Shown here: one piece after another, positions 1-64,000 of the stretch
How positions within the stretch are numbered: the first letter of the stretch is position 1
How the letters are laid out: every line of letters starts with the position of its first letter
Assembly: GCF_016097555.1 (NCBI RefSeq)
Contig: NC_054706.1
Coordinates: 53,016,793-53,080,792, forward strand
Direction of reading: 5' to 3'
Length of the DNA stretch: 64,000 bases
From: Gigantopelta aegis
Taxonomy: Eukaryota > Mollusca > Gastropoda > Neomphalida > Peltospiridae
Translations under genes and position numbers: made by a program
The notes under the pieces: generated by a model
What the model saw: the letters and a program-made list of their open reading frames with translations, nothing else
Database searches by the model: none
What the model was told of the DNA's origin: nothing

Positions 1-508
1 TTATCAACTGAAAGATATAATAACTGCATATGTACGCACAGTACATGTAATACAAAATAATAATAAACCTTATCAACTGAAAGGTATAATAACTGCATAT
101 GTACGCACAGTACATGTAATACGAAATAAATAATAAACCTTATCAACTGAAAGATATAATAACTGCATATGTACGCACAGTACATGTAATACAAAATAAA
201 TAATAAACCTTATCAACTGAAAGGTATAATACTGCATATGTACGCACAGTACATGTAATACGAAATAATAATAAACCTTATCAACTGAAAGGTATAATAA
301 CTGCATATGTACGCACAGTACATGTAATACGAAAATAAATAATAAACCTTATCAAATGAAAGGTATAATAACTGCATATGTACGCACGGCACATGTAATA
401 ATAAAATAAATAATAAACCTTATCAACTGAAAGGTATAATACTGCATATGTACGCACAGTACATGTAATAATAAAATAATAATAAACCTTATCAACTGAA
501 AGGTATTG
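1..508. repeat. About 70-bp tandem repeat, 7 copies plus part
   Basis: Units begin TTATCAACTGAAAG at 1, 70, 140, 210, 278, 349, 420 and 489. Each carries TGTAC-GCACA-GTACA. The array runs off the left edge, so its full size is unknown. Confidence 0.95.
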
Positions 509-566
509 GTAAGTTTTATTATTTATTTTTTATTATATGTACAGTGCGTACATATGCAGTGATAGA
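509..566. repeat. Inverted copy of the 70-bp unit
   Basis: AGTTTTATTATTTATT through GTGCGTACATATGCAG is the reverse complement of a unit, so the array ends in a fold-back. Confidence 0.8.
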
Positions 567-737
567 AATAAGCAAAACTGTTCATTAGTCCACCAGAGAA
601 GTACATCTAGAAATCTACTTCTCTGCCAATATTTTTACTTTTCCAAATAAGTTATCTGCTTCATTCAAGTGCAAGGATGACGTTTTTTTACTGCTAAACT
701 GAAACTGCACTGAACATTTTACAACCATAGGACAACC

Positions 738-1035
738 ATTAAAGGGACACACCCTAGTTACGGCTAGTTGTTAACCATTACGGCGTTGTTTTTCGCTATT
801 AAACCCATTTTTTCACAAATAAAATTGCACTTTACTTACCGTTTATTATTTAGAATATACATTTCCATTCACCTGAAGTGTTTTTTGGTAATCCTGGTAA
901 TCCTGGTTTTTGTAATACCACAAAATGCATTTTTCTTATTTCTTAAAAACGCACGCATCTTTGAGAAAAAAACGTTTAGCAGACAAGGTCTAATCTATTT
1001 TTAGACGGGATATTTCCATTTCAATGTCACAGACG
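738..1035 (+). mobile_element. TTAA miniature element, family F2, 5' part
   Basis: Starts TTAAAGGGACACACCCTAG and follows 21245-21615 through to CACAGACG. The 3' part resumes near 1880-1945 (GTGTTACAGGTTTGTAG), after about 840 bp of unrelated insert. Confidence 0.65.
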
Positions 1036-1880
1036 TTGGTATACCACGTGACCGTTATCATTTGGCCTCAGATTACAGTTATCTTCCCATTTGGTTGTTT
1101 CCGGAAGTTTCACCGCGCAAGTAGTCTGCTGTTTGACTGTGATTATTTCATGGCAGACAGCTATGAAGTGGCAACTATTTGACTGAAGTGACAGGGGATA
1201 GCATGTAGTTTGTAAACATGTGTAACTTGCTGACATTGAAGACTTGTTTGTGGTAATTCCGGCCCATGCAAAAGTAGTGCTTTTTGTGTAAAATGGGTGT
1301 ACTCCGGCCTGGTTTAGAGGGTGTGTCTGTTTAAACCAATATGCTGGGAGAAAGAGCTGGACAACAGGGGTTGTCCTTTTCAGGGTATGTGTCCCCCATG
1401 CAGGCAAAGGTACATACAAAACTTCACGGGCCTGCTGATATTAATAAAAATGTTATAGCCACTAAGGCTATATAGAAACATATAGCGAAATTAATTGTGG
1501 TCTGAGGCCATTTTGGTTCGGTTTGTTTTCTCGTGCACGGTTCGCGCAATCAACATCCGATTTGTTGTTGTTCATTTGTGAGATTTTTCTTCACAGTTCG
1601 TGAACATTTTCAGTAACAATAAAGTTCAGACAAGTAAGTGTCTCAATACAAAACGTTACAAACCCTTAAAACCAATAAATGTGTCCAGGAGAGGTGAAAA
1701 GAACGCACCCCAAGTCTGTGCCCACTGTGAAATTTGTCGTGACGTAGGCATTGTTGTGCTTCGAGCGACATCTATCGGTGACATCAGAATACTATCTTTC
1801 AAAATTATTTCAAGCAAATGGGACATGGGGATTCCCATGATATTTATCGATATAAAACCTGCTTTTTCACCCCATTTGAT
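1036..1880. other. Unrecognised insert within the F2 element
   Basis: About 840 bp splits an F2 copy; ACGT occurs at both junctions. It holds a 130-codon open frame on the minus strand with no recognised domain. No terminal repeats were seen. Confidence 0.4.
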
Positions 1881-2140
1881 AAAAACGTGATCTAAGTGTG
1901 TTACAGGTTTGTAGATTAACCAAATTATAATTTATTTTCGCTGGATGGAACTAGGGACTGGATGAAATACGTTTGTCCAAGCACATTTTCACTTGTCAGG
2001 ACAAATGGACATGTGCTTATTTCGAACACTAATATGCCATGCAAATCCTAACATCATGTGTTTACACTTTCTCCCTAACACCCGATGACAGTTTTGGATC
2101 AGCTGAATGATAGAATTATCTTTTATGGCTATCTTTCACG

Positions 2141-2254
2141 GGACGTTTCGTACCCATTTAGTTTTGTCCCTGGACGTTTCGTACCCATTTAATTTTGTCC
2201 CTGAACGTTTCGTACCCATTTAGTTTTGTCCCTGGACGTTTCGTACACATTGCC
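2141..2254 (+). repeat. 31-bp tandem repeat, about 3.7 copies
   Basis: GGACGTTTCGTACCCATTTA followed by GTTTTGTCCCT, repeated at 31-bp steps. Confidence 0.9.
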
Positions 2255-2756
2255 ATTTTATACACAAGAAGATTCGTGCCCAGTACATTTAGGACACGTC
2301 TTATGCTGAATTGCACAATGGTAATATTTGGTCTGTCTTAGTTAGTTGTTACACGATACCTGAGACAAAGACATTTCCTACCTGCAAATGTTTGACAGCT
2401 TGGGCGTCCCAAGTTAGTCTATTAGAATAACAAGATAGTTGAATGATGACAATGAATGGACACATCGGATTGTTTGTTGTGTTATGCATTGTCTTGTTGA
2501 AATGTGCAAAGCGTCAACATAATTAATTTTTAAAATAGTTTTATTGGTTTAGTGTATCTTGTCTTCGAAATATGGCAATATCATTATTATTATTGAATAA
2601 AAGTCCTGTTAGGGCAACAAACGTAGGACAGTGATACACTGCATGTCAAAGGTCAGATTTGATACAACTCTGGTCCACTGTACTGTTGTGCCAACCACAG
2701 CAAACCCATCTCGTTCACCTCATGTTCGCTCCCCTCGTCTCATTTTAAAAGTAAAA

Positions 2757-3071
2757 AAACTTAAAGTTTGTTTTGTTTTAACGACACCACTAGAGCACAT
2801 TGATTTATTAACCATCGGCTATTGGATGACAAAATGTAGTCTTGGAGAGGAAACCCGCTACATTTTTCCATTAATAGCAAAGGATGGGTTTAAAAAAAAA
2901 TATGCACCATCCCACAACCATGCTATCACATACCACGGCCTTTGCTATATCAGTCGTGGTGTACTGACTGGAATGAGAAATAGATCAATGGGCTCACCGA
3001 CGGGGGTCGATCTTAGACCGACGGCGCATCAGGCAAGCCCTTTACCACTGGGATACGTCCCTCTCCCTATT
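2757..3071 (-). mobile_element. SINE type Sa (head alpha, tail T1)
   Basis: Type Sa is defined here: tRNA-like head with GTAGCCCAGTGGTAAAGCGC, a core with TGGTGCATATAAAAGATCCC, and tail GTGTCGTTAAACAAAACAAA. This copy is full length and diverged. Confidence 0.85.
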
Positions 3072-3132
3072 TTAAAAGATCAAGTTTGCTATGAGAGGTA
3101 TATATAAAGACACCTGTTCCAAAGAGCATCTT

Positions 3133-3437
3133 GAAGAAGTTTGTTTTGTTTAACGACACCACTAGAGCACATTGATTTATTAATCATCGGCTATTGGATG
3201 TCAAATATATGGTCACACATATGGTCATTTTTGTTCATTAGTAGCAAGGGATCTTTTATATGCACCATCCCACAGACAGGATAGTACATACCACGGTATT
3301 TGATATACCAGTTGTGGTACATTACAACAGTTGTGGTACATTACACGAAATAGCTCAATGGGCCCACCGACGGGGGTCGATCCCAAACCGACCGCGCATC
3401 AAGCGAGCGCTTTACCACTGGACTACGTCCCACCCCT
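3133..3437 (-). mobile_element. SINE type Sa
   Basis: Full-length copy in the same orientation as its neighbour at 2757-3071, just downstream of gene A exon 2. Confidence 0.9.
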
Positions 3438-3629
3438 AAGACGCATCTTGTGTAACAAATATATATATATATAAAGGACATTTCGATTATGTTTCTTCTA
3501 CATAAAATTTCATTTTTTACCTGTTTGTAAAGAGCACCTTTTCAAACTCACTTGCTAATTAATGAACCAATCACGCGATATTTTGTTTAAGTCGGCCATT
3601 GTGAATACTTGGTAGCAATTAACACTTAC

Positions 3630-3691
3630 CAGAACGTTTCCTTTCTTCTTAATGTAACCTTTATTAGCAGCATTAAACCAGTACTTTATCA
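3630..3691 (-). CDS. Gene A exon 2
   Basis: 62 nt, bounded by TTTTAG and CTG|GTAAGT. It completes the split valine and encodes IKYWFNAANKGYIKKKGNVL. Length and phase equal exon 2 of B, C and D. No stop or indel is present. Confidence 0.8.
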
Positions 3692-4539
3692 CTAAAAGAA
3701 ACAAGGCAAATATAAATCTGAATGACAAAACCGTATTCCATGATCAAAATCGTATCCATGCACAAGAAAAAACGTTAGACAAAGTCATGATTGCATTCAT
3801 GATCTACTATCAGATGCGTGTCTTTAGGAAGACTGAAATTCCAATATTACTTGGTATTCCAGTATTCAAGGTGTTATTCAGTATGAATGTTGAAAAAATA
3901 CCGACTCTATTGGTTATTAATTCAGCGGAAAATGTGTTTGCTTTGTTTAACGACACCACTAAAGCATATTGATTAATTAGTCATCGGCTATTGGATGTCA
4001 AACATTTGGTAATTCAGACTCGTAGTCATCAAAGGAAACCTGCTACATTTTTCCTAACACAGCAAGGGATCTTTTATATGTACTTTCTCACAGACAGGAA
4101 AGCGCATACCACTGCGTTTGACCAGTTGTGATGCACTGGTTGGAACGAGAAAAAAACAATCAATTGAATGGATCCACTGAGGTGGTTCGATCCTGCGACG
4201 CAAGAACCTCAAGCGAGCAATCAACCGACTGGGCTAAATCCGGCTCCTTTAGTGAAAAATGTCTTTTGTTTATGTACAGCTCGAATATTCCAAAAAAACA
4301 AACAACTCACCCTCATGGTGTTCCTCCACAATGTACACTGGGATCTCCAGCTCGGCGCCGCTGTCTTGTTTTACGTGGAAATCTTCCACACGTGACTGTC
4401 CAGCCACAGGCAGATTGGCGGAAGACGAACCGGGACAGGGGCTGGGCGTCTGTCTCCACCGCACGAAGAGCCAAGAAGCTGCCCATAATAGGACAACGAT
4501 AAGAAAGAGTTCCACCATCCTGATACTGCGAATCTTCAT
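3630..4539 (-). CDS. Gene A: membrane-anchored UPF0489 (C5orf22-like) protein, 5' exons only
   Basis: Two coding exons of a UPF0489 family member are visible, 4311-4539 and 3630-3691, joined in phase 1 across a 619-nt intron that holds a SINE. They encode a basic N-terminus, a membrane anchor at about residues 10-27, a Pro/Ser-rich stalk, [10 protein letters not shown] and then VIKYWFNAANKGYIKKKGNVL-like sequence (one residue over 20, so given here as VIKYW...KKKGNVL). Both exons are open and both splice sites are canonical. The exons that should carry HIDGHSD and the large C-terminal domain were not found in the 3.6 kb to the left, where only SINEs and miniature elements occur. They may lie beyond the window or be lost. 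An upstream exon 0 lies at 6878-6925. Family assignment rests on B, C and D; whether A is active is unknown. Confidence 0.75.
3935..4250 (-). mobile_element. SINE type Sd (head gamma)
   Basis: Shares the core and tail T1 but has a different tRNA-like head (TTTAGCCCAGTCGGTTGA, B box GGATCGAACCA). Lies in intron 1 of gene A. Confidence 0.8.
4311..4539 (-). CDS. Gene A exon 1: cytosolic start, membrane anchor, VEEHHE motif
   Basis: 229 nt, start codon in MKIRSIRMVE. Basic residues precede a hydrophobic segment (FLIVVLLWAASWLFV), which fits a type II signal anchor. The exon ends CATGAG G|GTGAGT, phase 1, so the next codon is the split valine of EEHHEV. A likely branch point (TAAC) and an AAG acceptor lie just before the ATG, so an upstream exon is expected. 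Confidence 0.8.
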
Positions 4540-4656
4540 CTTCTTGTCACACAGGCCAAGACAGTTAGAGATCTACAGTTTGCAAAGTAGACGAATCACG
4601 TGTAGAGTCTCATTAGAATGGGATGGTATAATTAACAGACATACACGTCTGCTGCG

Positions 4657-5025
4657 TTCATTTGATGCTCGTGAAGATCGTGAAATCTCAAGTTCCAAAT
4701 TGTGAAAACGACTTCACCAATTGGAGAGCGTTCATTTGGTGCTAGTGATATTATGAAATATCAAGTTCCAAATTGTTAAAATGACTTCACCAATTGGAGA
4801 GCGTTCATTTCGTGCTCGTGAATATTGCGAATTCTCAAGTTCCAAATTGTCAAAACAACTTCACCAATTGGAGAGCGTTCATTTGGTGCTCGTGAATATC
4901 GTGAATTCTCAAGTTCCAAATTGTCAAAACGACTTCACCAATTGGAGAGCTTTCATTTGATGCTCGTGAAGATCGTGAATTCTCAAGTTCCAAATTGTCA
5001 AAACGACTTCACCAAGGGGAGAGTG
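4657..5025 (+). repeat. 74-bp tandem repeat, 5 copies
   Basis: Units start TTCATTTGRTGCTCGTGAA and contain CTCAAGTTCCAAATTGT and ACTTCACCAATTGGAGAG. It lies in intron 0 of gene A. Confidence 0.95.
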
Positions 5026-5677
5026 TTCATGTAATTTATAGACAATCTGCACTGTCACTCCAATCGCAAAGACCCCAACTAATAACTGCACGAATGATAT
5101 GTGTTTGTACCACCATTTTGTCATTGAGTTGTGAAGATTGAGACAGAAAATCTTACGCCAGTTCACAAGCCAAACGAACACTCTTCACAACTTTTGATAT
5201 CTGATATTCAAGACTTCCAATGAACGCAGCAATATTACCTTCAGTACAACGTGCCTCCTAAAGTGATGAAATGATTTACAAGGTCTGTTTTGACTTGTTT
5301 ATGAGTGATTATAATGTTAGTGGTGCTGGGCAGAAACAACAATAAAAACGGTAGAACTTTCCTTTGGCACTGTCACGTATAAAAGAACATTATAAATACT
5401 TACAATAAACAGAGTTAGGGTTAGGGTTAGTGACAGTGCCTAAAGAAGGTCCTTCCATAAAAACAATTTAGAATTATTTGCATTTAAAATACATTTTCTT
5501 CACTCTTATATTAACCGATACTTAAAATGCCACCACCCCACCCTGCCTCGCCCCACAATAATGTCACAAAATTATAACATTTCGCAAAAATTCTAATTTC
5601 TAGAATATAGTTGGGGTGATCTAAGTCCTTGTGGTATACACATTACGTAATATTATATTATTGCTATATCTCTTTTA

Positions 5678-6052
5678 AGGGGATATACCCTAGTTTCAAC
5701 ATGTGAAAATTAACACTACGTTTAGTTAATCTACAAACGTGTAACATATTTGGATAAAGTTACAACTGAGTGAAACATGAGTCTGCGACTTTGAAATGGG
5801 GAAATACCCTCTAAAATTAGACTAAAACTCGATTCCATAACTGTTGTCTCAGACGCACGTGCGTTTTTAAAAATATGAGAAATGCATTTTGTGATATTAA
5901 AAACACCGGGATGACCAAAAGCACTTCGAATGTACGGAAATCGATAATCTAAACAATAAAATCTATGTAAAGTATGATTTCCGTTATCAAAAACAGCTCC
6001 AATAGTAAAAAATATGCCTTGGTGTTTAAAAACTAGGGTATGTCCCTTTAAG
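5678..6052 (-). mobile_element. TTAA miniature element, family F2
   Basis: Ends TTAAGGGGATATACCCTAG and CTAGGGTATGTCCCTTTAA. It is the reverse complement of 21245-21615 over its length. Sits in intron 0 of gene A. Confidence 0.85.
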
Positions 6053-6251
6053 TTATTTGTTGTTTTTCATGTTTAAAAAAACCCCAAAACCTTTAACAAA
6101 TTAGATCGTATCAATTGTTCTTCTCTTATTAGTAATAATAATAGTGAAATTATGATCCACTATCATCAGAGACATTTATTTTTATATGTATTTCATGAAT
6201 TACCATATTTACAGATCACACTATATATACATAATAATATATATGAAAAAC

Positions 6252-6303
6252 AAAGACATGTGCATACATATACATAGACATAGACATACACATACACACA
6301 CAC

Positions 6304-6334
<31 letters not shown>

Positions 6335-6384
6335 TACATACATACACACATACACACATACATACACACACACACACATACAAT
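6252..6384. repeat. (CA)n/(CATA)n microsatellite
   Basis: Simple repeat; a second (TATACA)n run is at 6664-6760. Confidence 0.95.
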
Positions 6385-6663
6385 GTGACATATACATATA
6401 CATTGAGGATAGTTCATGTTTTTTGTCAAATATGATTTATATCTCATCGAGTGAAGTTAGCAATCATATCTCACGACGCGACGAGTGTGATATGATTGCA
6501 AACTTCACAAACATGAAATTTTCTATTTATTATATAACTTTTGGCAATTTACCTTTATTTTTTAAATGCCTTTTACAGTGACGATAACACATTTTAGTGA
6601 CTGATAACACTTTTATTTTACTGATATTTTAAGATATTTCACTAGATGTTGTATAATAAAGAT

Positions 6664-6708
<45 letters not shown>

Positions 6709-6877
6709 CACATACACATACACATATACATATACATACACATACATATACATTATGTGAAATATATTTATATATTTAAGGAGACATGTTAGTTGTGTTA
6801 TGCTCCCTGACGTTTGAGCATCACTGTCACTACTCGTATGGTATATATTATTATATTAAAAAGATCAACACACTTAC

Positions 6878-6925
6878 CCCGTGTTTGACTCTGCCTATAC
6901 AAGTTACTGGCATATGATCGGTCAT
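6878..6925 (-). CDS. Gene A exon 0 (possible alternative N-terminus or 5' UTR exon)
   Basis: A 48-nt open segment begins ATG ACC GAT CAT and ends at a GGG|GTAAGT donor in phase 0. It encodes MTDHMPVTCIGRVKHG. The same exon occurs upstream of B and C at similar relative places. It could add an N-terminal tail if spliced to the AAG just before MKIRS, or it could be a 5' UTR exon containing a short open frame. Confidence 0.45.
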
Positions 6926-6956
6926 CACAGAAAAACATCAACTGTAATTATACTCA

Positions 6957-7075
6957 ACCAGCTGATACATGCTCCTCATGTTCCGGTTGTCACGTGACAA
7001 ATCAACACCTCTGCATCAAGGATCTATCACCTTGGGCTTGGGCTTTTGTTATATTGAATGAAATCAATAACGTCT
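6957..7075 (-). promoter_or_regulatory. Conserved upstream block of gene A
   Basis: Directly 5' of exon 0 (minus strand). It contains a GTATCAGCTGGTT-like core and AGGTGTTGATT, both shared with 23758-23830 (B), 37681-37745 (C) and a displaced copy at 33096-33225. Conservation outside coding DNA suggests 5' UTR or promoter function; no TATA box is seen. Confidence 0.4.
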
Positions 7076-7365
7076 GTTTTGTTTAACGAAACCACTAGAG
7101 CATATTGATGTATTTATCATCGGCTATTGGATGTCAACCATTTGGTAACTTTGACATATATAGTCTTAGAGATGACACCCGCTACATTTGTTCCATTATT
7201 AGCAAGGTATATTTTATATGCATTATCCCGCAGACAGGATAGCACATACCATGACCTTTGATATACCAGTCGTGGTGCACGAGCTACGAGAAATAGCCCA
7301 ATGGGCCCACCGATGGGGATCGATCGTAGATCGACCGCACATTAAGCGAGCGCTTTACCACTATC
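7076..7365 (-). mobile_element. SINE type Sa
   Basis: Adjoins the gene A upstream block; the same junction recurs at 33225. Confidence 0.85.
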
Positions 7366-7797
7366 ATCTGCTTCCTCGTTTCAAACGATACTGTATTGCA
7401 AGCATAACGGCGAATAAAAGGAACAAGTCAGGAATGGCAGAAAACATCATTTCAGATTTATTTACAGCAGCAGATAAACAGTCAAAATAACGCAGCAAAT
7501 TCAACATCATTATCCAGTAAATCCTGTCTGGTGTTCAAGTGAAGCTAAGCTACGAACTTAGCAAAAGTAGTTTAATAGGAATGCAGGCATAAACGTAATT
7601 TCATTGGCTTAAATACTTGAAATTGTTTGTAAAGAGTTTCAATTTCAGTTCAGAAATTCCAGGCTTAAATTGCTCACTTCTGTCAAGAGGTAATCTTTCC
7701 GTTTTCCTTTTTATTAATTTTAGACATTATGACTTTAACATCGAAATGCAAAGTTACGATCAACCAGTTCAGTTCAGGATGTTTAACAAGTAAGCTA

Positions 7798-8187
7798 CCG
7801 GCCTCGGTGGCGTCGTGGTAGGTCATCGGTCTACAGGCTGGTAGGTACTGGGTTCGGATCCCAGTCGAGGCATGGGATTTTTAATCCAGATACCGACTCC
7901 AAACTCTGAGTGAGTGCTCCGCAAGGCTCTATGGGTAGGTGTAAACCACTTGCACCAACCAGTGATCCATAACTGGTTCAACAAAGGCCATGGTTTGTGC
8001 TATCCTGCCTGTGGGAAGCGCAAATAAAAGATCCCTTGCTGCTAATCGGAAGAGTAGCCCATATAGTGGCGACAGCGGGTTTCCTCTCAAAATCTGTGTG
8101 GTCCTTAACCATATGTCAGACGCCATATAACCGTAAATAAAATGTGTTGAGTGCGTCGTTAAATAAACATTTCTTTCTTTCTTTCAA
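7798..8187 (+). mobile_element. SINE type Sb (head beta, tail T2)
   Basis: Type Sb: head CCGGCCTCGGTGGCGTCGTG with B box GGGTTCGGATCCC, the shared core, and tail GTGCGTCGTTAAATAAAACA. Flanked by AAGTAAGCT, a target duplication inside an older repeat that continues with GTTATAGCGCACGCCTGTC. Confidence 0.9.
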
Positions 8188-8280
8188 AGTAAGCTGTTAT
8201 AGCGCACGCCTGTCATGGGCGCAAGTTCTGATTGTCGCCAGTTTTTCCATCCAGGACAGGATGATCAATCATTCATTTAT

Positions 8281-8370
8281 TCATTCTTATTTTCGTGCTT
8301 ATCCAATTAAGGTTAAAGCACGCTGTCCTGGACACACACGTCAGCTATCTGGGTGGGCAGTCTGTGACGT
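8281..8370 (-). mobile_element. SINE type Sc fragment (3' part)
   Basis: Matches the 3' part of type Sc (GTGCTTGAACCTTAATTGG-like). Confidence 0.7.
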
Positions 8371-8526
8371 TTTTTTCTGGTAAATTTAATAAGGGTTAAA
8401 AATGTTAAATAGGGTATATGCTACTACAAACCGTTGTTTAAAGCACTCTTAAGATCAATTTTAGCTAGATTTCTGTTTAGATAATACTTCACGTGCAATG
8501 CCCTTCATCCAGCTCCTAATGAATAC

Positions 8527-8957
8527 CATCTTCATAAATCAAGGCTAATATTCGTTCCTCGTATACAGCCTTGATACATGTAGTCAAGATTACTGATATC
8601 CACTACTAGCGCCCTCTATTGGAAGAAAATTTGTAACACCGATTATGTCTCTTACACGATGACATCGCTGACCAATCACAGCATCGGTAACATGTGACAA
8701 TCTTGAAAGCAATATCAAAAATTAACCGCCGAAACCTTTTTTTTAACATATCGTGACAAACACGACACGTTTCCACGGACGCTGACGCTGCCATCTTTGT
8801 TTACAATAACAAGGGAATCTATAAGGAGCGTTGCGATTCGTTGCAATCAGATCTCATCGCATCCAATGAAATTTAAGCATTTTGTGGCACGATTTCTTGA
8901 TGACATGTATCAAGGCTGAATACGAGGAACGAATATTAGCCTTGATTTATGAAGATG
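8527..8957. mobile_element. Foldback element with about 60-bp inverted ends
   Basis: 8527-8590 and 8893-8957 are reverse complements (ATCTTCATAAATCAAGGCTA and ATATTCGTTCCTCGTAT) around about 300 bp of unique sequence with no coding support. Confidence 0.75.
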
Positions 8958-8999
8958 AATGAATACATGCTTGTTCTGTTACCATGTCAGCAGACTCGG

Positions 9000-9737
9000 T
9001 TAATTTTAACAATATGGTCTTTTAAAGTCTGAACTATTGAACAGGCATCAGATACACTTGATGAAGTAGTAAACAATCAATCCTTAAAATCGACACCCTG
9101 GAGGAATGGCCACTGATATGTGGATCTCCTAAATATGGTCTACTTGAAACATACAGGAAATGGGGAAACATTCCTTGAAACAGTTTACCACTTCCTATTG
9201 CGGTGTTTTGGTTTTAAAGTTACATTATCTGGTTACCATATGATAACATCATGTACAAATGTCAAATACAAGCTCAAATGCACTTTAAAAAAAGTCGTGT
9301 GTGTTCGCTATGAACGGAGATCGTCAAAAGTATACGCACGATTCGTCGCCTCTGTCGCCATAGCTCGGCAAAGCACAAACGACAGCCTGTTGCCAGTTTC
9401 AGTTAACACGTGCGTTTGCCGATTTCAAATTGTAGGGTTCGTCTCAAAAAATTAAAAGAGAAATCTTGCGCTGTAGTTAAAACTGGTTTGATCTTAACAA
9501 CGTATTATCGACAGTCGTACCTTCCTATTTCAGAATTGATATTTTATAAAGTGTTAGTAGAACTTTCAAAGTTTAGTTTGTATACTAGTAACACATTAAT
9601 CATGTATATATTTTTAAAATAAAATATACTAAAGTAGACAATGAACGTTTTCACTTCTTAATTTTACGTGTTAAAATCGACAAATTCAAATAAATATTAT
9701 TTCGTTTGGAAAGGGTAAAGTTGGGGTGGGGGGGGTG
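9000..9737. other. No gene seen
   Basis: A+T-rich DNA. A 111-codon open frame at 9120-9455 (plus) has no recognisable domain, splice sites or paralogue here. Confidence 0.3.
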
Positions 9738-10200
9738 TTTAACGACATCAAAGATAAAGCATATTGATTTAATAATCATCCGACCCCATACAACCGTAAA
9801 TAAAATGTGTTGAGTGCGTCGTTAAATAAAACATATCCTATCCTTCCTTCCATCTGCTGTTGGATGTCTAACATTTGGTAATTTTGACATATAATCTTAG
9901 AGAGGAATCGGGTGCATATGCAGGGGGAAGGTATTGGAGGTCGAAACCCTTACTTGCCCAAGCTTAAAAACAAAAATTGAAATGTATTTTTGGGGGGAGC
10001 ATGGCCCCATATAAACTTCGCTTAACACAGTCTGTAACCCCAACCCCGCTGAAATCCCTGCACACGCGCCTTGGAAACCCGCTACATTTTTTTTAGCAAG
10101 GGATTGTTTATATGTACCATCCCACAGACAGGATATCACATACCATGGTCTTTTTGTATACCCGCCGATGGGGATCGATCCTAGACTGACCGCGCATTTA
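9738..10200 (-). mobile_element. Rearranged SINE type Sa
   Basis: Tail T1, then a T2 tail fragment (9781-9850), Sa middle, a foreign insert near 9905-10078 resembling 61893-61980, and Sa again. Nested insertion. Confidence 0.65.
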
Positions 10201-10574
10201 AAAAAAAAACCTTTTTAGGTCTAAGTAATGAAAAAAAATAACATATAGTCTTGAAAAATGTTACGTAAATAGAACATAGTACATGTACCCTCTTCCGCTA
10301 CCCTTAGAGCGTTACGTAATTAGTAACACCCCCTTACATGTAACGCGTATGCCAACAGCTGGCCACTGTAAACATTTCAAGGCAAATCCCCCACTCACCG
10401 ACCCCTGGAAAGGCGTTGTACCATACCTCTATGAATATAAATATGTTTTGGAGATATGAGACGACCCCTCAATCAAGACAGTTAAATTTGTTCAAAAATT
10501 GCGAAATCTCACGTGATCTCTTGTTGGGGAATACTATACTTGTGATAAGCTAATGAAAACCGAGATCGGTACGA

Positions 10575-10735
10575 GCCCGTCAAAAGCGTCCCACTTTCAA
10601 AAGCATAGCTTTGTTTTTGACCAGGATATGCCAGCGTAGTGAAACCAATGCGGAGAGCGGCGTCATATATGCACCAAACGTAATTGGATTTTCTGTTCTA
10701 TATGCTTAAATAATAAAAATATTCCAGGGAATGTA
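10575..10735 (+). repeat. Dispersed repeat, inverted relative to 30735-30897
   Basis: Shares GCACCAAACGTAATTGGATT-type sequence and CCCACTTTCAAAA with the other copy in reverse complement. Confidence 0.7.
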
Positions 10736-11135
10736 GTTTTAACTGCCAAAACTTTGATCAAAATATGAGTTACTTTTATGTAGAGATGGTTAATATTTAA
10801 AAGCTAGTAATTCTTGAATGAAAAATTCTAATGCCTCTCTGACTGGTGATAAACATGTATTAAAATACCAATGGATCAGATCATGGAAGTATCCATCCAC
10901 AGATTTTTCTAAGAAAACAGGTGGTCTGTTGAGTTTGTGCTAGTGGATGACGGATGCACATACATAATTATTGGCTGCACTTCAAGGAATGCACAAAAGC
11001 AACGAATCACAAGCCTATCGAAACTCACAGTATATGCATAATGTCCCAAGCTCAAAATATGTTGCCGTCAAAACTTTAACACACATTATTTCAACCTTGA
11101 CCTTTGACGGTAATTTCAGAAAATTTACCGATCTT

Positions 11136-11407
11136 TCTTTCTTCAACTTATTTTCGTGCTTATATCCAATTAAGGTTCAAGCACGCTGTCCTAGCCACAC
11201 ATCCCAGCTATCTATGCTGTCTGTCCAGGACACGGTTAGTTGTTAGTTGGTTAGTGGTTAGTGAGAGAGAAGAGGGTCTAGTGGCCATACACCTACCCAT
11301 TGAGGCCTTAAGAACTCGCTCTGGGTTGGAGCTGGTACCGGGCTGCGAACCCTGTACCTACCAGCCTGTAGTGTGATGGCTTAACCCCTGTGCCACCGAG
11401 GCCGGTA
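11136..11407 (-). mobile_element. SINE type Sc
   Basis: Type Sc: beta-like head (CGCAGCCCGGTACCGGC), ACTAACCACTAAC, CAGCTATCTGG and tail TTAATTGGATATAAGCACG; it lacks the shared core. Nearly complete. Confidence 0.85.
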
Positions 11408-11882
11408 TTTACCGATCAAATCGACAAGTAAGCGAAGGGCCGCAACTCTAATCAAGTTTATTAATTTGCTAAAAATAACTGCTTGTGCTACACTGGGGAA
11501 TCAATAATTTTAACGCAGTTGAATAAATAGCATTTATGATCCTGTAACGTTTTACAGTATTATTACAGTGTAGATAAATTTAGAAAATACCATTTACCAA
11601 TAGGCCTATTGGCAATCGATTTTTAAAACCCCCCAAATAATCATGCGGTTTTTAGGTTATATTTTGAATAAGCATAGGCCAAATGATATGGGTTCTTTAA
11701 TAAATAACATAATTTTAAGTTACCGTGTTTAGTTAAAATGATTTAAGAAAGCAACTGAACTCTTCAGTATGAACAAAGGGACGTAACTCTCGTCAGATTT
11801 GTAAAGAATAGAATTATAATACACGGCAGTAAATATTGCTATACACATTCACAAACTTGAACATTTTTATGTTGCATTAAGA

Positions 11883-12073
11883 GAGGCGGATCTAGTGGGG
11901 GGCCCCAGGGCCCAGCCCCCCCCCCCCCTAAATTTTGTGATAGTTATAATTTTATTATACATTAATTTTCATTTTTTTTTACGATCCCTCTCCAAACCTC
12001 CCCCAAAGTTCCCTTGGCATTCCACCTCATGTCAATGGGGCCCCCTAATTTGATTTTCTGGATCCACCACTGA
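11883..12073. mobile_element. Miniature element with GGCGGATC ends
   Basis: About 190 bp, related to 36941-37130 throughout; ends GGCGGATC and GGATCCGCC/GGATCCACC. Confidence 0.75.
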
Positions 12074-12191
12074 TTAATCATTATTTAAGCAGCAATAAAA
12101 CAATTTATATGTAACAGAAGTTAGAAGTCTCAGAATTTCATTTTATAAAATGGTCATTAAATGAAAATCTAAATTATTATTTTAAATAGTT

Positions 12192-12860
12192 GTTTGGCGA
12201 CAGTTTTATAACATTTTAAACCATGACTACGATCCGTCTCTGTGCCTATTTAGTAAAATAAAAGACAATTCGTATCGGTAATTTAAATAATTAAAGCAAT
12301 ATTATTGTGATTTACAGATAAAAACATTAGATCTAGCTGACTAACTGACTCAACGATAGGTTTTTACGCAAATTTAGGCAAACGACCAGTTAGAATAGTA
12401 ACCTTTGTTTATATAACACATCTTCACGTAAAGTATTTCCGTAAACATACAGGACACGCGTGTCTGTTGCACACTTCACATTGCTGTTCGAAACAGTCGC
12501 TTGTAACAAATGATGTTGGTGGTGTTTTTTCTCTATCGATTGGTTTGGTGTTTGGGAGGAATAGAGTCAAATGTTACAAGTTTCTCTCCTTTGAGGTTTT
12601 CCTTAATAACTCCTCTGACCTGGGTTAATTCTAATCCAGACCTGGCCGTTTAAGGGAGCTATAAAAAAGCTAAAAACAAAACAAAAAAAAGCTAAAAAAA
12701 CCCAGAAAAACAAAACAAAAACAAAAATAAAACGCTCTCGCTCCCCATCACTCACCTGAGACTAGTTCAATTAGCTAACCTTATTATGTGAATTTATGTG
12801 GTATCAATATGGTAATATCTTAAATGGCTCCCATTATAATCTATGTTAGGGGAGCAATTA
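12192..12860 (+). repeat. Duplicated flank block, also at 24672-26560
   Basis: Shares CTTCACGTAAAGTRTTTCCG, ACCTGxGACTAGTTCAA and GGTAATATCTTAAATGGCT in order with the second copy. It lies 3' of gene B. Confidence 0.8.
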
Positions 12861-13035
12861 ATTATTCACGTCGATGTTTGCTAGTTTGTGTCCAGGTGAA
12901 CTTATACAAATTCATTGTGAAAGCATTAAGCTACTGGTAGATTTATACAAGTGGTGTTTTGACTGGTCGAATGAAAAAGTCATCTGACACGGGAATGACG
13001 TTCGTTTTGCTTAGCTCTTGTAAAGAAGACTTCTA

Positions 13036-13038
<3 letters not shown>

Positions 13039-13106
<68 letters not shown>

Positions 13107-13109
13107 CAA

Positions 13110-13142
<33 letters not shown>

Positions 13143-13206
13143 GAGACAGAGAGATAGACAAAGAGAGACAGACAGAGAAAGAGAGACAGGGAGAAGACAA
13201 GAGGAG
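13039..13206. repeat. (GA)n microsatellite
   Basis: Downstream of gene B. Confidence 0.95.
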
Positions 13207-13395
13207 ATAGGAGAGTCAGTCTTTACTTGGGCGTTTTCTAAGTTTGAATTAATTTAAAATGTATTTTATTTTAATTATATTTTAATCTTAATTTAATTGT
13301 TCTGTTATTTTGTGTTGGTTTTCTTAATTGTAAACAATAAATGTAATAATGTATGAAATGAAAATGAACCTTTCTTGGTTTCTTTCATTCTGTAT

Positions 13396-13401
13396 TTTAT
13401 T
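13396..13401 (-). terminator. Possible polyadenylation signal of gene B
   Basis: AATAAA on the coding strand about 30 bp after the stop; a second one lies at 13265-13270. Confidence 0.3.
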
Positions 13402-13430
13402 ATAGGTTCAGGTTTTGTCTACGCAATAAA

Positions 13431-14582
13431 TCAGTGTCTCCCATGCCAACCAGAAGGTCCTCCTAACAGGTCCTCGTCATAGTAAAACGAATCCTCTCTT
13501 ATCCTGGGGAAAGCGTCTCTAAGTACAAGTTTAACGTCTGACTCTATTTTGGTAAAATATTTCTTCGGTGTATAGCCATCTCTTGTAGACCTACAGATTG
13601 TGACAGCACCGGGAACAAACTGTTTTTGTTTTAATATGTCCTTCAGATTATCCGTCCTCTGATCTATTTCTGCTAAGGATGGGACGTGAAACATCACCGC
13701 AGTCTCGTTGGGTGTGTTGTAACCATAACATACTCTCATACTGTGTCTGTGATCAAAGTTCATTGTCTTTGGGCTTTGGTTTAAGCAGATTCCAACTTCT
13801 GCAAATGCTTTCAACTGATCTATAGTCATTTTACAGAATTCCAAAATGAGTTTGTTCAGAACAAGTTTGATTCTAGTATGGTCACATATATGCTGTTCCA
13901 GATTTCTCTCTCGAAGATTCTTCATGAACTCTGGCCGTAGCTTCTTTACGGCGGAGGCTAGCTTCCTGGAATTTTTACAGATACTGTCATTAACCTTTTC
14001 ACTCTGAGAGCAGACGATCTTGAAATCAATAATGGTCTGTATTAAATAGTTGTAGAACGAGTCTGTCTGTCTCTCTTGATGCGTATTCGAGGCGCATACC
14101 AAACGTTTGACCATCTGGGATACTTCATCCACCCTGTCCTGGTCAATCCCAACCCCATACAGTCGCGATACTGATGCCTCGACACCATAGAAGTCCTCAT
14201 CCACATCCAACAAGACCTTGTCCTTGGCGGTTATCCAGATGCCAGACTTAATAAGAGATATTGCCTTAATCTCACTCACGATCTCAACCAGCCCAGAATA
14301 CTTAATATTGCATTCTGATTCCTTTATGGGTATCCCATCCATGTCTTCTAAGTCGGAGGCGTTATTCATGAAGCAGTAGGTCTCGAAATTAAATTCCTTT
14401 GATGACATGCACGCACAGAGCTCCATCACAAGTCGACCTGTTTTCGTGTCCTCGCGGTTCATGGAGCCGTACCGTACCGGGAATGAGGCGTATTCCTTTT
14501 CACTCTGCCCCTCCGAGCTGTCTGTGTTCCATGTCGGCCATACCCAGATGAACCGATCTATGAAACCCGTTAGAGCAGATGC
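13431..14582 (-). CDS. Gene B exon 4: main UPF0489 domain, C-terminal
   Basis: 1152 nt, starting after TTTTGCAG with [19 protein letters not shown] and ending GWHGRH-stop (TGA at 13431-13433). Conserved parts are [19 protein letters not shown], a cysteine-rich middle, [13 protein letters not shown] and [21 protein letters not shown] on the plus strand (AATAAA on the coding strand) lies about 30 bp past the stop. Confidence 0.9.
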   Translation of the reverse strand, partial: ASALTGFIDRFIWVWPTWNTDSSEGQSEKEYASFPVRYGSMNREDTKTGRLVMELCACMSSKEFNFETYCFMNNASDLEDMDGIPIKESECNIKYSGLVEIVSEIKAISLIKSGIWITAKDKVLLDVDEDFYGVEASVSRLYGVGIDQDRVDEVSQMVKRLVCASNTHQERQTDSFYNYLIQTIIDFKIVCSQSEKVNDSICKNSRKLASAVKKLRPEFMKNLRERNLEQHICDHTRIKLVLNKLILEFCKMTIDQLKAFAEVGICLNQSPKTMNFDHRHSMRVCYGYNTPNETAVMFHVPSLAEIDQRTDNLKDILKQKQFVPGAVTICRSTRDGYTPKKYFTKIESDVKLVLRDAFPRIREDSFYYDEDLLGGPSGWHGRH

Positions 14583-14781
14583 CTGCAAAAACCCCACAAG
14601 AACACTATTTCAATATTTGCATACTTTTTATGTTTATTATCGAATTATGCATAAGTATTGTATGTGTATGTTTTGTGTACGTGTGTGTATGTATGTATGT
14701 GTGTATGTGTATGTGTATGTATGTGTGTATGTGTATATGTGTGTATGTATGTATGTATGTATGTATATGTATATGTGTATA

Positions 14782-14821
<40 letters not shown>

Positions 14822-15602
14822 ATATGTACATGTGTGTATATATATAATTATTGACCATCACTGAGGGCAATATCATGTTTTATGGACTGAAGAAATTGAT
14901 ATTGACCTCGGCCGTTGGCCTTGGTCAATATCAATTTCTTCGGTCCATAAAACATTATATTGCCCGAAATGTGGTCAATAATTGTTTTATGACATAATGT
15001 CATCCATAAGACTCGTACATTCCGGCTTTGTTTATCAGAATCTAAATACGCCAACGCTTATAATTTCCCGCAATGCGTTAAAACTGATGGGATTTAGTGA
15101 CATCACGTAATCCTACGACGTTGTATGACACGCAGAGGAATGCGGAAATAAACAGTTGAAACGTTACCAAAACAACAACAAAATCAAATTCGAGACACGA
15201 TAACCAGCAAGAGTGCCAAAATCATATTAATAGCAAAATAAAACACAAAATGTGATAAATCTGAACATACATTTATACTGAACAGTTACCGATTACCTTC
15301 AAATGCATTTTTTATTTGTAACATAAAATCCTGAGAGTGCCGATTCCAACTGCATTTTGATATATTCCGTACACAATTTAACGATTACTGACCTTGTTTT
15401 TGTCGTATGTTTACATTAGAATTAGCAGTTGACGTTGCAGTACGTTACCTACTCATTAATTGGATAGAATTTTGTCTCATCTTTATTGGTCAGGGCAATA
15501 TCACTTTTGATGGACCGGTGAGACCGTCTCAGGGCAATATCACTATTTATGGACGGTCATGTGACTGGTTTTTGACCAATAAGAACACAGATATATTTTC
15601 AT

Positions 15603-15693
<91 letters not shown>

Positions 15694-17753
15694 AAGTATG
15701 TATGTATATATATGTATATGTGTATGTGTGTATGTATGAATGAATGTATGTGTATGTGTGCGTGCGGTTATGCGTGGGTGCATTCGTTTTGTTTAACGAC
15801 ACCACTATAGCACATTGATTTATTAATCATCGGCTATTGGATTTGAAACATTTGGTAATTTTGACATATAATCTTAGAGAGGAAACCCGCTACATTTTTC
15901 TATTAGTAGCAAGATATCTTTTATATGCACAATCCCGCAGACAGGCTAGCACATACCACAGCCTTTGATATACCAGCCGGAACGAGAAATAGCCCAATTG
16001 TCCCACCGACGAGGATCTATCCCAAACCGACTGCGCATCAAACGAATGCTTTATCACTGGGCTACGTCCCGCCTCTGTTGTTAACTACAAAACCACATAG
16101 ACTGGTAGTGGGGTTTTTTTTAGATGTTAAGACAAACATAACATTTACAATTTTATGCAAAACACAGCTCACACCTTCCATCTAAAGAAGAATACTTAAT
16201 AATATGTGTAAAATCGACTTCTCACTACAATGAAGACGTCGTTTTCCTGCATCATATTAGTAAGCTCGTGGTTGCTGATTGGATATCGAAAGAGAGGCCC
16301 CAACATCCATTTGGGTGGAGTGGCACCGTCAGAATGGCCGTCTATGTGAAGCTGAAAGATGGAAGGAAGGAAATGGTTTATTTAACGACGCACTCAACAC
16401 ATTGTATTTACGGTTATATGGCGTCGGGCATATGGTTAAGGGCCACACAGATATTGTGGGAGGAAACCCGCTGTTGCCACTTCATGGGCTACTCTTTTCG
16501 ATTAGCAGCAAGAGGTCTTTTGTATGCAACATCCCATAGACAGGATAGCACATACCACGGCCTTTGATGTACCAGTCGTGGTGCACTGGCTGGAGCGAGA
16601 ATGTGAAGCTAAAAGAGTTGTAAGTCCATTGGTAAATTTACAAATCAACGAATAATGAATTAAACATACACGATCTTATGTGCAAAGCAGTTTTACTCTC
16701 TTTTTTAAAATTGCTTTTATTCTACATGCCGATTGTTGTTGGATACCATTTGAAAACAAAAACAAGACATGTCAACTACTAAGAGATATTTTTTTGAATT
16801 GTGATTCCATGGGAGCCAAAACAAAACCACCCCAAAACGATTGAGCCATGATGTTATGAATATTTGCTGTTGTTCTTCCTGTCGTTGATGCCACAAACGT
16901 ATAACACTAAGACAAAGATGAACACTTAATGAAGCTGCAGTATGTATGTGAAAGACCTTGCTTCGCATTACTTGTCAGATAAACTACCACTGATTTTGTT
17001 CAAAAATTTGAGACATTCAGGATTTGGAGGTTTGTCGGGAAACCCTTGTATTAGAAACAATGTTTTTTTCTGAAAGGCAAGACAGTTATCGCTGCCAAAG
17101 CCGCACCTCTAAATAACGCAGAGTCCAAGGGGTGTTTTAACAATAATGTAATTTTAGGCACTCGTGAATCAGTAAAAACTAATATCAAATGTTTGAAAAC
17201 AAAAAGGTGAGCCCATTATGTTTGTAAATATAAAAGGCATCTGACGTTTTGTTTTGTCAGTCATTATTGAGAACAATTAATATATTTCGCAGCAATTAAA
17301 ACTTACCAGAACATTTCCTGACTTCGGAATATACCCCTGGTTAGCAGCCCCGTACCAGTACTTTATTACTGAAAGAAACAGAATAACATACAAATAAAAT
17401 TATTGCTAAATTTCATGTTTGAATATTCGTTGGGTGTTATTTTCAATTTTACGCCATTTTTTTTCGTGTATTTAACTACTAGCCTTTTAATTTTTGCAAC
17501 TTATTTGAAAAGAAACAGCAAAATATTTACACGTGATATACGCACCATATATACTATTGTGTCACATCACCATTGGAATGTTTTAGTTTCTATTTCATTT
17601 CTACTCATCCACTTCATTCAGCTTTAATTAGAAATCCACCCGTTAAAATACCCAAAGATTAACAGACTAATCCAACACTGATTTTAATATTCGGCTACTG
17701 TTCTTTACAAAACCGGTATCTTGTTCATATCTGTTTCGTATTTTTAAAAAACA

Positions 17754-17794
<41 letters not shown>

Positions 17795-20237
17795 TTGATT
17801 AAAGGAGCACATATAACACTGTTATTAAACGTAGTACTAAACCAAATAACGTCCGGCTGGGTCAAAGTTCGAGGTGCACCGAAGTTAATACCACAAGTCC
17901 TGTGATTGGAAATAAATGTGAGTGTCTTGGATGAAAAAACATTTAGCTTCATCTGGGCAAACAAAAAAATGTATTCCATTATTATTTCATCTAGTACCAG
18001 TGTGTCAATTAGCCTTGTGCCTGTAAAAAAAAGTATTCAAATTGTGTGCGGAACTAGGGTAGTAATAGACGCTACCCGTTATCTCTGAAATGAGGAGCTT
18101 GACCCCAAACAATTTCTGATTGACCGTAACGGTGAGGGATAGTAATATTTATATTCGTGGTGTTTATGTCGATTAGTACGCTGCGTGGTTTTAGACACAT
18201 ATGTTACTATTGTCGTCTAGGGTATTTGATTTGGTAGTATACACTCTAAAGTAGCACATATAACACCATTATTAGAGGACCACAAACAACACTATTATTA
18301 AAAGAACACATATAACAAATTAAAAGAAAACATATAACACTATTATTAGACGATACTAAATCTGAACTACAAAACTGTAAGATATGATAAAACTAAGGGT
18401 TATTGTTTGAACCTAATAGTTGATTATAGAGAATAGAGCATAGAGAATATAACTCTGCTATAGACAGACAACCCACCTAGGCAGATACGTTGCATGCCCA
18501 GAACAGTAGTTCTTGAACTCAATTTGTATAACTTCAAAAGTATAGTATAGCGTCGTCATCATCGGCATTTTTTTTATCCAACACCACCATCATGGATTAA
18601 AGACCAAAGTTGTGTCCGAATGAATATATAACAAGATATTTTAACAGAATTCATCTGACTGATATAGAAACTAATCCACCAAATATTACAACAATATGTC
18701 CAGCCGTAAATGCATACATACATACATACATACATATGCATGCACGCACGCACGCACGCACGCACGCGCACACACATACATACGCATGCATGCACGCATG
18801 CATACATACACACACGCACGCACGCGCACACGCATACATGCATACATGCATACATACATACATACATATATACATACATAGTAGGTACACACGCACACAC
18901 ACACGGAAAGGAAAGGGACACTTGTTTACCAAGACTTCAACACATTTAAATATATAACGTATGGTTGTTTCCACACTTGGTTCAAAATTAGAAATTTTAT
19001 TTTGTTTAATGACACCTTTAGAGTACATTGATTTATTAATTATCGGTTATTAAATGTCAAACATTTGGTAATTTTTGACATATAGTCTTAAAGAAAAAAA
19101 AACGCTACAATTTTCCATTAGTAGCAAGGAATCTTTTATATGTACAGATAGGATAATACATACCACAGCCTTTGATATACCAGTCGTGGTGCACTGGCTG
19201 AAGCGAGAAATAGCCCAATGGGCCCACCTACGGAGATCGATCCTGGACCACATGTTGCCATATAGACAATTGTTATAGATAACTGATCAGGTCAGGTCAG
19301 AGTGTTTAACGTGCACATTCAGAACAAGCTGTTGTAGTGCACGCCTGTCCTGGGCACAGCAGTCCGACCGGGGTCGGTAACAGGCGGAGGGTGGTTTGGT
19401 GCTATGAAATTTGGAATGTCCCGTAGGATTAATAGCCAATTGGAAATGGTGCGCATTTCAATGAAAAAAAAAGCAGGAGCTACATATAGTTTTTGAATTT
19501 AGTATACCGAGAGTAGCTCGTTAAGGGGACCTAGTAGTTGCTGAGGTGTCTCCCTAGGTTACCCATAGGCTAAGGGCCCTTAAAAGGGCCTGATCTGTTC
19601 AGATCGTGGCATGATAACCTAGAGGAGACTCGTAGCAATTATAGATAACTAGCAAACGAATATTTATATAGTGCATACCACGGCTTTCGATATACCAGTG
19701 TTGGGAAACTGGCTGAGACGGGGGACGGGGGGGGGGGGGGGGGGGGGGTGGCGAGTCCGTCGCAGGTGATTGAACCTACGACTCATCACACCTCAGGCGG
19801 GCGCTCTTTCGCTGAGCTACATCCTACCATGTTGACCATTTACCTGGAGACAAACGACGCCTGTAGAGCAAACCTCACAGTTTGTGTGAATGTCGCTGGC
19901 AAATGGTCATTGTCAGCTGTCAAGCAGATAAGATCGTAACATGCGAATGACTATTGTCACCTCCGCGAGTAAAATTGCGCTCAGAGTTGGAACAGGATTT
20001 GTCAGATGGTCATTGTAGATCAAATAGGCGACGGCAGCCCCAGGAAGTAGAAAATGTAACTGGTGTTAGTACCGGGACGTAGAAAGTACTAATTGCTTTA
20101 TAAGTTAGCAAGGCGATTTTCAAAAATGATACATGTGCACTAAATGTACAGTGTTTAGGGTCTTTACTTTATCTGAACGACAAAATCATTACTGAATGAA
20201 AAATCGTATTTTTGTACAAATAACCTTGCCATTGTTC

Positions 20238-20270
<33 letters not shown>

Positions 20271-21177
20271 ACCCACCCCATCTCCGCTTGATGCAAATAT
20301 GTACGGATTCGTCGTAACGGATAAGCAAACATCCAAAACAGTATGCGCAAGTTTAATATTTCAGTGGTTTGTAGCACCATCATCATCATCATCAACACCA
20401 TAACCTACATCACCGTCATCATCATCATCACAACCTACATCATCATCATTAGCATCACCATTATCACCTGCACCTACATCATCATAATCATCACCATCAC
20501 AACCTACATCATCATCATCATCATCACCATCACCACAACCTACATCGTTATCATCATCATCACCATCACCACAACCTACATCATCATCATCGTCACCATC
20601 ATCATCATAACCTATGTCATCAGAATAATCACCGCCACAATCTATATCATCATCATTATCACCATCACAACCTACATAATCATAATCATAATCATCATCA
20701 TCATCATCATATCTTTACACTTGGTAGTGTGGGGAAAAATAGCCACCTTCCAAGAGTGGACCCCACAAATATTTTTGGGACAGCACCAATGGCAAACGAA
20801 CACATAAAAATTGTAACCAAATTATTAAAAAGGGGGCACATTAATTTTTAGGCAAGACAAGTAACTCTGAACTCCTCGCCTTGGATACACTATTGCCTTA
20901 CCCCACCCGTTGAATTTCCAAGGACATGTCCCTGGTATAACTACTTACCTTCGTGGTGTTCCTCCACAATGTACACTGGGATCTTCGTCTGGGCGGCGCT
21001 GTCTTGTTTTACGTAAAAATCTCCCACACGTGACTGTCCAGCCACAGGCATACCGATAGAAGACGAACCGGAACAGACGCTGGGAGTCCGTATCCACCAC
21101 ACAAACAGCCAACACACCGCCCAGAAGAGGACTATGATCAAAACGAGTTCCGCCAACCTGACACTGCGAATCTTCAT
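13431..21177 (-). CDS. Gene B: membrane-anchored UPF0489 (C5orf22-like) protein, complete
   Basis: Exons 20949-21177, 17307-17368, 16226-16351 and 13431-14582 join to an open frame of 522 residues. Residues 11-29 are a membrane anchor preceded by K2, R4 and R7, which predicts a type II protein with the main domain lumenal or outside. [10 protein letters not shown] is at 67-76, HIDGHSD at 99-105 and [11 protein letters not shown] from about 264. [10 protein letters not shown] lies at 469-478. The order matches UPF0489 and ends like human C5orf22. D101, H103, D105, D265 and D267 resemble the DxHxD and DxD metal ligands of arginase-fold enzymes. Many cysteines and sequons at N213, N337 and N431 fit a secretory location. 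An exon 0 lies at 23687-23734. A SINE sits in front of exon 3. Catalytic activity is unproven. Confidence 0.9.
14655..14846. repeat. (TG)n/(TATG)n microsatellite
   Basis: In intron 3 of gene B. Confidence 0.95.
14846..14984. mobile_element. 139-bp palindrome with 3-nt loop
   Basis: AATTATTGACCA ... GGTCAATAATT; near-perfect arms meet at GGCC-GTT-GGCC. Related direct repeats (AGGGCAATATCAC) recur at 15491-15560. Confidence 0.9.
15606..15775. repeat. (TA)n then (TATG)n microsatellite
   Basis: In intron 3 of gene B. Confidence 0.95.
15786..16076 (-). mobile_element. SINE type Sa
   Basis: In intron 3 of gene B, about 150 bp from exon 3, same strand as the gene. Confidence 0.9.
16226..16351 (-). 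CDS. Gene B exon 3: HIDGHSD metal-motif exon
   Basis: 126 nt, 42 codons, phase 0 at its end (ATT GTA|GTGAGA). It carries [15 protein letters not shown] and ends NDVFIV. The acceptor TCTTTCAG lies inside the target duplication of a SINE (16361-16601), so two copies of the acceptor exist. Only the proximal one gives an open exon. Confidence 0.85.
16361..16601 (-). mobile_element. SINE type Sab, 5' truncated, at the exon 3 acceptor of gene B
   Basis: Shared core and tail T2; begins at TCTCGCTCC, so the tRNA head is missing. Flanked by ATGTGAAGCTGAAAGA and ATGTGAAGCTAAAAGA, a 16-bp target duplication containing the splice acceptor. Confidence 0.9.
17307..17368 (-). CDS. Gene B exon 2
   Basis: 62 nt between TTTCAG and CTG|GTAAGT. 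It encodes the split valine and [20 protein letters not shown], identical in protein to C exon 2. Confidence 0.85.
17752..17791. repeat. Poly(A) tract
   Basis: In intron 1 of gene B. Confidence 0.9.
17797..18352. repeat. Degenerate remnants of the intron 1 minisatellite
   Basis: AGCACATATAACACxxTTATTA occurs near 17797-17830 and several times at 18243-18352, matching the expanded array in gene C intron 1. Confidence 0.65.
18713..18905. repeat. (CATA)n/(CACG)n microsatellite
   Basis: In intron 1 of gene B. Confidence 0.95.
18996..19256 (-). mobile_element. SINE type Sa, head end lost
   Basis: Tail T1 and core are clear; ends at the GATCGATCC part of the head. Confidence 0.85.
19670..19830 (-). 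mobile_element. SINE type Sd fragment split by poly(G)
   Basis: Core fragment, a poly(G) run at 19728-19749, then head gamma. Confidence 0.7.
20239..20270. repeat. Poly(C) tract
   Basis: Homopolymer. Confidence 0.9.
20380..20712. repeat. (ATC)n with higher-order units
   Basis: CACAACCTACATCATCATC recurs at about 30-50 bp spacing. In intron 1 of gene B. Confidence 0.9.
20949..21177 (-). CDS. Gene B exon 1: membrane anchor and VEEHHE motif
   Basis: 229 nt, [10 protein letters not shown] followed by the hydrophobic run [19 protein letters not shown] Ser/Pro stalk and [10 protein letters not shown] follow. Donor is GAA G|GTAAGT, phase 1. A miniature TTAA element (21245-21615) lies about 70 bp upstream in intron 0. 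Confidence 0.85.
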
Positions 21178-21244
21178 CTTCTTGTCACACAGGCCAAGAC
21201 AGTTACAGGTCTAAAGTGGTTTTCAAAATAATTGTTATTCATTT

Positions 21245-21615
21245 AAAGGTACATTTTTAAACACTAACGCATAGTTTTGACTATTATAACCGTTTTTGAT
21301 AACTTAAATCATACTTTACTTAGATTTTATTGTTTAGATTATCAATCTCCGTACATTCGAAGTGTTTTTGGTCATCCTGGTGTTTTTAATATCACAAAAT
21401 GCATTTCTCATATTTTTAAAAACGCACGTGCGTCTGAGAAGTAACATTTATGGAGTCGAGTTTTAGTCTATTTTTAAAGGGTATTTCACCATTTCAAAGT
21501 CACAGACTCATGTTTCACTCAATTGTAACTTTATCCAAATGTGTTACAGGTTTGTAGATTAACTAAACTTAGTGTTAATTTTCACGGATTGAAACTAGGG
21601 TATGTCCCTTTAAAT
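21245..21615 (+). mobile_element. TTAA miniature element, family F2
   Basis: Ends TAAAGGTAC and ACTAGGGTATGTCCCTTTAA. Sits in intron 0 of gene B just upstream of exon 1. Confidence 0.85.
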
Positions 21616-21925
21616 AAAACTTGGGCAATAGTGACATCATATTTCAGTACATTTCGGTAAAGCAAGGAACAAAACACGTGACGTCACGTGACGTGACAAA
21701 AGGTTTACTGCCGATATACATACTGTGAATTATTATGTTATAGCATCGTCGTTTCTAGATATGATCACCATTATTTTATTAAATGAACATTTTCCCCAAC
21801 TGGTATACAGTGATTACACTGAAGTGATAAAATCACTTCATGGTGAAACTATGTTAAAATCAACTCGTAGTTTGGTAATGTATTTGGAAACAGTATACAG
21901 CAAAAGTTCTAATGTTGATATGTAG

Positions 21926-22625
21926 GGTCCCCGCGAGTACTCGGGCACGGGCCGAGTCTAGCAAGACTCGAGTCCGTTCATAGAACTCGAGTACCCTCAC
22001 AAGGAAGAGGACTCTCGTTTAATTATATTTTTTATGTCATTTTGCAATGTGCTTGCAGCCGGTTACATTTTAGGGCTATGAGTCATGGATGGAAAACAAG
22101 TCGATTGTGTGGAAGGAAATGTTTTATTTAACGACGCACTCAACACATTTTATTTACGGTTATATGGCGTCGGACATATGGTTAAGAACCACACAGATAT
22201 TGAGAGAGAAAACCCGCTGTCTCCACTTCTAGGGCTACTCTTTTTCGATGAGCAGCAAGGGATCTTTTATATACACCATCCCATAGACATGATAGCACAT
22301 ACCACGGCCTTTGATGTACCAGTCGTGATGCACTGGCTGGAGCGTAAAATAGCCCAATGGGCCCACCGACGAAGATCGATCCCAAACTGACCGCGCATTA
22401 AGCGAGCGCTTTACCACCGAGCTATGTCTTGCCCCCCGATTGTGTGGAATGCAATACAATGGCATGATTTGGCATCCATGTTCAGTGCTAGAATTAAAAT
22501 GCATAATGATAATTTTACTTTATTCCTTAATCTCGTTATCATCTTGTGTAAATGTAGGGTACTCGGGTCCGGTTCGAGTTTGACCCTCGAGTACTCGAGT
22601 TCAATATGTTGGACTCATGGAGGCC
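21926..22625. mobile_element. CTCGAGTACTCG-rich repeat split by a SINE
   Basis: Blocks at 21926-22000 and 22553-22625 share GTAGGGTxC and CTCGAGTACTCGxGT and flank the SINE at 22113. Confidence 0.5.
22113..22437 (-). mobile_element. SINE type Sab (head alpha, tail T2), full length
   Basis: Complete head, core and tail, flanked by the 13-bp duplication CGATTGTGTGGAA. Sits in intron 0 of gene B. Confidence 0.95.
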
Positions 22626-23136
22626 CTATTAATATGATTACCTTGAAAAGTGTGATCGTTAAAAAATATCAAACGCTTAAATGTCATGTCGAAAATCTGT
22701 TTTCTGCTACTACAAAAAAAATAAAATGACGAAAAGAGAAAAACACAACGAATGTGTAAAACTTAATCTTCCAAGCCAGAACTTGTAAAGTGCAATTTAT
22801 TTTTTCAGATCCATAAAGCTGGTGTTAGCCAGAAAAAAGTAATACCGTACAAAGTTGAATTGGAAAAAATGTCTAGTTTTAAAGCTGTAGCATTTTATCT
22901 CTATTACGTAATATCTTTTACCTAAACAAATTACAAGTCTTTCTTTTAACGAATACTGTTGACTGCCTTGATGCAATCCAATAGTCACATCGCTATTTCT
23001 ATCTCTAAATATATCACCAATTATATTATTTGTAACAAACCGGGAGGAACTATAGGTTTTGTCTCCATATGTCCGTTTCTCTGTCTGTCTGGCCGTCCGT
23101 ACGTTCCGCCGCCGACCTGTCTGTAGGTCCGTCCGC

Positions 23137-23362
23137 TGTTCCGGCCAGTGCACTACAACTGGTTAAAGGTCGTTGCATGTGCTTTCCTGTCTGGGGGAAA
23201 GTGCATATAAAAGATCCCTTGCTACTAATGAAAAAATGTAGCGGGTTTCCTCTGATGACTACGAGTCAAAATTATCAAATATTTTACATCCAGTAGCCGA
23301 TGATTAATACATCAATGTGCTCTGGTGGTGTCGTTAAACAAAACAAACTTTAACTTTTTGTT
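23137..23362 (+). mobile_element. SINE type Sa, 5' truncated
   Basis: Starts at the core (CCAGTGCACTAC) and runs to tail T1. Confidence 0.85.
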
Positions 23363-23686
23363 ACAAGGAAATTAATTCCACATCGACTATTGTCCACATC
23401 GCGAGTTCGTGTCGCATCAAGTTGTCAATTTCATTAGAACTGTATTTGAGAGTGACCTAGATTACATAAAAATATGTAAATAAAATAGAAGAATGATTTG
23501 GTACGGGAAAAACCCAGACGTTAATAGTCTATTTTAAATGTTTAAATATTTTAAAATATACATACGATGGTATTTTTTTAAAACATATGCAAATTATAAA
23601 ATTGTAATACGATAAATGAGGTGGGTGGGACCATACAACCTTTTTTTTAATATACTGTATTAAAATATAATAACACACTGACTTAC

Positions 23687-23734
23687 CTCGCTTTTGGCTT
23701 TGGATGTAAAAATTACAGACGTGTGATCAGTCAT
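23687..23734 (-). CDS. Gene B exon 0 (possible alternative N-terminus or 5' UTR exon)
   Basis: 48 nt, open, starting ATG ACT GAT CAC and ending GAG|GTAAGT in phase 0. It encodes MTDHTSVIFTSKAKSE, close to C exon 0 and related to A exon 0. The preceding GGTG gives a fair start context (G at -3). Confidence 0.45.
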
Positions 23735-23757
23735 CACCGAAAGTTAATCTATGATAG

Positions 23758-23830
23758 TATACGACCAGCTGATACGCATTTCAGGTGCTCCGCAAAGCAG
23801 GTGGGAAATCAACGCCTCTGCTAACAAGGA
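23758..23830 (-). promoter_or_regulatory. Conserved upstream block of gene B
   Basis: Shares CCAGCTGATACGC and AATCAACxCCTCTGC (plus-strand reading) with the A and C blocks, at the same distance from exon 0. Confidence 0.4.
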
Positions 23831-24256
23831 CGTATCGTATAGCGCGCGCTCACTGTCATCCATCTCCATGCTGGTCACCACAAATGTCATGTCGCTGGCG
23901 CGGTTCTTTGTAGCTAAAACATGCGGAAAAGGCGTGTACCTTTTAATTATTGAACATACTTACTTAACGCATGTAATACTTTGTGGTCGGCAAATGCGTA
24001 ATAATTCTGATAATCTTCAGAGGAAATGCGCCGCCAAAAAATTCCTATTCATTTATAGTTGAAAGACACCGCGGCTATAGGCGTACGAGCTGCAATTTGT
24101 GTAGGGGGTAGGGGAGCAGGCTTGTTTTTGCCCGAATTAAACGAAAATGCCCGAATCTGTATAACAACATTTATTCATTTTAGCATTTCTACCAAAACAG
24201 CTATATGGGATTGGATTGTAAACGAATTACTACGCATTTGTATATGTAAACGAATT

Positions 24257-24284
24257 GCCCCCCCCCCGCCCCCCCCCCCCCCCG

Positions 24285-24322
<38 letters not shown>
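24257..24322. repeat. Poly(C) tract
   Basis: Interrupted by single G bases. Confidence 0.95.
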
Positions 24323-24323
<1 letters not shown>

Positions 24324-24407
24324 TCTCCTACGTTTATGACCACGGCGTTATGTTACAATTTTTGTTTTTTCTATTTGTTATGGGCTTTGTTGTTGTTATT
24401 GTTCCCC

Positions 24408-24655
24408 GTCAATGGGCTTAATGGGTTATTACTCGTTCCAGCCAGTGCACCATGTATGGTATAACAAAGGTCGTGGTATGTGCTATCCGGTCTGTGGGAT
24501 GATGTATATAAAAGATCACTTGCAACTAATGGAAAAATATTCCTCTCTAGGACAATAATAAATAATATTGTATTATGTCAAAATTACCAAATGTTGGATA
24601 TCCAATAGCCGATTATTAATAAATCAATGTGATATAGTGGTATCGTTCTATTAAA
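24408..24655 (+). mobile_element. SINE type Sa, 5' truncated
   Basis: Core and diverged tail T1. Confidence 0.8.
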
Positions 24656-24957
24656 TTATTATGTAGGACTATTTCGAGACAGTTTTATAAAATTTTAAAA
24701 TATGACTATTAAAATAAAACATAATTCATATTTAAATAATTAAAGAAATATTGTTCTGATATACAGATAAAACTAGTAGGTATAAATGACTCAACATCAT
24801 GATATACGCCAGTTTGAATAGCATAACGACAATAACGTTCGTTTAAATAACATATCTTCACGTAAAGTGTTTCCGTAAACATACCGAACACACGTGTTTG
24901 CTGCAAACTTGAGACACTGCTATTCGAAACACGCTTTTTTCCTTCTGACTTTTAAAA

Positions 24958-25587
24958 AGGTTGTTTTGTTTAACGAAACAACTAGAGCATATTGATTTAT
25001 TAATATAGAGTCTAATGCTAGGGTAAGACTACCAACTGCCAGCAAAACGTTGGCCAACTCGACGGTAGGGTTGAAATTTTCCCGACTTATGACGGGTATG
25101 CTCAGATTAACAACTAATGAGTTATACGACGAAAATCGCGTTTTAATAGCGCTCAGACTAGCAAATGACGGGTATGCTCAGATTAACAACTAATGAGTTA
25201 TACGACGAAAATCGCGTTTTAATAGCGCTCAGACTAGCAAATGACGGGTATGCTCAGATTAACAACTAATGAGTTATACGACGAAAATCGCGTTTTAATA
25301 GCGCTCAGACTAGCAAATGGACAGTCGTAGAGGTCGTGAGAACAGAAATTTAGCCAACTGTCTGCTGGCAGTTGGTAGACTGAGACTAGCATTAGAGAGG
25401 AAAGCGGCTAAATTTGTCCCTTAGTAGCAAGGGATCTTTTATATGCACCACCCCACAGACAGGCTTTTGATATACCAGTTGTGGTACACTGGCAGGAACG
25501 AACAATAGCCCAATTGATCCACCGACCGGAATCGACCCTAGACCGACCACTCAACATGCGCTTTACCACTGAGCTATATCTCGCCCT
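24958..25587 (-). mobile_element. SINE type Sa split by a foldback element
   Basis: SINE pieces 24958-25005 and 25394-25587 surround the element at 25006-25393. Confidence 0.85.
25006..25393. mobile_element. Inverted-repeat element with a triplicated 76-bp core
   Basis: About 44-bp inverted ends (TCTAATGCTAG and CTAGCATTAGA; ACCAACTGCCAGC). The interior at 25089-25316 is three identical 76-bp units. Confidence 0.9.
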
Positions 25588-25709
25588 TATCTTTTGGTTT
25601 GGTCTTTTAGGAAATAGTCAGATCTTACAAGATTCTCTCCTTGGAGGTTTTCGTTAATACTCTGACATGGGTCAATGCTATTTCAGATCTCGCCATTAAA
25701 GGGGAGCTA

Positions 25710-25870
25710 GGGGCGGGACTTAGCCCAGTAGTACAGCGCTCGCTTGATGCGCGATCGGCGTGGGATCGATTTCCGTCGGTGGGCCCATTGTGCTATTTCT
25801 CGTTCCAGCCAGTGCACCACAACAGGTATGTCAAAACTGTGGTATGTGCTATCATGTCTCTGGGATGAAT
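25710..25870 (+). mobile_element. SINE type Sa, 5' half
   Basis: Head and first half of the core. An unrelated GAATGTTTAACGACACACCAG repeat-like piece follows, and a core/tail T1 half occurs at 26070-26380. Confidence 0.8.
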
Positions 25871-26874
25871 GAATGAATGAATGAATGTTTAACGACACAC
25901 CAGCACGAAAAATATATCGGCTATTGGGTGTCAAACTATGGTAATGCAAATAAATAAAGTGATGATCAATATCAAAAAACACAAATATCACAGAATTTTA
26001 CGGATACTGAATTTTACTCAAAACTTCAATTTTGTGCTGTATTGGCCATTCTCAAAGAGAATGTTACACCCCTGCACCACGGTGAGGTTACAGCACACGC
26101 AGGGGTGTCTCTGGGCTGGTGCATATAAAATATCTATTGCTCCTAATGAAAAACTGTAGCAGGTTTCCTCTCTAAGGTTGTAACTTAATGTTTGCATATA
26201 CTATATTGTGACACCCAATAGCCGATGTATTTTTCTTGCTGGGGTGTCTATTCTATTCTATTCTATTCTATTCTCTAAGACTATATGTCAAAATTACCAA
26301 ATGTTTGACATCCAATAGTAGATGAGTAATAAATCAATGTGCTCTAGTGGTGTTGTTAAACAACAACAACATTTTAAGGAGAGCTATCACTCTCACTCCC
26401 CATCACTCCCCATCACTCTCACTCACCATCACTCACCTGTGACTAGTTCAAGGAGAGTAATTTTTAGCTCACCTTAGTATGTCAATTTATACGGTATCAG
26501 TATCATGGTAATATCTTAAATGGCTGCCCTTAATCGTTGTAGTCAGGGAGCCAAGGCTGAACTTTTGGTCAAGGTGAATCCTTCTGCTATACGTTTTAAA
26601 CCATTTTTTATTTCAAGTTTATTATCTCAGAAGTTATGAAATGTTGGTCTGCTGTGCGAAAACCCCTGCGAATTTTATATAGGGCACATATTTCATGGAC
26701 ACCCTAGAATATTCGAAAACTTGTTTTTATCAAATGTTTCGAAGTAGTTTTATGGAAAGTTGTATCACAAATGATGCAAAAATAACACAATATGTTTTAG
26801 TGTAAATAGACCATGCGAAAATTATGTTTTGTCTTGTAATGACGTTGACAAAAAGCAAGATATAGGTATTACGT

Positions 26875-27253
26875 TGGCGACCCATCTTTTAAAACATTGG
26901 AGATAAAGTCAGGCATATGACCTCTTAGGTCTATGCCAAGGAGGTCTTTAAAATTTTATACTTCCATAAGCTTTCTCCAGGTCAAAACAAGACCGATACC
27001 AACTACTGGTTGTGGATGAAAACACTCATACAAAACGTTTTCGACCGCGCTACGATTAGACCTAAACCCACATTGCACATTAGTAAGCAGTTTGTGGGAC
27101 TCAAGATACCAGACAAATGTTCGGTTGATTAGTTTTTATGGTTTTACAAATGCAACTTGTCAAAGCGATAGGGGGATAACTGGTAGGATTTGCCGGATGC
27201 TTACTAGGCTTAGGTATAGGAATGATAATTACCTTTCTCCAAACAGAAGGAAG
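26875..27253 (-). mobile_element. Decayed LINE reverse transcriptase (Jockey/CR1-like)
   Basis: In broken frames the minus strand reads VIIIPIPKPSKHPANPTSY, IALTSCICKT, FVWYLESHKLLTNVQCGFRS and DLRGHMPDFISNVLKDG. These are hallmark non-LTR reverse transcriptase stretches. Stops and frameshifts make it dead. A SINE interrupts it; the rest of its N-terminal side follows from 27634. Confidence 0.85.
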
Positions 27254-27633
27254 ACCGGCCTCGGTGGCGTCGTGGTTAGGCCATCGGTCTACAAGCTGGT
27301 AGGTACTGGGTTCGGATCCCAGTCGAGGCATGGGATATTTAATCTAGATACCGACTCCAAACCGTGAGTGAGTGCTCCGCAAGGCTCAATGGGTAGGTGT
27401 AAACCACTTGCACCGACCAGTGATCCATAACTGGTTTAACAAAGGCCATGGTTTGTGCTATCCTGCCTGTGGGAAGTGCAAATAAAAGATCCCTTGCTGC
27501 TAATCGGAAAGAGTAGCCCATGTAGTGGCGACAGCGGGTTTCCTCTCAAAATATGTGTGGTCCTTAGCCATATGTCTGACGCCATATAACCGTAAATAAA
27601 ATGTGTTGAGTGCGTCGTTAAATAAAACATTTC
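27254..27633 (+). mobile_element. SINE type Sb, full length
   Basis: Flanked by CCAAACAGAAGGAA on both sides; inserted in the LINE fragment. Confidence 0.95.
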
Positions 27634-28117
27634 TTTCTTTCCAAACAGAAGGAAAGTCACCAGATAGAGTATTTCATCTTCTTAAGTATGATGGGCTCTA
27701 CAAAGAGCATCCTGCAACTGCTCTAAAGAGAAGTACCCGAAGGAAAGGGAAGAGAGAAAGAGAGAAAAAAATGAGAAAGGAGATTTTTTATTTTATTTCA
27801 TTCATCTTGATAAAGGTAGGATTGCGATATCGCTGTGTAACGATATCGTTTATATTTCATTTGTAAAGTTGTATACATTATATATACTTTATAACTTACT
27901 TATATAAAACAAATTATGTTTATATAGTCAAACCTATCGTAACCAATCAAAGGAAGGATAAAAAAGAAGCTTTTTAAGACAGGTCAGTTTGTGCCATTAC
28001 TATATTAGATGATTTGAAAGAATAAAAATATGGCCGCTTAATACAGGTGGTAGATAGGGCAGGTTTATGTGTGTTTTGTATTGACTGATTATCCATTATT
28101 CTAGTGTATTTATTTAA

Positions 28118-28272
28118 GGATTGTCTGTTATTTCTTTTACGTTCATCGGGGTATGAACAAAAACAATCATCCGCAAACTGTAAATTGGCGAAGCCGTTCT
28201 CACATAAGTTTGTTGATTATTTAATTTGTTTTGTTCATACCCAGGTGAACGTAAAAGAAATGCAGACAATCC
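28118..28272. mobile_element. Foldback element
   Basis: GGATTGTCTG and CAGACAATCC ends with TTCTTTTACGTTCA arms. A second copy is at 28473-28640. Confidence 0.75.
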
Positions 28273-28472
28273 ATATACGTAAATTTAAAACATACTTACT
28301 AATAATGGCGTTAAAAGTTTATACTTTATTTTGAATTATTTTTAGTCCATAAACAATAGCGTCCATAAATAATATGTTGTAATGAATGTAACGGAAATTT
28401 AAGTATTCAGAAATGACATCTAGTTTCATCTTGATCTTATTATCTTAGGTGTATATTCTGCATTTTAATTCA

Positions 28473-28640
28473 GGATTGTCTGTTATTTCTTTTACGTTCA
28501 TCGGGGTATGAACAACAAAACAAAAACAATCATACGCAAACTGTGTGAATCGTCGAAGCCGTTTTCACGTAAGTTTGCGGATGATTTTTTTTTTTTTTTT
28601 AATTTGATACCCAGATCAATGTAAAAGAAATAACAGCCAA
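28473..28640. mobile_element. Foldback element, second copy
   Basis: Same left arm as 28118-28272; right arm more diverged. Confidence 0.7.
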
Positions 28641-29366
28641 TACTTATAATTAAATTTGAATCATACTGCGACGACCAGGAAAACTGGGTGTCTGGTAAAT
28701 GGTCAATTTACTAATGAAGGCAAAAGATCACGAACAAATATTCAACTTCATCAACGTTTATTAATATATAAATATATTTTCACAGGTTAATAACTCTCTG
28801 AATGTATATGTACATGTCTCCTTTAGTAACTAAATAATCAATAATAGCTATATACTAACACTAAATTATTCCAGGGCTAAATAACTAACAATATATTCTA
28901 CTCAATGTATTTAACAAGTCAGGTGAAAACCTAAAATGACTGAGTTCAATCATCCACCAACAGTTTCACTAATTTATTATAAAACTCAACAGACTGAGTC
29001 TCAACAAAAAACCCAACAGATAATGGATTTTGTACTACTTAAATTTCCCCAACGCTTCACAAGAAAAATACTGTAGTCTACAAATAATATCTCAAATTGT
29101 TTAGGTCAAATACGAGTGCACTCGCACTTACTTAAAAATATCCAACTGTTTGCCTAATCAGTGTACTTGCACACGCCTCATGGTATGTGTGCACACTCTA
29201 TTCTTTATACACTTGTAATTAAACAATACCCGGGAACTACACTTTTATGTGTTGGGTATTGCTTACTCTATTCTCTAACTTAATTAATGCATAGTCAAAA
29301 CCTGTTTCGTTTCATGGCCTAAATGAGTCTGGTCCTTATTTATTAGCCTATACTAAAGCATCTGCT
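28641..29366. other. No gene seen
   Basis: A+T-rich with stops in all frames; no repeat family recognised. Confidence 0.3.
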
Positions 29367-29538
29367 AACAGGGCCGTACCTTCCGGGGGGGGGGGGGGGT
29401 GTTGCCCCTGAGAATCTTTTTTCTTCTGTTTTTTCCCTCCAGAAAATAGCATACACATCTCAGGGTTTAATTTGTATATAAAAAGTAGTGCCCCCCCCCC
29501 CCCCCAAACCCTAGGATTTTGATCTGGGTACGGCCCTG
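29367..29538. mobile_element. hAT-like miniature element
   Basis: Ends CAGGGCCGTACC and GGTACGGCCCTG; interior ATCTCAGGGTTTAATTTGTA matches 52559-52733. Confidence 0.75.
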
Positions 29539-30734
29539 GCTAAATCTTTATTGTCAAACACTACACCAACCCACTTAATGGGACGAAATACTATACTATA
29601 CTATGACGTTATTACGACCAGACTATATGACAAATATTGGCTGGATTCCTATTTATACCCCCGCCACATTCTACGTTTGGCATAATTCTGCTATTGCTGG
29701 ATTTCCAGCCGCTTGCGGAATTTGCACTGTACAGTTCCGCTGATCCCGTCAATGGTTGGAACGGCAGAATTATTCAGCCCTTTATTGGATAACTTGCCAA
29801 TAACGCCAGAATTAACTCTTTAAAATAATAAATATATTATTTTGGCTAACTATATAATTCTACATATTTTATAACTTTTATAAGATATTTCTGGTATTAA
29901 AAACACATAAATACATAATCAGCTAAAAATAGCACTTATTCTTTGCAAGGTCAATGTCGTCTGTTTCGAGTTACTATTACTAATATTCTATCTTATGTCC
30001 ACTTAAAAACTGATAACATCTGCCATGCGGTAATAAATACCTCCATTAATGCTAAACATATCTAATGATATGTCGTATGAATTGTGAGTAATTCAACTTG
30101 CCATTAACATAAGTGTAAACAAGATGTAAACGAACGTTCTTCTTTGATTATATTAAAGGTGCATTATCTTCAAATACGAACGTCAACAATAATGCAAATA
30201 TTATTTATAAACTGCACCACTGGTAATGTCGCACATTACATCCTTACCATACTTGCTAATAATAACACTAAAAATTCATACTTTGTTTTAAATTAGTTTT
30301 GGTCCATAAACAATAACGCTCAAAAGACAACTTGCCCATATAAAATGACGTCATCAGATATGACGTTCCCTGGCGACGTAATTTTTACATTCATCAAAAA
30401 ATGAACAAACTCCCGTTGCAACGTCTGGACCAATGGGATGACGTTATATTGTTCAAATATATAATAATTGAGATAATTCACACGCACAGACATGTGTCAC
30501 TCTAAGTGGAATATAATTAATTCACACTCTTTATTTATATTCTGCTAAATGGCAGTCAATTCACTGAAATAAAAATAAAATATAAACAAAAAATATATGA
30601 TTATCATTTATTCTTTTGTGGTAAGTTAGAAACTAATTTGGGCGCGTATTACATTCTGTCAAAGACTTCAGCTGTGAAAATGTATATACCGTAGACTCAG
30701 AAATATGCGCACCTTAGTTAAACGTGCATTGTCT
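29539..30734. other. No gene seen
   Basis: A+T-rich. A short piece at 30243-30330 repeats 28293-28371 (TTTTGGTCCATAAACAATA-like). Confidence 0.3.
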
Positions 30735-30897
30735 GGAATATTTTTATTATTTAAGCATTTAGAACAGAAAATCCCATTACGTTTGGTGCATATAAGACGC
30801 CGCACTCCGAATTGGTTTCACTACACTGGCTTTTCTAAGTTAAAAATAAACCCACTATTTTGAAAGTGGGACACTTTTGCCGGGCTCCCTCTGGGCT
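30735..30897 (-). repeat. Dispersed repeat, inverted relative to 10575-10735
   Basis: See the copy at 10575-10735. Confidence 0.7.
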
Positions 30898-30924
30898 AAA
30901 AATAGTACGGTTCGGCTATTGTTG

Positions 30925-31455
30925 CATTACAAAAACCGAGCGGATTCTAGCAGCCAATTCCTAGCAGCCAATTACGCTAGCAGCCAATTTCAGCAGACCC
31001 TCATGGTGACGTTCTAAACACCGGACTCATACGCCTTTCGATTGTTACCTGTATTTCACACACTTTTAAACACACTGTTATGCTAATTTTTATTATTCAC
31101 TACAACTTAAGAATTTTAGAGTTTCAAAGAGTATCTTTATATAATAACAACACAAAAACAAAATAACAACCAAGACTCATTTTCACAGTCTTATTGTTAC
31201 TAATATCCGTATAAATACAACTTAACCGTTTTATTAAGCACTTTTATAATATCTGAAGTATCACTTTAAAAATCCGTCTGTACTACGGTAATGTAGGATG
31301 TCCAACTAGTTTCGTATAGCCCACACCACAACACACATTATAAAAGGCGTATGAGTCCGGTGTTTAGAACGTCGCCATGCGTGTCTGCTGAAATTGGCTG
31401 CTAGCGTAATTGGCTGCTAGGAAGTGGCTGCTAGAATCCGCTCGGTATTACAAAA
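30925..31455. mobile_element. Foldback element with about 115-bp inverted ends
   Basis: 30925-31040 and 31338-31455 are reverse complements. Each arm repeats CTAGCAGCCAATT three times and contains TTCTAAACACCGGACTCATA. Confidence 0.9.
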
Positions 31456-31721
31456 TGACGAGTTTTGTTCTAACTGGCTAGTAAGCATTTGACGATATGC
31501 GTTAATGACGACAACTCGCGAGTGAATTAAAAGTGCAGTTATGCTTGTATTTGAACTTAGAACTTGATTATATACGATTGAAACCAGACATTGCAGCTTT
31601 AATTATTTCAAATGATTAAAAAAAAAAAGGTATAAAGGTATATTTTATTACCGATATGGGCTAACATATCGGAGGTAACATTTTCCCAATATTTATTTAG
31701 TTTGAATTAACACAAGTTGTA

Positions 31722-31729
31722 TTTTATTT
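31722..31729 (-). terminator. Possible polyadenylation signal of gene C
   Basis: Overlapping TAAATAAAAT on the coding strand about 115 bp after the stop, in a 3' region still alignable to that of B. Confidence 0.3.
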
Positions 31730-31841
31730 ATGTGTTTAATCTTAAATCATTTATGTTCTTATGTTTTTCTTAATTGTTAAGTGTAATATATGAACTGAAT
31801 ATGAACTGTTCCTTTAATTATTATTTTTAATACAATTTTGT

Positions 31842-32999
31842 CTACACAAGAAATCTCCCATGCCAACCAGAAGGTCCTCCTAACAGGTCCTCGTCATAGT
31901 AAAACGAATCCTCTCGTATTCCGGGGAAAGCGTCTCTAAGTACAAGTTTAACGTCTGATTCTATTTTGGTAAAATATTTCTTTGGTGTATAGCCATCTCT
32001 TGTAGATCTACAGATTGTGACAGCACCAGGAACAAACTGTTTTTGTTTTAATATGTCCTTCAGATTATCCGTCCTTTTATCTATTTCGGCTACAGATGGG
32101 ACGTAAAACATCACCAGGGTGTCGTCAGGCGTGTTGTATCCATAGCAGACCCGCATACTGTGTCTGTGATCAAAGTTCATTGTCTTTGGGCTTTGGTTTA
32201 AGCAGATTCCAACTTCAGCCAATGCTTTCAGCTGATCTATAGACATTTTACAGAATTCCAAAATGAGTCTGTTCAGAGCAAATTTGATTTTAGTATGATC
32301 ACATAGATTCTGTTCTAGATTTCTCTCTCGAAGATTCTTCATGAACTCTGGCTGTAGCTTTCGTACAGCAGAGCCCAGTTGCCTGGAATTTTTACAAATA
32401 CTGTCATTAGCTCTTTCTCTCAAAGAGCAGACGATCTTGAAATCAATAATGGTTTGTATTAAAAAGTTGTAAAACGAGTCTGTCTGTCTCTCTTGATGCG
32501 TATTCGAGGCGCATACCAAACGTTCGACCATCTGGGATACTTCATCCACCCTGTCCTGGTCAATCCCAACCCCATACAGTCGCGATACTGATGCCTCGAC
32601 ACCATAGAAGTCCTCATCCACATCCAACAAGACCTTGTCCTTGGCGGTTATCCAGGTGCCAGACTTAATCAGAGATATTGCCTTGGTGTCACTCACAATC
32701 TCAACCAGCCCAGAATACTTAATATTACATTCTGATTCTTCAATTGGTGTTCCATCCATGTCCAGATAGTCGGTTGCGTTATTTATGAAACAGTAGTTGT
32801 CATAATGATATTCTTTGGAAGTGATGCACGCGCACAGTTCGGTCACAAGTCTGCCCGTCTTGGAGTCATTGCGGTACATGGCGCCATAACGCGCAGCGAA
32901 GGAGGCGTATTCGTGTTTACTCTGCCCCTCCACACTCTTCGTGTTCCACGCGGGCCACACCCAGATGTACCGACTGATGAAACCCGTTAGCGCAGAAGC
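31842..32999 (-). CDS. Gene C exon 4: main UPF0489 domain, C-terminal
   Basis: 1158 nt, starts after CTTCACAG with [19 protein letters not shown] and ends GWHGRFLV-stop (TAG at 31842-31844). It has [24 protein letters not shown] and [11 protein letters not shown] coding-strand AATAAA lies near 31722-31729. Confidence 0.9.
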   Translation of the reverse strand, partial: ASALTGFISRYIWVWPAWNTKSVEGQSKHEYASFAARYGAMYRNDSKTGRLVTELCACITSKEYHYDNYCFINNATDYLDMDGTPIEESECNIKYSGLVEIVSDTKAISLIKSGTWITAKDKVLLDVDEDFYGVEASVSRLYGVGIDQDRVDEVSQMVERLVCASNTHQERQTDSFYNFLIQTIIDFKIVCSLRERANDSICKNSRQLGSAVRKLQPEFMKNLRERNLEQNLCDHTKIKFALNRLILEFCKMSIDQLKALAEVGICLNQSPKTMNFDHRHSMRVCYGYNTPDDTLVMFYVPSVAEIDKRTDNLKDILKQKQFVPGAVTICRSTRDGYTPKKYFTKIESDVKLVLRDAFPGIREDSFYYDEDLLGGPSGWHGRFLV

Positions 33000-34526
33000 C
33001 TGTGAAGAAAAAAATGATTGCCATTAATTTATAACAAATCTGATGCTTATTGGACAGTACCTAGCGTACATTAAAGTTAAAGTTTGTTTTGTTTAACCAG
33101 CTGATACGTGCTCCTCAAGTTCCGGTTGTCATGTGACAATCAACACCTCTGCATCAAGGATCTATCGCTGTGGGCATGGGTTATCGTTATATTGCATGAA
33201 ATCAATAACGTTTGTTTTGTTTAACGACACCATTAGAGCACATTGATTTGTTAATCATCGGCTAGTGGATGTCAAACATTTGGTAATTTTGACATATAGT
33301 CTTAAGAGAAAAAACCCGTTACATTTTTTTCATTAGTAGCAAAGGCTCTTTTATATGCACCATCCCACAGACCAGACAGGATAGCATATACTATGGCCTT
33401 TGATACACCAGTCGTGGTGCACTGGTTGGAACGAGAAATTGCTGACATCACCGATGGGGTTCGATCCCAGACCGACCGTGTATTAAGCGAGAGTTTTACT
33501 ACTGGGCCACGTCCCGGCCCTACCTTATATTAAATGGAAGGAAGTAAGAAAAACGAATCGCAGGACAGTAATGTAATAAGGTTTTCTCAAACTGGTCAAA
33601 GAGGGCACTATTACACTAAAAGGAAACTGTTTCGTATTTTGTGGAGTGGTGGTTGGAGATGAGGAGTGGAGGGGGGGGGGGGGGGGAGAAGCAACTGCCC
33701 TGGTTAATTTTGTTTTATATCAGTAATAGAAATGGAGGTACTTGTGGATGCATGCCGTGTGGCTTTAACTGCGTCATGATATCGTTGACATGTTTTCACT
33801 CAAGTCTGTATAGTTTCCTTAAAATCATCAAGCATATGACACTTCCTAAAATCGTATTGTGTCATCTTTAATAAAGTTAAATACTAATGCATGCATAATC
33901 CTAGGTTTACTTTCATTCTCCTCAATGGACCCTTCTCTGATTGGGTTTTTGTTTCAATCCCAATTAGTTCCCCGTGAATATGTTTGCAGTCGTGTGCTAA
34001 TGTTTGTACTATGATTTTCCATTTAACTTCGTAATATGTTTTTTCGTACGTACGAAATTATTGGAAGATAAAATCCAGTTTAGTGCGATAAAATGCATTA
34101 GGACAACAAACTCCTTGTTTATACATACACTGATGTTCTAAACAAAAACAAAAATCTTTAAAATGTAATTTTCGTCAACAGAGAGACTCCGTATGTCGAC
34201 AGATGTAACAATGATACCCAGGATAGTCCCTTTAAGATGATTTCCTTACTACAACAAAGACGTCGTTTTGCTGCATCATGTTGGTAAGCTCGTGGTTGCT
34301 GATTGGATATCGAAAGAGAGGCCCAAGCTTCCATTTGGGAGGAGGTGCTCCATCAGAATGGCCGTCTATGTGAAGCTGAAAGAGTTGTAATTTGATTGGA
34401 AAATATAATAAGCAAACCATGAATTAATTTAAAATACATGAAATGGTGTGAATTTCAATCTTACGTTTTTAAAATTAATATTCCTTTTTTTCAAAACAGA
34501 CAGAACAGAACATTGCAACAAATACG

Positions 34527-34562
<36 letters not shown>

Positions 34563-34610
34563 GGGGGGAGAGAGAGGGAGAGAGAGCGAGGGAGAGAGAG
34601 AGAGGGAGGG

Positions 34611-34670
<60 letters not shown>

Positions 34671-36417
34671 CGAGAGGGAGAGGGAGGGAGGGAGAGAGAG
34701 AGAGAGAGAGGGAGAGAGAGGGGAGAGGGGAGAGGGAGGGGAGAGGGAGAGAGAGAGAGACACACACAGAGAGAGACAGAGAGAGAGAGAGATGGCTAAC
34801 ATTCCTGCCGTATATGTCTCGCTCCAGTCAGTGCACTACGACTGGTACATCAAAGGCAGTGGTGTGCGTTATCCTCTCTATGGGATGGTGCAAATAAAAG
34901 ATCCCTTGCTGCTAATCGAAAAGAGTAGCTCATGAAGTGGTGACAGCGGGTTTCCTCCCTCAATATCTGTGTGGTCTTTAACCATATGTCTGATGCCATA
35001 TAACCGTAAATAAAAATGTGTTGAGTGCGTCGTTAAATAAAACATGTCCTTCCTTCCTGCCGTATATTCGGTCCGGCAAGTTACAAATTCTTCCGGCCCG
35101 AATCGAAACCTGCCGGACCAAACATGGTTGACTCAAACTAATGTGTGTTATAAACGTAAAATAATTGCCGGTCCGACGGGAGGACTGGGAACAAAATCTC
35201 CCGGCCTGTGATGATGATAACTGGCAAAAATAAACGGTTGGGACGGCATTATTTCCTGATTAACACTTACCAGCACATTTCCAGACTTCGGAATATACCC
35301 CTGGTTAGCGGCGCCGTACCAGTACTTTATTACTGAATCAAACAGAATAACACATACAGCTGAAATCATGGTTACATTTAGTGTTCAAGTATGCGAATGG
35401 TGCTATTTCAATATGCAGGATGGTCAAATTATTCTTTTTCAGAAGGTACCTACAACTAGATCAACTTGTACTCACCTGCTAGTCACTGACAACGATTATT
35501 TTAACACTCAATTACATTAACGTTTTTGTTAGATCTGTTTGATGTTTGATATATAAAACACTATTATTAAAGGGCACGTATAACACTATTATTAAAAGAG
35601 CACACAAAATATTTATTTTTAAAGGAGCATATAACATTATTATTAAAGCAACATATATCACTATTATTAAAGGAGCATATATAACATGTGACACTATTTT
35701 TAATAACACACATATAGCATTATTATTAAAAACCCACATAAAACAATTATTAACTATTATTAAAGGGGCACGTATAACACTATTATTAAAAGAGCACACA
35801 AAATATGTATTAAAGGAGCATATAACATTATTATTAAAGCAACATATATCACTATTATTAAAGGAGTATATATAACATGTGACACTATTTTTAATAACAC
35901 ACATATAACATTATTATTAAAAACCCAAATAAAACAATTATTAAAGGAGCATATAACACTATTATTAAAGGAACATATTTAACACTATTAGTAAAGGGGC
36001 ATATATATAATACTGTTGTTAAAGGAGCATATATAACACTATTATTAAAGGAGCATATATAACACTATTAGTAAAGGGGCATATATAACACTTATTAAAA
36101 GAGCACACAAAACAATCATTAAAGGAGCATATAACACTATTATTAAAGGAGCGCATATAACGTGTATAAACTTTTATTAAAGGAGCATATATAACTTACA
36201 AGAACTACTTACCCTCGTGGTGTTCCTCCATTATGTACACTGGGATCTTCGACTGGGCGGCTCGGTTTTCTGACTGTCCCGCTACAGGTAGACTAGTGGA
36301 AGATGAACCGGAACAGACGCTGGGAGTCCGTATCCACCACACAAACAGACAACACGCCGCACAGAAGAGGACTATGATCAAAACAAGTTCCGTCAACCTG
36401 ACACTGCGAATCTTCAT
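31842..36417 (-). CDS. Gene C: membrane-anchored UPF0489 (C5orf22-like) protein, complete
   Basis: Exons 36213-36417, 35271-35332, 34250-34375 and 31842-32999 join to an open frame of 516 residues. The architecture is that of B, its closest relative. HIDGHSD places D93, H95 and D97; LDVDEDF places D257 and D259. Two differences stand out. Exon 1 lacks 24 nt in the stalk after GQS, and a 6-nt loss removes the B-type stop, so the protein ends GRFLV instead of GRH. A 183-bp stretch of exon 4 is almost identical to B and suggests gene conversion. Exon 0 is at 37609-37656. Intron 1 is mostly a minisatellite. Location is inferred to be lumenal or extracellular; function is unknown. Confidence 0.9.
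33096..33225 (-). repeat. Displaced copy of the gene A-type upstream block
   Basis: About 130 bp close to 6957-7080, including the join to a SINE tail at the same base. It lies in intron 3 of gene C and lacks exon 0. Confidence 0.6.
33210..33525 (-). mobile_element. SINE type Sa
   Basis: Intron 3 of gene C; a tail T1 fragment precedes the displaced upstream block at 33068-33098. Confidence 0.85.
33885..34236. mobile_element. Probable TTAA miniature element
   Basis: Right end CCCAGGATAGTCCCTTTAA is clear; the left end is uncertain. It stops about 15 bp from the gene C exon 3 donor. Confidence 0.5.
34250..34375 (-). CDS. Gene C exon 3: HIDGHSD metal-motif exon
   Basis: 126 nt, acceptor CTCTTTCAG, donor GTT GTA|GTAAGG. 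It encodes [15 protein letters not shown] and ends NDVFVV. Unlike B it has no SINE at its acceptor. A TTAAAGG-ended element finishes about 15 bp beyond the donor. Confidence 0.85.
34531..34792. repeat. (GA)n microsatellite
   Basis: In intron 2 of gene C. Confidence 0.95.
34818..35058 (+). mobile_element. SINE type Sab, 5' truncated
   Basis: Same truncation point (TCTCGCTCC) as 16361-16601. Flanked by TTCCTGCCGTATAT. Intron 2 of gene C, antisense. Confidence 0.9.
35271..35332 (-). CDS. Gene C exon 2
   Basis: 62 nt between GATTCAG and CTG|GTAAGT. Protein [20 protein letters not shown] after the split valine. Confidence 0.85.
35551..36196. repeat. Intron 1 minisatellite, about 24-26 bp unit
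   Basis: Variants of ATTATTAAAGGAGCATATA plus TAACACT fill most of gene C intron 1. Confidence 0.9.
36213..36417 (-). CDS. Gene C exon 1: membrane anchor and MEEHHE motif
   Basis: 205 nt, 24 nt shorter than A and [11 protein letters not shown] precedes a hydrophobic run, then a shortened stalk and PVYIMEEHHE. Donor GAG G|GTAAGT, phase 1. The deletion keeps frame and removes the part that in B reads RVGDFYVK. Confidence 0.85.
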
Positions 36418-36631
36418 CTTCTTGTCACACAGGCCAAGACAGTTACAGGTCTAAAGTGGGTTTCAAAATAATAGATCATTGTGTAGCTATTTATTTATAC
36501 AAATCCAGGCAATAATGATATAAAATTTCAGTACATTTCGGTAAAACAAGAAATATGACAAGGCAAAAGTTTTTGTTTTGTTTTTGTTTTGTTTTTTTAC
36601 TTGTAATATATTATTCATTAATTTTCATTTC

Positions 36632-36890
36632 AATTTATTTTCGTGTTTATATCCACTTAAGGTTCAAGCACGCTGTTCTGGGAACACACCTCAGCTATCT
36701 GGGCTGTCTGTCCAGGCAGTGGGTTAGTTGGTTAGTGGTTATTGAGAGAGAACAGGATGTAGTGGTCTTACACCTACCCACTGAGTTGTTAAAACTTGCT
36801 CTGGGTGGGGGCCGGTACCGGGCTGCGAACCCAGTAGCTACCAGCCTTATGTCCGATGGCTTAACCACGACACCACCGAGGCCGGTGGTA
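36632..36890 (-). mobile_element. SINE type Sc, full length
   Basis: Head to tail complete; in intron 0 of gene C. Confidence 0.9.
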
Positions 36891-36940
36891 ATATATACAC
36901 TGTGTATTAGTATGTTATTGCAGCCTCGTCTCTAGATATC

Positions 36941-37130
36941 TGAGGCGGACCTAGGGGCAGGGCCCCCCCCCCCCCCCAAATTTTGTGACGGTTATAATTT
37001 TATTATGTATTAATTATCATTTTTTTACGATCCCCTCCAAATCTCCCCCAAAGTTCCATTGGCATTACGCCTCATGTCATTGGGGCCCCACCTAAATAGA
37101 TTTTCTGGATCCGCCACTGGATGTGGTGTT
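36941..37130. mobile_element. Miniature element with GGCGGATC ends, second copy
   Basis: Ends GGCGGACC and GGATCCGCC. In intron 0 of gene C. Confidence 0.75.
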
Positions 37131-37608
37131 CCTCGTGGTTTTATTAGGCCTATTAAAAAAAATATCCTCAATACAACTGTTATACAGCAATTACGCTAAC
37201 CTGACTAAAGTGACAAAATTGCCTTCATGGTGAAAATATGTTATAATCTACTTGTATTTTGGTGATATATTGGGGAAAAAAATATACAATAAAAGTCATT
37301 ATAATATAGATATGATTAGGCTACGCCTATATATTATAAAGACAATTTTTTTTAATGTGACGGTTATAAAATATCGAGCGCATAAATTGTAAACTCGTTT
37401 TATGCTGTTAGAAGCAACAGAATGACAAAGAACAGATTGGATGTGTAAAAATTAAGACAACTTATACGTACCTTTAATTTTTTCAGGTCATAACAAGTCT
37501 AATGTTAAAAAGGGAAAAGTATATATTTTTAAAACATCGGCAAAAAACGTAGGATGGACTTTAGACATCTGTGTATAATATATTGTATCAAAATAATAAG
37601 AAACTTAC

Positions 37609-37656
37609 CCCGTTTTTGGTTTTGGATGTGAAAATTACAGACAAATGATCAGCCAT
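37609..37656 (-). CDS. Gene C exon 0 (possible alternative N-terminus or 5' UTR exon)
   Basis: 48 nt, open, starting ATG GCT GAT CAT with G at -3 and +4. It encodes MADHLSVIFTSKTKNG and ends at GGG|GTAAGT in phase 0. It is the best start context of the three exon 0 copies. Confidence 0.5.
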
Positions 37657-37680
37657 CACAGAAATCTATTTAGGATCGCG

Positions 37681-37745
37681 TACAACCAGCTGATACGCAG
37701 ACCAGGTGCTCCAACAGGAAGGTGGGAAATCAACACCTCTACTAA
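37681..37745 (-). promoter_or_regulatory. Conserved upstream block of gene C
   Basis: Shares AACCAGCTGATACGC, CAGGTGCTCC and AATCAACACCTCT (plus-strand reading) with the B block. It lies immediately 5' of exon 0. Confidence 0.4.
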
Positions 37746-38433
37746 AATGACATATCATCTAGCGGGCGAGCCGCAATCCAGGTTGCACTGTACCAAATCA
37801 GAGAGTTCTGGGTCAAAGTTCGAGGTGCAAATATTTACGGAGTAAAAACAGCTGTCTCTCCGATTAGTGTTGATAATTATGTGACCTTGGTTATTTGCGA
37901 AAAGATAATTAGCCGTTTCCAATAAATTAACATAAACGTTTATTTAGTTTACAGTTGTTATGTAGCATACTCAAGATGTTAAAACTAGTGCATGATACCT
38001 AGTCCGAAGGGGCGTAGAAAGTGTAGTTCTTTGTACGTCCGGATATTGTTACATTACCCTATATATTGTTGGCATTCAAAACTTGTGGCACTATGTTTTA
38101 ACCGTTTCTCAACCGAAATAGTGCAACAAATGGATACACAAACCAAAAATATATAACCTACCGTTTTTGGTTTTCAGAAAGATGCCTGGTGTCGAGATGA
38201 GAATACGGTTCGGTGTTGGTGATATTTTCCTGATACAGTTCAGTGGCGTCTTTCAGAAAATCTGTGTCCGAACCTGTTATTAGATGTCGTACTTGTAAAC
38301 TGTTCTTACTTTTAATTTGTAGTAAACAGTCTTTGACACATTATTTTTCATTTCCAATCAACATAGTCATAGGACTGTCACGCGAACATTTTCAGCACAG
38401 TTTTCCGAATCACTTTGCCGTTGTTGCTTTCTT

Positions 38434-38816
38434 AAAGGAACATTCCTGAGTTTGTTGCATTGTAAGATGTTTCCGACTAATAAAATATTTTTACGATTAA
38501 ATTTAGATATTAAATATATTTTCTTGTTTAGAATAACAGTGTCTGTATATTCAATGTGTTTCTGGTCGTCTTAATATTTGTAAGTAGTCGAATCTGGATT
38601 TGTCTTCAAATAATTTAAAACATATTTTAGGAAATAAAATGAAATTTAACCTAGTACAAATATTAGAACGATCAGAAACACGTTGAATATACAAACATTG
38701 TTATTCTAAACAAGAAAATATATTTAATACGTAAGTTTAATCATAGAAATATTTTATTAGTCGATAACATCTTAAAAACTGCAGCAAACTCAGGAATGTC
38801 CCTTTAATATAATTTA
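38434..38816. mobile_element. TTAA miniature element, family F1, full length
   Basis: TTAAAGGAACATTCCTGAG to CTCAGGAATGTCCCTTTAA; the two halves are largely reverse complements. Confidence 0.9.
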
Positions 38817-39037
38817 TTTGTTGTGGAAAGTGCTATAAGCTGTTTCAATTTGTGTGTGTTCTACAGCAGTGTATATTATCACTTGTGAGGGAGGGTGTTT
38901 TTCCTATGCAAGAATACAGTGATATACATCCCGCCACACTGTATGTTGACAATGTTAGAATCTGTCCACATAAGTTTAATGAATTAATTTAAATTCGTCC
39001 CATTTTACATGCATGTCTTCTTGGTTTTAATATTTTG

Positions 39038-39430
39038 ACCGGCCTCGGTGGCGTCGTGGTTAGGCCATCGGTCTACAGGCTGGTAGGTACTGGGTTCGGA
39101 TTCCAGTCGAGGCATGGGATTTTTAATCCAGATATCGACTCCAAACCCTGAGTGAGTGCTCCGCAAGGCTCAATGGGTAGGTGTAAACCACTTGCACCGA
39201 CCAGTGATCCATAACTGGTTCAACAAAGGCCATGGTTTGTGCTATCCTGCCTGTGGGAAGCGCAAATAAAAGATCTCTTGCTGCCTGTCGTAAAAGAGTA
39301 GCCTATGTGGCGACAGCGGGTTTCTTCTAAAAAACAGTGTCAGAATGACTATATGTTTGACGTCCAATAGACGATGATAAGATAAAAAATCAATGTGCTC
39401 TAGTGGCGTCGTTAAATAAAACAAACTTTC
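39038..39430 (+). mobile_element. SINE type Sba (head beta, tail T1-like)
   Basis: Sb head and core, but the 3' end reads GTCCAATAGACGATGATAAG and CAATGTGCTCTAGTGGCG, a T1-type tail. Confidence 0.9.
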
Positions 39431-39651
39431 TTGGTTTACTTCTGTGATGGTGCTAGCTACTTGATTGCTGGGGAGTTTCTGACAGCCTTTAATTGAAGGT
39501 GGTGCAATATTTAAACAGGTGCTTAGCAACCGGAAATTGGTGGTACTTATTGGAATTTTCCTAAGGCCTACTTGAGGTGTCACAGAAGGTTGAGCTTGGC
39601 GTTTGCTCCTCCGTGTGTGTGTCTATGTTTCATGATACAGATTAAATGATT

Positions 39652-40106
39652 CTGACTTGTATTTGCTTGATGCACACTTGACTTGTATATGCCTGATGTA
39701 CACTTGACTTGTATTTGCCTGATGCACACTTGAATTGTATATGCTTGATGTACACTTGACTTGTATTTGCCTGATGCACACTTGACTTGTATATGCCTGA
39801 TGTACACTTGACTTGTATTTGCCTGATGTACACTTGACTTGTATTTGCCTGATGCACACTTGACTTGTATTTGCCTGATGCACACTTGACTTGTATTTGC
39901 CTGATGCACACTTGACTTGTATATGCCTGATGTACACTTGACTTGTATATGCCTGATGTACACTTGACTTGTATTTGTCTGATGCACACTTGACTTGTAT
40001 TGGCTTGATGTACACTTGACTTGTATATGCCTGATGTACACTTGACTTGTATTTGCCTGATGCATACTTGACTTGTATTTGCCTGATATACACTTGACTT
40101 GCTGGC
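39652..40106. repeat. 26-bp minisatellite, about 17 copies
   Basis: GACTTGTATTTGCCTGATG plus CACACTT with T/A and C/T variants. Confidence 0.95.
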
Positions 40107-40499
40107 GTGTGCAGACACTTCTTTCCTCCTCTGGGAAAAAGTTAAATTCTATTCGACCCGTTCAGTTTCATTGGGCACCAGCGTGTTCACTGCAAAACTT
40201 GTTCAGCATGTCTTCCACTTCCCCGTGTGATTTAGTCTGTAGAAGTCTGCACCGGGCCTGCCAATCAAAGTGACTCTCATTTAAATTCAGTCTAACCATC
40301 AAGTTATACCCCAATATGTTATACATTTATTATTCTGTAGTTTTTCATGTAGACTATCTCTCCACGGTTATATATAGTGTGTATTTTGTATAAAGTGCAA
40401 CATCGCTACCCTTCCATGCCTTTATCATAGTTTAATAGTTTGCATATGTAAATTTCCTGCACACATGCAATTTTAATCTAAAATTAATGGTATTAAGAA

Positions 40500-40570
40500 A
40501 AACAAAAACAAAAACAAACACAAACACAAACACAAACACAAACACAAACACAAACACAAAAAACAACAAA
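40500..40570. repeat. (CAAACA)n microsatellite
   Basis: A/C-rich simple repeat. Confidence 0.9.
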
Positions 40571-40726
40571 CAACAAACATACCAAAAAAACACTTTAAAA
40601 AAAACACAAAAAACTTAAGCAGTGTATTCTGTCGTCAGATAACTATCATTCTAAGATTCTTAGTTCATTATTTGTAAGAACAGCCCTCGAATGCTACATG
40701 TTTGTTCAGCGAGTGGATTTATTCTT

Positions 40727-40965
40727 TGTAACCAAGGTCTGGTAGGTATAGGGTTCGCAGCCCGGTACCGGCTGCCACCCAGAGTAAGTTTTAACAATTC
40801 AGTGGGTAGGTGTAAGATCACTACACCCTCTTCTCTCTCACTAACCACTAACTACTAACCCACTGTCCTGGACAGACAGCCCAGATAGCTGAGGTGTGTG
40901 TGTGCCCAGGACAACGTGCTTGAACCTTAATTGGATATAAGCACGAAAATAAGTTGAAATGAAGA
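40727..40965 (+). mobile_element. SINE type Sc
   Basis: Lacks the first head bases; tail complete. Confidence 0.85.
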
Positions 40966-41700
40966 AAATGAAGAAATACTCTGACATTTCACCTTTAAGT
41001 TACATGGAAAAGTTACCTGCATATATTTTTTGTGTACCGAAGATTTTGTTTGCAGTAGAAGAGCAGATAATGAAAATATTCACAAAATGTTTATGACTCA
41101 TTAACAAAAAAATATTAATGATATGATCAGTTAAACGTTTTTAACAGTGTAAGTGCATTAAAGTTTTAAAAATAAGTTATCCGGCATTTAATAACTTTAT
41201 CGAATATACATCTATATAAATTTTATACTTATATTTCGAATTATAAATTTTATACTTATATTTTAAATTATAAATTTTATATTTATATTTGGAATCATCT
41301 TCGTTGTGTTCTGACATTGTATACTGAAAATAATTCTTATTATTCATCTGGGGAACAGTGTATTTTGCACCTTAGAGTAATATTAAAGTTACAGTGACAA
41401 CACGGTATAGTGTAGTGCTGGAGTATACATGTATGTGAATCAATGTGCAATGAAATGCTAAGTATTTACTTCGAATCACAATGGCGTATTTTTTACAATT
41501 ACAGTCAGGGTTTTTTAATAATTGAAATCAGATATTATTTACCATCGACGTCCCAAATTGCGTTTGACTAACGACAAAAATAGAAATACCATACTTACGG
41601 AATGAATATTCTTCTTATTCTTTTCAGTTACGGTACATAAAATAAAATGTATTCTAACACACCCGTTGGTGAGAACACCATGTATTATTTTTGATAACAC
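40966..41700. other. No gene seen
   Basis: A+T-rich intergenic DNA between genes C and D with three diverged ATAAATTTTATACTTATAT repeats near 41215-41290. Confidence 0.3.
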
Positions 41701-41705
41701 TATGG

Positions 41706-41733
41706 TTGTTAACACACGTACGTGTGTTAACAA
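41706..41733. repeat. 28-bp perfect palindrome
   Basis: TTGTTAACACACGT followed by its reverse complement. Confidence 0.95.
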
Positions 41734-41966
41734 TTTCAAGACATACGACTGGCTGCTACTAGGTGATGACCAGGTCACCAGTGTCATGCAGCCAATGAAA
41801 AACAACACGGTGGAAATAGATTACCCTGTGTCGTATAGTTAACCTGACCACCATGTGTCTGTGGCGCGTAAGTTCGCTACAAGTGCAACGGATGTAAATA
41901 ACTTTTAGTTGAAAAAGATGTTAAAATTTGCTTAAAACCTGGTTTTTGAGGATATGTAAGAAATAT

Positions 41967-42050
41967 AATAATACATTCGTGTCCGTTAAATACATTTTAA
42001 AACAACTCGTTGTGAGATAAATGGTATCTAACGGACACGAATGTATTATT
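41967..42050. repeat. Stem-loop with 22-bp perfect arms
   Basis: AATAATACATTCGTGTCCGT(TA) at 41967-41988 and its reverse complement at 42029-42050, 40-nt loop. Confidence 0.95.
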
Positions 42051-42562
42051 CTCTATTTTCAATCAGTTAACGAAAAAAAATCAACAACATGGACGTAAAA
42101 CGAATCCACTCTAGTAAGCAAAAATTTATAAACAGGAAAGGATGGTAGTTTCTAACTGAGTCCAGGCGCATGCATTTGGGAAAATAATAACCTTTCAATC
42201 TCTGTTTTTCAACTATGCATAGTGGACGAACACTTTTTTAAATTTTTTGTTTAAAGGTCCGTTCCGCGTTTTACCAATACCCATCGCTAAAACGTGATGT
42301 CAGTACAGATAGAAATTACATTCATACCAGTAAATAGATTGAAATTATCAATTTTCTAATGAATTGATTCTTAATTAACACGATTTATACACTCAAAATT
42401 ATATACAATTATTATAAATAGATTGTCTAGTATTCACTACAGTAGAGACACACAAATGTAGCATACATTTTGCTGATCGAATATAATAACAGGCGCGATA
42501 AAAATTAAATGATTTCGCTTTGCAGTCAACAATTTAAACGTTCGTCCTTAGAAATTTCTTTG

Positions 42563-42810
42563 TGGTTAAGCCATCGGACAATAAGGCTGGTAGGTACAGC
42601 GTTCGCAGCCCGGTACCGGCTTCCACCCAGAGCGAGTTTGAACGACTCAATGAGAAGGTGTAAGACTACCACGCCCTCTTCTCTCTCACTAACCACTAAC
42701 AACTAACTCACTGTCCTGGACAGACAACCCAGATAGCTGAGGTGCGTGTCCAGGACAGCGTGCCTGAACCTTAATTGGATATAAGCACAAAAATAAATTC
42801 AAATGAATGA
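42563..42810 (+). mobile_element. SINE type Sc
   Basis: Nearly full length. Confidence 0.9.
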
Positions 42811-42924
42811 AATGTGCTATGCCGATGGGTTATCAAGGAAGAAAAAGGTTGTAAAACAAATTTGCTTCCATTCGTGTTGCTTACAAAATTGATAGATCGT
42901 AAACTGGACAAAACTTTAGCAAAA

Positions 42925-43303
42925 GTAAAGTTTGTTTTATTTAACGACGCCGCTCGCCGCTAGAGCACATTGATTTTTTATCTTATCATCGGCTATTGGA
43001 CGTCAAACATATGGTCATTCTGACACTGTTTTTAGAGGAAACCCGCTGTCGCCACATAGGCTACTCTTTTTACGACAGGCAGCAAGGGATCTTTTATTTG
43101 CGCTTCCCACAGGCAGGATAGCACAAACCATGGCCTTTGTTGAACCAGTTATGGATCACTGGTCGGTGCAAGTGGTTTACACCTACCCATTGAGCCTTGC
43201 GGAGCACTCACCCAGGGTTTGGAGTCGGTATCTCGATTAAAAATCCCATGCCTCGACTGGGATCCGAACCCAGTACCTACCAGCCTGTAACCGATTGCCT
43301 TCT
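42925..43303 (-). mobile_element. SINE type Sba
   Basis: Head beta, core, T1-like tail; flanked by AAACTTTAGCAAAA/AAACTTAGCAAAA. Second example of this hybrid. Confidence 0.9.
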
Positions 43304-43748
43304 AAACTTAGCAAAATGGAATATAACAAAACAGAATCCACCAATCAAAACGTTTTCTAAGAAAATGCTTTTCATAATGTTGCTGTTATAAATGATGTTC
43401 AAGAAATCTTTCTGCTTTGTATGGCGCTCGGATTGGTTACAAGGAGACGGAAATTAAAAATTAATTAATTAATTTAATTTAATAGTGTGGTTTTTTGCGT
43501 GTTTTTTTTTGTTTTGTTTTTTTGTTGTTGTTGTTGTTTTTGTTTGTTTTGTGGGTTTGTTTTTTTATTTGGGGAGGATGTTAATTAAAGTTACTTCTAT
43601 ACATTCATTCATTTCTTGAAGAGTCCTAAAGTAAACTTCATATCGTTATAACCTGAATGTAAACGTCAATCATTCACATGCATTTTACTGTAGCCACATT
43701 AATTTGATCATGTCACGTTTTGTGAATTAAATCTATTTTGCATTGGCA

Positions 43749-43752
43749 TTTG

Positions 43753-43791
<39 letters not shown>

Positions 43792-43908
43792 ACATTAAGT
43801 TCCAACAAATATTAGTGGCACGTGGCTGCGGACATATTATAGAAAATTCTGTCCACTATATTCTCTAGACTATTGTCCTCGAAACAATCAACCTATTCCA
43901 ATATCATG

Positions 43909-43976
<68 letters not shown>
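43749..43976. repeat. (TTG)n and (CT)n microsatellites
   Basis: TTG run at 43749-43791 and CT run at 43914-43976. Confidence 0.95.
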
Positions 43977-43979
<3 letters not shown>

Positions 43980-44449
43980 GTCCCTCCTCCATCGATTTTC
44001 CGCAAACCACTGACGTATACATTTGTTTGCGGGTTTGCTGACGATTCATCAATTGTTCAATTCTTCCACCAATATACAAAACGTTATCCATTGATAACCC
44101 AGAGCAGTTCGTCCCCAACCAAATATTACTTTTAGACATCAACGGTTCATTAGTGGGCGAATTTTAGGTGTTCTTGGTATTCTGTCTTGCTGGGTGTTAA
44201 AACACCTGCTATAGTTTGACTGCCTAACTTATTAATCTGCCCACACATACACACACACCCTTTTCAAAATCCTAGATCCGCCCCTGTTGAGTATGTATGG
44301 TCCTTGAAAAATACTGGCCGAGATTCTTATAGCAGTCAGTTAAACAATAAGCCCGGTTATGCCATATGTTACAGTTTGTTTGTGAAACCAGTTTAATACG
44401 CTCTGGCCATTCCATTTTACAACGGCATATATGACGAGAATACAAAGTC

Positions 44450-44707
44450 GGGGCGGGACGTAGCCCATTGGTAAAGCGCCATTGGGTGAACCCATTGGAC
44501 TATATCTCGTTCCAGCCAGTGCACCACGACTGGTATATCCTGTCTGTGGGATGGTGCATATAAAAGATCCCTTGTTACTAACGGAAAAATGTAGCGGGTT
44601 TCCTCTCTAAGACTATATGTCAAAATTACCAAATGTCTGACATCCAATAGCCGATGATTAATAAATCAATGTGCTCTAGTGGTGTCGTTAAACAAAACAA
44701 ACTTTAT
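44450..44707 (+). mobile_element. SINE type Sa with internal deletions
   Basis: Short forms of head and core; flanked by GAATACAA. Confidence 0.9.
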
Positions 44708-45202
44708 AAACTTTAAGAATACAAGTTAGGATACCAATCTGCTGAGGGTGAAATTCGTGTTTTATCAACAGCTGTCCGTTATATGAGGATCTCCGTTTCA
44801 ATTTGTACCAACATGCTCAGTAAAACAAAATTATAAATAAAAAAAATAAAAAAATATGTTGTTACTTAATTTAGAAACGTTATGTGTTTTAATGTGAGAG
44901 CCCTAACCTTGCATTTGTAACAGCCAAAACCTGTTTGTATATTTTACAACGTCACTGAGGCTTTTTACATACACAATAGTGTTTTCATTATTATTTTATT
45001 TGTACCTTCTTGTGTTATTTAACTATAAGGTCTCTCACATTTCCGTAAGGAATGTCTTACGGTATGTAATTTTATGTTTGTTTTATTTTGTATATGATAA
45101 ACAATATGTGTGATGTAAATAAAGTGAGACGTTAATAAATTACCTGTCTGTCTGTCTGCATATTAAAATGTTGTCTGTGAACGTCGCTTATAATATAAAG
45201 AT

Positions 45203-45546
45203 TTAAAGGCATACTGTCACAGATTTAAGGACCTTATTTCTCTAAAAATGGATAATAAATAAAAATTACATTAATTGTTGGAAACCAAATCTAGCTATCG
45301 CATCACCTTAACTGAACCACGATGGAGTGAAATCCGTGTCATCCCTCTCGGCAATTTTAGTTTTTGAATTATGGACCATTGCCATAATTCAATTATTTTT
45401 TACAAAATGTCATTAATAAATAGAGTATGGTGGTTATGAAGATGGTTGAATAAAGTACATTTAGGGACAAATCAAATTATATTTGTTCAGGTAATACTTT
45501 GTTAGACCATTAAATAGGTCAGTGGTCTGTGACAATATGCCTTTAA
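45203..45546. mobile_element. TTAA miniature element, family F4
   Basis: TTAAAGGCATACTGTCACAGA-type end (21 nt; first 12 TTAAAGGCATAC) and matching GACAATATGCCTTTAA end. Confidence 0.85.
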
Positions 45547-45829
45547 TCTCTATGCAAAATCTATATCCTATATCCGTTCACATTTACCTGCACGAATCAT
45601 GCATATACTAGTATTCAAATAGATTTAATGTTAAAAATCTGATGACTTGTTAATTCATTTTGCTTTAATTTGCATATGAAGTATTTCTGTTAACTTTTTG
45701 TTCATAAATGTCCGTTTATTTCTGCCGATATTTAAATAAAACATACATAATAGTTTTATTTATCATCTACGTTCACAATTTGTTATAAAAATCATCTTGT
45801 AGATAGGGGCTATGCATTAATTAATTCAT

Positions 45830-46216
45830 TCATTCATTCATCCATCCACCCACCCATTCACTTATCCGTTCTTCCATTCATTCATTCAATCACTCAGTCA
45901 ATCATTTAATCAATCATTCATTCATCTATTTATTCATCTATTCATCCATCCACTGAATTATATCTGTTTATCCATCCATCCATCCATCCATCCATCCATC
46001 CATCCATCCATCCATTCATTTATTCATTCATTCATTCATTCATTCATTCATTCACACATCCATTCATTCATCCATCCACCTATCCATTCATCAATCCATT
46101 CATTCATCCATCCATTCATTCATTAATTCATCCATCCATCCATCCATCCATTCATTCGTTTATTCATTCATTCCTTCATTCCTTCATTCCTTCATTCATT
46201 CATTCATTCATTCATC
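45830..46216. repeat. (CATT)n/(CATC)n microsatellite
   Basis: About 390 bp upstream of gene D. Confidence 0.95.
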
Positions 46217-46645
46217 CAGTCTTTAAATGTATTTGTTCATTCACGTCTTTTTTACGACAGTATACTAATTACGTTGTGCACATTATACCTAGTTTGTTGT
46301 TCTCGAACACCATTTAGATCCGTGTGTGTGTGTGCCTAGGTGTCAAGACTCTCCGCAACATATGGCCTGATGAAAGTCCTATTCGACCTCACTGGGTAGT
46401 CTCTCCCCTTCCGTTCGCCACATAAAACCATTTTTCATTAACACACAAACCCGGATATATTCTGTCCGTGTGCATATAGAGGAACATATGGATACAAACT
46501 TGACAAATTTATACACAAAATACTCAATCTCAGACGTGAAGCATATATTAAACGTTTTGTAGTAAAAATGACATTTTTAAAAATATAGGCCTAATTTAAT
46601 TTTTGTGAAGGGCTTTTTTTTTCTTTCTCTCTTTCCTTGTTCACC

Positions 46646-46871
46646 ATGGTAAGATGTCGCGCAGTTGCTATTCGGGACTTGATAGCTGTTGTCATACTGT
46701 TGTTAATGGTGAGTGTCATGGTTTTCTGGCATATGAGAAGCACGTGCGAATCTTCTCATTCTAGACAACCGTGTATTATAACAGAACAATTTAAATCTTC
46801 GTTGGACATCGGAGGGTTCCGGAATCCCTCGGATAACACGCCAGTTTATGTAGTGGAAGAACACCATGAAG
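46646..46871 (+). CDS. Gene D exon 1: membrane anchor and VEEHHE motif
   Basis: 226 nt from ATG to GAA G|GTAAGA, phase 1. It starts MVRCRAVAIRDL, followed by the anchor. The in-frame TTG at 46637 is not used as start because the ATG has a near-ideal context. A SINE begins 25 bp after the donor. Confidence 0.85.
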
Positions 46872-48839
46872 GTAAGATACGTTCTCTATTTTCAGGGTCC
46901 AGCCAGTGCACCACGACTGGTACATCAAAGGCCGTGGTATGTGCTATCCTGTCTATGGGATGGTGCATATAAAAGATCTCTTGCTGCTAATCGAAAAGAG
47001 TAGCCCATGAAGTGGCGACAGCGGGTTTCCTCTCTCAATATCTGTGTGGTCCTTAACCATGTGTCTGACGCCATATAACCGTAAATAAAATGTGTTGAGT
47101 GCGTCGTTAAATAAAACATTTCCTTCCTTCCTTTCTATAAAGCAAGTTTTAATGGTCTGAAACTTGCAGTTTGTGTCGGAAAATTAAACCTATATCTCGC
47201 CTTTTGACATCGTTACGGTTAGATAAAAATAGCCATGTGTTTTATCATTTAAAATTTGTTTATAGAAACTAACATGATTTAGTAATTTGGCTTTTTTTTT
47301 TAAATAACGTGATAAAATTATTTGGCTTTTCAAAACATAGATCCATTTGTAAAACGGAATTTTAAAAATACAATATGCTAGCATAATTTGGTATTTTTCA
47401 GTTTTTGTTAAATGCGAGTTTGTACTATAATAATATCATTTTATAACAAACACTAGAGCTTTTTAAATATATTTTTATGGTAGCTGAGTTTTTAAAATCC
47501 CTTCAGACAATCATATTTAACATTTAATCTTTAAGAACTCTTTGCCTAATTAAAAACATTTTATAAAATAGTTCTTTCCCTTGCATTGCTCTGAAATGGT
47601 GAACGCTTAAATTCATTCATTTTAAGTTAGGCCTATTTTCGTGCTTATATCAAATTAAGGTTCAAGCACGCATTGAAGCACCGGTAAGTGAGTTTGAGGT
47701 TAGTTGATTAGTGAAAATTGAAATCAGTATAATTGCTTTACAACACAGTGAGCCGTTAAAATTCGTTCAGGAAAAACAGTACGTTTCACACTTAAATCCA
47801 ATGGCTTAACCACCATATTCTTTTATTTTACCTTAAGCTTAACAGCTCATTGGTTCAGCAATAAATACATTACATCATGGTGAACAAATGACAAAGAGTA
47901 AAACAAAATATTCAAATATTAGGAGAATGCAAACAATACAAGTATTTCTCACATTTGTGGCACTGTATAAATATTTTCCAAAATTTCGTAACTACTTAGT
48001 GTTATTAATTTGAAACAATTCAATAAATTTAAATACAGAAGGGTTTTTCCAATAATAAGGTTTGATATATTGTTTTCTTAGATCGTTATATAATGGGCAA
48101 ACCAGTATAAAATGAAATTCATCTTCAATTTCATCAACACAAGCAAAACATGTTCTTTTAGAACGGTCAGTAGTGTTATATCTACCGGTCTCGACAGCTA
48201 AATTGTGAGATGACAAACGAAATTTAGTAATACATTTTCTAAAATAAGTACATTTAACATTTACATATAACAGTTAAAGTTTTTTTTTTTAACGACACTA
48301 CTAAAGCACATTGATTTATTAATCATCCGTTATTGGATTCAAACATTTGGTAATTGTGACATATAGTCCTGGAAAGGATACATTTTGCCATTAGTAGCAA
48401 GGGATCTTTTATATCCACCATCCCATAGACAGGATAGCACATGCCACGGCCTTTAATATAACAGTCGTGGTGCACTGGCTGGAGCGACCATACAACAGAG
48501 GCTGACCACGCTCAAAAACAAACTTAATCATTTATATAAAATCACCTGCTGCACCCATGTTTTTTTTTTTCTTTCTAAATTCCATTAATAAATTTAAGTA
48601 ATATAAAAAATAATCAATGTTTTTGTTTTTCTTTTAATTTTGAAGTCTAATATATGCTTCTTCTTTTTGTATTTTGTGTACAGTGCTGAAATACTGGTTT
48701 CAAGCTGCAGAGAAAGGCCTCATTGCAAAGAAGGGTAACGTTTTGGTAAGTGCTGCATTGTTTATATATATATAACGATGATTAAATAATAGTAGTAGTA
48801 GTAGTTGTTGTTATTGTTGTTGTTGTGGTTGTTGTTATT

Positions 48840-48884
<45 letters not shown>

Positions 48885-48986
48885 AAACTACTACTACTAC
48901 TATTGCTACTACTAGTAGTAGTAGTTCTAGTAGTAGTAGTAGTAGTAGGAGTAATAGTAGTCGTAGTACTAGCAGCAGCAGTTGTA

Positions 48987-49021
<35 letters not shown>

Positions 49022-49107
49022 TCTAGTAATAGTAGTAGTAGTAGTACTAACAGCAGCAGCAGCGATAGTAGTAGAAGCAGCTGTTGTAGAAATAGTTGTA
49101 GTAGTTC

Positions 49108-49147
<40 letters not shown>

Positions 49148-49149
49148 TA

Positions 49150-49182
<33 letters not shown>

Positions 49183-49266
49183 TAGTAATAACAGCAGCAG
49201 CAGCGATAGTAGTAGCAACAGCTGTAGTAGAAATAGTTGTAGTAGTTCTAGTAGTAGTAGTAGTAA

Positions 49267-49313
<47 letters not shown>

Positions 49314-51487
49314 TTTGCATCAGGTTTTGTTGCATCATTAAGATCTTTAAAACGTAAACTAAACATGTTAATTAATTAAGCTTGAATGAGACCGTTTTCT
49401 CTTTAGTTTCACATTGACGGACATTCGGACGGTGGAATGCCGCCGCACAGTGATATTCTGACGTTGTTCAAATGGCCAACATCCAAACAGGTCAAAGCAA
49501 TGATGCAGAAAAACGACGTCTTTATCGTGGTGAGTTGCTTATCCACGTGTTGTTGTTGTTGTTGTTTTTATTTTTTCCGTTCTGTTCTCTAAATTTGTCC
49601 ATGACAAATATAAACACAAAGAGCTGTTGTATGAAAGCCGAAAGCATTAGTATGTCAGTATGGGTTAGATTTAAAAACAGAACCGACATTGCATAAATTG
49701 TGGTTGTTTCTTTATGATGATGATGGTGGTGGTCGTGATGATGGTGATGATGTTGGTGGTGGTGGTGGTGGTGTGGGTGGTGGTGATGGTGGTGGTGTGG
49801 GTGGTTTGCGTGGTGGTGGTGGTGGTGGTGTCGATGGTAGCGGTGATGATGAATATAATGTCAGAGATGGAGGTGCAAACTGGTGACAATAACATCACTG
49901 TCGCTGGAGGTTACTAGTTGTATGCTGGTTCTGATATCGGTAATCTTGATAGTTCTGTGGTTGTGATAATGATGGTGGTGGTATCGGTGATGATGATGTG
50001 GTGCGTATAATAGGTGAGTTATGATATCAACGATGATGGCGGTAGTAGTAATGGCGATAATAGATCGGACGATGATGATAACTATAATTGTGGTGGTGAT
50101 GGTTTTGATGGTTTTGATATGTTGATGCTGCTGGTGGTGGTGGTGGTGGTGGTGGTGGTGGTGGTGGTGGTGGTGATGAAGGTGGTGATGATGTTGATGA
50201 TGACGACGACGATGACTATAAAGATGATGATGATGATGACGACGATGACGACAACGATGATGATGATGATGATGATTACGACGACGCTGATAATGATGAC
50301 TTACCATAATGTTTTCATTTCAGGCAGCAGCTTTGACAGGGCTGATTACTCGCTACATATGGGTGTCGCCTCCCTGGGACGTCGATCTTGCGGCAGACGT
50401 GGGGAACGCAGTGAAAACAGTCGAACTGGGGACCATGATGCGACTGAGCCTCGACAACGAACTGATACTCGACTACTGCATCTGTATCCCCGCGGGCCTT
50501 AGCGACATCACAGAGCCCATGTGCTTCATGAAGAACCTCACAGAGGACGCCACGACAGCCGAGCCGGATCCCGTTGAGGTGGGCGTGGACGAGTGTAACA
50601 TCCAGTCCAGAGGATCCGTGGAGGTGGTCAGCGAGGACACGGCGATAGACATGCTGTATCGCGGAAACTGGATCAGCCCTGACGACAGCATCATCCTCGA
50701 CATCGACGAGGACTACTACGGCGTCGAGTCGGCGGTGCAGCCGCTGTACGACGCCGGATTGGACGAGAGAACTCTCACGTGGCCGGATTTCTACGTGTCC
50801 AGACTCTTCTGCAGCAGGGACGCCGCTCAGGAGACGATGGCCGACAGGTTCTACCATTCCCTGATGCAGAAGATCCGAAACGTCAGACTTTACTGCACGA
50901 GACTGGAAGGGGACAACGCCACCAACCGGTGCGAGGAGCATCCGGCAATGATCGAGACTCTGATGCAGTTCGTTCCCAGCATGATCGAGGACCTGAAGAG
51001 ACAGGAGGTGCTCCGGTCGGCGCTGTGCACGCAAGACGAGTCCAAACTGAACACGATTCTCGGCGGGTTGATACGTCACTCCGTCAAATACACGGTGCCG
51101 CAGCTGGACGCCCTGTCGCAGGTCGGCATATGCCACAGGTGCTCCGTGAGCTCCTACGACTTCGAATCGAGGTACGGCATGAAGCTGTGCGACGGCTACA
51201 ACAAACCCAATGACAGCATCGTCCCGTTCCACATGCCATCCGTGGAGGAGATCAACTTTCGGACGGTGAATCTGAGGGAGATTCTCAAGGACGCGTACAT
51301 GACGCCAGGAATAGTCACGGTATGTAGGTCAACGCGAGACGGATACACGCCAAGGAGTCACTTTCGTCAAATTGAGAACGACGTCTTGAACTCTCTAGGA
51401 GACTACGTGAAAGGTGTGGATAAAGACATGGTGTACTACGATCCAGACTTGTTAGGCGGACGGTTCGGCTGGCACAACAGACATTGA
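46646..51487 (+). CDS. Gene D: membrane-anchored UPF0489 (C5orf22-like) protein, complete, divergent copy
   Basis: Exons 46646-46871, 48684-48745, 49407-49529 and 50324-51487 join to an open frame of 524 residues. The start ATG has a strong CACCATGG context. A hydrophobic anchor (LIAVVILLLMVSVMVFW) lies near residues 12-28, PVYVVEEHHE at 66-75, HIDGHSD at 98-104 and LDIDEDYYGVE near 262. [10 protein letters not shown] is near the end. D100, H102, D104, D263 and D265 fit the arginase-fold metal pattern. Exon 4 has G/C-ending codons throughout, unlike B and C. Introns are filled with SINEs, a LINE fragment and (GTA)n or (GGT/GAT)n repeats. No exon 0 was recognised. It faces away from C, so the two are divergent. 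Confidence 0.9.
46897..47137 (+). mobile_element. SINE type Sab, 5' truncated
   Basis: Starts 25 bp past the gene D exon 1 donor; sense orientation. Confidence 0.9.
47636..47822 (-). mobile_element. SINE type Sc, degenerate
   Basis: Tail and middle recognisable; gene D intron 1. Confidence 0.65.
47835..48265 (-). mobile_element. LINE 3' fragment with zinc-binding C-terminal domain
   Basis: The minus strand reads KFRLSSHNLAVETGRY, then CFACVDEIEDEFHFILVCPLY and LRKQYI (21-residue span shown in two parts by its C-x2-C, EDE and H-x4-C features). This is the zinc-finger-like end of non-LTR reverse transcriptases, as in zf-RVT. It is antisense in gene D intron 1. Confidence 0.8.
48268..48490 (-). 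mobile_element. SINE type Sa, head lost
   Basis: Adjoins the LINE fragment in gene D intron 1. Confidence 0.85.
48684..48745 (+). CDS. Gene D exon 2
   Basis: 62 nt between GTGTACAG and TTG|GTAAGT. It encodes LKYWFQAAEKGLIAKKGNVL after the split valine. Confidence 0.85.
48788..49313. repeat. (GTA)n microsatellite
   Basis: About 525 bp in gene D intron 2, with CAGCAGCAG-type interruptions. Confidence 0.95.
49407..49529 (+). CDS. Gene D exon 3: HIDGHSD metal-motif exon
   Basis: 123 nt, 41 codons, one fewer than B and C. Acceptor TCTTTAG, donor ATC GTG|GTGAGT, phase 0. It carries [16 protein letters not shown] and ends QKNDVFIV. Confidence 0.85.
49713..50292. repeat. (GGT)n/(GAT)n microsatellites
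   Basis: Fill most of gene D intron 3, ending about 30 bp before exon 4. Confidence 0.95.
50324..51487 (+). CDS. Gene D exon 4: main UPF0489 domain, C-terminal
   Basis: 1164 nt after TCATTTCAG, starting AAALTGLITRYIWVSPPWD and ending GWHNRH-stop (TGA at 51485-51487). Motifs LDIDEDYYGVE and [14 protein letters not shown] are present. Sequons NLT, NAT and NDS and many cysteines suggest a secretory domain. The stop codon is also the first base group of a 78-bp minisatellite. Confidence 0.9.
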   Translation, partial: AAALTGLITRYIWVSPPWDVDLAADVGNAVKTVELGTMMRLSLDNELILDYCICIPAGLSDITEPMCFMKNLTEDATTAEPDPVEVGVDECNIQSRGSVEVVSEDTAIDMLYRGNWISPDDSIILDIDEDYYGVESAVQPLYDAGLDERTLTWPDFYVSRLFCSRDAAQETMADRFYHSLMQKIRNVRLYCTRLEGDNATNRCEEHPAMIETLMQFVPSMIEDLKRQEVLRSALCTQDESKLNTILGGLIRHSVKYTVPQLDALSQVGICHRCSVSSYDFESRYGMKLCDGYNKPNDSIVPFHMPSVEEINFRTVNLREILKDAYMTPGIVTVCRSTRDGYTPRSHFRQIENDVLNSLGDYVKGVDKDMVYYDPDLLGGRFGWHNRH

Positions 51488-51955
51488 CTACAAGAGGAAA
51501 TAATTTATGTATAATTTAATGTTATAATGATTTAAAGGTGTACAGACATTGACACTTACATTTGACTACAGGGAGAAATATTTTATGTATAATTTAATAT
51601 TATAATGATTTAAAGGTGTACTAACACTGACTTTTACATTTGACTACAAACAAAATAGTTCAGGTGTAATTTAATATTATAATGATTTAAAGGTGTACAA
51701 ACAATGTGACATTTGACTACAAAAAGAAATTATTCAGGTATAATTTAATATTATAATGATTTAAAGGTGTACAAACACTGACTTGTACACTTCACTACAA
51801 GAAGAAAATTAATAGTTTGTGTATATTTTAATATTATAAGGATTTAAAGGTTTACAAACACTGACTTTTACATCTGACTACCAAAAAAAATGGTTTACGT
51901 ATTATTTAAAATAATAATGATTTACAGGTGTACAAACACAGACTCTTGCATTTTA
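51487..51955 (+). repeat. 78-bp minisatellite starting at the gene D stop codon, 6 copies
   Basis: Each unit starts (T)GACTACA and contains TAATTTAATATTATAATGAT and AAAGGTGTACAAACA. The first unit overlaps the stop TGA. Confidence 0.9.
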
Positions 51956-52558
51956 AAATTGTATAAGCATAAAACCAGTCACCAGGGCACGTGCTTATAA
52001 AACTCAAATGTACCATGACATCACTTGCGTACGATTTGTATGGTACCGTCACGAATTAAAGTCTTGGGTCAAGACTGTACAAGTTTTATAAACATGAGGC
52101 CTGGTCGATTTTATACAGAAAGGTAAAATATACGATTTATGTAAATAGGAAGAATCTGAAATGTTTGTTATACATAGGTGGCTGTTATACAAGATTATAC
52201 TATAAATAATCGGGTTAATTTGATTAAGACACGAAAACAAAATTGTTTTCCATAAATATTTATTGAATAAAAATCAAAACAATAATATTGTTTTCGTGTC
52301 CCAGTCAAATAAGAATCCTATAGTGGAACAAAAATCACGGTAAAATGCTATTCATATGCGTTTTAGCACAGACGTCGTCGACAACCGGTCTACTAGTACA
52401 TTAACATGCTAAACGGTTATTGGGAATGTGGTGCCTGCACTAGTCGTGGAGCAACGGACAGAAAACTTAATTATATCATAAACACCAATAGAGTAACAGC
52501 ATCGGTGTTGTAGTGGTTACGCCATCGTCCGTAAGGCTGATAGGAACCGGGGTCGGTA

Positions 52559-52733
52559 GGGCCGTACCCTCCTCAGGGCATGGGGGGTCGTTTTTCCTCC
52601 CCCCCCCCCCCCCCGGGAATCTCAATAAAAAAATTTACTCCACAAAAATAGCATACACATCTCAGGGTTTAATTTGTTTATAAAAAGTAGTGCCCCCACC
52701 CCACCCCCCTAGGATTTTGATCAGGGTACGGCC
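52559..52733. mobile_element. hAT-like miniature element, second copy
   Basis: Ends AGGGCCGTACCC and GGGTACGGCCCT; flanking GGGTCG on both sides. Confidence 0.8.
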
Positions 52734-52780
52734 CTGGGTCGCACCTTGGTATCGACTCTTACCCACTAACAATTCAGTAA

Positions 52781-52998
52781 TCTTAGAGGAAACTCATTAC
52801 ATTTTCCCGTTAGCGTCAAGGGATCCTTTATATGAACATTCCCGCAGACATTACAGTACATACATACCACAGCCATTGATATACCAGTCGTGGTGCACTG
52901 GTTCGGACGGGGGGCGGGGGATCAATATCCGTGGTTCGATCCTACGTCGCAAGCACCTCAGGCGAAATCTCTCCCGACTGAGCTAGATCCCGCTTCTT
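52781..52998 (-). mobile_element. SINE type Sd, 3' truncated
   Basis: Core and head gamma (GGTTCGATCCTACG, GACTGAGCTAGATCC on the plus strand). Confidence 0.75.
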
Positions 52999-53135
52999 TT
53001 GGAGACGTGTAATACAACTATGCCGACTGATCTCTCACTAACCACTAACCATTAACCGTGAAGTATATGTCCAGGTCATCGTGCTTGAACCTTATCGATT
53101 ACATGTACGAAAATCAAGATAAAATCAAATCAAAT

Positions 53136-54064
53136 CAACAATTAGAAATTTGTTTTGGGTGAATATGCCCACACATTAGGTGTTCGACGGTCAGCCCCCT
53201 GCCTCCCAGGGTCGATCAAAGGCATTTCAGCCCCGCCCCCCTTAACCAACATGCATTTGTTTTCGCTATGCTAGTCTCTCTCTCTACGTATATTGACTGT
53301 TCCAAGCAATTCATATCGTTGGCCGATCTGTCCGGGGTTTTCTTACAAAACAGTGTTTGCCGTACGTTGTGTTTTATCAAGAGTCACGGACTGCTTAATA
53401 CAATAATCCCCCGGGCGCATTGTTTGTCCCCAATGCCCGCAAGATTGCTCTAATGCGTCCATAGTTACCGGTTGCTACTGTAGACCGTTACACACCGCCA
53501 ACCCCCTTCGGCAGGTATTCAATTCAAGATTTGAGCACTGCAATCGTCAAACACTGCAGGTAAGTTCATGAACTTTTTTTCCCTCTCATTTTCTCCATGC
53601 TAACCGTAATCTTAGTCTTCACAAGTGAACTGTATGGTTAAAGGGCTCTCCGGGTGTTAATAAGGATGGCAATTTTATGGTACTTCTCTTAAGCGGGCTC
53701 GCTGGAATTGTACGTGTCAAGGTGCGACAAATTGATAAACTGTTAGATGTTTGGTATATATAATCAGTTAACTCTTTCATAGTGCGTTGAGTGTCTGTTA
53801 TGGAAATATAGATAATGGAAAGGATTTTTATGTTCCGCTAATCCTGAAATCTATTTTATTGGCTATATATCGGTACATGTATATGCAGTGAGAGCAGATA
53901 AAAAGTATTTTGTTTTTAAAAAATATATGTCATTGTTTTGATAATTACAATGCAAATGTTAAGTTCTTAATTATCTTTGATAGTCTGTGCCCTGCTATAG
54001 AAAATAAATCAAGAAAAATCTACCACTAGAGTTGTTAGTGTATTCGTTTTCTAGTTATTATTAA
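53136..54064. other. No supported gene
   Basis: Less repetitive than its surroundings. A perfect donor (CACTGCAG|GTAAGT, 53568) ends about 350 bp of unique sequence and could be a non-coding first exon, but nothing confirms it. Confidence 0.2.
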
Positions 54065-54455
54065 AGGTCCAATCCTGAGTTTGTAGCCATTTTAAAAGGT
54101 TTTCTGCTATTTTTTTTACATTAATAAATGACCAAGTACTTACATTTCCTTGCGTAAAATATGAAAATTTCTATAAATGAAGCATTTCTGGATATCGTAA
54201 TGTTTTGTAGAATCAAAATGTTGATTTTTGTGTAAAGTAGTTTCGTACGTATAAATTTATTTATTCGTCCAACGGCCAGACAAAATTAGAAATAATTCTG
54301 ACAAAGGTACATGTAATTCCAAATGTTATTCGTATAATGCTTCATATTTAAAATGTTAAGGTAAGATAGTGTTTACAAAAGCAGGATGTTTGTTTGTTTT
54401 GTTGGAACAATATGATGTCTTGATTGGACAGAAAACTCAGGATAGTCCCTTTAAC
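54065..54455. mobile_element. TTAA miniature element, family F3
   Basis: TTAAAGGTCCAATCCTGAG to CTCAGGATAGTCCCTTTAA. Confidence 0.85.
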
Positions 54456-54778
54456 GTTTATTTTCGATATTAGTCCTTACTTCAAATTATTAATCCACCA
54501 TATAGATGGATATTTTAATACCGAAGCAAAACTGTTACATGTAAAGGCGTGTTCATTTATCATGGTATTATATATTGATATGGATAAACCGCACAAGAAT
54601 AAACAAGAATAACATGGTTATACGAAAACGAAAATTAACTACATGAGAAAATTGAACACGACAAAATTTAAATGATCAATATATTACATTTACTAGGGTG
54701 AAAATGAATGAATAAAACGTGTAATGGCATCTCAGCATGACAAATACATCGGATATTGGGTGTCAAAGGTACATGAAT

Positions 54779-54809
<31 letters not shown>

Positions 54810-54989
54810 TCAAACAATGTGTAACTGAGAATATTACATTTTGACGCCATTTTGAAATCCCAGTGTAATAGATTACAGGTACTGCGTGTAGACAAATGAA
54901 AACCTATATTTCTGAACTTGCCTTCTGCATTTTATACCCAGTTTGAGAAAATACGTTTTTGTATTAATAACAGATGAAACAGGATGGGA

Positions 54990-55880
54990 AGGCGAAATTG
55001 CAGCTTTAATAACATTATCAAAACGGAGAACTGATTATGCCATTCTGTAGTAATGTTGATATTGGTCGATTGGCGTTCTCTGGTGTTCTGTAACACAAGG
55101 ATTACAACTGGTATATTCAAACACCTGATGTGTAATGTGTTCAAGCACATCTGTCATGGGCACAAAGTTTTCCCATGACGCAAATTCTCACTGCTAGAGC
55201 ACGCGTAGTGAGATATGGTGGTATTATATACTTCATATGGAGATGATATTCACCATATTTGACTGGAACTACGAAACTGACGCTGTGAAGTGTATACTAA
55301 TCGGCTTTCACCTCCTGCTGTGGACTAAGTTGTGTCTGATCACATCGGTACTAAAACATAGCCACGCTCGCGGGTCATGCGCCCTTCGGAGTATCCGGTA
55401 TGTGTTACTACAACGAGTTTTCGATCAGCTCCACTTGTCGGGCATTCAAATTACTCGTTGGACTAAACAATATCATTAATCTCCGGTTAAAGTACAATGG
55501 TGGTAATTTGACCACTTGTGCAGAAGTGGAAATCGTGGGTGAATACTTGGTTGAGAGCACACGAATGGCGACCAATGAAAAGTCGAGAATGCGCGAATGG
55601 TGGCCAATGAAAAAGTGTGTTACTTAGAAGTAGGTGGTTGACGTCTGTTTTTTGTTGTATTGGCGTGCCAACAAATTTAATAAAGCTTTACGGTCAACAG
55701 GTTATTTTACAATGCTTAAAATGTCTAGCCTAAGTCAGAGGTTGTATTCACAGCAAGCGTGCTTGAACATTCCTTAGACATAAACACGTTAACTTCCAAA
55801 ATTTTACCTGACAGTCTTTTGTGGGCTAAGTACATACATACATTTTACAATAATTATAATTTGTAATTTCTGGTTGATTT
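54990..55880. other. No supported gene
   Basis: Open frames of 80 and 75 codons at 55237-55479 and 55400-55627 have no recognised domain or splice support. Confidence 0.25.
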
Positions 55881-56000
55881 CATTCATAAATATTTGATGG
55901 AAAAAAGTCGTATGATATCGATGATTGACCAGGGCCATATAGCTGGTATAGCAACGGTCGTGGTATGCTGCATTCTCTCCTCCACCAACAACCCCCCCCC

Positions 56001-56008
<8 letters not shown>

Positions 56009-56072
<64 letters not shown>

Positions 56073-56112
56073 ACTCTCACTCACTCCCTCTCCCTTCTCT
56101 CACTCTCACTCA

Positions 56113-56186
<74 letters not shown>

Positions 56187-56404
56187 CCCTCTCCCATCTC
56201 TCACTCACTCCCTCTCTCTCTCACTCACTGTCTTTCTCTCTTTGTCTCTGTCTGTCTCTCTCTATATATATTTTTACTCTCACTCACTCCCTCTCCCCTC
56301 TCTCACTCTCACTCTCTATCTATCTCTCCCCCTCTCTCTCTCTTTTATTCTCACTCACTCCATCTCCCTTCTCTCTCTCTCTCTCTCTCTCTCTCATCTC
56401 TCGC

Positions 56405-56437
<33 letters not shown>

Positions 56438-56901
56438 TCCTCTCTCTCTTCTCTCTCGCTCTCTCTCTCTATCTTTACTGGATCTTTTTACTCGCTTACT
56501 CCCTCTCCCTTCTCTCTCTCTCACTCCCTGTTTATTACCGAGTCCGAGATAGCTTTAAAATGTCTTTACTTGTTTTATGTTTGTATGTATTACGGTCACA
56601 GAGCTGAGATAGAACTAAGAATGGAAAACAAGTAGACATCAAAATGGGTATTAAAAGGGCCAACGAGCGGGGCCGACGCCAAATAATCGTAAATAAAATG
56701 TGATAAATGCGTCGTTAAATAAAACATTTCCTTCCTTCCCTCTCCCATGTCTCACTCACTCCCTCTTTCACTCTCACTCACTATCTCTCTCTCTTCTCTC
56801 CCTCTCTCTCTTCTTCCTCTCCTCTCTCGCTCCTCCCTCTCTCTCCCCTCTCTTCCCTCTCGCTCTCTCTCCTCTCTCATTTTCTCTCCTCTCCTCACCT
56901 C

Positions 56902-56967
<66 letters not shown>
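56009..56967. repeat. (CT)n microsatellite in two blocks
   Basis: 56009-56520 and 56740-56967, separated by a unique block and a T2 SINE tail (56676-56740). Confidence 0.95.
56520..56673 (+). repeat. 150-bp block, inverted at 57209-57360
   Basis: CTCCCTGTTTATTACCGAG to CCAACGAGCGGGGCC; nearly identical reverse complement at 57209-57360. Confidence 0.9.
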
Positions 56968-56972
<5 letters not shown>

Positions 56973-57208
56973 TAACTGCTGTAAGTCTAAAAATTAAATG
57001 GGGTTTTTTCATAGTATGTGTATCAAGGTAAATCGTGTCAGACCGATAAAGAAACCGTATCGCAATTGCTATTGATAATAGTGTTTCCCCATACATGAAA
57101 TGGCAGGGCGCTCTGCCCTCTGATATTTTCATTTAATGTTAGTGTAGTGATTAATACCAATCCATGTCAGGGATTAATGGCTAGTGCCGCTTTTATATCC
57201 TGCTTTTA

Positions 57209-57560
<352 letters not shown>

Positions 57561-57562
57561 GA

Positions 57563-57803
57563 AGGAAGGAAATGTTTTATTTAACGACGCATTTATCACA
57601 TTTTATTTACGATTATTTGGCGTCGGACATATGGTTAAGGACCACACAGATATTTAGAGAGGAAACCCGCTGTCGCCACTTCATGGGCTACTCTTTTTCG
57701 ATTAACAGCAAGGGATCTTTTATATGCACCATCCCATAGACAGGATAGAACATACCACGGCCTTTGATGTACCAGTCGTGGTGCACTGGATGGAGCGAGA
57801 AAT
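57563..57803 (-). mobile_element. SINE type Sab, 5' truncated
   Basis: Same TCTCGCTCC-type truncation as 16361-16601; tail lies at the (GA)n tract. Confidence 0.9.
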
Positions 57804-58283
57804 AAATTAAAAAGAAGGTTAATTTTCAGTAGTTTACGATGTATTTTAGTATAAATAACACATTAACACGCTTTAATGTACTGTATCCCATACAGGCGAC
57901 CAGAATGCACCAAAGACATCTGCGTGTTCTGGGTGAACGGCGGTTGCTCAACAACAAAAAATATCTGTCATAAACGCCCCCCACGCGCCCCCCCCCCCCC
58001 CCCACACACACACACTTTTCTTCACCACATAACGCCTATTACTACGAGTTATGAATATATTTAAAATTAGAAGGGAACTAGGTTCTAGAGAAAACTAAAA
58101 AACAAACAAACCAAACCCAGGCAAGTTGGAGTAAACAGCAAAGGAGGAGGCGCAACTTTGAAAAAATGACACCTTCAGTATATGGACTATTTCTCGCATA
58201 TGCCCGGTTTTTGACGTGGGGCGTTGTGGGCGCTGAAGTTTACGAGTACTTCGAAGTGTGAGGGCGGAGGAGTATATCAGATT

Positions 58284-58299
58284 CACACAAGCACACACA

Positions 58300-58330
<31 letters not shown>

Positions 58331-58354
58331 GAGCATGCACGCACACACACACAC

Positions 58355-58397
<43 letters not shown>
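58284..58397. repeat. (CA)n with (CG)n core
   Basis: Simple repeat. Confidence 0.95.
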
Positions 58398-58449
58398 ACA
58401 CACACCCAGTGTATCCACGCCTAAACAGTTATCCGAGATACCATAAGTA

Positions 58450-59617
58450 ATTTCAGTACAGATGAGAAACATGTCAGTTGTTAACCGAAAGACAAAAAGA
58501 AGTAATCCACATAAATTGTATGCATTAACATAGAACATGTATATTTATATTTGTATTACGGCTGTCAATATTTGAATTACTGGTAGAAGCGATTTGGCTC
58601 GGGGAGATTAAAGAAATCAACCGAACACCGGTCTTTATTTTCAATATCACATGTCAAAACATACACGGTAACATGCTGGAACTGGGTTTAGTTTTAAATA
58701 GTATTTCATAATGGTTACGTTCAAAGAGTTGCGGGGGTGGGGTGGGGTTGTTGTTTGTAGGTTTTTTAGGAGGGGGTTTTGTTTGGGTTTTTTGTTTGGG
58801 TTTTTTTGAGTGGGTTTTTTTGGGGGGAGGGGTTTCAATACATCTTTGTAAGTAGATAAATTTTCCTGTTAGGAGTGGAATGAATAAATGAATGCATGAT
58901 CGGACGAATGGACGGACGGAAGGATGGATGTTTGACTATTCGTATGGGTGGAAGCTATTAACATAATATACACCTTAATAATAATTGGCATAACCTTAAT
59001 AATAACTGGCATATATTAACAAACTGTACGTCAATTTAGATAAAATAAATGGTTTTCAAGTACAAAATGTAATTTATATTCAATTATATTACAACTACAT
59101 TGTACTACATTCACAATCGAATAACAGACAAAACGCGTGCCATTTATTCATGCATGTCAGCAAAATAGGATACTGCCTTTTGTTAACAAGTATTTTTCAA
59201 TATATATTGTATACGTAATTCAATATCCACTTAAGGCCTAAGTATTTCTTCAATAGTCTGTACATTGTCGCCCTCTACAGGCAGGTTAACGTGTCGCGGT
59301 AAAATAAAGAAACAAAAAATACCTTTTTTTTTTTTTTTTTAACTCGACACAGACATGCAGATAAGATTTAAAGATGCATGCTCCCCAACCCAACCGCAGT
59401 ACAGAATTTATACTGTATCCAAAAAGTGAAAAAATCGACCTTGATAATATTGTTCATAGTATTTTACATGGAGTTTAAAAATATATATGATATTTCAGAT
59501 TCTAGGTGGCGAACTTACTCTTTTAAAAAAGGATAATATTGTAGAGTATATTCTTTTCCAAAAAGTTTTAATAGAAAATTAAACATTGTTTTGGGGTTTT
59601 TTTAATTTGGGTGTCAG
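58450..59617. other. No gene seen
   Basis: A+T-rich with a G/T-rich patch at 58730-58830. Confidence 0.3.
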
Positions 59618-59800
59618 GATTTAGCACAGTCGGTTGAGCGCTCGCTTGAGGTAATAGCGTTGCATAATCGAACCACCTCGGTGGATTCATTCAACTTGGG
59701 GGTTTTCTCGTTCCAATCAATGCACCACAACTGGTCAAAGGCCGTGGTATGCGCTTTCCTGTTTGTGGGAAGTGAATATAAAAGTCGCCAATAGCCATAA
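59618..59800 (+). mobile_element. SINE type Sd
   Basis: Head gamma (GGATTTAGCACAGTCGGTTG) and part of the core, then a truncated tail. Confidence 0.85.
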
Positions 59801-60744
59801 ATACTTTTGTGTCAAACAAACACGGGGAAGTGTTCCTTCAAATAAATTAGACAATATTACACTGGTTATTAAAACACATACGCTTTATTAAACGAACATG
59901 TGGTTTCTGTCAACTATGACTTCATTCTGGTGACAAAGTGCGTATCATGCCGCTGTGCTCGGTCGGTAACCTTTTGTAAGCGATATCGATCTCCGTTATT
60001 GAACAGCTAATACTTCAAAATCGCAGACGACATTTTGCATTCCCTTTGTCGAACAGTTCGTCTGGGGAAGATAAAAAAAAAAAAAATGTTTTAAAAATAT
60101 TGTCTGTATAGAGCACAACAAAATATCAGCACATAAAATATAAAAGCAAGCATATGAAACGCACACCCAGGGAGGTGAACATTTCGACAACCGAGGGGTG
60201 GTTTTACTGAATTTGATTTACTTTTTTATTTTTCCATTTCTTGGATATACAATAAACTAATAAATATATGCGAAGAGACAAAACATGGCAGCAAAAGTAA
60301 CGGGTTTTTCTTTTTCTTGATTGCTTCATATCAAGGGCTAGCTTGGGATTTTCAGGTAGTGCGCAGACTTTTTCGGCGATGGAGTAAATCGCTATTGGCT
60401 GTGCCCATACACGCATTTACATCATATATTTTAGTTTAAAAAATATATATTTGTAATCCGAGGTGGTACGCAGATGCGTACCAGCGTATATGGAAGATAG
60501 GCCCCTGCATATCAATCGAAAACAAACTATCACAGGAACCATATCTGCTTCATGTGTTAAGTAAAATGTTATATGGACTACATTTGTCTCTCATAACTGT
60601 ATATACATGAAAGAAATATTCGATGTGAGAAAGTGATGTAGCCTACAGCAAAAACTATGTATGTAGGTATCCTGTATACATATGTATGTATTGATGTATG
60701 ACTATCTATATATTGTATGTATGTCGAGGTTGACTGTTACATAC
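59801..60744. other. No gene seen
   Basis: A+T-rich; no open frame with support. Confidence 0.3.
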
Positions 60745-60885
60745 ATAGATATTAACGCACTGGCGCATGGAATAATTTAATCCTTTCTGGCCTCACAAAT
60801 TGTCCCATGCCGTAGCTGGGACTCGAACCCATGGCACCAAATCGCCCGCATCTTGAAAACTTACCACGATACCTTTTGAGCTGTT
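60745..60885 (-). mobile_element. tRNA-derived SINE of another family
   Basis: Minus strand has A-box-like TATCGTGGTAAG and B box GGTTCGAGTCCC, then GGCATGGGACAATTTG; no proper cloverleaf ends. Confidence 0.55.
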
Positions 60886-60892
60886 GAGACAT

Positions 60893-61385
60893 CCATGTAT
60901 GTATGTATGTATATATATATATATGTATGTATGTATGTATTCACATATAGATAGGTAAATCGGTAGGTAGGTTGGTAGGTTGGTAGGTAGGTAGGTATGT
61001 GGGTAGGTAGGTAGGTATGTGGGTGGATAGGTATGTCGGTAGGTAGGTAGGTGGGCGGGTGGGTGGGTAGGTAGGTAGGTGGGCGGGTGGGTAGGTAGGT
61101 AGGTAGGTAGGTAGCTCGGTCGGTAGGTAGGTATAGAAGAAGGTAGGCAGCTACGTAGGTAGGTAGATAAGTAGGTAGGTAGATAAGCAGGTAGGTAGTT
61201 TCGTAGGTAGGTAGGTATCTAGTTTGGTAGGTAGGTACGTAGATAAATACATAGGTCGTTAAATAAGGTATATAAGTAGGTAGGTGGGTAGGTAGATAGG
61301 TATGTAGATAGGACGGTAAGTACGTAGGTAGACAACTAGGAAGATGGGTAGTCAGCAAGTAAGTAGGTAGATGGATAGTAAGGCA
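60893..61385. repeat. (GTAG)n microsatellite
   Basis: About 430 bp of GTAGGTAG variants after a short (TATG)n. Confidence 0.95.
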
Positions 61386-61699
61386 GAAGTCAGTAAAAAT
61401 CATTAATTAATTCCTTGTTCGTCATTTACGTGCTGTTCCCCTGTCTACTAGTGTAGATTCGTCCGGTCGATGATTCGATCATGTCACGGCTTTTTTAATA
61501 TTATTATTTCTTTGCTCTGGAAATCAGAAGACTGGGATGTTTCACATTATTATGAGCTTAATGATTTTGTCTGGAAACGTCAGCCTTAGAAATGGAATAA
61601 CTATTGTCAGTAGTTCCAGCCGTCTGGAAAAACCGGAAGTCCATATTAAATGTATGGCGAGAGTCAAACCATTGGCTATGAACGTAAAAGTGCAAGGTA

Positions 61700-62440
61700 G
61701 GTGTACAGTTTAGCGCCTACAAAGGTAGAATTGCCCGTATTAACATTTAATAATGACCGAACTGTTTATTGAATATTTGTTATTAATCGAAATGTTGATA
61801 AACTTGTATGACTATTGTGTTTGTACATGCACATGGATCTCGTTTTAAATGCAAACCAAATTTGTTCAAAGTGAAAGTTTTGAGTGTTTTCAGGCGTGTG
61901 TGCAGGAGGGGTTAGGTTAAGGGGTTTCGACCCCCATATAAATTGTGGTCGTCCACTGCTAAAATTATGCACACGCTCAACCCCCCCCCCCCCCCCCCCC
62001 ACCCACCCACCCACCACAAACATTTCAGGTTCCTTCTTACAGTGATTAAACACTAATGACCGTAAAAAATGTATTTAGTTTAGATTAAACATTGTTGTAA
62101 ACTATATCTGTCTCTCAAGAGTTCAGTTTATCGATAATTATGATGTACGTAAGTTTTGTACTACAGTATATTAATGAAAATCTATTTATCATTTATGTTG
62201 CTTGTTGTAACAAGTGTTAATTGTTATTGGTTAGTAACAAAAACGTAGGTGTAGTGAGAGGTTGTAGTGTTTATATTATTTACATCCATGGTGTATACAA
62301 GCAGTTTTAACCACATATATATATATTACTATCGTCGACTATGGTATTTGATTTGGTGGTATACACATTAAAACGCACTCTGGTCTGGATCCAGTATTGG
62401 GATTCGAAACCATGACCATGTAGCTTTACGGCCGATTACT
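61700..62440. other. No gene seen
   Basis: Includes a diverged repeat shared with gene B intron 1 (TATTTGATTTGGTRGTATAC at 62343 and 18219) and a poly(C) tract at 61981-62000. Confidence 0.35.
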
Positions 62441-62702
62441 ATGTCACTGTGTATAAAGTCAGATGTGAAACGTCGATATTATTATCACGACACCAGCCCC
62501 AGTACACATTCCCATCCCATGGACAGATATTAGCTATGAGGATATTAGTTTCAAACAGGATAATAAATGGACAAGGGGTGGGCGACCGGGATAGAGCTTT
62601 GAATTTCTATACCGAGTTACTAATTGGTAGACTAAGTCAGCATTTTGTTAACGAGCGGATCTGAAACGCAAACACGCACATACAAATAGAGTTGTAAATT
62701 AA

Positions 62703-62805
62703 CTGTTATTACTGACGTGTTCGTTTGAAAGGAGGGAAATTCAATCACCGCAGGCTGCGGTGATTGAATTTCCCTCCTTTCAAACGAACACGTCAGTAAT
62801 AACAG
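62703..62805. repeat. 103-bp perfect palindrome
   Basis: Two 51-bp arms (62703-62753, 62755-62805) that match without error around a single G. No flanking coding sequence. Confidence 0.98.
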
Positions 62806-62949
62806 TATATATACATGTATATAGTACTGACAATAATTTGGTATTCTTAAATCACATGACATGATGCACTGACGGTATAGTGGCTTAGATGCCAGGTTTA
62901 AGGCTAGTGGATACTGGGCTCGAATCCTATTAACGGCGGTAAGTCACTG

Positions 62950-63165
62950 GCCTTAAGGCTGGAAGGTACTGGGTTCGTACCCCGACACCGGCTCCTACCT
63001 AACCGAATTTTAACGGTTTATTAGTATGGGAGGTGTAAGGCCACTACACCTACTTCTCTCTCACTAACAACAAACTGCTAACCTCTGTCCTGAATAGACC
63101 AAATAGCTGAGGTTGTATTCTCAAATAAGCATGCTTGAATCAGTATTTATAATATATATTGCTAT
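62950..63165 (+). mobile_element. SINE type Sc, diverged
   Basis: Head, ACTAACAACAAAC region and tail recognisable. Confidence 0.75.
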
Positions 63166-63302
63166 GATAATTTCCCCAAAATGCTAATTCAGCTACTATA
63201 TTTCAGTATTTAATGTGATGTTTATAAGCCAATTTTTGTTTAACTGATGGTCTAAATTCCAATAATGTACCCTTGTGAGCTCGGCTGCATCCCTCCTTTC
63301 GA

Positions 63303-63556
63303 GGAGCGGGATGTAGCCCAGTGGTACAGCGCTCGCTCGATGCGTGGTCGGTGTGAGATCGATCCCCGTCGGTGGCACCACGACTGGTATATCAAAGGCC
63401 GTGGTATGTACTATCCTGTCTGTGAGATGGTGCATATAAAATATCCCTTGCTGCTAATCGAAAAGAGTAGCCCATGAAGTGACGACAGCGGGTTTCCTCT
63501 CTCTCAATATCTGTGTGGTCCTTAACTATATGTCTGGCGCCATATAACCGTAAACA
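63303..63556 (+). mobile_element. SINE type Sab, tail truncated
   Basis: Head alpha, core, and start of tail T2. Confidence 0.9.
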
Positions 63557-63730
63557 TTACCGTATGATTCTCTGAGCCAATAAAGATATTTAAAATATGT
63601 TTAAATAGCTCACGGAACCGAACCTTAACGTTACCGTATGATTCTCTGGGGCAATAAAGATATTTTAAATATGTTTAAATAACTCATGGAACCGCCCCTG
63701 CTATAGTGAAATACAGTTCAATGTTATTTT

Positions 63731-64000
63731 AAAGGGACATTCCTGAGTTTGCTGCATTGTAAGATGTTTTCGACTAATAAAATATTTCTACGATTAAACT
63801 TACATATAAAATATATTTTCTTGTTTAGAATATCAGTGTCTGTATATTCAATGTGTTTCAGATCGTCTTAATATTTGTAAGAAGCCCAAACTGGACTTCG
63901 TCTTCAAATAATTTTGTACGTACGAAAATAAAATTTAACCTAGTACAAATATTAGAACGACCAGAAACACGTTTAATATACAGCCACTAATATTTTAAGC
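63731..64000. mobile_element. TTAA miniature element, family F1, cut by window end
   Basis: TTAAAGGGACATTCCTGAG start; follows 38434-38816 closely to the last base. Confidence 0.9.

Follow-up and report, generated by a model that had tools for sequence, protein, structure and literature searches.

The UPF0489 family (PF12640) includes bacterial peptide arginases, for which the hydrolysis of arginine to ornithine inside peptides has been demonstrated experimentally, according to two reports in which the proven enzymes come from bacterial RiPP pathways (PMC10028609, PMC12703449). Hence the family is not uncharacterised, as a sequence-only reading of the present locus had supposed, and the genes described here have a specific predicted chemistry. 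The roles of the active-site residues have been described for one such enzyme, OspR, whose authors also proposed that the human UPF0489 protein C5orf22 is a peptide arginase (PMC10028609); no test of this animal role was found in the literature searched. In a further report, C5orf22 was 16.7-fold enriched in Golgi-IP, and the overexpressed protein did not strongly colocalise with GCC185 (PMC10193996).

This work describes an array of UPF0489 genes in Gigantopelta aegis, within a 64-kb window (the whole stretch of DNA that was analysed). The array occupies exactly positions 3630-51487, from the end of exon 2 of gene A to the stop codon of gene D. Genes B, C and D are complete, intact four-exon genes, encoding 522, 516 and 524 aa respectively, with GT-AG splice sites throughout the gene models. 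Gene B lies on the minus strand, with exons 1 to 4 at 20949..21177, 17307..17368, 16226..16351 and 13431..14582; gene C, on the same strand, has its exons at 36213..36417, 35271..35332, 34250..34375 and 31842..32999; and gene D, on the plus strand, has them at 46646..46871, 48684..48745, 49407..49529 and 50324..51487. Within the window, gene A is represented by exon 1 (4311..4539, minus strand; tblastn E 8e-31 to B exon 1), which encodes the anchor, stem and VEEHHE motif, and exon 2 (3630..3691, minus strand; E 7e-8 from B and C exon 2). Searching 1-3629 by tblastn with the exon 3 and exon 4 peptides found no credible remainder of A (best E 0.042). This best match falls in a tandem-repeat tract at 1-506. 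Per-exon tblastn detected no further copies in the window, as the 41 of 88 matches outside the gene models all had E-values of 0.042 or worse.

The clustering of these genes, which the sequence-only reading had recognised, is borne out by the exon models, with a common pattern far beyond chance. Of the shared structure it had claimed for four paralogues, the intron phases stood, being the same (1, 0, 0) in all three complete genes and in A as far as it is visible, but the exon lengths are only near-equal. Exon 2 alone is identical across all four genes, at 62 nt, whereas exon 1 varies between 229 (A), 229 (B), 205 (C) and 226 (D) nt, exon 3 between 126, 126 and 123 nt (B, C and D), and exon 4 between 1152, 1158 and 1164 nt, and A is partial in the window. 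The ratio of dN to dS between B and C is 0.21 (bootstrap 0.155-0.29), and such purifying selection on duplicates implies that at least these two copies are probably in use. This ratio and the three intact reading frames rule out pseudogenes, while the family E-values and common exon structure rule out chance ORFs.

A profile search confirmed the proposed UPF0489 membership of B (E 3.7e-13, 50.6 bits), C (2.5e-12, 47.9 bits) and D (1.2e-12, 49.0 bits), each above the curated PF12640 cut-off of 27 bits; the fragment of A fell under it (E 0.054, 14.3 bits). The array proteins had no Pfam ureohydrolase match up to E 1, and the conventional-arginase motifs GGDHS, DAHxD and SxDxDxxDP were not found, the array instead having EEHHE, DGHSD, and LDIDEDYY or LDVDEDFY. 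Conventional arginases are ruled out by this difference in motifs.

The relationship with OspR (8brp) extends to the active site. This protein was found by a profile of B, C and D (E 3.9e-17), as well as by phmmer with D (2.6e-10) or B (1.1e-12). At the positions of OspR Glu11, His12, Asp39, His41, Asp43, Asp165, Asp167 and Ser264, the array proteins B, C and D and three bacterial relatives all carry the OspR residue; these positions comprise all six Mn ligands (in motifs EEH, DxHxD and LDIDxD) and two further active-site residues. In gene B, exon 3 encodes HIDGHSDG, which aligns with Asp39, His41 and Asp43, while exon 4 encodes LDVDED, the cysteine-rich insert, a ten-residue motif and the stop codon. 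EEH is the only Mn-ligand motif of A within the window. The middle block of the OspR alignment, LDxDxD, is not significant alone (1.3 bits by phmmer with D, -0.4 with B and 5.6 with the B, C and D profile), hence the assignment of the Asp165 and Asp167 equivalents depends on the motif together with the multiple alignment. When profiles were compared, the array and the bacterial set aligned over a single block of 60 columns (98.5 %).

Elsewhere the proteins diverge from their bacterial relatives. Peptide arginases of the OspR type have an alpha-beta-alpha arginase fold to which a dimerisation domain is added. In the array, the mid-protein region aligns poorly with bacterial members, and LDxDxD is separated from CRS by 106-110 more residues than in the three bacterial relatives; the stretch at the place of the OspR dimerisation domain is approximately twice the bacterial length, and rich in conserved cysteines. 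The C-terminal tail YYDxDLLGGxxGWHxR is conserved in the array, yet absent from the three bacterial relatives. This large insert and distinctive tail might suit a catalytically dead relative that acts in the lumen as a receptor or binding protein, a reading made highly improbable by the invariance of all eight active-site positions in B, C and D, and by the fact that the alignment's longest stretches without variation are HIDGHSDG and a ten-residue motif. The longer LDxDxD-CRS segment could also belong to a lumenal, anchored PF12640 metallohydrolase with another substrate. Judged by the wider arginase-deacetylase superfamily, this might be ADP-ribosyl-arginine, an acetylated amine or a guanidino compound in free form. 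UPF0489 is a clade of the arginase-deacetylase tree, which includes deacetylases (PMC5454378); FlmR and OhkR showed slight turnover of free arginine supplied at 1 mM (PMC12703449); and the ornithine of human HNP-1 originates from ADP-ribosyl-arginine by a process described as non-enzymatic (PMC3163396). However, OspR, with a KM on peptides in the micromolar range, released no urea when given free arginine or N-acetylarginamide (PMC10028609), and B, C and D retain all the metal ligands and the equivalents of Ser264 and of Glu11, the proposed guanidine contact in OspR. We regard a change of substrate as rather unlikely.

All four proteins have an N-terminal hydrophobic segment, with cores at 4462..4518 (A, aa 8-26, minus strand), 21091..21147 (B, aa 11-29, minus strand), 36331..36387 (C, aa 11-29, minus strand) and 46679..46735 (D, aa 12-30, plus strand), and 19-residue Kyte-Doolittle maxima of 2.38, 2.73, 2.96 and 2.66 respectively. 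Among 20000 random 45-mers matched in composition, the observed hydropathy was reached by four for B, one for C and two for D. The N-flank is more positive than the C-flank in every copy, with a bias of one charge unit. The anchor attributed to each gene by the sequence-only reading is supported, as judged by hydropathy and flank charge. Its proposal that the domain is lumenal or extracellular is likewise supported, by the cysteines and sequons. The domain has 12 cysteines in each of B, C and D, versus 4, 3 and 2 in the bacterial relatives; 11 of the 12 are conserved from D to B, at an identity of 195/451 (hypergeometric P 6e-4), and ten besides the CRS cysteine are common to all three proteins, as are two sequon positions. 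Together, the single N-terminal helix, N-flank charge, cysteines and sequons are, on sequence alone, those of a type II membrane protein.

The N-terminal position and basic n-region of this segment suit secretion as well as anchoring, such that it might be a cleaved signal peptide on an enzyme of the same chemistry, differing in anchoring alone; this is distinctly unlikely, given that the hydrophobic run spans about 19 residues and leads into bulky or charged ones (a 17-residue stretch), with no small-x-small cleavage site evident to the eye. It is quite improbable that the proteins are instead cytosolic and of the C5orf22 type, with the hydrophobic start mis-modelled, skipped, or anchoring a cytosolic domain. 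C5orf22 is not known to have a membrane anchor, the charge bias is small, and in A, B and C no stop interrupts the frame between the chosen ATG and a possible splice acceptor further upstream, meaning the true start may differ. Against this, firstly, the hydrophobic segment is present in all four copies, even in D, which over its N-terminal part shares 25 % identity with B. Secondly, exon 1 also encodes VEEHHE, meaning that skipping it would cost a metal ligand. Thirdly, the conservation of cysteines and sequons suits an oxidising lumen.

The genomic setting of the two bacterial relatives whose neighbourhoods were examined (L001 and L003) is a peptide-modifying one, with an NHLP-type peptide exporter above the cut-off, and a Nif11-like leader peptide just under it, within 3 kb. 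No RiPP precursor, exporter or substrate gene was recognised among the ten other ORFs scanned in the window, which had no Pfam match above cut-off and two weak ones below. Plasmids had no match to D exon 4, the only query used (387 aa), nor phages to full D at E up to 0.01; 23 pattern matches in viral contigs yielded none confirmed, PADLOC returned nothing for D exon 4, and Rfam had nothing at gathering score. A sigma-70 promoter scan has no meaning for animal genes.

On balance, we lean towards the array encoding a peptide arginase of type II topology, which would act in the secretory pathway and introduce ornithine into secreted peptides, with catalysis, substrate, topology and exon-1 use all being predicted. 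Beyond a short N-terminus in the cytosol, a single signal-anchor helix and a stem would present a disulfide-stabilised PF12640 catalytic domain to the ER or Golgi lumen, where we infer that it binds two Mn ions. Exposed arginines of passing secretory peptides would have their guanidino group hydrolysed, producing peptidyl-ornithine and urea, and the alteration of these basic residues would protect peptides from trypsin-like cleavage, and perhaps from cleavage by prohormone convertases. The long cysteine-rich stretch at the place of the OspR dimerisation domain may set the choice of substrate. This would place the chemistry at the sites of maturation of peptide hormones, antimicrobial peptides and matrix proteins, in an anchored animal branch that seems to be lumenal and has kept its active site intact. 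Ornithine is not genetically encoded, and would escape proteomics unless a shift of -42.02 Da on Arg were looked for, hence the modification could have been overlooked. The literature searched yielded no animal enzyme of this kind, nothing on ornithine in molluscs, nothing on protein-bound ornithine beyond HNP-1 and, among the venom matches listed, nothing relevant by title or start of abstract. More tentatively, animals could form ornithine enzymatically in the proteins they secrete, by means of a Golgi- or ER-anchored peptide arginase family, in several copies in this lineage, whose editing of arginines in secretory peptides would hide basic cleavage sites or adjust charge. The array thus hints at a testable chemical edit of secreted animal proteins, and the peptide-arginase prediction is cheap to test.

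Among known systems, C5orf22 belongs to the same Pfam family as the array, but is not known to have an anchor and differs at some motif residues. Conventional arginases hold a binuclear Mn centre with ligands of the same type (PMC10028609), whereas their GGDHS and SxDxDxxDP are replaced in the array by EEHHE and a 16-letter sequence. The NCBIfam model for the peptide arginases FlmR and OhkR (NF052474) significantly matches both proteins tested, B (E 2.3e-24, 86.4 bits) and D (E 7.1e-26, 91.3 bits), although far below the subfamily cut-off of 350 bits, which the three bacterial relatives also miss at 188-200 bits. OspR, from the Kamptonema landornamide pathway, shares with the array the EEHxE, DxHxD, LDIDxDY and CRSxxxGYTP motifs, the six Mn ligands, and the Glu11 and Ser264 equivalents. 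Yet it is a 309-residue chain that lacks such an anchor and dimerises via residues 170-234 (PMC10028609), whereas the array combines an N-terminal anchor, longer cysteine-rich insert and conserved C-terminal tail with intron-split genes in a multi-copy array.

The array was traced from three large open frames (392, 393 and 395 codons, as stop-to-stop reading frames), with the remaining exons located by local tblastn, motif scans and comparison of inter-exon regions. In the joined models, gene B (522 aa) occupies 21177-20949, 17368-17307, 16351-16226 and 14582-13431, and gene C (516 aa) occupies 36417-36213, 35332-35271, 34375-34250 and 32999-31842, both on the complementary (-) strand, while gene D (524 aa) runs on the (+) strand through 46646-46871, 48684-48745, 49407-49529 and 50324-51487. 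Of gene A the window contains only 4539-4311 and 3691-3630, on the complementary (-) strand, with no credible candidate for its exon 3 or 4 within 1-3629 of the window. Intron boundaries are GT-AG, in phases 1, 0 and 0, and exon 2 is 62 nt long in all four genes. On the minus strand, the frame of A, B and C stays open (NCLGLCDKK) 5' of the chosen ATG, upstream of 4539, 21177 and 36417, reaching a possible splice acceptor; hence these genes may use an alternative start codon or an extra upstream exon.

Repeats lie in and around these genes. A 74-bp tandem repeat (about five copies, 4654-5030) sits immediately 5' of the first exon of gene A, and a 78-bp minisatellite (about six copies, 51484-51953) starts at the gene D stop codon, in the presumed 3' UTR. 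Two dispersed families, of about 190 bp (34823-35015, 46898-47090 and 63365-63557) and about 240 bp (16365-16605, 22111-22351 and 57564-57804), include copies that fall within B, C and D introns. A third family (27253-27510, 7795-8052 and 39037-39294; 89 and 95 % to the reference) is probably a tRNA-derived SINE, ARAGORN calling a tRNA-like gene at 27258-27330 within the first copy. Intron 1 of gene D also contains a short minus-strand ORF (47995-48273), which had no match in Pfam and which we take to resemble the last part of a LINE reverse transcriptase.

B and C share 86 % identity across 514 codons, with a dN/dS of 0.21 (bootstrap 0.155-0.29), and the fragment of A shows 72 % identity with B (97 codons) and 67 % with C (89 codons). 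D is 41 % identical to each of B and C across the whole alignment, and its synonymous sites are saturated relative to the other copies.

The sequence-only reading had assigned the array to UPF0489, and a PF12640 HMM search bore this out for B, C and D, all of which exceeded the cut-off; the 97-residue fragment of gene A scored below it. The NCBIfam peptide arginase model (NF052474) also matched B (E 2.3e-24) and D (E 7.1e-26), both under its 350-bit cut-off, and therefore these proteins are kept out of the FlmR/OhkR subfamily it describes. Among PDB sequences the sole convincing match was 8brp, the bacterial peptide arginase OspR (D, E 2.6e-10; B, E 1.1e-12; B/C/D profile, E 3.9e-17). The score was borne by the first and last alignment blocks every time, the LDxDxD block contributing 1.3, -0.4 and 5.6 bits respectively, which alone is not significant. 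In OspR, His12, Asp39, His41, Asp43, Asp165 and Asp167 bind Mn, Glu11 lies near the guanidine, and Ser264 replaces arginase-1 Glu277 (PMC10028609). With 8brp chain indices inferred to be the published number plus one, the alignments place the D equivalents at H73, D100, H102, D104, D265 and D267 for the ligands, and at E72 and S473 for Glu11 and Ser264. These eight residues are invariant across B, C, D and three bacterial relatives. Human C5orf22 has itself been assigned to this family and proposed to be a peptide arginase (PMC10028609), and UPF0489 forms one clade of an arginase-deacetylase tree (PMC5454378).

A predicted N-terminal anchor in each copy was likewise upheld at the sequence level: all four carry a single hydrophobic segment (maxima 2.38-2.96), a level that for B, C and D only 4, 1 and 2 in 20000 45-mers of matched composition attain, and its N-flank is more positive than its C-flank (+3/+2/+2/+2 versus +2/+1/+1/+1 in A/B/C/D). 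The cysteines and sequons cited in favour of a lumenal or extracellular domain also gained support. B, C and D each have 12 domain cysteines, the bacterial relatives having 4, 3 and 2, and D retains 11 of the 12 in B while sharing 195 of 451 residues overall (P 6e-4; 1.3e-3 without the cysteine of the CRSxxxGYTP motif). Sequons number 4, 4 and 3 in B, C and D, with two aligned positions common to all three, two to two proteins and one in a single protein; the counts for the bacterial domains are 1, 0 and 0. Because of the segment, cysteines and sequons taken together, we favour an anchored protein whose domain would face the secretory lumen or the extracellular space.

Mn is supplied to the Golgi lumen. 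If these proteins work as OspR does, a hydroxide activated by two Mn ions would attack peptidyl arginine at its guanidino carbon, releasing urea and retaining ornithine in the chain. They may have a lumenal peptide-arginase role, which is testable. Ornithine sites resist trypsin (PMC10028609), and convertase cleavage sites might be masked in the same way. The substrate is not predictable from the enzyme, as OspR is slow and tolerant of varied sequences; free arginine is a possible one, since FlmR and OhkR slightly turn it over at 1 mM (PMC12703449). C5orf22 was enriched 16.7-fold in Golgi-IP, yet showed no strong colocalisation with GCC185 when overexpressed (PMC10193996); a mouse homolog is listed in one table of proteomic data (PMC12592133). 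Ornithine in HNP-1, a secreted human peptide, was attributed to non-enzymatic breakdown of ADP-ribosyl-arginine (PMC3163396). PMC12703449 covers peptide arginases of RiPP pathways, its main text containing neither "animal" nor "C5orf22", and open-licence PubMed Central literature, covered mostly by title or abstract start, yielded no membrane-anchored animal member under UPF0489, PF12640, peptide arginase or C5orf22.

The bacterial relatives came from scanning genome contigs with the B/C/D alignment, in which 3 of 108 pattern matches were confirmed as loci, from one Spirochaetaceae and two Lachnospiraceae MAGs; as only two short peptide patterns were used, these are relatives found rather than a survey. 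They score 188-200 bits against the NCBIfam model, likewise below cut-off, and a profile built from them finds OspR at E 7.8e-56. Neighbouring genes were scanned at L001 and L003: each locus has, no more than 3 kb from the arginase, an NHLP-family export transporter that exceeds its cut-off and a Nif11-like leader peptide that stays under its own (27.3 and 29.6 bits; cut-off 32.3), and in L001 a large frame overlapping the arginase 3' side has radical SAM family matches below cut-off. B, C and D share a C-terminal tail, YYDxDLLGGxxGWHxR (51434-51487 in D), that the three bacterial relatives lack. Furthermore, the distance from LDxDxD to CRS is 199-203 residues in B, C and D, versus 93 in these relatives; this stretch lies where OspR has its dimerisation domain.
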